A DNA stretch of 22,629 nt, taken from Alistipes sp. Lineage in GTDB: Bacteria; Bacteroidota; Bacteroidia; Bacteroidales; Rikenellaceae. Location: NCBI GenBank assembly GCA_014796635.1, contig JAAVIK010000001.1, forward strand, positions 226,659-249,287. Direction: 5' to 3'. The number at the start of each line of letters is the position of its first letter. Position 1 is the stretch's first letter. The translations under genes and the position numbers were made by a program. The notes under the pieces were generated by a model that was not told the DNA's origin, did not search any database, and saw nothing but the letters and a program-made list of their open reading frames with translations. Below, in pieces: positions 1-22,629 of the stretch.

Positions 1-78
1 ATTGCGTTCACCATTCTGCTCTTCATCGCCGTGCGGCTCGATGCGTCGTCGCGGCAGTTCCCGCTGGAGAAAAAGTGA
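1..78 (+). CDS. 3' end of an upstream gene, probable membrane protein (partial)
   Basis: Frame 1 is open from the first base to a TGA at 76-78, giving a 25-residue C-terminus: a hydrophobic stretch (IAFTILLFIAV) followed by a polar, basic tail ending EKK. This looks like the last transmembrane helix of an integral membrane protein with a short cytoplasmic tail. It ends 7 bp before the ATG of the calcium ATPase on the same strand and shares its high GC, so the two may be co-transcribed. The family cannot be identified from 25 residues. Confidence 0.6.
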   Translation: MAFTILLFIAVRLDASSRQFPLEKK

Positions 79-85
79 TCCGCCC

Positions 86-2653
86 ATGATTCCGTCCGAT
101 CCCGCCGGGCTGTCCGGCCCCCAGGTCCTCGAGAGCCGCCGCCGGCACGGAGCCAATGTCATCGCGCCGCCCCGCGAGCAGTCGCCGTGGACCCTGCTGT
201 TCGACAAGTTCCGCGACCCTGTCATCAAGGTGCTGCTCGCCGCCGCCGGCCTGTCGCTCCTGATCGGGTGCATCCGCCACGACTTCACCGAATCGGTCGG
301 CATCCTCTGCGCGATCGTCCTCGCCACCTGCGTCGGCTTCGTCTTCGAGTGGGACGCCCAGCGGCGGTTCCGCAGGCTCAACAAGGTCGACGACGACATC
401 CCCGTCACCGTCCTGCGCGACGGAGCCATGCAGCGGATTCCCCGGTGCGAGGTCGTCGTCGGCGATATCGTCGTCATCGAGAGCGGCGAAACCGTGCCCG
501 CCGACGGCCGATTGATCGAAGCCGTCTCGCTCAAGGTCAACGAATCCACGCTCACCGGCGAACCCGAAGCCGACAAGACGACCGACCCCGCCCTTTTCGA
601 TCCCGAGGCCACCTACCCCTCCGACCGCGTACTGCGGGGCACCACCGTCGCCGACGGTTACGGCCGCTTCGTCGTCACGGCCGTCGGAGACCGCACCGAA
701 GCCGGACGCGTCACCGAGCAGGCCACCGCGGTATGCGACGAACCCACGCCCCTCGACCGGCAGCTCGCGCGTCTCTCGCAGTGGATCGGCCGCGCCGGCA
801 TCGCGCTCGCCGTCGCTATCTTCTGCATTCTGCTCGGCAAGGCTTTCTTCTCCGGCGCTTTGGCCGGGCAGCACTGGCTCGCCGTCTCGCAGCAGGTGCT
901 CCGCTTCTTCATGATCTCCGTCGCTATCATCGTCATGGCCGTACCCGAGGGGCTGCCCATGAGCATCACTCTGTCGCTGGCCATGTCCATGCGCCGCATG
1001 CTGCGAACCAATAATCTGGTGCGCAGGATGCACGCCTGCGAAACGATGGGCGCCGTCACGGTCATCTGCACCGACAAGACCGGCACGCTGACGCAGAACC
1101 GCATGCAGGTGCAGGAGCTGGTGCGGTACGATGCCCTGCCCGCCCCCGATTTTGCCGAGATCGTCGCGGCCAACTCCACCGCATTCCTCGACACCGACGG
1201 ACAGATTCTCGGCAACCCCACCGAAGGGGCCCTGCTCGTATGGCTCCGCAGCCGGGGCTTCGACTACGAATCCCTGCGCCGCGGCGCGCAGATCGTCGAC
1301 CGGCTCACCTTCTCCACCGAGCGCAAATACATGGCCACCGTCATCCGCAGCGGCATCTCCGGCCGCCGGCTGCTCTGCGTCAAAGGGGCTCCCGAAATCG
1401 TACGGGCTCTCTGTGCGGCCGACGAAGCCGAGGAGCGCATCGCCGGACAGCTGGCCGGCTTTCAGAACCGCGCCATGCGTACGCTCGCCATTGCCTGGGC
1501 CGAGACCGACGCCGTCACCTGCGAGGAAGCCATTGCCCGGGGCGGATTGTCCTTTTCGGGCATTGCCGCCATCGCCGATCCTGTCCGCGAGGAGGTTCCG
1601 GAGGCCGTACAGCGCTGTCTGCAAGCCGGCATCGCTATCAAGATCGTGACGGGCGACACATCGGCTACCGCCTGCGAAATCGCCCGCCAGATCGGGCTGT
1701 GGAACGACGCCGCGGACGGTGATCGCAACCGTATGACCGGAACCGAGTTCGCCGCCGCCAGCGACGAAGAGCTCCTCGGCCGCATACAGGAGCTGAAAAT
1801 CCTTTCCCGCGCCCGCCCCCTCGACAAGCAGCGCTTGGTGCGGCTTCTGCAGCAGTGCGGCGAAGTCGTCGCCGTCACGGGCGACGGCACCAACGACGCC
1901 CCAGCGCTCAATTTCGCCCACGTCGGGCTCTCCATGGGTTCGGGCACTTCCGTGGCCAAGGAAGCGTCGGACATCACGCTGCTCAACGATTCGTTTTCGT
2001 CCATCGCCACTGCCGTTCTGTGGGGCCGCTCGCTCTACCGCAACATCCAGCGCTTCGTGCTGTTCCAGCTCACCATCAACTTCGCCGCCATCGTCATCTG
2101 CTTCGCCGGCGCGCTTTTCGGCACCGAGCTGCCCCTCACCGTCGTGCAGATTCTGTGGGTCAACATCATCATGGACACCCTCGCCGCCATGGCCATGGCT
2201 TCGCTGCCGCCCGACCCCGGCGTCATGGGCGACCGGCCCCGGCCGCGCGACGAGTTCATCATCACGCCCGCCATGGCCCGCACGATCTTCGTCTGCGGCG
2301 GCATCATGGTCGCCGTGCTGCTCGGACTGCTCGCACATTGGTCCCTCGGCGGCGGCGAACCGTCGATCCGGCAACTCACCCTTTTCTTCTCGTGCTTCGT
2401 CTTCATGCAGTTCTGGAACATGTTCAACGCCAAAGGTTTCGAGACCCGGCGTTCGGTCTTCGCTTCGTGGAAGGGCTGCCGCGAGTTTCTGCTTATCCTC
2501 GCCGTGATCGGCATCGGACAGGCGGCGATCGTCGAGCTGGGCGGCGAAGTTTTCCGCACCGTACCCCTATCGTGGCAAGAATGGGCGATCGTCGTCGGCG
2601 CCACTTCGCTCCTCGCCCTCGGCGGCGAAGCGGTCCGGGCATTGAGAAGATAG
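86..2653 (+). CDS. Calcium-translocating P-type ATPase, PMCA type (P2B-like)
   Basis: An inner-membrane P-type ATPase that should export Ca2+ at the cost of ATP; 855 residues from the ATG at 86. The frame is open upstream to base 2, but that stretch overlaps the end of the previous gene, and the protein from 86 (MIPSDPAGLS) starts like a normal N-terminal cation-ATPase domain. Visible motifs: actuator TGE at residues 157-159; PEGLP at 287-291 in the M4 ion-binding helix, the form typical of Ca2+ pumps; phosphorylation site DKTGTLT with Asp330; KGAPE in the nucleotide-binding domain; GDGTNDAP at 599-606; and the M6 stretch NIIMDTLAAMAMAS, as in plasma-membrane-type Ca2+ pumps. About four further hydrophobic segments follow to the C-terminus. 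Complete family length, high GC, ordinary backbone gene. The exact ion (Ca2+ versus another divalent cation) is inferred from the M4/M6 motifs. Confidence 0.9.
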   Translation: MIPSDPAGLSGPQVLESRRRHGANVIAPPREQSPWTLLFDKFRDPVIKVLLAAAGLSLLIGCIRHDFTESVGILCAIVLATCVGFVFEWDAQRRFRRLNKVDDDIPVTVLRDGAMQRIPRCEVVVGDIVVIESGETVPADGRLIEAVSLKVNESTLTGEPEADKTTDPALFDPEATYPSDRVLRGTTVADGYGRFVVTAVGDRTEAGRVTEQATAVCDEPTPLDRQLARLSQWIGRAGIALAVAIFCILLGKAFFSGALAGQHWLAVSQQVLRFFMISVAIIVMAVPEGLPMSITLSLAMSMRRMLRTNNLVRRMHACETMGAVTVICTDKTGTLTQNRMQVQELVRYDALPAPDFAEIVAANSTAFLDTDGQILGNPTEGALLVWLRSRGFDYESLRRGAQIVDRLTFSTERKYMATVIRSGISGRRLLCVKGAPEIVRALCAADEAEERIAGQLAGFQNRAMRTLAIAWAETDAVTCEEAIARGGLSFSGIAAIADPVREEVPEAVQRCLQAGIAIKIVTGDTSATACEIARQIGLWNDAADGDRNRMTGTEFAAASDEELLGRIQELKILSRARPLDKQRLVRLLQQCGEVVAVTGDGTNDAPALNFAHVGLSMGSGTSVAKEASDITLLNDSFSSIATAVLWGRSLYRNIQRFVLFQLTINFAAIVICFAGALFGTELPLTVVQILWVNIIMDTLAAMAMASLPPDPGVMGDRPRPRDEFIITPAMARTIFVCGGIMVAVLLGLLAHWSLGGGEPSIRQLTLFFSCFVFMQFWNMFNAKGFETRRSVFASWKGCREFLLILAVIGIGQAAIVELGGEVFRTVPLSWQEWAIVVGATSLLALGGEAVRALRR

Positions 2654-2692
2654 ACCTTTGACTTCGTCGAAAATACTCCCGCTCGGCAAAAT

Positions 2693-2706
2693 GCAAGCGA
2701 GCTTGC
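2693..2706. terminator. Palindromic hairpin after the ATPase gene
   Basis: GCAAGC (2693-2698) and GCTTGC (2701-2706) form a perfect inverted repeat around GA, best drawn as a 5-bp stem with a CGAG loop. It lies 40 bp after the ATPase stop. No run of T follows, so it is either a weak or factor-assisted terminator or part of the leader of the promoter-like element just downstream. Confidence 0.35.
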
Positions 2707-2709
2707 TTA

Positions 2710-2721
2710 TTCGTATCTTTG
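2710..2721. repeat. Left copy of 12-bp direct repeat bracketing the island
   Basis: TTCGTATCTTTG here is identical to 22009-22020, and sequence on either side of the two copies does not match. The copies lie at the two edges of the AT-rich segment, next to backbone genes. They could be attL/attR cores left by a tyrosine-recombinase element. Eight of the 12 bases are promoter consensus, so coincidence is possible. Confidence 0.4.
2714..2721 (+). promoter_or_regulatory. Bacteroidetes-type -7 element TATCTTTG
   Basis: TATCTTTG matches the Bacteroidetes sigma-ABfr -7 consensus TAnnTTTG. No convincing -33 TTTG lies at the usual distance and no credible gene starts just downstream. The same octamer, with four more identical bases, lies upstream of ftsY. 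One reading is that this was the original ftsY promoter, separated from its gene when the island inserted. Confidence 0.4.
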
Positions 2722-3006
2722 ATACAGTTCGACGTTATTTATTTGACCGTAAACAGATTAAAAAGAATCCGCATGAGGTGTGGACAATGGATAAGAATTA
2801 GTAAATCTCTGCGGAACACCATGTTTATCATGCTTTCAAATAATTCTTTTACTGGGTACAAAAGTAACATTTATTCCGGAAAAACAGTCAGTTTAGGTCG
2901 GAATCTGCCTTAAATCTTATCATTTCATAATCCGTAACATAGATACGGGTACTTGACATAGAGAAACCGGAGTTTACATAAGCTGGACTAACTAAAAAAT
3001 AAGATT
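2722..3006. other. Left junction, no gene seen
   Basis: About 285 bp of AT-rich sequence without a credible reading frame; only peptides shorter than about 65 residues, with no family resemblance, are open. On the minus strand CAAAAGTA at 2859-2866 reads TACTTTTG, a possible -7 element pointing towards the ATPase, with nothing obvious for it to transcribe. It probably includes the former downstream part of the left integrase remnant, decayed beyond recognition. Confidence 0.4.
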
Positions 3007-3303
3007 ATGCAGACCGACAACATTGCAAAAAGGGGGAACGCTCCTAATGACCCCGGATTTGCTTGTCAAGGTCATCTATGGCACGATTCATTGTAAGGGC
3101 GTTCTCGCTTCTGCCGTCGGCACGTCCCGTTTCGGGATTCCACAAGGCGGGATTTACGGCTACCTTGATGCCGATTTATTCCCACCTAGCATCTACACTT
3201 ACCTTGCACAACCGCTGGAATGTTCCGTCCTTGCGTACCTAACAGGATGGCAAACGTGCTGCGGTGCTTTGTCTCTATTATTCCGAATGTTGTTTACGTT
3301 CAT
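3007..3303 (-). pseudogene. Tyrosine recombinase/integrase remnant (N-terminal domain only)
   Basis: Reading the minus strand from an ATG at 3303 gives MNVNNIRNNRDKAPQ. A shifted frame then gives KDGTFQRLCKVSVDARWE, an in-frame TAA, IGIKVAVNPALWNPETGRA, DGRSEN, then MNRAIDDLDKQIRGH and a stop. This is the pattern of the N-terminal arm-type DNA-binding domain of Bacteroidetes tyrosine recombinases: a Lys-Asp-Gly turn, a Gly-Ile-Lys-Val strand, an LWNPETGRA-type loop, then an NR-x-hydrophobic-D helix. There is at least one frameshift and two nonsense codons, and no core-binding or catalytic domain follows, so it is dead. It diverges from the island operon across 3304-3439. It is not a piece of the right-hand integrase, whose N-terminus is also present and different. 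Confidence 0.6.
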
Positions 3304-3439
3304 AGCTGATAGTGCTATTGAGATGTTTTTTATAGGTTTAAAATGCCTTAAAATGAAATAAAACAATTAACTTCGCATATTGGATTATTATCTCCTAGAA
3401 AGAGATTTGATATTAAATGCAGTAAAATAAACCCCAAAT
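3304..3439 (+). promoter_or_regulatory. Leader region of the island operon
   Basis: This 136-bp AT-rich gap lies between the divergent integrase remnant and the first operon gene and must carry the operon's main promoter if all 12 genes are one unit. I see no clean TTTG plus TAnnTTTG pair. There is a short direct repeat of TTAAAATG near 3339-3358 and a small TCTC...GAGA inverted repeat near 3392-3406, either of which could be an operator. No Shine-Dalgarno sequence precedes the ATG at 3440, as is usual in Bacteroidetes. Confidence 0.3.
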
Positions 3440-6400
3440 ATGAATTACTCACTAATCGCCAATTCAGGCATTCAATTTTATTCGAAAGAAATCGAAATAG
3501 ATTTGAATGATGGTTTTAAGCAAGTCTTCTACGAATGGTTTGATGAAGAGCAAGTAGAGCAAGTGCTTGAATATGCATACGAAATCAAGCAACAGAGTGA
3601 ATTCGTTCGTATGTCAGACCTACTGAAGTATGGTTTTATTGACCATGCAGGAAATTTATTGGTTGAGCCTAATGTTATTACTGCAAATCCTGAAGTACGC
3701 TTAATACATAAGGGGGACATTACCGATGGTGAAGGGCTTTTTAGGATGCGAATTGACGACAAGAATAGTTGCATTCTAGATAAGTATCTTAATTGTTGGT
3801 TGCCGGCCCCGTACTATGAGATATCTCAAACTGGAAATTTTAAGTTAGGTCCGTATAATTGGTGTCGTTTCAAAATTGTGCCTATTTCTCAGACAAACAG
3901 TATAATTAAAGCTAATTTATTGGTCGCTTTTGATACACATGCCACTTATGATGGCAATGATGAATACAATGAAAGTCCTTCATTCTCTTTTGAAAATGAA
4001 AAGCTTTTTGGTCTTTGCGGCAATACAGACAAGCTAATTGACTATTGTTCAGGAAAGAATGATTGGATCAGACTCTATTTGATGAAATTGGTTTATAACA
4101 CTGATGATATCAATAAGATTCCGCCACAGCAGCCATACAAGTATTCATTCTTGGCTTCATATTATTTACTAATAAGCTATTTGGTTAGAACTGCTAATCT
4201 TCCTAACATAAAGCTTATAAAAGAGCGAGGGCGAGAGGAAATCAATGTTGAAATGATTATTGACATTGGCAACTCTAGAACATCTGCTATTTTGTTTGAA
4301 AATTCAGATTTCACAAAAGTTGCGTCTTTGAAATTGCAAAACTTCTCTAAACCATTATTAAGTAATGGCAAGTTGAACCGAGTAGAAGATTCCTTCAATA
4401 TGCGACTTGCTTTCAGTAAGGTCGAATTTGGAGGAAATATGGAAGGAAGTACTCAATTTACTTGGCCTAGCATTGTTAGACTAGGAAATGAAGCAGAGTA
4501 TCTTTCACACGAAGCTACTAATATATCTTTTGCTAAACAAACGTTATCTACATATTCTAGCCCTAAAAGATATTTGTGGGACTATAACCCTCGACAAGAA
4601 GAATGGCGTTTTATAAATCTTGAAAACAATCAAGATCGGCCCCCAATTCTAAAAGGGATATCCAACTATTTCAATTATGACGGAACAATTGATAAGGAAG
4701 GGTTAGGTGCTGGTGCTAATTATTCAAGAAAGTCTCTTATGACATTTGCCTTCTTAGAGATTTTGGCACAAGCTTCAGCACAAGTAAATAGTCACGATTA
4801 TCGAGAATACAACGGTAGACTAAATACCCCTCGAAGAATCAATAAGATTATTTTGACTTGTCCGACGGCAATGTCTAAGTTCGAGCAGTTGTCATTGCAT
4901 GCGAGCCTAGAAGATGCAATTTTTGTTATAAATAAATTTTATAACAATATCGATTCAAGCCGTATTCCATTAGAGATATCTATCGAGCCCAAATTAACCA
5001 AAGATTTAAATGACAATACGCCTTGGATCTTTGATGAAGCAACATGTTCACAGTTTGTTTATCTATACAGCGTTTTAACTGAACGGTATAAAAACTTAAC
5101 CAAAGAGTTTTTTGATATATACGGCAAAAAAATAAAGACAGAGAAAGGTTCCACTACAAATCTTACAATTGGTTCGTTAGATATTGGAGCAGGAACATCA
5201 GATGTAACTATTTGTTCATACGAGTACAATGAGTTTAAACCTTCGCAATTAAAACCAACTCCAATATTTTGGGATAGTTTTGATTACGCAGGTGATGATA
5301 TGCTTAGGGTATTAATTAACAATATACTTCTTGAAGGTCAAGATGGTATACTCCAAAAGGAGTTGTCAAAACTTGGCTTGGAAGTTTCTCAAATATACTC
5401 CAAATTATTCGATTTCTTTGGTGCCGATCATAACTGTTTGTCATTTAAAGACAGAATGGTTAGAAGAGATTTTAATGCTCAAGTCTCTGTTCCTATAATG
5501 TGCTATTTCTTAAACTTGTTAAGTGATGGTGAGCAGTTTAGAGAGATTTCATATGATGAGATTTTTGCTAAACAGTCACCTAGTCAAGTTGTCATAGATG
5601 CATTTAATGAAAAGATGGGAATAGATTTAAAGTCTATTCGATGGACTTTTGATTCTGCTGTAATGTGTAAGCATATTGAATATGCGATGGATAACCTATT
5701 GGAGCACCTCGCTGTAATTATGTATGCTTACAAGTGTGATATTGTTTTGTTGTCGGGCAGACCGACATCACTAACAGTTATTAGAGACATTTTCCTAAAA
5801 TATTTTGCGGTAACTCCGGATCGACTCATTTCTTTGAATAAATTCTGCATAGGTCACTGGTATCCATTTGCAGATAGAAATGGTTATTTGAGTGACTCCA
5901 AATCTATAGTACCTGTAGGTGCAATGATTGCATATAAGGCATCTCACGCTGGTGGCTATAATGGATTCTTGTTAGACCTCTGCGAACTAGGCAATAGAAT
6001 TAAACCAACTACGGAGTATTATGCAAAGATGTCTAAAAACAGAAAAAATGCAGATTGGTTTATCTCACCTGATGTTAATAATGGTTCATTGATTATTGAA
6101 TCGTTCCCAGTGTACATAGGTACGAAGCAATTTGATATAGAAAATTATCCATTGAGACCGTTCTATGTATTTGACATTGACGAGAGAGGCATCAAAGCGA
6201 GAATCAGGAAGCAATATGAGGAAAACTCCGTCGAGTTAAATTCGCAAGAGATACAAGTTGGACTTCAAGAAGAAATAGATAAGATTCTTTCGAAGTGCCC
6301 GCTAACATTATCACTTACAAGAGAAAACTATAAGGAGAATAAGGAGATAATTGTCATAGATAGTGTTAAAGGTGACAATGGTGAGGATATAAATATCCGC

Positions 6401-6502
6401 AATTTCAAGTTAGAGATTCAGAGCCTAAATGATCCTGAGTGCTATTGGTTAGACTCTGGTGAGTTTAATATCAACACAGTGTCAAATGTTAACCGCGGAT
6501 AG
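3440..6502 (+). CDS. SrfB-like Hsp70/actin-fold ATPase
   Basis: A large (1020-residue) cytosolic protein with no signal peptide or TM segment. Three motifs of the actin/Hsp70/hexokinase fold are visible in the right order: phosphate-1 DIGNSRTSA from Asp275, phosphate-2 DIGAGTSDVTI from Asp581, and an adenosine-site strand IVLLSGRPTS around 768-777. Size, a long N-terminal region before phosphate-1, and a following P-loop GTPase gene all match SrfB of the srfABC operons of enterobacteria, so I call it SrfB-like. That family link rests on motif pattern and gene order recalled from memory, whereas the ATPase fold is directly supported. First gene of the operon; the next gene begins about 10 bp after its stop. 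Role unknown: probably an ATP-driven switch or assembly chaperone for its neighbours. Confidence 0.65.
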   Translation: MNYSLIANSGIQFYSKEIEIDLNDGFKQVFYEWFDEEQVEQVLEYAYEIKQQSEFVRMSDLLKYGFIDHAGNLLVEPNVITANPEVRLIHKGDITDGEGLFRMRIDDKNSCILDKYLNCWLPAPYYEISQTGNFKLGPYNWCRFKIVPISQTNSIIKANLLVAFDTHATYDGNDEYNESPSFSFENEKLFGLCGNTDKLIDYCSGKNDWIRLYLMKLVYNTDDINKIPPQQPYKYSFLASYYLLISYLVRTANLPNIKLIKERGREEINVEMIIDIGNSRTSAILFENSDFTKVASLKLQNFSKPLLSNGKLNRVEDSFNMRLAFSKVEFGGNMEGSTQFTWPSIVRLGNEAEYLSHEATNISFAKQTLSTYSSPKRYLWDYNPRQEEWRFINLENNQDRPPILKGISNYFNYDGTIDKEGLGAGANYSRKSLMTFAFLEILAQASAQVNSHDYREYNGRLNTPRRINKIILTCPTAMSKFEQLSLHASLEDAIFVINKFYNNIDSSRIPLEISIEPKLTKDLNDNTPWIFDEATCSQFVYLYSVLTERYKNLTKEFFDIYGKKIKTEKGSTTNLTIGSLDIGAGTSDVTICSYEYNEFKPSQLKPTPIFWDSFDYAGDDMLRVLINNILLEGQDGILQKELSKLGLEVSQIYSKLFDFFGADHNCLSFKDRMVRRDFNAQVSVPIMCYFLNLLSDGEQFREISYDEIFAKQSPSQVVIDAFNEKMGIDLKSIRWTFDSAVMCKHIEYAMDNLLEHLAVIMYAYKCDIVLLSGRPTSLTVIRDIFLKYFAVTPDRLISLNKFCIGHWYPFADRNGYLSDSKSIVPVGAMIAYKASHAGGYNGFLLDLCELGNRIKPTTEYYAKMSKNRKNADWFISPDVNNGSLIIESFPVYIGTKQFDIENYPLRPFYVFDIDERGIKARIRKQYEENSVELNSQEIQVGLQEEIDKILSKCPLTLSLTRENYKENKEIIVIDSVKGDNGEDINIRNFKLEIQSLNDPECYWLDSGEFNINTVSNVNRG

Positions 6503-6512
6503 AGTTAGTAAT

Positions 6513-9329
6513 ATGAATACAGTTATAGATAAAAACCTGCAAGCGATTGAGCAAGCTCTTAATTGGACTGCAAATGTTCCTGAAGCTGAACAACTTCAGT
6601 ATAAGCAGGATCTCATCAATATACGACGTGAGCTAAATAAGATTAAGTTCGCGGTAGAGGAGCAATGTTCTACAGCTGCATTTGGTGAGAGCCAGATGGG
6701 TAAATCATACTTGGTTAGCGCAATGCTCTCAAAACCAGGAGAGGCTTTTTGTGTTACTGACTCATCAACTGGAGAAAAGTATAATTTCATAAACGAAATT
6801 AATCCGAGTGCCCCTAATGCAACTGTTGAGGCCACTGGTGTTGTTACTAGATTTACAATCAAGGCAGATAGTCAAACGCCTAAGGGGTATGTAAAAATTC
6901 GTCTTTTGTCAGTAGTCGATATAATCCTAATTTTGTGTGAAGCTTATTATACGCAAATCGTTGACTACGACTTTAGTCAAGTTCTTAGAACAAGTGCCAT
7001 AAATGATGCTGTAAAATCATTGTCACTAGGAAAGCAAGGCAAGAATAGTCTATTGAGTGAAGATGATATTTTAGATATTCAAGAATATCTGAAGTCTTTA
7101 TCCTCATATAATAGATCTATCCTCAATATTACTGATTCAGAACTTTTCCCATTCTTGATTCATAACATCAATCGACTTTCTGAGGAGCAAACCTTCGAGA
7201 TGATTGAAATGCTTTGGGATAAGAATATAGATATAACCAGATCTTTTAAGGATATAGTATCAGAATACAAAAAACTTCAGTATTCAAGATTTGTTTATAT
7301 CCCATTTAAGTCTGTACTCCGTAAACACGGTACCATTTTGGATGTTGCTCGCCTTAACGAAATGTATTGCGAACCAGAGAATGTTCCCGTGGAATACATT
7401 AAGGATTCTGAAGTTATGGTAGCAAATGGCAATCAAATCACAATGAAAAAATCATTTCTGAGTGCATTGACCGCTGAATTATACTTTGTACTACCTACAG
7501 CCATAGAAGAAGAGCATCCATTTTTAAAGCATCTTGATATCTTAGATTTTCCTGGAGCAAGAAGACCTGAAAAGATCAAAGCGACAAAATTAGCAGATGG
7601 AGAAAATCTTTCGACTGTATATCGTCGAGGAAAGGTTACTTATTTGTTTAACAAATATTCTACTGCTAAGCGTATTAACTCATTAATGTTCTGCCATAAC
7701 AATAATCAGTCGGCAGAAAGTACAATGAGTTTTGTGCTCAATAGTTGGATAACAAACAATGTCGGTGAGAGTTCCGAAAGAAGAGGCTCATTTATTGAGC
7801 AGTCTATAATCTCTCCTCTTTTCATTGTAAGTACTTGGTTCAATAAGGATCTTGTTTACCACGATGAAGTTAAGGGAAAATCGGATTTGGAAGAGAGATG
7901 GAGACGACGCTTTACTACTGTTCTTGAAGGTGAGGTATTGAAGTCTTTGTCGGATGAAGCAAATAGCCATTGGTTTAACAACTGGGCAAATGGTAGTTGC
8001 TTCAAGAATATATATATGCTTAGAGATTATAAGTTTTCTAAGGAAATATATTCTGGATATCATCCTGGCCTAGAGGGTAAATCTCCAGAGCTTTCGCTAA
8101 TTGCACCACCTGCATATCCGACATTCATAAATGATCTAAAAAGTTCCTTTTGTTCATGTCAATTTGTTAAAACACACTTTGACTCACCTGAAAAAGCATG
8201 GGACAGCGCAGCGACAATGAATAATGATGGTACGAGTAGAATAATTGATGCACTAAATACTATTGCACCAAATCTGAATAATGCACGTACTAGCAAATTC
8301 AATTCGGATATTAGAGGCTTATTGAATAAATTGAAGTCGACTCTTCAAGTTTATTATCATAGTGATAATAAAGACGAAGAAGTACAGAAAGCCAAAAAAC
8401 AGTCTCGTCGAGCTAATATGCAGATTGATATCCAGATTGGAAAAGATCCGTCATTCTTCGGTACTTTTATGGACCGTCTGATGCTGAATGAGACTGAATT
8501 AAGAGAACTATTACATACTATTCTCATAAACAATAAGGTCCATGTTAAAATGACTAATATTGAGTCTCAGGTCTTTATTGCTGCTGGATTGAGTACTGAT
8601 AACTCAAGAAAAGAAAATGAGATATTGTTGTGTGAATACACTGGCTCTGAAAATATTGAAAAGTGTAAGTACATGTTGATGGAGATGAATGTCGATATGG
8701 CTAAACTCTTATCGAGTAGGCAAATGCATATTGGAACTGCGGAAAGTATTGTAATGTGCGTTGAAGAGTATTGGTATAACGAGGTCTTGTCTCATTATGG
8801 GGTAAATGCATTGAAAGATAAGGTTGATAGCATTTCTACTATTGTATCAACATTGTATAGATTATACCTTCAGCTTGAAGTTAGAAAGCAATTAATAAAC
8901 AAAGTAGAATACTATATAAATTGTTTTGGGAATGAGTGGGCCGTAGGTGTATTATCTGACTATCTATCAGTAATGTTCAATAAGATGACCTCTTCGTTTG
9001 GATATGAATTCCTAACAGATGAAGTCAAAACATCCATTGGCGATATAGATGAGAAGTTCAGTTTGCGCATAAACGAGGAGTACATAGAATCTCCTCAAAA
9101 TGAAGGTGTAATGTTGGTATCCCATATTAGTCGCCAAAAGGAGATATTGGAACATCCAAGCTTTAATTCTGACGATAAGGCTTTCTTGAACAAATTCCCC
9201 CAGTACAACAGTGTCTGGAAATGGGAGGAGCAACTGAAAATAGGATATGTTTTAGCTTGTGATTTACCCAACTATGATGCTGAGGCTAATAAAACATTGG
9301 GAGATATTTTAAACATTGTAAATTCATAA
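6513..9329 (+). CDS. SrfC-like large P-loop GTPase (dynamin-like scale)
   Basis: The predicted protein has 938 residues from the ATG at 6513. An in-frame ATG at 6459 would overlap the previous gene by 44 bp and add a less typical leader; MNTVIDKNLQAIEQAL looks like the natural start. GTPase motifs: Walker A GESQMGKS at residues 58-65; a G3-like DFPGARR from Asp345; and an N-K-D (444-446, after STWF) as candidate G4. Between Walker A and G3 lie about 280 residues, including FINEINPSAPNATVEATGVVTRFT, a Gly/Thr-rich stretch resembling the switch region of SrfC proteins. The long C-terminal part is helix-rich without TM segments. SrfC proteins are predicted large GTPases encoded beside SrfB, the arrangement seen here. 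Probably a nucleotide-dependent, possibly self-assembling, cytosolic component. The GTPase call is firm; the SrfC assignment is moderately sure. Confidence 0.65.
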   Translation: MNTVIDKNLQAIEQALNWTANVPEAEQLQYKQDLINIRRELNKIKFAVEEQCSTAAFGESQMGKSYLVSAMLSKPGEAFCVTDSSTGEKYNFINEINPSAPNATVEATGVVTRFTIKADSQTPKGYVKIRLLSVVDIILILCEAYYTQIVDYDFSQVLRTSAINDAVKSLSLGKQGKNSLLSEDDILDIQEYLKSLSSYNRSILNITDSELFPFLIHNINRLSEEQTFEMIEMLWDKNIDITRSFKDIVSEYKKLQYSRFVYIPFKSVLRKHGTILDVARLNEMYCEPENVPVEYIKDSEVMVANGNQITMKKSFLSALTAELYFVLPTAIEEEHPFLKHLDILDFPGARRPEKIKATKLADGENLSTVYRRGKVTYLFNKYSTAKRINSLMFCHNNNQSAESTMSFVLNSWITNNVGESSERRGSFIEQSIISPLFIVSTWFNKDLVYHDEVKGKSDLEERWRRRFTTVLEGEVLKSLSDEANSHWFNNWANGSCFKNIYMLRDYKFSKEIYSGYHPGLEGKSPELSLIAPPAYPTFINDLKSSFCSCQFVKTHFDSPEKAWDSAATMNNDGTSRIIDALNTIAPNLNNARTSKFNSDIRGLLNKLKSTLQVYYHSDNKDEEVQKAKKQSRRANMQIDIQIGKDPSFFGTFMDRLMLNETELRELLHTILINNKVHVKMTNIESQVFIAAGLSTDNSRKENEILLCEYTGSENIEKCKYMLMEMNVDMAKLLSSRQMHIGTAESIVMCVEEYWYNEVLSHYGVNALKDKVDSISTIVSTLYRLYLQLEVRKQLINKVEYYINCFGNEWAVGVLSDYLSVMFNKMTSSFGYEFLTDEVKTSIGDIDEKFSLRINEEYIESPQNEGVMLVSHISRQKEILEHPSFNSDDKAFLNKFPQYNSVWKWEEQLKIGYVLACDLPNYDAEANKTLGDILNIVNS

Positions 9330-9333
9330 TTAT

Positions 9334-10719
9334 ATGAGTTTTGTTAGAGATAAGGTAAAACTCTGTTCGATTGATATGAATGGTGTTGCCGTTGAAAAAA
9401 TCAACGGTGTGCCCTTCTATGAAAGATATATAGAATTTGACAATACCATTAAGAAGCATATAATTGACAGAAAGTATCATAATCTATTTGCTCAGCCCGT
9501 TTTCAATGCGACAAATGGTATGATTGACTGGTATGTACCAGCAAACTTCCAGAATGCAATAAAGTTGTCCGAATTGAAAGGAACAACAGAAGGTGATGAA
9601 TATTCAAAACAGAAGGAGTTAATCATCCAGCACCTTAATAGGACCACAGCAGAATTGCCTGAATATGATCAGAAATATTTTAAGTGCCTAACAAAGTACT
9701 TATCTTCTGATTATATTGATGATTTGGTATACTGCGATAATGGCCAAATTATCTTTGGTGTATGGGGATTAAGACTAATAGATGGAAAAAATCCTACCAC
9801 TTCTATTAGAACAGCTATTGATGACAAAAGAGTGTATACCATAAACTATCAGGTTAGGGGAAATGGTATAATGTCTGGTATTAAGGGCACTATAAAGCGT
9901 CGTCATGGACATGTCATTAACGGTAGTAAAGATATCCCCAATATTATCCCTGAGGATGGCTTTGAGTTCTCATCTTGGGAGCCAGATGCTCCACATAATA
10001 AAAAGGTAGTGTCAGATATTAATTTTATTGCTATATGTACTCCGATTCCAGTGCCTCCTGTTAATGATGAAGTAGTACCAACAAACGATACTGTTGGGCC
10101 AGATACTGTGCAGCCTGAGTTTAGTAATGTGAGATTTGATGGTGGTGATCACGGCAAGATTAAGGGTGTTGACACAATAAGAGCAAAAAATGGAGAGCCT
10201 GTGCCTCCGATGCAGGTGCCTGAGGTTAAGCCTAAAAGAGGTTATGACTTTGTAGGTTGGGATAAAGATATTAATTCTCCGATCAATGACGACAAAGTCT
10301 TTAAGGCTCAATACAAAAAAAATGGTAAGGGATTCTGGGGCAACTTATTTAATGGAGGTCTATTGGGATGGTTTAGAAACCTTTTTAGTGGATTTGGTAT
10401 TGGAGGAGGTTGGTTCTCTGGATGCCTAAGTTGGATTGTGGGACTATTATTAATGAGTCTTCTCATTATGCCGTTGTCTTCGTTGTTTAGAGGATGTGGT
10501 GCACGAAACAATGTTCCTGTTGTAAATCGACCTATTCCAAAGGTTGTACATACTCCCAAGCAAGAGACACCTAAAGAAACACCACAGACAACTGATGATT
10601 ATGAGGCAATACGAGCTCTAATTCAAGAATATGAAAGAAGAATTGACGAGCTAGAACAAATGTTGCCTGAGAATCAATCAGAGAATAATAATAAACAAAG
10701 TGATTCTGAATATGTCTAG
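9334..10719 (+). CDS. SrfA-like N-terminal domain fused to InlB/Flg_new-type repeats and a membrane anchor
   Basis: The protein has 461 residues. Residues 48-148 contain LFAQPVFNATNG then MIDWYVP, and end DNGQIIFGVWGLRL. This resembles the 'QP...IDWY.P' and 'DG-P-hydrophobic-WG' pattern I associate with SrfA-type proteins, which would complete a SrfB-SrfC-SrfA set. Two beta repeats follow (about 168-235 and 264-327), the second with the classic GYDFVGWDKDIN...KAQY ending of the Listeria-Bacteroides/InlB-B (Flg_new) repeat. Next come a Gly-rich, aromatic-rich segment, one TM helix near 362-385, a Pro/Thr linker and a short coiled coil (about 422-446). There is no N-terminal signal, so orientation is uncertain; if the SrfA-like part faces the cytosol, the coiled coil is outside. 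It starts 4 bp after the SrfC-like gene and overlaps the next gene by 8 bp. Repeat and TM calls are good; the SrfA link is tentative. Confidence 0.5.
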   Translation: MSFVRDKVKLCSIDMNGVAVEKINGVPFYERYIEFDNTIKKHIIDRKYHNLFAQPVFNATNGMIDWYVPANFQNAIKLSELKGTTEGDEYSKQKELIIQHLNRTTAELPEYDQKYFKCLTKYLSSDYIDDLVYCDNGQIIFGVWGLRLIDGKNPTTSIRTAIDDKRVYTINYQVRGNGIMSGIKGTIKRRHGHVINGSKDIPNIIPEDGFEFSSWEPDAPHNKKVVSDINFIAICTPIPVPPVNDEVVPTNDTVGPDTVQPEFSNVRFDGGDHGKIKGVDTIRAKNGEPVPPMQVPEVKPKRGYDFVGWDKDINSPINDDKVFKAQYKKNGKGFWGNLFNGGLLGWFRNLFSGFGIGGGWFSGCLSWIVGLLLMSLLIMPLSSLFRGCGARNNVPVVNRPIPKVVHTPKQETPKETPQTTDDYEAIRALIQEYERRIDELEQMLPENQSENNNKQSDSEYV

Positions 10720-11626
10720 ATCTAAATTTAATTTTGCTTGGGTCTTTGCGACACTGGCACTGCTAACATATACATATATAAGCTTTATGGGGCTTATATA
10801 TAGTCAATTATGCTCGTTGGAGCTATCTATTCTCATAGCATTGGCATTTACTGGTATTATTGTCTTTTTGCTTAATATTATGTGTAAAGTTAAAGCTACA
10901 AGGTGGCTTAGACTAGGTATTATAGGTCAAATTTCCATAGGACTTATTATACTAGTTTTTCTTTTAACTTTGTCAGTCTTCTTTACTCACTTTACGCGCA
11001 TGATTAAAGAGAAGGAGGCGATCGTGGAGCTCTATTCAGAAACCATCGATGACGCACGTGAGTTAGATGCAAAATATCGGGACTATGTAGATCAACGATG
11101 CCAAAGTTATAAGACGAAAATTAATGGACTTAAAGTTGGAACAAAAGGTTACATTGATATGGTTGCAAAGCCATTGTCACTAGGTTTGTCCCAAGCTTCG
11201 ATATCTGAAAAATATGCGAGCCGATTGAAAGACTTTTTATTAGGGGATAATATAGATGCATTAAGCGAAAAAAGAACTGTTTGGCTTTCAGAAAGTACAA
11301 CAACTATATGGAATATAAATTTCCCTAAAAATATTCAGGATGTAACATTTTCAGTTAACTCTTGGCTTATTAACTATGGAGAATTGAGCCAGAAGCAATA
11401 CAGTCAAGAAAGTAGTTATCCAAAGTTTGAGGACGAATCGTTCAATAAAAATGCTAATAAATTACAATTGTTGTGCACAACAATTGTTCCACCTTCATTT
11501 ATAGCCATTTTGCTAGCTATTGTATGCTGCGCCATAATCTTGTTACCTTGGATTGTGACTTCAAAGGATATAGCCGCAATTGGTGATGATAATAACTACA
11601 TTGTAGAAATGCCTGAAGAAGATTAA
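10712..11626 (+). CDS. Four-TM membrane protein with a central non-membrane domain, family unknown
   Basis: The predicted protein has 304 residues from the ATG at 10712 (MSRSKFNFAW), which overlaps the previous stop codon; an ATG at 10700 is also in frame. Three hydrophobic helices lie near residues 9-30, 36-56 and 67-88. A soluble, partly coiled-coil domain of about 160 residues follows, beginning with a charged IKEKEAIVELYSE stretch, and a fourth TM helix (FIAILLAIVCCAIILLPW) lies near 255-276, before an acidic tail. I do not recognise the family. Position between the SrfA-like and GTPase genes suggests an inner-membrane scaffold of the same complex. Confidence 0.6.
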   Translation: MSRSKFNFAWVFATLALLTYTYISFMGLIYSQLCSLELSILIALAFTGIIVFLLNIMCKVKATRWLRLGIIGQISIGLIILVFLLTLSVFFTHFTRMIKEKEAIVELYSETIDDARELDAKYRDYVDQRCQSYKTKINGLKVGTKGYIDMVAKPLSLGLSQASISEKYASRLKDFLLGDNIDALSEKRTVWLSESTTTIWNINFPKNIQDVTFSVNSWLINYGELSQKQYSQESSYPKFEDESFNKNANKLQLLCTTIVPPSFIAILLAIVCCAIILLPWIVTSKDIAAIGDDNNYIVEMPEED

Positions 11627-11631
11627 CATAG

Positions 11632-13278
11632 ATGGAAGAGAAAAAAGAAAAAATATTAAGTCGTTGTAATGTAATACCGATCAAAAATATTGTAAAATAT
11701 TTGAGAGATGGAGTTATAACTATGGATGAACTTAGAGCCAAAGGCTTGTCATCCGAGCGTGAAGACGAAATTAACAAAGAGATTGTTTCCAATGAGAATA
11801 TTATTTGGACACGAGCTTCGAAGTCTCATACCCCTCAGGCTTATCATGAATATTTAAGAGTTTTTCCTGATGGTAAATACGCTGACAATTGCAAGCAAGC
11901 ACTTGAAGATTTGGAGGAAAGTTGGTGGGATGAGCTTTCAATCGCTCCAACAGAAGAGTCATTGAACGCATATATTGCCATTTATCCTGACGGAGAACAT
12001 ATCTATGATGCGAACCTCTTTCTCAAGGATATAGACTGGTTGAACACATGCCGAATCAATACCCAAGAGGCATATATTAAATATAGAGATAGTTTTCCCA
12101 GTAAACATACTAAGGAAATTACTGAAATCCTTGTTGGCTTTAGCGATCAAACCGATTGGGAGTTCGCATGCTCCGTGAACACTACAAATGCATATAGAGA
12201 TTACATCTCCAAGCACCCCAATGGAAAAAAGGTCTCTGAGGCTCAAAATATAATTAGTAGTAGAAGAGAGCACGACACCCTAATCAATGGTATTTCAAGT
12301 GATAAAAATTACATTAGCGCCGAGGATATTCAGACAGCAATTAATAACAATGTCATTACTCTTGACGAACTAATTAGTATTGTTGGTACTGACTGGGCCA
12401 ATGAAATTATGTCTTATCAAAGGCCACCAGATTTACCAATATACACTTCTTCTCAACAATTGCAGAAGGGGAAAACTGAAGTATATTTTTGGGGCACTCC
12501 TGCCTCTGGAAAAACATGTACATTAGGAGCAGTTTTAAGTAGTGCATATACTAAAGGCAAACTTATTAAAAGAGGAGGAGCACTGGAATATATGGATGGA
12601 TTGAAAAATATTTTTAATCCATTGGGAATTAGCAGATTGCCTAATAGTACATCTAACGCTTGCATATATGATATGAATGTTGATATAAAGGATGATAATA
12701 ACAGGAAACATCCAATTACACTCATTGATCTTGCCGGTGAGATATTCAAGTGTATCTATTTTAGTAGTCAAAATTTCGAACTGGATGAAGATCGTCAGCG
12801 AATACTAAATACTACATTTAACTATTTGAAAGATAAAAGAAATAAAAAAATAATGTTCTTCGTGATTGAATATAATGGCCATAATAGAATTTGGGATGAC
12901 AACTCAAATCTTAATATGAGTGACTACTTGGATAGATGTTTAAACTACCTTAACGATTTAAGGATTATCAGCAATTCTGTTAATGGTATATATGTTTTAG
13001 TAACCAAGAGTGATATGATTCCTTGTGAATATAAGGATCAGGCAGTTGAAGCACAAAGATATGTAGAAAAGTACTTTAATGGTTTCTGGGAAACTTTGAA
13101 AGAGATTAGTAAAAGTTGCGGAGTTAGAGACCTAAAAGTTATTCCTTTCTCTGTAGGCAATGTGGTTGCAAAACAGCTTTGTGAGTTTAACGGCAAGTAC
13201 GCGAAGTTAGTTTTAGACAATATCTGCAAGAAAAGCGATAGCACTGGGCGTAGCTTGTGGGATTTTTTAAAAGGATAA
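11632..13278 (+). CDS. Helical-repeat protein with a C-terminal P-loop GTPase domain
   Basis: The protein has 548 residues and no TM or signal. The C-terminal third is a GTPase-like P-loop domain: Walker A GTPASGKT (288-295), G3/Walker B LIDLAGE (364-370) and G4 TKSD (458-461). It resembles the bacterial 'double-GTPase' (DO-GTPase) conflict-system families, recalled from memory. Upstream are about four copies of a 35-40-residue repeat, starting near Trp59, Trp99, Trp136 and Trp176, with pattern W-x-x-A/C...T-x-x-A-Y-x-x-Y...P-x-x-K. The domain is bracketed by a short paired motif, DGVITMDELRAKGLS (26-40) and NNVITLDELISIVG (239-252), resembling small helical adaptor domains. The W-repeat recurs in the outer-membrane barrel gene four genes on. 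It starts 5 bp after the previous gene. Probably a cytosolic switch that reads protein contacts through its repeats. Confidence 0.65.
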   Translation: MEEKKEKILSRCNVIPIKNIVKYLRDGVITMDELRAKGLSSEREDEINKEIVSNENIIWTRASKSHTPQAYHEYLRVFPDGKYADNCKQALEDLEESWWDELSIAPTEESLNAYIAIYPDGEHIYDANLFLKDIDWLNTCRINTQEAYIKYRDSFPSKHTKEITEILVGFSDQTDWEFACSVNTTNAYRDYISKHPNGKKVSEAQNIISSRREHDTLINGISSDKNYISAEDIQTAINNNVITLDELISIVGTDWANEIMSYQRPPDLPIYTSSQQLQKGKTEVYFWGTPASGKTCTLGAVLSSAYTKGKLIKRGGALEYMDGLKNIFNPLGISRLPNSTSNACIYDMNVDIKDDNNRKHPITLIDLAGEIFKCIYFSSQNFELDEDRQRILNTTFNYLKDKRNKKIMFFVIEYNGHNRIWDDNSNLNMSDYLDRCLNYLNDLRIISNSVNGIYVLVTKSDMIPCEYKDQAVEAQRYVEKYFNGFWETLKEISKSCGVRDLKVIPFSVGNVVAKQLCEFNGKYAKLVLDNICKKSDSTGRSLWDFLKG

Positions 13279-13281
13279 GCT

Positions 13282-14697
13282 ATGAAACAGTATATAAAAG
13301 TAGATTTGTACGGACAGTTTGATGATGATACTAAACACGAGTTTACATATCCATCAAAATTATTAAATCAGTATAGTTTCACGGAAGCTACTGCTTGGGC
13401 AAAGTCAATATCAGACCCTCGATCATTACATGGTAAATTATGTAAGGCTGGAGCAGATTGCTATGTTATATGGGGCAACGAGTATGGTAATTACTTCTCT
13501 TACATCACACGAAATAGTCGAGATTCCAGAGGCGGAATGGCTATGGTTACTTTCTTTGTGGAGAGAAATCATATTTGTGACGGTAAGGACATTTATGAGG
13601 TATTAAATAAGCTTTCTCGTAAACTCATAGTAAGTGGAGATTATAGCAATGAATCCGTAGAAGAAGTAATAAATGACATTGCGGTATATACTTCATCGAA
13701 ATGTATTCCTTCTAAAATTAATAAGAATACGACGATATCCGAACCTACATACGGATACAAAGTATTTGCAAATGAGGAAGAGCTTATTGACATCTTGACA
13801 TTTATCGCTCAAGAGGGATATGCTTCATATGATAAGATAATTTTAGCAAAAGATGGTAATGCAAAAAATAATATTGCTATCCAGCATATCACTTCACCAT
13901 TGTGCAAGTATTATAATATCTATGATACTCAAGATGCTCAAGCAAATTGTAGATTCATCAATGCTCAAGATTCTTTTAATATTACATATAGAAAAGAAGG
14001 TTTTGATAATGCTGTAATATCATGCACGGCGCCTCATCGCAATTGTGAATACTACCAGATTAAGGGAACATCACTTGTTTTGAACGATGTTTCAAAAGTA
14101 GATGTAGTCTTCACTAAAACATGGTACTTTGACATCCGCAAATCAACCGACAATACTTGTATTGATGAAAGCCTTGTTGAATTAACAGTTAGCGGGCGTA
14201 TTCCTGATAGGTCAAATCGAAAGCTAATACGATTTACGGAGGCGGAATTGAAGACATTGAGTGTCGTGCCTATAATAGCATCGTGCCCACATTACCATCA
14301 ATACGAGGGCGAAGTGAATCTAACAACGACTAATTCTCAAATACAAATTAAGATGGAACCTAAGAAATTAAAAATAAGAGTTCAGTTCAATTTTGACAAT
14401 AGCATCAGTTCCGGCCTGGTATTTATGCAAATTGATGAAACAACTAAAATATACAAAGATTTAACACAGTCTGATAGATTCTGTGGGTACAGAGCGAGAT
14501 TAGACTTCAATAATGTTTATCAAGTTGATATACCAAAGAATCCTAAGCCAGTCAGAGATTATGATTATAATGATTATCAGAAGTGGGTTAAATGGTTAAT
14601 GGTTGTTCTCATTATAAGCTTTGTTGCAGCTGTCGGTGTACTTTCTGTTCTCTACTGGTCTGAGATAACTAGTTTCATAAATAATCTTTTCAAGTAG
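13282..14697 (+). CDS. Tail-anchored protein, possible GTPase partner, family unknown
   Basis: The protein has 471 residues with one C-terminal TM helix (KWLMVVLIISFVAAVGVL, about 437-459) and a short tail, so most of it is probably cytosolic. The N-terminal part contains SLHGKLCKAGADCYVIWG and a Gly/Arg-rich RNSRDSRGG loop before a strand reading MAMVTFFVERN. This could belong to the GTPase-associated (GAP1-type) families that accompany DO-GTPases; that is a guess from context. The C-terminal half is beta-rich with no recognised motif. It begins 3 bp after the GTPase stop, so the two are likely co-translated partners. Confidence 0.5.
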   Translation: MKQYIKVDLYGQFDDDTKHEFTYPSKLLNQYSFTEATAWAKSISDPRSLHGKLCKAGADCYVIWGNEYGNYFSYITRNSRDSRGGMAMVTFFVERNHICDGKDIYEVLNKLSRKLIVSGDYSNESVEEVINDIAVYTSSKCIPSKINKNTTISEPTYGYKVFANEEELIDILTFIAQEGYASYDKIILAKDGNAKNNIAIQHITSPLCKYYNIYDTQDAQANCRFINAQDSFNITYRKEGFDNAVISCTAPHRNCEYYQIKGTSLVLNDVSKVDVVFTKTWYFDIRKSTDNTCIDESLVELTVSGRIPDRSNRKLIRFTEAELKTLSVVPIIASCPHYHQYEGEVNLTTTNSQIQIKMEPKKLKIRVQFNFDNSISSGLVFMQIDETTKIYKDLTQSDRFCGYRARLDFNNVYQVDIPKNPKPVRDYDYNDYQKWVKWLMVVLIISFVAAVGVLSVLYWSEITSFINNLFK

Positions 14698-14702
14698 TTG
14701 CT

Positions 14703-15485
14703 ATGAAGAGAGTATTTAAGGTTTTACTGGTTCTGGTCGCTATTATAGGAGGACTGTATTTAGCGATTAGCCATTTTATGTCACTTGGCACATCTCAGGA
14801 TGCCATCGAACAATATAACTATCATAAAGACTTTATAGACAGAGTTGATAGTTTGTCTCAGAGTTGGTCGCAAACAGATTTCAACCAACTTAAGGAACTT
14901 TATGCAGACTTGGCAATTGTTGGCTCCATGGAGGCAGTAGAAAAAGAAAGTTTCTCTGAATACAATGCTTTATTAGGGATAAAAGCAGACTTGATTTTAC
15001 GCTCATACTTTAACCAAAAAAGTTGGAACGAATCAGAGTTACAGTCTCTAAAAAAGTTTGCTCAATATATGGATCATAAATACACGATTAATGCTGTAAA
15101 TGGATATTATAGCATACAGTCACTACTAGCCTCGAGTCAAGCATGTCGCACACAATCGCAAGTAGAAAATTGTATAGCTGAAAGTGCAAAGTACTCTACT
15201 CAACCGTGGAATAATTGTACTTCTTTGAAGGACGGCCTAGCTGCTGTGCCAAACACATCTATGACCTCCTATACTAATAAAACGCTGCTACCGAAATGTA
15301 AAAAGATGAATAATTTCAAAAGTAATTATTCTTATTTTGACGATTTTGATACAGATTATCAGATGCTTAAAAATGCACAATTATTCTTGAGCAAACATAA
15401 GTATAGCAATAGTGCCTTAAACGCAAGTTTCAAGTCAATTAAGTATAATGATGCCGCTAACGCATTAAACCCAAAATTCTTCTAA
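14703..15485 (+). CDS. Signal-anchored extracytoplasmic protein, family unknown
   Basis: The protein has 260 residues. A basic start (MKR) and a hydrophobic helix (VLLVLVAIIGGLYLAI, residues 7-22) form a signal anchor or uncleaved signal; no lipobox Cys or clear cleavage site follows. The remainder is polar and largely helical, rich in Ser, Asn, Gln, Lys and Tyr, and probably periplasmic. It has scattered cysteines (for example CRTQ, NCIAE, NCTS, KCKK) that could form disulfides outside the cytoplasm. No family recognised. It sits 5 bp after the tail-anchored gene and 1 bp before the barrel gene, a natural place for a periplasmic linker. Confidence 0.55.
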   Translation: MKRVFKVLLVLVAIIGGLYLAISHFMSLGTSQDAIEQYNYHKDFIDRVDSLSQSWSQTDFNQLKELYADLAIVGSMEAVEKESFSEYNALLGIKADLILRSYFNQKSWNESELQSLKKFAQYMDHKYTINAVNGYYSIQSLLASSQACRTQSQVENCIAESAKYSTQPWNNCTSLKDGLAAVPNTSMTSYTNKTLLPKCKKMNNFKSNYSYFDDFDTDYQMLKNAQLFLSKHKYSNSALNASFKSIKYNDAANALNPKFF

Positions 15486-15486
15486 T

Positions 15487-16665
15487 ATGAAAAAGTTATT
15501 CTCATTATTGATACTATCATTCGTTATTGTACTATCTGCTAGTGCACAGGATATATCTTCTGCTTTACGTCAAGCAGAAGCTAGATTTTTTAGTGGCAAT
15601 GAAACTGGCGCTATAGAGTTGGTTACAAAAGTACTGCAGAAGTACCCAGACAACCAGGAAGCAAAAGCATTGTTGGAAAAATTCAATAAAACTATTTCCG
15701 ATAGACAAATAGATGCAGACTGGCAAACAGCCCAGACTACTAATGCCTTTGAAGCATACGAACAATTTAGAACAAAGCATCCTGGAAGCAAGTATGATGA
15801 TACGGCATCTGACAATATGGCAAAAAGATTAGCTGATAAGTTTACCCCTAATTCCAGTTATTCTGAACGGACTAGAGCGGAATCCTATGCCCAAAAAGGT
15901 ATGACAAAAGATTACATTGCTAATAAGTGGAAGTCTGTTATGGCAAAGAAAACATCCAGCAGTACATCTTCTTCGTCGTCTTACCGTTCTTCTAATACAT
16001 CAAACTCATCAAGTTCATATTCTTCTAATAGAAGTTATGGCTCATCATCTAGTTCCAATTATGAATATCGTAGTTCATCATATGCTAAGAAAGATCCTTT
16101 TGTGACATTTGGTATTGAAGGGTCTATTGAAGGATTAAAGAGTTTCTCTACTGGTTGGGGATTATCTATACGTATTGGCCGATTTAATTCACTCTTTAAT
16201 TCTACCATAGGCATAAAGTATCAGTATACTGGATACAAGAAATGGGTCAGTTATTCATACGATGACTATAATAATTATTGGAAATATGAGTATGTATATA
16301 GTTCTGCAGACTATAAGCGCAAGGTCAATCAATTTGTATTTCCTGTCATACTTAATTGGAATGCCGTTAGGAAAGATAATTATACATTTTATTTAGGTGT
16401 TGGATATGAATTTGGAGTTCTTTTGTCAGACAAACAAACATTCGACTATGATTTTGGCGATCCTTTTAATGAATCCGATTTCTATCAATATGGAGATGAA
16501 AAGTTAATTCAATTATCAGTACCTTCACGAGCTGTAGTTGTGCAAATGGGATTTGCAGGAAGACATTGGGATTGGAAAGCTTACTACAAAAGTAATACAA
16601 ATAGCTCTACATTGTATAATGGGGAAGCAGGTGCTGTAGGAACAGCATTTACATATTATTTTTAG
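15487..16665 (+). CDS. Outer-membrane beta-barrel protein with N-terminal TPR-like repeat and Ser-rich linker
   Basis: The protein has 392 residues. A clear signal peptide (MKKLFSLLILSFVIVLSASA, cleavage before Gln21) is followed by a TPR-like unit (24-66), then a second repeat ADWQTAQTTNAFEAYEQF (about 77-115). That repeat matches the Trp-initiated repeat of the GTPase four genes upstream. Residues 156-200 are a low-complexity Ser/Tyr linker. From about 205 to the end, alternating polar and hydrophobic/aromatic strands suggest an 8-strand barrel of the OmpA/OmpX type, ending in Phe (GTAFTYYF), the usual outer-membrane insertion signal. The protein would therefore put the repeats in the periplasm and the barrel in the outer membrane. 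It starts 1 bp after the previous stop. Confidence 0.75.
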   Translation: MKKLFSLLILSFVIVLSASAQDISSALRQAEARFFSGNETGAIELVTKVLQKYPDNQEAKALLEKFNKTISDRQIDADWQTAQTTNAFEAYEQFRTKHPGSKYDDTASDNMAKRLADKFTPNSSYSERTRAESYAQKGMTKDYIANKWKSVMAKKTSSSTSSSSSYRSSNTSNSSSSYSSNRSYGSSSSSNYEYRSSSYAKKDPFVTFGIEGSIEGLKSFSTGWGLSIRIGRFNSLFNSTIGIKYQYTGYKKWVSYSYDDYNNYWKYEYVYSSADYKRKVNQFVFPVILNWNAVRKDNYTFYLGVGYEFGVLLSDKQTFDYDFGDPFNESDFYQYGDEKLIQLSVPSRAVVVQMGFAGRHWDWKAYYKSNTNSSTLYNGEAGAVGTAFTYYF

Positions 16666-16669
16666 GCAT

Positions 16670-17521
16670 ATGAAAAAGAGTTTAAAAGATTTGATCAGAG
16701 GCATTGTAGCTACTTCTATAGCGGCAATAACGGGAACCCATGGTGCAGAGGCTGCCCCAACGGTTACTTTTAATGATTCAGATATGGACTTGGACATTGC
16801 ATCAATAGGTGAGGCAAAAAATGACCTCAGTTATAAGTTGATGCTTAAAATAAATAGTGACAATACATATGATATAGCTGGTCATAGAAGCCATAGTTCA
16901 CATAGAAGCCATAGTTCCCATAGATCGGGCTCAAGTCACTATTCGCATTCGTCGCATTATTCATCAACAACAACTACTACAAGAAGTACAACTAGTTCAA
17001 GTAGTAGCTCCTCTTCATATGTTTCTTCTTCGTCATATGAGTTAGGTTCACGTACTCTCAACAAAGACCTATATGGTGCTGATGTAAAACTATTGACAGA
17101 TAACTTGGTTAAGTGTGAGTATTTGGATAAGTCAAAGGTTAAGACTAATTATTTTGGTTATGTAGTATATGACGAGAATGTTGTTGATGCGGTAAAGAGA
17201 TTCCAGAAGGATATGGGACTGACTACTGATGGTATTGCAGGTACAACAACTATTACGAAGCTTACTGCCTATGCAGAAAATTTCAAAAAATTTGGTGACA
17301 GGGCATTGAGTGTTGGTATGTCCGGTACCGATGTGATAGAGATGAAGAATCTCCTTATTGAGAAAGGCTATATAGAGGGTACTACATCTAATGGGGAGGC
17401 TACCTTTGATGTGACATTAGAGACAGCACTTAAAGCATTCTTAACAGATGTTGGTATAGAGTGGACAGGTGAAACAGACTCAGATATAGTATTTTACTTA
17501 AAAAAGAAATACGATGATTAA
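16670..17521 (+). CDS. hxsA: His-Xaa-Ser repeat protein HxsA
   Basis: The protein has 283 residues, with a signal-like N-terminus (IRGIVATSIAAITGTHGAEA, up to about 28). Residues 72-98 are an HXS tract: His at 72, 75, 78, 81, 84, 90, 93 and 96, each followed two residues on by Ser, opening HRSHSSHRSHSSH and broken once by GSS at 87. A Ser/Thr-rich linker to about 125 follows. Two peptidoglycan-binding (PG_binding_1-like) units come next: about 136-200, with AVKRFQKDMGLTTDGIAG, and about 215-280. This is the known layout of HxsA, presumed substrate of the HXS radical SAM enzymes encoded next, although their chemistry is not established to my knowledge. It should sit in the periplasm on the cell wall. 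It starts 4 bp after the barrel gene and overlaps hxsD by 8 bp. Confidence 0.9.
   Translation: MKKSLKDLIRGIVATSIAAITGTHGAEAAPTVTFNDSDMDLDIASIGEAKNDLSYKLMLKINSDNTYDIAGHRSHSSHRSHSSHRSGSSHYSHSSHYSSTTTTTRSTTSSSSSSSSYVSSSSYELGSRTLNKDLYGADVKLLTDNLVKCEYLDKSKVKTNYFGYVVYDENVVDAVKRFQKDMGLTTDGIAGTTTITKLTAYAENFKKFGDRALSVGMSGTDVIEMKNLLIEKGYIEGTTSNGEATFDVTLETALKAFLTDVGIEWTGETDSDIVFYLKKKYDD
16883..16918 (+). repeat. 18-bp tandem repeat coding His-Xaa-Ser units
   Basis: Two head-to-tail copies of CATAGAAGCCATAGTTC plus one variable base (16883-16900 and 16901-16918) are 17 of 18 identical, and each codes for HRSHSS. The near-identity at wobble positions implies recent duplication, so the number of HXS units can probably expand or contract by slippage or recombination. 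Confidence 0.85.
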
Positions 17522-17855
17522 CTCGAAGGTTGAGAATAATACGCTGATTATTGAGGTCGATACTTCAATATATTGTGAAGCTGTAATATGCAAAACGCTG
17601 TATTGGCTTACTTCGGATTTTGTTATTTGTCGTAGCAAAGGTACTGATGAGAATATTCAAAGAATAGAGCTGAGACTTAAGAATGATATTCTAGGTTACA
17701 ACTGGGATAGTCTTGTGTCTGACTTAAGCGATAAGTTTATTGATTATAAAAATCGTCAAATAATCCTTGAGGAGACAAGAAATTTAAGGGAATTATATTT
17801 TGCAAAGGCCTTTGCTAACAGTGACAGTTTCGTTGAATTTAATTTTAATGACTAG
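17514..17855 (+). CDS. hxsD: His-Xaa-Ser system protein HxsD
   Basis: The protein has 113 residues and is the small conserved partner of the HXS system, of unknown biochemical role. Features matching the family are an early YCEAVICKTLYWLTS segment, in which a Tyr-x-x-Glu-Ala-hydrophobic helix precedes a strand, and a C-terminal RNLRELYFAKAF, corresponding to the family's conserved Leu-Arg-Glu signature. No signal or TM. It overlaps the end of hxsA by 8 bp, and its TAG shares one base with the GTG start of hxsB, the order and coupling typical of HXS loci. It may carry or present the substrate to the two radical SAM enzymes. Confidence 0.8.
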   Translation: MINSKVENNTLIIEVDTSIYCEAVICKTLYWLTSDFVICRSKGTDENIQRIELRLKNDILGYNWDSLVSDLSDKFIDYKNRQIILEETRNLRELYFAKAFANSDSFVEFNFND

Positions 17856-19261
17856 TGTACTATCTACTGCCATTCAAATATAATATAGCTAACGGCAAGG
17901 AAATAATTACGAATGATTTTGGAGATTATCAAATTGTACCTAGAGGCACTGTGTCTAAAATTGTCAATAGGGAATTAATCCCGTCTGATAATCTTTATAA
18001 AGATTTGCTAGCTTCATTTATAATAAGTGAGCAGCCTATTCCTCGACTGATAGATAATTTATCTGTAAGGCTTTCGACAAGAAAGAGCTTTTTAGATAAT
18101 TATACTGCGCTGCACATTTTTGTGGTAACATTAAGGTGTAATCAGAATTGTGTATATTGCCAAGCTTCAAGTAAAGCGTGCGATAAAAGTGTGGTCGATA
18201 TGAGTAAAGAAGATTTATTCAGATCGATAGATTATATGTATATGTCTCCTTCTCCATACCTAACAATGGAGTTCCAAGGTGGAGAGCCTACTCTTGTTCC
18301 TGAATTGATAAAGGAAGGCATTCTCTATTCGGAAAGTAAGAGGGAGCAAGCCAATAAGTCTGTTACATACGTGATATGCACAAATTCTGTTAATATCCCA
18401 AATCATCTTTTGGATTTTTGTTCAAACTACAATGTTGTATTTTCTACTTCATTAGACGGTCCAAAGTGGTTGCATAATACTAATAGAGGCAAGTCCGATA
18501 GCTATCAGAAAGTTATTGCTGGTATTGAAAAAGTAAGAGGGGTAATAGGTGAATATAAGGTGTCAGCCTTGATGACAACATCAGAATTGTCATTAGATTA
18601 TCCTAAAGAAATTATTGATGCGTATAGAGCGAATAAATTTAATAGTATCTTTATAAGATCTCTCAACCCATACGGATTGGCAAAGGATAATGAAGATTGG
18701 CCTCGTTATTTTGATAGATTTGTTGAGTTCTATAAAACCGCATTAGATTACATCTTTGAGATTAATAAATCAGGAGAATTATTTGTTGAGGAATTGACAA
18801 CAATGATCCTCAAAAAGATATTGACTCCTTTCCCAATTGGTTTTGTTGATCTGCAATCACCTTCGGGTATTGTAAATGGTGTAATCGTATACAATTATGA
18901 CGGGTATGTTTATGCCTCTGATGAATCTAGAATGCTCGCTGAAAATGGCGACTTTAAATTCCGTCTAGGTAAAATATCAGATGATTACGAAAGCATTTTT
19001 TATGGGCGGAGAGTGCAAGAAGTGTCACGAGTCTGGGCAACCGAATATATAGCTGGATGTTCGGAATGCTCATACTTGTCCATTTGCGGGGCTGACCCAG
19101 TTAGAAATTATTCAACACAAAACGATGAATATGGCTTTCGACCAAGCTCTACATTGTGTAAAAAGAATATGAGCATAATTGACCACATATTCTATCTACT
19201 TGATACTCGAAGAGAAGAACTGATGCCTATTTTTCAAAGATGGATAACAGGAGTAGAATAA
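17855..19261 (+). CDS. hxsB: His-Xaa-Ser system radical SAM maturase HxsB
   Basis: The radical SAM enzyme has 468 residues. The CX3CX2C cluster site is CNQNCVYC (Cys95, Cys99, Cys102), followed by a GGEP SAM-binding motif at 142-145. The C-terminal half carries a SPASM-like auxiliary cluster: Cys402, Cys405, Cys411 and Cys435, within CSECSYLSIC and a later C-K-K. The approximately 85-residue N-terminal extension (MYYLLPFKYN...), with a 'ND-x-G-x-Y' strand, is typical of HxsB and could bind the precursor. The start is a GTG at 17855 overlapping the hxsD stop; no ATG precedes the conserved N-terminus. It is expected to act in the cytosol with HxsC on the HXS tract of HxsA. Confidence 0.9.
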   Translation: MYYLLPFKYNIANGKEIITNDFGDYQIVPRGTVSKIVNRELIPSDNLYKDLLASFIISEQPIPRLIDNLSVRLSTRKSFLDNYTALHIFVVTLRCNQNCVYCQASSKACDKSVVDMSKEDLFRSIDYMYMSPSPYLTMEFQGGEPTLVPELIKEGILYSESKREQANKSVTYVICTNSVNIPNHLLDFCSNYNVVFSTSLDGPKWLHNTNRGKSDSYQKVIAGIEKVRGVIGEYKVSALMTTSELSLDYPKEIIDAYRANKFNSIFIRSLNPYGLAKDNEDWPRYFDRFVEFYKTALDYIFEINKSGELFVEELTTMILKKILTPFPIGFVDLQSPSGIVNGVIVYNYDGYVYASDESRMLAENGDFKFRLGKISDDYESIFYGRRVQEVSRVWATEYIAGCSECSYLSICGADPVRNYSTQNDEYGFRPSSTLCKKNMSIIDHIFYLLDTRREELMPIFQRWITGVE

Positions 19262-19262
19262 T

Positions 19263-20147
19263 ATGAGAGACACAATTGATATAAATTCTAATGATAATGC
19301 CCTTTTTATTACATCTCAATGTAATAATAGATGTTTAATGTGCTGTCAGCCTCCGAATAACAGCAACGATTTAGAACGTAATTATATTAAGAATATAAAA
19401 TTGATTGATTCGGCTCCTATTACATTGCCATCTATTGGAATTACAGGAGGTGAGCCAACATTGTTAGGTGATAAGCTTTTCTCTCTAATAAATCACATCA
19501 AGGCAAAACTACCGGAGACTGAAATTCATTTGCTTACAAATGGACGTGCATTTGCGGATATTACTTATGCGAGAAAACTAAAGCAATGTGGTACAGACAA
19601 TATATTGCTAGAAATCCCACTTCATTCAGATTGCTCGATTGATCACGATTATATTACTCGATCCAAAGGTTCATTTGATGAAACGATGCTAGGGTTATAT
19701 AATCTTGAACGATGTGGTTTTGATGTAGAACTTAGAATTGTCCTTAACAGAATAACTTGTCAGAGACTCCCTCAAATGGCTAATTTCATTTATAGGAATT
19801 TGCCTTTTGTCAGGTATGTCGCTTTTATGGGAATGGAATACACTGGGCACACAATTAAAAACCACGATTTAGTTTGGATAGACCCACTAGACTATAAAGA
19901 TCAACTTGAAACTGCTGTATGTGAATTGAGTCGTTGGGGGTTGAATGTATCCGTATTCAATTTGACACATTGTGTTTTGAATGAAAATTTGTGGAGGTTT
20001 GCTGTTAAATCCATCTCAGATTGGAAAAACGAATACGCTGAGTTCTGTGAACAATGTGCAGTGAAAGAAACGTGTTGTGGTTTATTCTCAACCTCAAGAA
20101 AACAAAGTAGAGGATTACAACCAATAAAAATAACATTATGCGAATAA
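19263..20147 (+). CDS. hxsC: His-Xaa-Ser system radical SAM maturase HxsC
   Basis: The second radical SAM protein of the HXS pair has 294 residues. Cluster site CNNRCLMC (Cys20, Cys24, Cys27), next to the family-like TSQCNNRCLMCCQPP, and GGEP at 62-65 are intact. C-terminal cysteines at 262, 265, 271/272 and 293 suggest an auxiliary cluster. The radical SAM motif begins only 20 residues from the N-terminus; my recollection is that many HxsC proteins have a longer leader, so this one may be a short form. The ATG lies 1 bp after the hxsB stop. The 3' end overlaps by 10 bp the ATG of a decayed secreted nuclease gene. Last intact gene of the operon. Confidence 0.88.
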   Translation: MRDTIDINSNDNALFITSQCNNRCLMCCQPPNNSNDLERNYIKNIKLIDSAPITLPSIGITGGEPTLLGDKLFSLINHIKAKLPETEIHLLTNGRAFADITYARKLKQCGTDNILLEIPLHSDCSIDHDYITRSKGSFDETMLGLYNLERCGFDVELRIVLNRITCQRLPQMANFIYRNLPFVRYVAFMGMEYTGHTIKNHDLVWIDPLDYKDQLETAVCELSRWGLNVSVFNLTHCVLNENLWRFAVKSISDWKNEYAEFCEQCAVKETCCGLFSTSRKQSRGLQPIKITLCE

Positions 20148-20407
20148 TCTCAATACTATTACTACTAATTGTTTAAATAAGGTAGTTGTTCCTGATGCTT
20201 TTTTTAGCTTTCTTAACTGTAAAAAATAATGTCTTCAATACCATACTTTATAATGCCCAATAATTTTGATCACAAACGTGTGCAAGAGTATGCTGTTTCG
20301 GTCAATGATTTGGAAGATATAATAGGGTATTGATATTTCTACTAACATAGATGATAGATTTGAGGAAAGTAGAGTCCGATGTTTATTTTAAACATTGGAG
20401 ATTATGA
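20138..20407 (+). pseudogene. Remnant of a secreted DNA/RNA non-specific endonuclease
   Basis: An ATG at 20138, inside the end of hxsC, starts MRIISILLLLIV and then stops: a signal peptide or lipoprotein leader. A shifted frame gives NKVVVPDAFFSFLNCKK (ending 20229), another gives SSIPYFIMPNNFDHKRVQEY and AVSVNDLEDIIG (from 20232), another DISTNIDDRFEESRV, and a last DVYFKHWRL ending at TGA 20405-20407. In order these match the C-terminal end of NucA/endonuclease-G-type nucleases: 'VP..FFKV', then 'hydrophobic-F-hydrophobic-hydrophobic-PN', then 'Y.VSV..hE..TGhDhF..h.D..E'. The DRGH-type catalytic region is missing. So a large internal deletion plus at least three frameshifts killed the gene. 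It was the 13th gene of the operon. Confidence 0.6.
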
Positions 20408-20570
20408 TATTAGCTTGAATAAAGTCGATAATATATTTACCGATAAACGTGTACAATTAAGATAAAGACGAGCAGAGCAGCTGTTTGATGAGCATCTAAA
20501 TGGAGTCTGTAATTGAAAATAAATCATTTTAGTATCCATTTTTATGTTACACATCGATTAGAGAAAGTCG
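20408..20570. other. Gap between nuclease remnant and terminator
   Basis: An AT-rich stretch with no intact gene. From the ATG at 20379 one frame reads through one stop (MFILNIGDYDISLNKV... then, after TAA, RRAEQLFDEHLNGVCN), which may be another decayed short gene, but I cannot link it to a family. Confidence 0.3.
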
Positions 20571-20603
20571 GTTGTCCAAAAGCTATCAGGACAACTCTTT
20601 TAT
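20571..20603 (+). terminator. Rho-independent terminator of the island operon
   Basis: GTTGTCC (20571-20577) pairs with GGACAAC (20589-20595), giving a 7-bp stem (8 with a G-T pair) and an 11-base loop, followed at once by TCTTTTAT. It lies 160 bp after the nuclease remnant and just before the minus-strand integrase remnant, as expected for the end of the plus-strand operon. Confidence 0.6.
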
Positions 20604-20623
20604 ACTGTTTGTATCTGTTTTGC

Positions 20624-20752
20624 TTACCATGCCTGATGTGCGATGATAACCTTTTGACGCTCCTTTTCGAATAGGCCCTCGGTTTCTGGAGTATAGCCGA
20701 GGAACTCGATGCACCTGCCATTGTAGCCTGTGAGCCAACAAGGGGACTTCAT
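20624..20752 (-). CDS. Small 42-residue frame overlapping the end of the integrase remnant
   Basis: An ATG at 20752 opens a 42-residue peptide with GYNGRCIEFLGYTPETEGLF, then EKERQKVIIAHQAW and a stop. It is in a different frame from the integrase, whose recognisable sequence ends at YEVPLL over the same bases. It looks protein-like (charged and aromatic, no low complexity) but does not continue the integrase catalytic domain. It could be the 5' or 3' end of another broken gene joined to the integrase by recombination. No family recognised; possibly chance. Confidence 0.25.
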   Translation of the reverse strand: MKSPCWLTGYNGRCIEFLGYTPETEGLFEKERQKVIIAHQAW

Positions 20753-21628
20753 AGCTGATTTTTGTTTTCTTGCGGAATGTCTTAATCCCTAGGACTCCGT
20801 CCTCAACGGCCACGAGGTCTTCATCCGACAAACGGCATATACCCCGTATGGAATGCCGGTGAAGCAGGAACAGAGGAACAGCGGAACAGGTCGCGGATAT
20901 GGTAGAGTTTCCGATTGTGGAGCGGCGTTGACATGATACGCTCCAGTTCCTGTTCCGTGAGATACTTTATTTCCCTTGCAGGCCATTCCGCCTCATAACC
21001 GGCAAACGAATTGGATGTGAGGATATCCGCCGACTTTGCTCTCCGGATAACCATCATCAACTTTGTGGTCAGCAGCAGGATGGTTCTCGCACCCAGTCGG
21101 CAGTCCGTCCGCAGGTGGAGATCGTATTTGTCGATGAATGAACGGTCAAATGCTGTGAACGGAATGTCCGACAGGTTGTATTCCTTGTTGAGAAACTATA
21201 TAAGATGGTTGCAAGCATACTTGTAGGATGTAGCCGTACTTTCCACGCGATTGACCCCGACTTTCTTCTCGAATTTCTTGATGAAACGGAGGAAGAACGC
21301 CACCAATGTTTCCTGCCCGTAAGCCATGCCCAAAAGGATACACTTCACCTCCCGGCAGATACATTCTCCCGAAGGGCAAACAAGTCCTGATAGATGGAGA
21401 GTGCCGAAGCGCGTATCTTGTCCAACTGCAGGTTGATTTCCTTGACCTTGCGTTCTTACCCGTGGTACATCCGGAAAGCTATGCTGATTCCGGAGCCGTC
21501 ATCTTCACGTTGAAAGCCGCCTCGGAATACTTGCCTACATTCAACCTGCCCATAATCGGACACTCTCCCGACTCGTCCGCTTCGCTCTTTTTCAGGTAGA
21601 ATGAAACCCTTACATTTTCTTGATTCAT
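20735..21628 (-). pseudogene. Tyrosine recombinase (Bacteroidetes integrase family), degraded
   Basis: The minus strand from ATG 21628 reads MNQENVRVSFYLKKSEADES, with a family-typical beta N-terminus up to MTAPESA, then TAG (21479-21481). A shifted frame gives KEINLQLDKIRASALSIYQD, then, after another shift, the core-binding helices (ETLVAFFLRFIKKFEKKVG, an in-frame TAG at 21196-21198, FLNKEYNLSDIPFTAFDRSF). The start of the catalytic domain follows: EIKYLTEQELERIMSTPL, HIRDLF. Another shift gives CSCFTGIPYG, then SDEDLVAVEDGVLGIKT and SYEVPLL. The C-terminal catalytic half (HxxR, H/W, nucleophilic Tyr) is absent. At least two nonsense codons and three frameshifts show an inactive gene. It points into the island from its right edge and probably once mobilised it or a nested element. 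GC is intermediate between island and backbone. Confidence 0.85.
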
Positions 21629-21647
21629 AGCTCTATACTCTTAATTG

Positions 21648-21655
21648 CAAAATTA
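21648..21655 (-). promoter_or_regulatory. -7 element of the degraded integrase gene
   Basis: On the minus strand this reads TAATTTTG, matching TAnnTTTG, and lies about 19 bp before the integrase ATG at 21628. Position and orientation fit a Bacteroidetes promoter for that gene; no clear -33 TTTG is seen. Confidence 0.45.
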
Positions 21656-22008
21656 ACCGGTGTAGAGTTACCTGTTGGTATGAAAAATATGGCAGGACAT
21701 AGAAACAGACTCCTGAAATAGAGAATAATAGGCATATTTGACAGAGATACGGAAGATTAGGCGTGTCTTCGCTCTCGCAAACAAGGGTTCTTTGAGATGG
21801 TAGAAGCAAAATCGAGGCGGATTCCGTTACGTTTTCACCACCGGATTGATGCTGAAAAAGGCAACGGATAGGTAGCAAAATTACCTCATAACTCCTCGAT
21901 ATCCCGCTTTTTCAGTAAAAGGAAGAACATTGTCATTCAACTCCCAATTCCTTTAGCCTCCAATCACTTACTTTATTCCACCAAAATCTGCCTGAATCTC
22001 ACGAATTC
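21656..22008. other. Right junction, no gene; nested inverted repeats
   Basis: About 350 bp with no credible gene. It holds two nested inverted repeats: CTGAAAAAG (21852-21860) with CTTTTTCAG (21907-21915), and inside them AGGTA (21870-21874) with TACCT (21882-21886). Located between the integrase promoter and the proposed attachment core, these could be integrase arm-binding or att-associated sites, but that is only positional inference. Confidence 0.35.
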
Positions 22009-22020
22009 TTCGTATCTTTG
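22009..22020. repeat. Right copy of 12-bp direct repeat bracketing the island
   Basis: TTCGTATCTTTG, identical to 2710-2721. Backbone GC and codon use resume within about 35 bp. Candidate attR core; the caveat is that it includes the ftsY promoter consensus. Confidence 0.4.
22013..22020 (+). promoter_or_regulatory. Probable ftsY promoter -7 element TATCTTTG
   Basis: TATCTTTG fits the Bacteroidetes consensus TAnnTTTG and lies 31 bp before the ftsY ATG, leaving a leader of roughly 25 nt. A -33 element is not obvious; TCTG near 21987-21990 is the closest candidate. Confidence 0.55.
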
Positions 22021-22051
22021 TCAAACGATTCCGCAAACCGCTCACACGAAT

Positions 22052-22629
<578 letters not shown>

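What the first reader, a model, noticed from the sequence alone, without database searches (positions are those of the whole stretch)
3440..20407. A 13-gene operon joining SrfB/SrfC/SrfA-like genes, a second GTPase and a complete His-Xaa-Ser radical SAM system
Directly seen: 12 intact genes in 16.7 kb, all on one strand, with gaps of at most about 10 bp and several stop/start overlaps, plus one dead gene overlapping the last. The known modules are an Hsp70-fold ATPase, a large GTPase, a repeat-GTPase and hxsA-hxsD-hxsB-hxsC. Known: SrfABC and HXS are each described as separate systems of unclear function. I am not aware of a description of them as one unit. Inference: one envelope-spanning NTP-driven machine whose peptidoglycan-bound HxsA is radical-SAM-modified, possibly for conflict or defence, since it is on a mobile-type island and once ended in a secreted nuclease.
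Basis: partly seen in the sequence, partly recalled or inferred. Interest (0 to 1): 0.87.

Follow-up and report, generated by a model that had tools for sequence, protein, structure and literature searches.

The report
Membrane engine with exchangeable output module
A gut bacterium carries a twelve-gene membrane machine whose usual protein-cutting part is missing and which instead carries a chemically modified cell-wall protein system; its job is unproven, but it may be a new form of bacterial self-defence or envelope control.

Summary
The 12-gene, one-strand operon is real and intact; the 13th gene is a decayed nuclease. A second genome (L020) has the same 12 genes in the same order plus the intact nuclease; all 12 show strong purifying selection (dN/dS 0.03-0.11, dS 0.52-0.88).

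The halves are separable. Genes 1-7 (SrfB, SrfC, SrfA-like, D, GTPase, F, G) form a Bacteroidota core; HXS lies with it in 2 of 23 Bacteroidota SrfB+SrfC loci examined, and none of 14 other HXS loci in the order has core genes in the fetched stretch. In 21 of 21 cores without HXS the SrfA-like membrane protein carries a subtilisin (S8) protease; in both HXS-bearing cores it is gone, and F lost most of its outer tail (kept in 19 of 20 others measured). SrfC is predicted dynamin-like. The nuclease goes with HXS: homologues near 5 of 14 other HXS loci, about 0.1 expected.

Best reading (0.42): an inner-membrane NTP engine, probably defensive, whose periplasmic protease was exchanged for peptidoglycan-bound, radical-SAM-modified HxsA plus secreted nuclease. 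A fusion in one clade, not a general Srf-HXS system.

The parts
3440..6502 (+). A: SrfB, actin/Hsp70-type ATPase by motif (1020 aa)
   Evidence: PF07520 E 2e-167; IIDIGNSRT, DIGAGT(S/T)D and LLSGRPT motifs conserved (their meaning is general knowledge); no PDB sequence match; fold not predicted
6513..9329 (+). B: SrfC, dynamin-like large GTPase (938 aa)
9334..10719 (+). C: SrfA-like N-terminal region + InlB-type repeats + one TM; subtilisin domain missing (461 aa)
   Evidence: Relatives in 21 of 21 non-HXS cores carry S8 (motifs in 19 of 19 checked; Pfam in 13 of 13)
10712..11626 (+). D: membrane protein with 3 N-terminal and 1 C-terminal TM stretches
   Evidence: hydropathy, alignment A4
11632..13278 (+). 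E: four W-repeats + TRAFAC-type GTPase (GTPASGKT, DLAGE, TKSD)
   Evidence: alignment A1; DO-GTPase1 Pfam in 19 of 27 members at E<=0.1, best 1.7e-6, window copy 15.1 bits against a cut-off of 27
13282..14697 (+). F: conserved N-terminal domain, one C-terminal TM, only 14 residues after it
   Evidence: 152-242 residues after the TM in 19 of 20 non-HXS relatives measured, 54 in L029
14703..15485 (+). G: N-terminal TM anchor + domain probably outside
   Evidence: alignment A3, hydropathy
15487..16665 (+). H: signal peptide, one W-repeat like those of E, Ser-rich linker, possible outer-membrane barrel
   Evidence: W-repeat HMM, 16.1 bits; OMP_b-brl_2 only weak
16670..17521 (+). I: HxsA, 8 overlapping H-x-S motifs + peptidoglycan-binding domains
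17514..17855 (+). J: HxsD
   Evidence: TIGR03976 60.5 bits
17855..19261 (+). K: HxsB radical SAM maturase
   Evidence: TIGR03978 522.9 bits
19263..20147 (+). L: HxsC radical SAM maturase
   Evidence: TIGR03977 350 bits
20138..20404 (+). M: decayed secreted Endonuclease_NS gene (relic)
   Evidence: pieces in three frames; intact relative L020:18521-19279

Best explanation
The operon is a Bacteroidota Srf machine in which the periplasmic output has been exchanged. Engine (genes A-G): SrfC is a dynamin-like GTPase acting at the inner membrane, SrfB an actin/Hsp70-type ATPase, E a second (DO-type) GTPase switch with W-repeats, and C, D, F, G are membrane-anchored parts. In most relatives C ends in a subtilisin protease on the far side of its single TM, so the engine would gate proteolysis in the periplasm when the envelope is disturbed (by phage, by a rival, or by other stress). 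In this clade the protease and most of the F tail were lost; instead H (outer-membrane or periplasmic) and the HXS module are made: HxsB/HxsC modify the His-Xaa-Ser stretch of HxsA in the cytoplasm, HxsA is exported and binds peptidoglycan, and a secreted nuclease acted beside it (intact in L020, dead here). Shown: gene content, order, domain loss, dynamin fold by prediction, purifying selection, HXS-nuclease linkage. Inferred: gating, location, HxsA modification, and defence as the purpose.
For: Core order A-B-C in 16 of 16 scan loci that hold SrfB in the stretch, D in 15 of 16, E in 16 of 16 by choice. S8 present in 21 of 21 non-HXS Bacteroidota SrfB+SrfC loci (13 of them also built the profile), absent in both HXS loci. 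F tail 152-242 aa in 19 of 20 others measured, 14 and 21 aa in the two. SrfC tree: HXS pair inside a supported group with S8 rows, 97/92. Dynamin fold. dN/dS 0.027-0.111 in 12 of 12 genes. Nuclease near 5 of 14 other HXS loci of the order, 0.097 expected. Defence neighbours in single cases: BREX genes beside the Runella core; a PADLOC candidate-defence protein (PDC-S23, E 3e-140) about 1.9 kb before SrfB in Prevotella lacticifex; IetA/IetS next to HXS in Sphingobium and a PDC-S19 candidate beside HXS in Methylobacter. The S8 domain of a relative matches PADLOC 'subtilase' (3e-16) and IetS (3e-7) models; the AAA+ protein two genes before HxsA in L056, with the nuclease between them, weakly matches IetA.
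Against: HXS plus core seen in one lineage only (window, L020), so the exchange is a single event as far as tested. None of the 9 window proteins scanned is a good PADLOC match: SrfB 0.003 to one candidate model, HxsB and HxsC 6e-11 and 2e-8 to viperin models, which I read as general radical-SAM likeness. By eye, several upstream flanks hold housekeeping genes rather than defence genes (L080, L081, L090, L096). L029 keeps S8 but has a short F tail (54 aa) and no D or G match by search, so tail loss is not unique to HXS cores. Topology comes from hydropathy only and no TM was called in the Runella C. The nuclease is dead in this very genome. Short C relatives at 40-62% identity exist in metagenomes with contexts I could not read, so protease loss may precede HXS gain. 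No function was tested.
Confidence: 0.42

Rival explanations
1. Envelope maintenance or surface-assembly machine, not defence: dynamin/actin-fold engine remodels the inner membrane and HxsA is a structural, modified wall protein.
For: Peptidoglycan-binding HxsA, dynamin fold, housekeeping genes in several flanks by eye, strong purifying selection.
Against: Very patchy: SrfB in 3 of 61 relatives and 2 of 395 phylum genomes, the window's own counted in both; core genes split by insertions in L040 and L073; linked nucleases; BREX neighbour in one case.
Confidence: 0.3
2. HXS simply landed behind an Srf operon on one mobile element and hitch-hikes; no functional coupling.
For: Only one lineage; modules regularly apart; island GC and mobile genes beside L020.
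Against: All 12 genes kept at dS 0.52-0.88 with dN/dS at most 0.111; junctions of -8 to 5 bp, or 10 at most; loss of S8 coincides with HXS in the loci read; W-repeat shared by E and H.
Confidence: 0.16
3. Antagonism: an SrfABC-like toxin or effector system delivering a nuclease or protease to neighbours.
For: SrfABC proteins of Xenorhabdus are reported cytotoxic and interacting (PMC6950479 passages); secreted nuclease.
Against: No immunity gene or delivery apparatus among the Pfam and NCBIfam matches of the operon; nuclease dead here while the 12 genes stay intact; parts look membrane-anchored.
Confidence: 0.12

Closest known systems
SrfABC (srfA-srfB-srfC) of Proteobacteria
   Same: SrfB and SrfC families; gene C matches SrfA weakly; PMC6950479 (passages) reports that the three interact
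   Different: Order B-C-A instead of A-B-C (compare Rahnella); four further core genes D-G; SrfA-like part normally fused to a subtilisin; HXS attached here
His-Xaa-Ser (HXS) radical SAM system
   Same: HxsA-HxsD-HxsB-HxsC in order, three of four above NCBIfam cut-offs
   Different: Not beside Srf core genes in 28 other HXS stretches checked; here last part of one operon
DO-GTPase / HSP70 / NucA-peptidase conflict systems (PMC7159879, passages and section 32 seen)
   Same: GTPase with Walker-B glutamate (DLAGE), Hsp70-type ATPase family member, subtilisin in relatives and NucA nuclease with HXS
   Different: No GAP1 Pfam match for F; SrfB, SrfC and HXS are not in the passages seen, and 'SrfB' does not occur in that paper; E is below the DO-GTPase1 cut-off
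Bacterial dynamin-like proteins (SynDLP, BDLP, IniA)
   Same: Predicted GTPase-domain fold of SrfC
   Different: About 10% identity and low whole-length TM-scores; embedded in a multi-gene membrane operon
Zorya (PMC11890865, abstract and outline seen)
   Same: By analogy: inner-membrane energised complex, peptidoglycan-binding part, nuclease effector
   Different: No homology found or tested; ion motor there, GTPase/ATPase here

Membership tests
SrfABC | SrfB protein | tested here: met
   PF07520 E 2e-167
SrfABC | SrfC protein | tested here: met
   PF10139 E 1e-99
SrfABC | SrfA protein | tested here: inconclusive
   profile of gene C matches Rahnella SrfA at 21.4 bits, 3e-6; window C has no SrfA match in Pfam or NCBIfam
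SrfABC | gene order srfA-srfB-srfC | tested here: not met
   order is B-C-(A-like)
HXS system | HxsB and HxsC radical SAM pair over cut-off | tested here: met
   522.9 and 350 bits
HXS system | HxsA with His-Xaa-Ser repeats and HxsD adjacent | tested here: met
   8 overlapping H-x-S motifs; HxsD over cut-off; HxsA below its equivalog cut-off
HXS system | HxsA is modified by HxsB/HxsC | not testable with these tools
   needs mass spectrometry
DO-GTPase conflict system | DO-GTPase with Walker-B glutamate | tested here: inconclusive
   DLAGE conserved; Pfam DO-GTPase1 below cut-off in the window copy, 19 of 27 members at E<=0.1
DO-GTPase conflict system | GAP1 protein downstream of the GTPase | tested here: inconclusive
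   F lies there but no GAP1 model is among the matches of 18 members; remote homology not tested
Dynamin superfamily (SrfC) | dynamin-type GTPase domain | tested here: met
Dynamin superfamily (SrfC) | dynamin-type stalk and membrane-binding part | tested here: inconclusive
   whole-length TM-scores about 0.2
IetAS | IetA AAA ATPase plus IetS subtilisin | tested here: not met
   neither among PADLOC matches of 9 of the 12 window proteins nor Pfam matches of 10; only a relative's S8 domain weakly matches IetS
Zorya | ZorA/ZorB MotAB-like pair | not tested
   no such match appeared, but no dedicated test was made

The most novel reading that the evidence does not exclude
Bacteroidota carry an undescribed class of NTP-driven inner-membrane conflict machine (actin-fold ATPase + dynamin-like GTPase + DO-type GTPase + membrane subunits) with a socket on the periplasmic side into which different outputs are plugged: a membrane-tethered subtilisin in most lineages, and a radical-SAM-modified, peptidoglycan-bound HxsA with a secreted nuclease in this one. 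HXS would then be a portable periplasmic effector module that also docks onto other switches (an AAA+ ATPase in L056; kinase, vWA and PP2C in L060), giving the long-unexplained HXS and SrfABC families a common role.
Probability: 0.33. Interest if true: 0.86.

Novelty: new variant of a known kind. Interest (0 to 1): 0.72.

Why it matters
SrfABC and HXS are two widespread families of unknown function. Seeing one engine keep its seven genes while its protease is missing where HXS appears gives a direct, testable hypothesis for both: the engine drives a periplasmic output, and HXS with its nuclease is one such output. The dynamin-like prediction for SrfC moves a protein annotated as a virulence factor towards membrane remodelling. 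The listings and passages seen (open-licence PMC full text only; listings capped) showed no description of the seven-gene Bacteroidota core or of an HXS-Srf or HXS-nuclease link.

Tried and rejected
Rejected: a general Srf-HXS system (2 of 23 loci). Rejected: the nuclease as an Srf effector; no homologue lies in the fetched Srf-core stretches without HXS or in the flanks L078-L096. Rejected as unproven: an integrase relic in the window (no Pfam match for three pieces); notebook entry 2 says 'integrase remnants', which this does not support. Weakened on recheck: F-tail loss as a mark of HXS cores; L029 also has a short tail (54 aa). Rejected: an internal promoter/terminator split; promoter-like sites 86 against 78.9 (sd 8.7) expected, terminator-like 13 against 9.6 (sd 3.6); Bacteroidota-type promoter motifs 7 against 5.1 in a simple shuffle, none at the G-H-HxsA junctions; two of the + strand hairpins (15557, 16629) lie inside H. 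Inconclusive: whether a second, more divergent lineage joins HXS and core. One short-C cluster and one HxsB cluster share a longest-contig length (29400), but about 0.1 such coincidence is expected; six E/short-C coincidences against 0.05 expected do link short C with E at 56-76% identity. One E/HxsB coincidence (2739) is too short to hold both genes. No viral or phage relative of E. PDB sequence searches with SrfC, E and SrfB profiles gave nothing I could use; the only hints were Rab-type small GTPases over the SrfC P-loop at E 0.04-0.05. L016 (SrfB alone on a short contig) and the Rahnella srfABC (L078, Pseudomonadota, no HXS) are left out of the 23. SrfB copies on other contigs of G963, G973 and G976 were not fetched. 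L015, a distant HxsB/HxsC locus of the phylum, has no core gene and no nuclease in its stretch and is not among the 14. Folds of F and SrfB could not be run.
Full report
What is there. The window holds twelve intact genes on one strand, 3440-20147, with junctions from -8 to +5 bp if SrfC starts at 6504, or +10 bp at the first junction if it starts at the ATG at 6513. I call them A-L: SrfB, SrfC, C, D, E, F, G, H, HxsA, HxsD, HxsB, HxsC. Pfam and NCBIfam confirm SrfB, SrfC, HxsD, HxsB and HxsC strongly; HxsA is recognised by its repeats and two peptidoglycan-binding stretches but scores below its equivalog cut-off. A thirteenth gene overlaps the end of hxsC and is dead: pieces matching the last third of an Endonuclease_NS protein lie in three frames. 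The region is 35-38% GC against 58-67% just upstream and 51% downstream. The host genome is a 55%-complete assembly.

A second copy. A scan of one genome per GTDB species with an alignment of 27 E proteins gave 21 loci. One, L020 (a Bacteroidaceae MAG from cattle cecum), has the same twelve genes in the same order and the intact nuclease straight after hxsC. Protein identity is 85-96%; synonymous divergence is 0.52-0.88 and dN/dS 0.027-0.111 for all twelve genes. Both halves have diverged by similar amounts, so the twelve genes have probably travelled together and been kept functional. L020 lies beside a tyrosine integrase and a Mob-type protein.

The core without HXS. Sixteen of the 21 scan loci hold SrfB in the fetched stretch; in all 16 it is followed by SrfC and C, in 15 by D (none found in L029), and in all by E. 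F follows in 15 (L038 is cut off inside E) and G in 14, two of these by position or profile only. Four loci (L032, L033, L035, L037) show only D-G, and L039 only E, in the stretch; for L032 and L035 SrfB matches lie elsewhere in the genome, for L033, L037 and L039 none was found. Further cores came from genomes in the same genus (L073, L074), order (L017/L075, L018/L076) and class (L014/L019), and from a Runella plasmid (L077); E, F or G were not all recognised in these more distant ones. That makes 22 Bacteroidota SrfB+SrfC loci besides the window. HXS genes are present in one of those 22, L020; in L038 the part after E could not be seen.

The exchanged output. Outside the window and L020, gene C is 616-1009 aa and carries a subtilisin domain: all three catalytic motifs in 19 of 19 checked, Pfam S8 in 13 of the 13 such members of one alignment, and a profile match in 21 of 21 loci (13 of them also built that profile; for L017 the full gene is in L075). 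Neither the window nor L020 has it; their C stops 80-82 residues after the TM. F has 152-242 residues after its TM in 19 of 20 others measured but 14 and 21 here; the exception is L029 with 54, a core that keeps S8 but has no D or G match. A maximum-likelihood tree of 22 SrfC proteins (L040, whose SrfC is split, left out) places the HXS pair inside a supported group of eleven (97/92) with S8-bearing lineages outside it, so the loss is derived unless the root lies on the HXS branch; the tree is unrooted and several end branches are long. I could not read those contigs.

HXS elsewhere. In 393 genomes of the order, HxsB relatives (E <= 1e-50) occur in 14 besides the window's. None of the 14 fetched contexts (8-20 kb) contains a core protein by profile, and neither do 14 HXS contexts from plasmids, chosen from 20 listed rows. 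Five of the 14 genomic contexts contain a relative of the L020 nuclease (L056, L058, L059, L060, L063). Those 14 genomes carry 17 Endonuclease_NS copies in about 42 Mb, so 0.1 would be expected in the 241 kb examined; Poisson P about 7e-8 (genome sizes are the rounded ones). In L058 and L060 the nuclease lies on the other strand from the HXS genes (coordinates), so linkage does not always mean one operon. On plasmids, thermonuclease genes lie 15 bp after hxsC in Methylobacter and 0.4 kb after it in Nostoc, an HNH gene 0.7 kb after it in Paraburkholderia, and a relative of the L020 nuclease about 1 kb before hxsB in Microvirga; a gene named only 'nuclease' lies 4.5 kb from HXS in Calothrix; the other nine show no nuclease gene close by, and one of these nine, like Microvirga, carries no annotation. 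In L056 the HXS module follows a DUF4236-AAA+ protein and the nuclease; in L060 a kinase, a vWA protein and a PP2C phosphatase precede it. So HXS looks like a module that docks onto different switches, often with a secreted nuclease.

How it most likely works. Shown by sequence: one operon, one maintained unit, loss of the protease where HXS is present, and linkage of HXS with nuclease genes. Inferred: SrfB, SrfC and E form an NTP-driven complex at the inner membrane with C, D, F and G; in most Bacteroidota cores read it controls a periplasmic protease; here it controls, or is read out by, peptidoglycan-bound HxsA and H, once with a nuclease. Defence is the likeliest purpose because distribution is patchy, some copies lie by mobile genes, and single cases neighbour BREX or a candidate defence gene or, for HXS, IetAS and another candidate. 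Against this, several flanks look like housekeeping genes by eye and no window protein is a good PADLOC match (9 of 12 scanned). I put this mechanism at 0.42, envelope maintenance at 0.30, hitch-hiking at 0.16 and antagonism at 0.12.

Compared with what is known. Papers seen: PMC6950479, PMC9062424, PMC7159879 (plus its section 32), PMC11237479 and PMC11258249 as passages, PMC11890865 as abstract and outline. The Rickettsia 'Srf' proteins of PMC11258249 appear, from the passages, to share only the name. Searches showed no paper in the held library describing the Bacteroidota core, its subtilisin, or an HXS link; listings are capped, and subscription papers and preprints are not held. The finding is a new variant: known families, new architecture, and one apparent evolutionary exchange.

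Noticed in passing
L105 (Sphingobium baderi plasmid), 4304-11075: An HXS module lies convergent with an IetA/IetS (AAA ATPase + subtilisin) pair recognised by PADLOC.
   Followed up: partly
L101 11588-12304 and L100 11982-12518: Genes annotated as thermonuclease family lie beside hxsC in Methylobacter and Nostoc plasmids, a second nuclease type near HXS.
   Followed up: partly
L077 1-35162 (Runella sp. SP2 plasmid): A BREX gene set ends about 1.3 kb before the SrfB-SrfC-S8 core.
   Followed up: partly
L079 1893-7611 (Prevotella lacticifex): A PDC-S23 candidate-defence protein and a large MukB-like ATPase (weak JetC match, 1e-6) lie just before the Srf core.
   Followed up: partly
L040 1688-6141 and L073 15976-19901: SrfC is split by a DDE transposase ORF region in Prevotella lacticifex, SrfB by a 367-aa ORF in a genome of the window's genus.
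   Followed up: no
L095 (G934) 2310-11770: The S8-type core of a genome in the window's own genus sits near conjugative-transposon TraM/TraJ genes and three tyrosine integrases.
   Followed up: partly
L023 15389-21200, L033 789-8473, L080 9943-13042, L086 5103-8574: Arrays of small proteins starting with a zinc-ribbon motif flank several S8-type cores; one was checked by Pfam, role unknown.
   Followed up: no
window 22052-22629; L080 2234-4538; L081 7520-10394: An FtsY-like gene (with a RimO-like gene beyond it) adjoins the island and also lies near the Srf core in two other genomes; identified by eye, no profile run.
   Followed up: no
window 9437-9464: A perfect TTGACA-16-TATAAT match inside the start of gene C.
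   Followed up: no
L060 75-11293: HXS with an Ion_trans channel gene, kinase, vWA and PP2C genes on one strand.
   Followed up: partly
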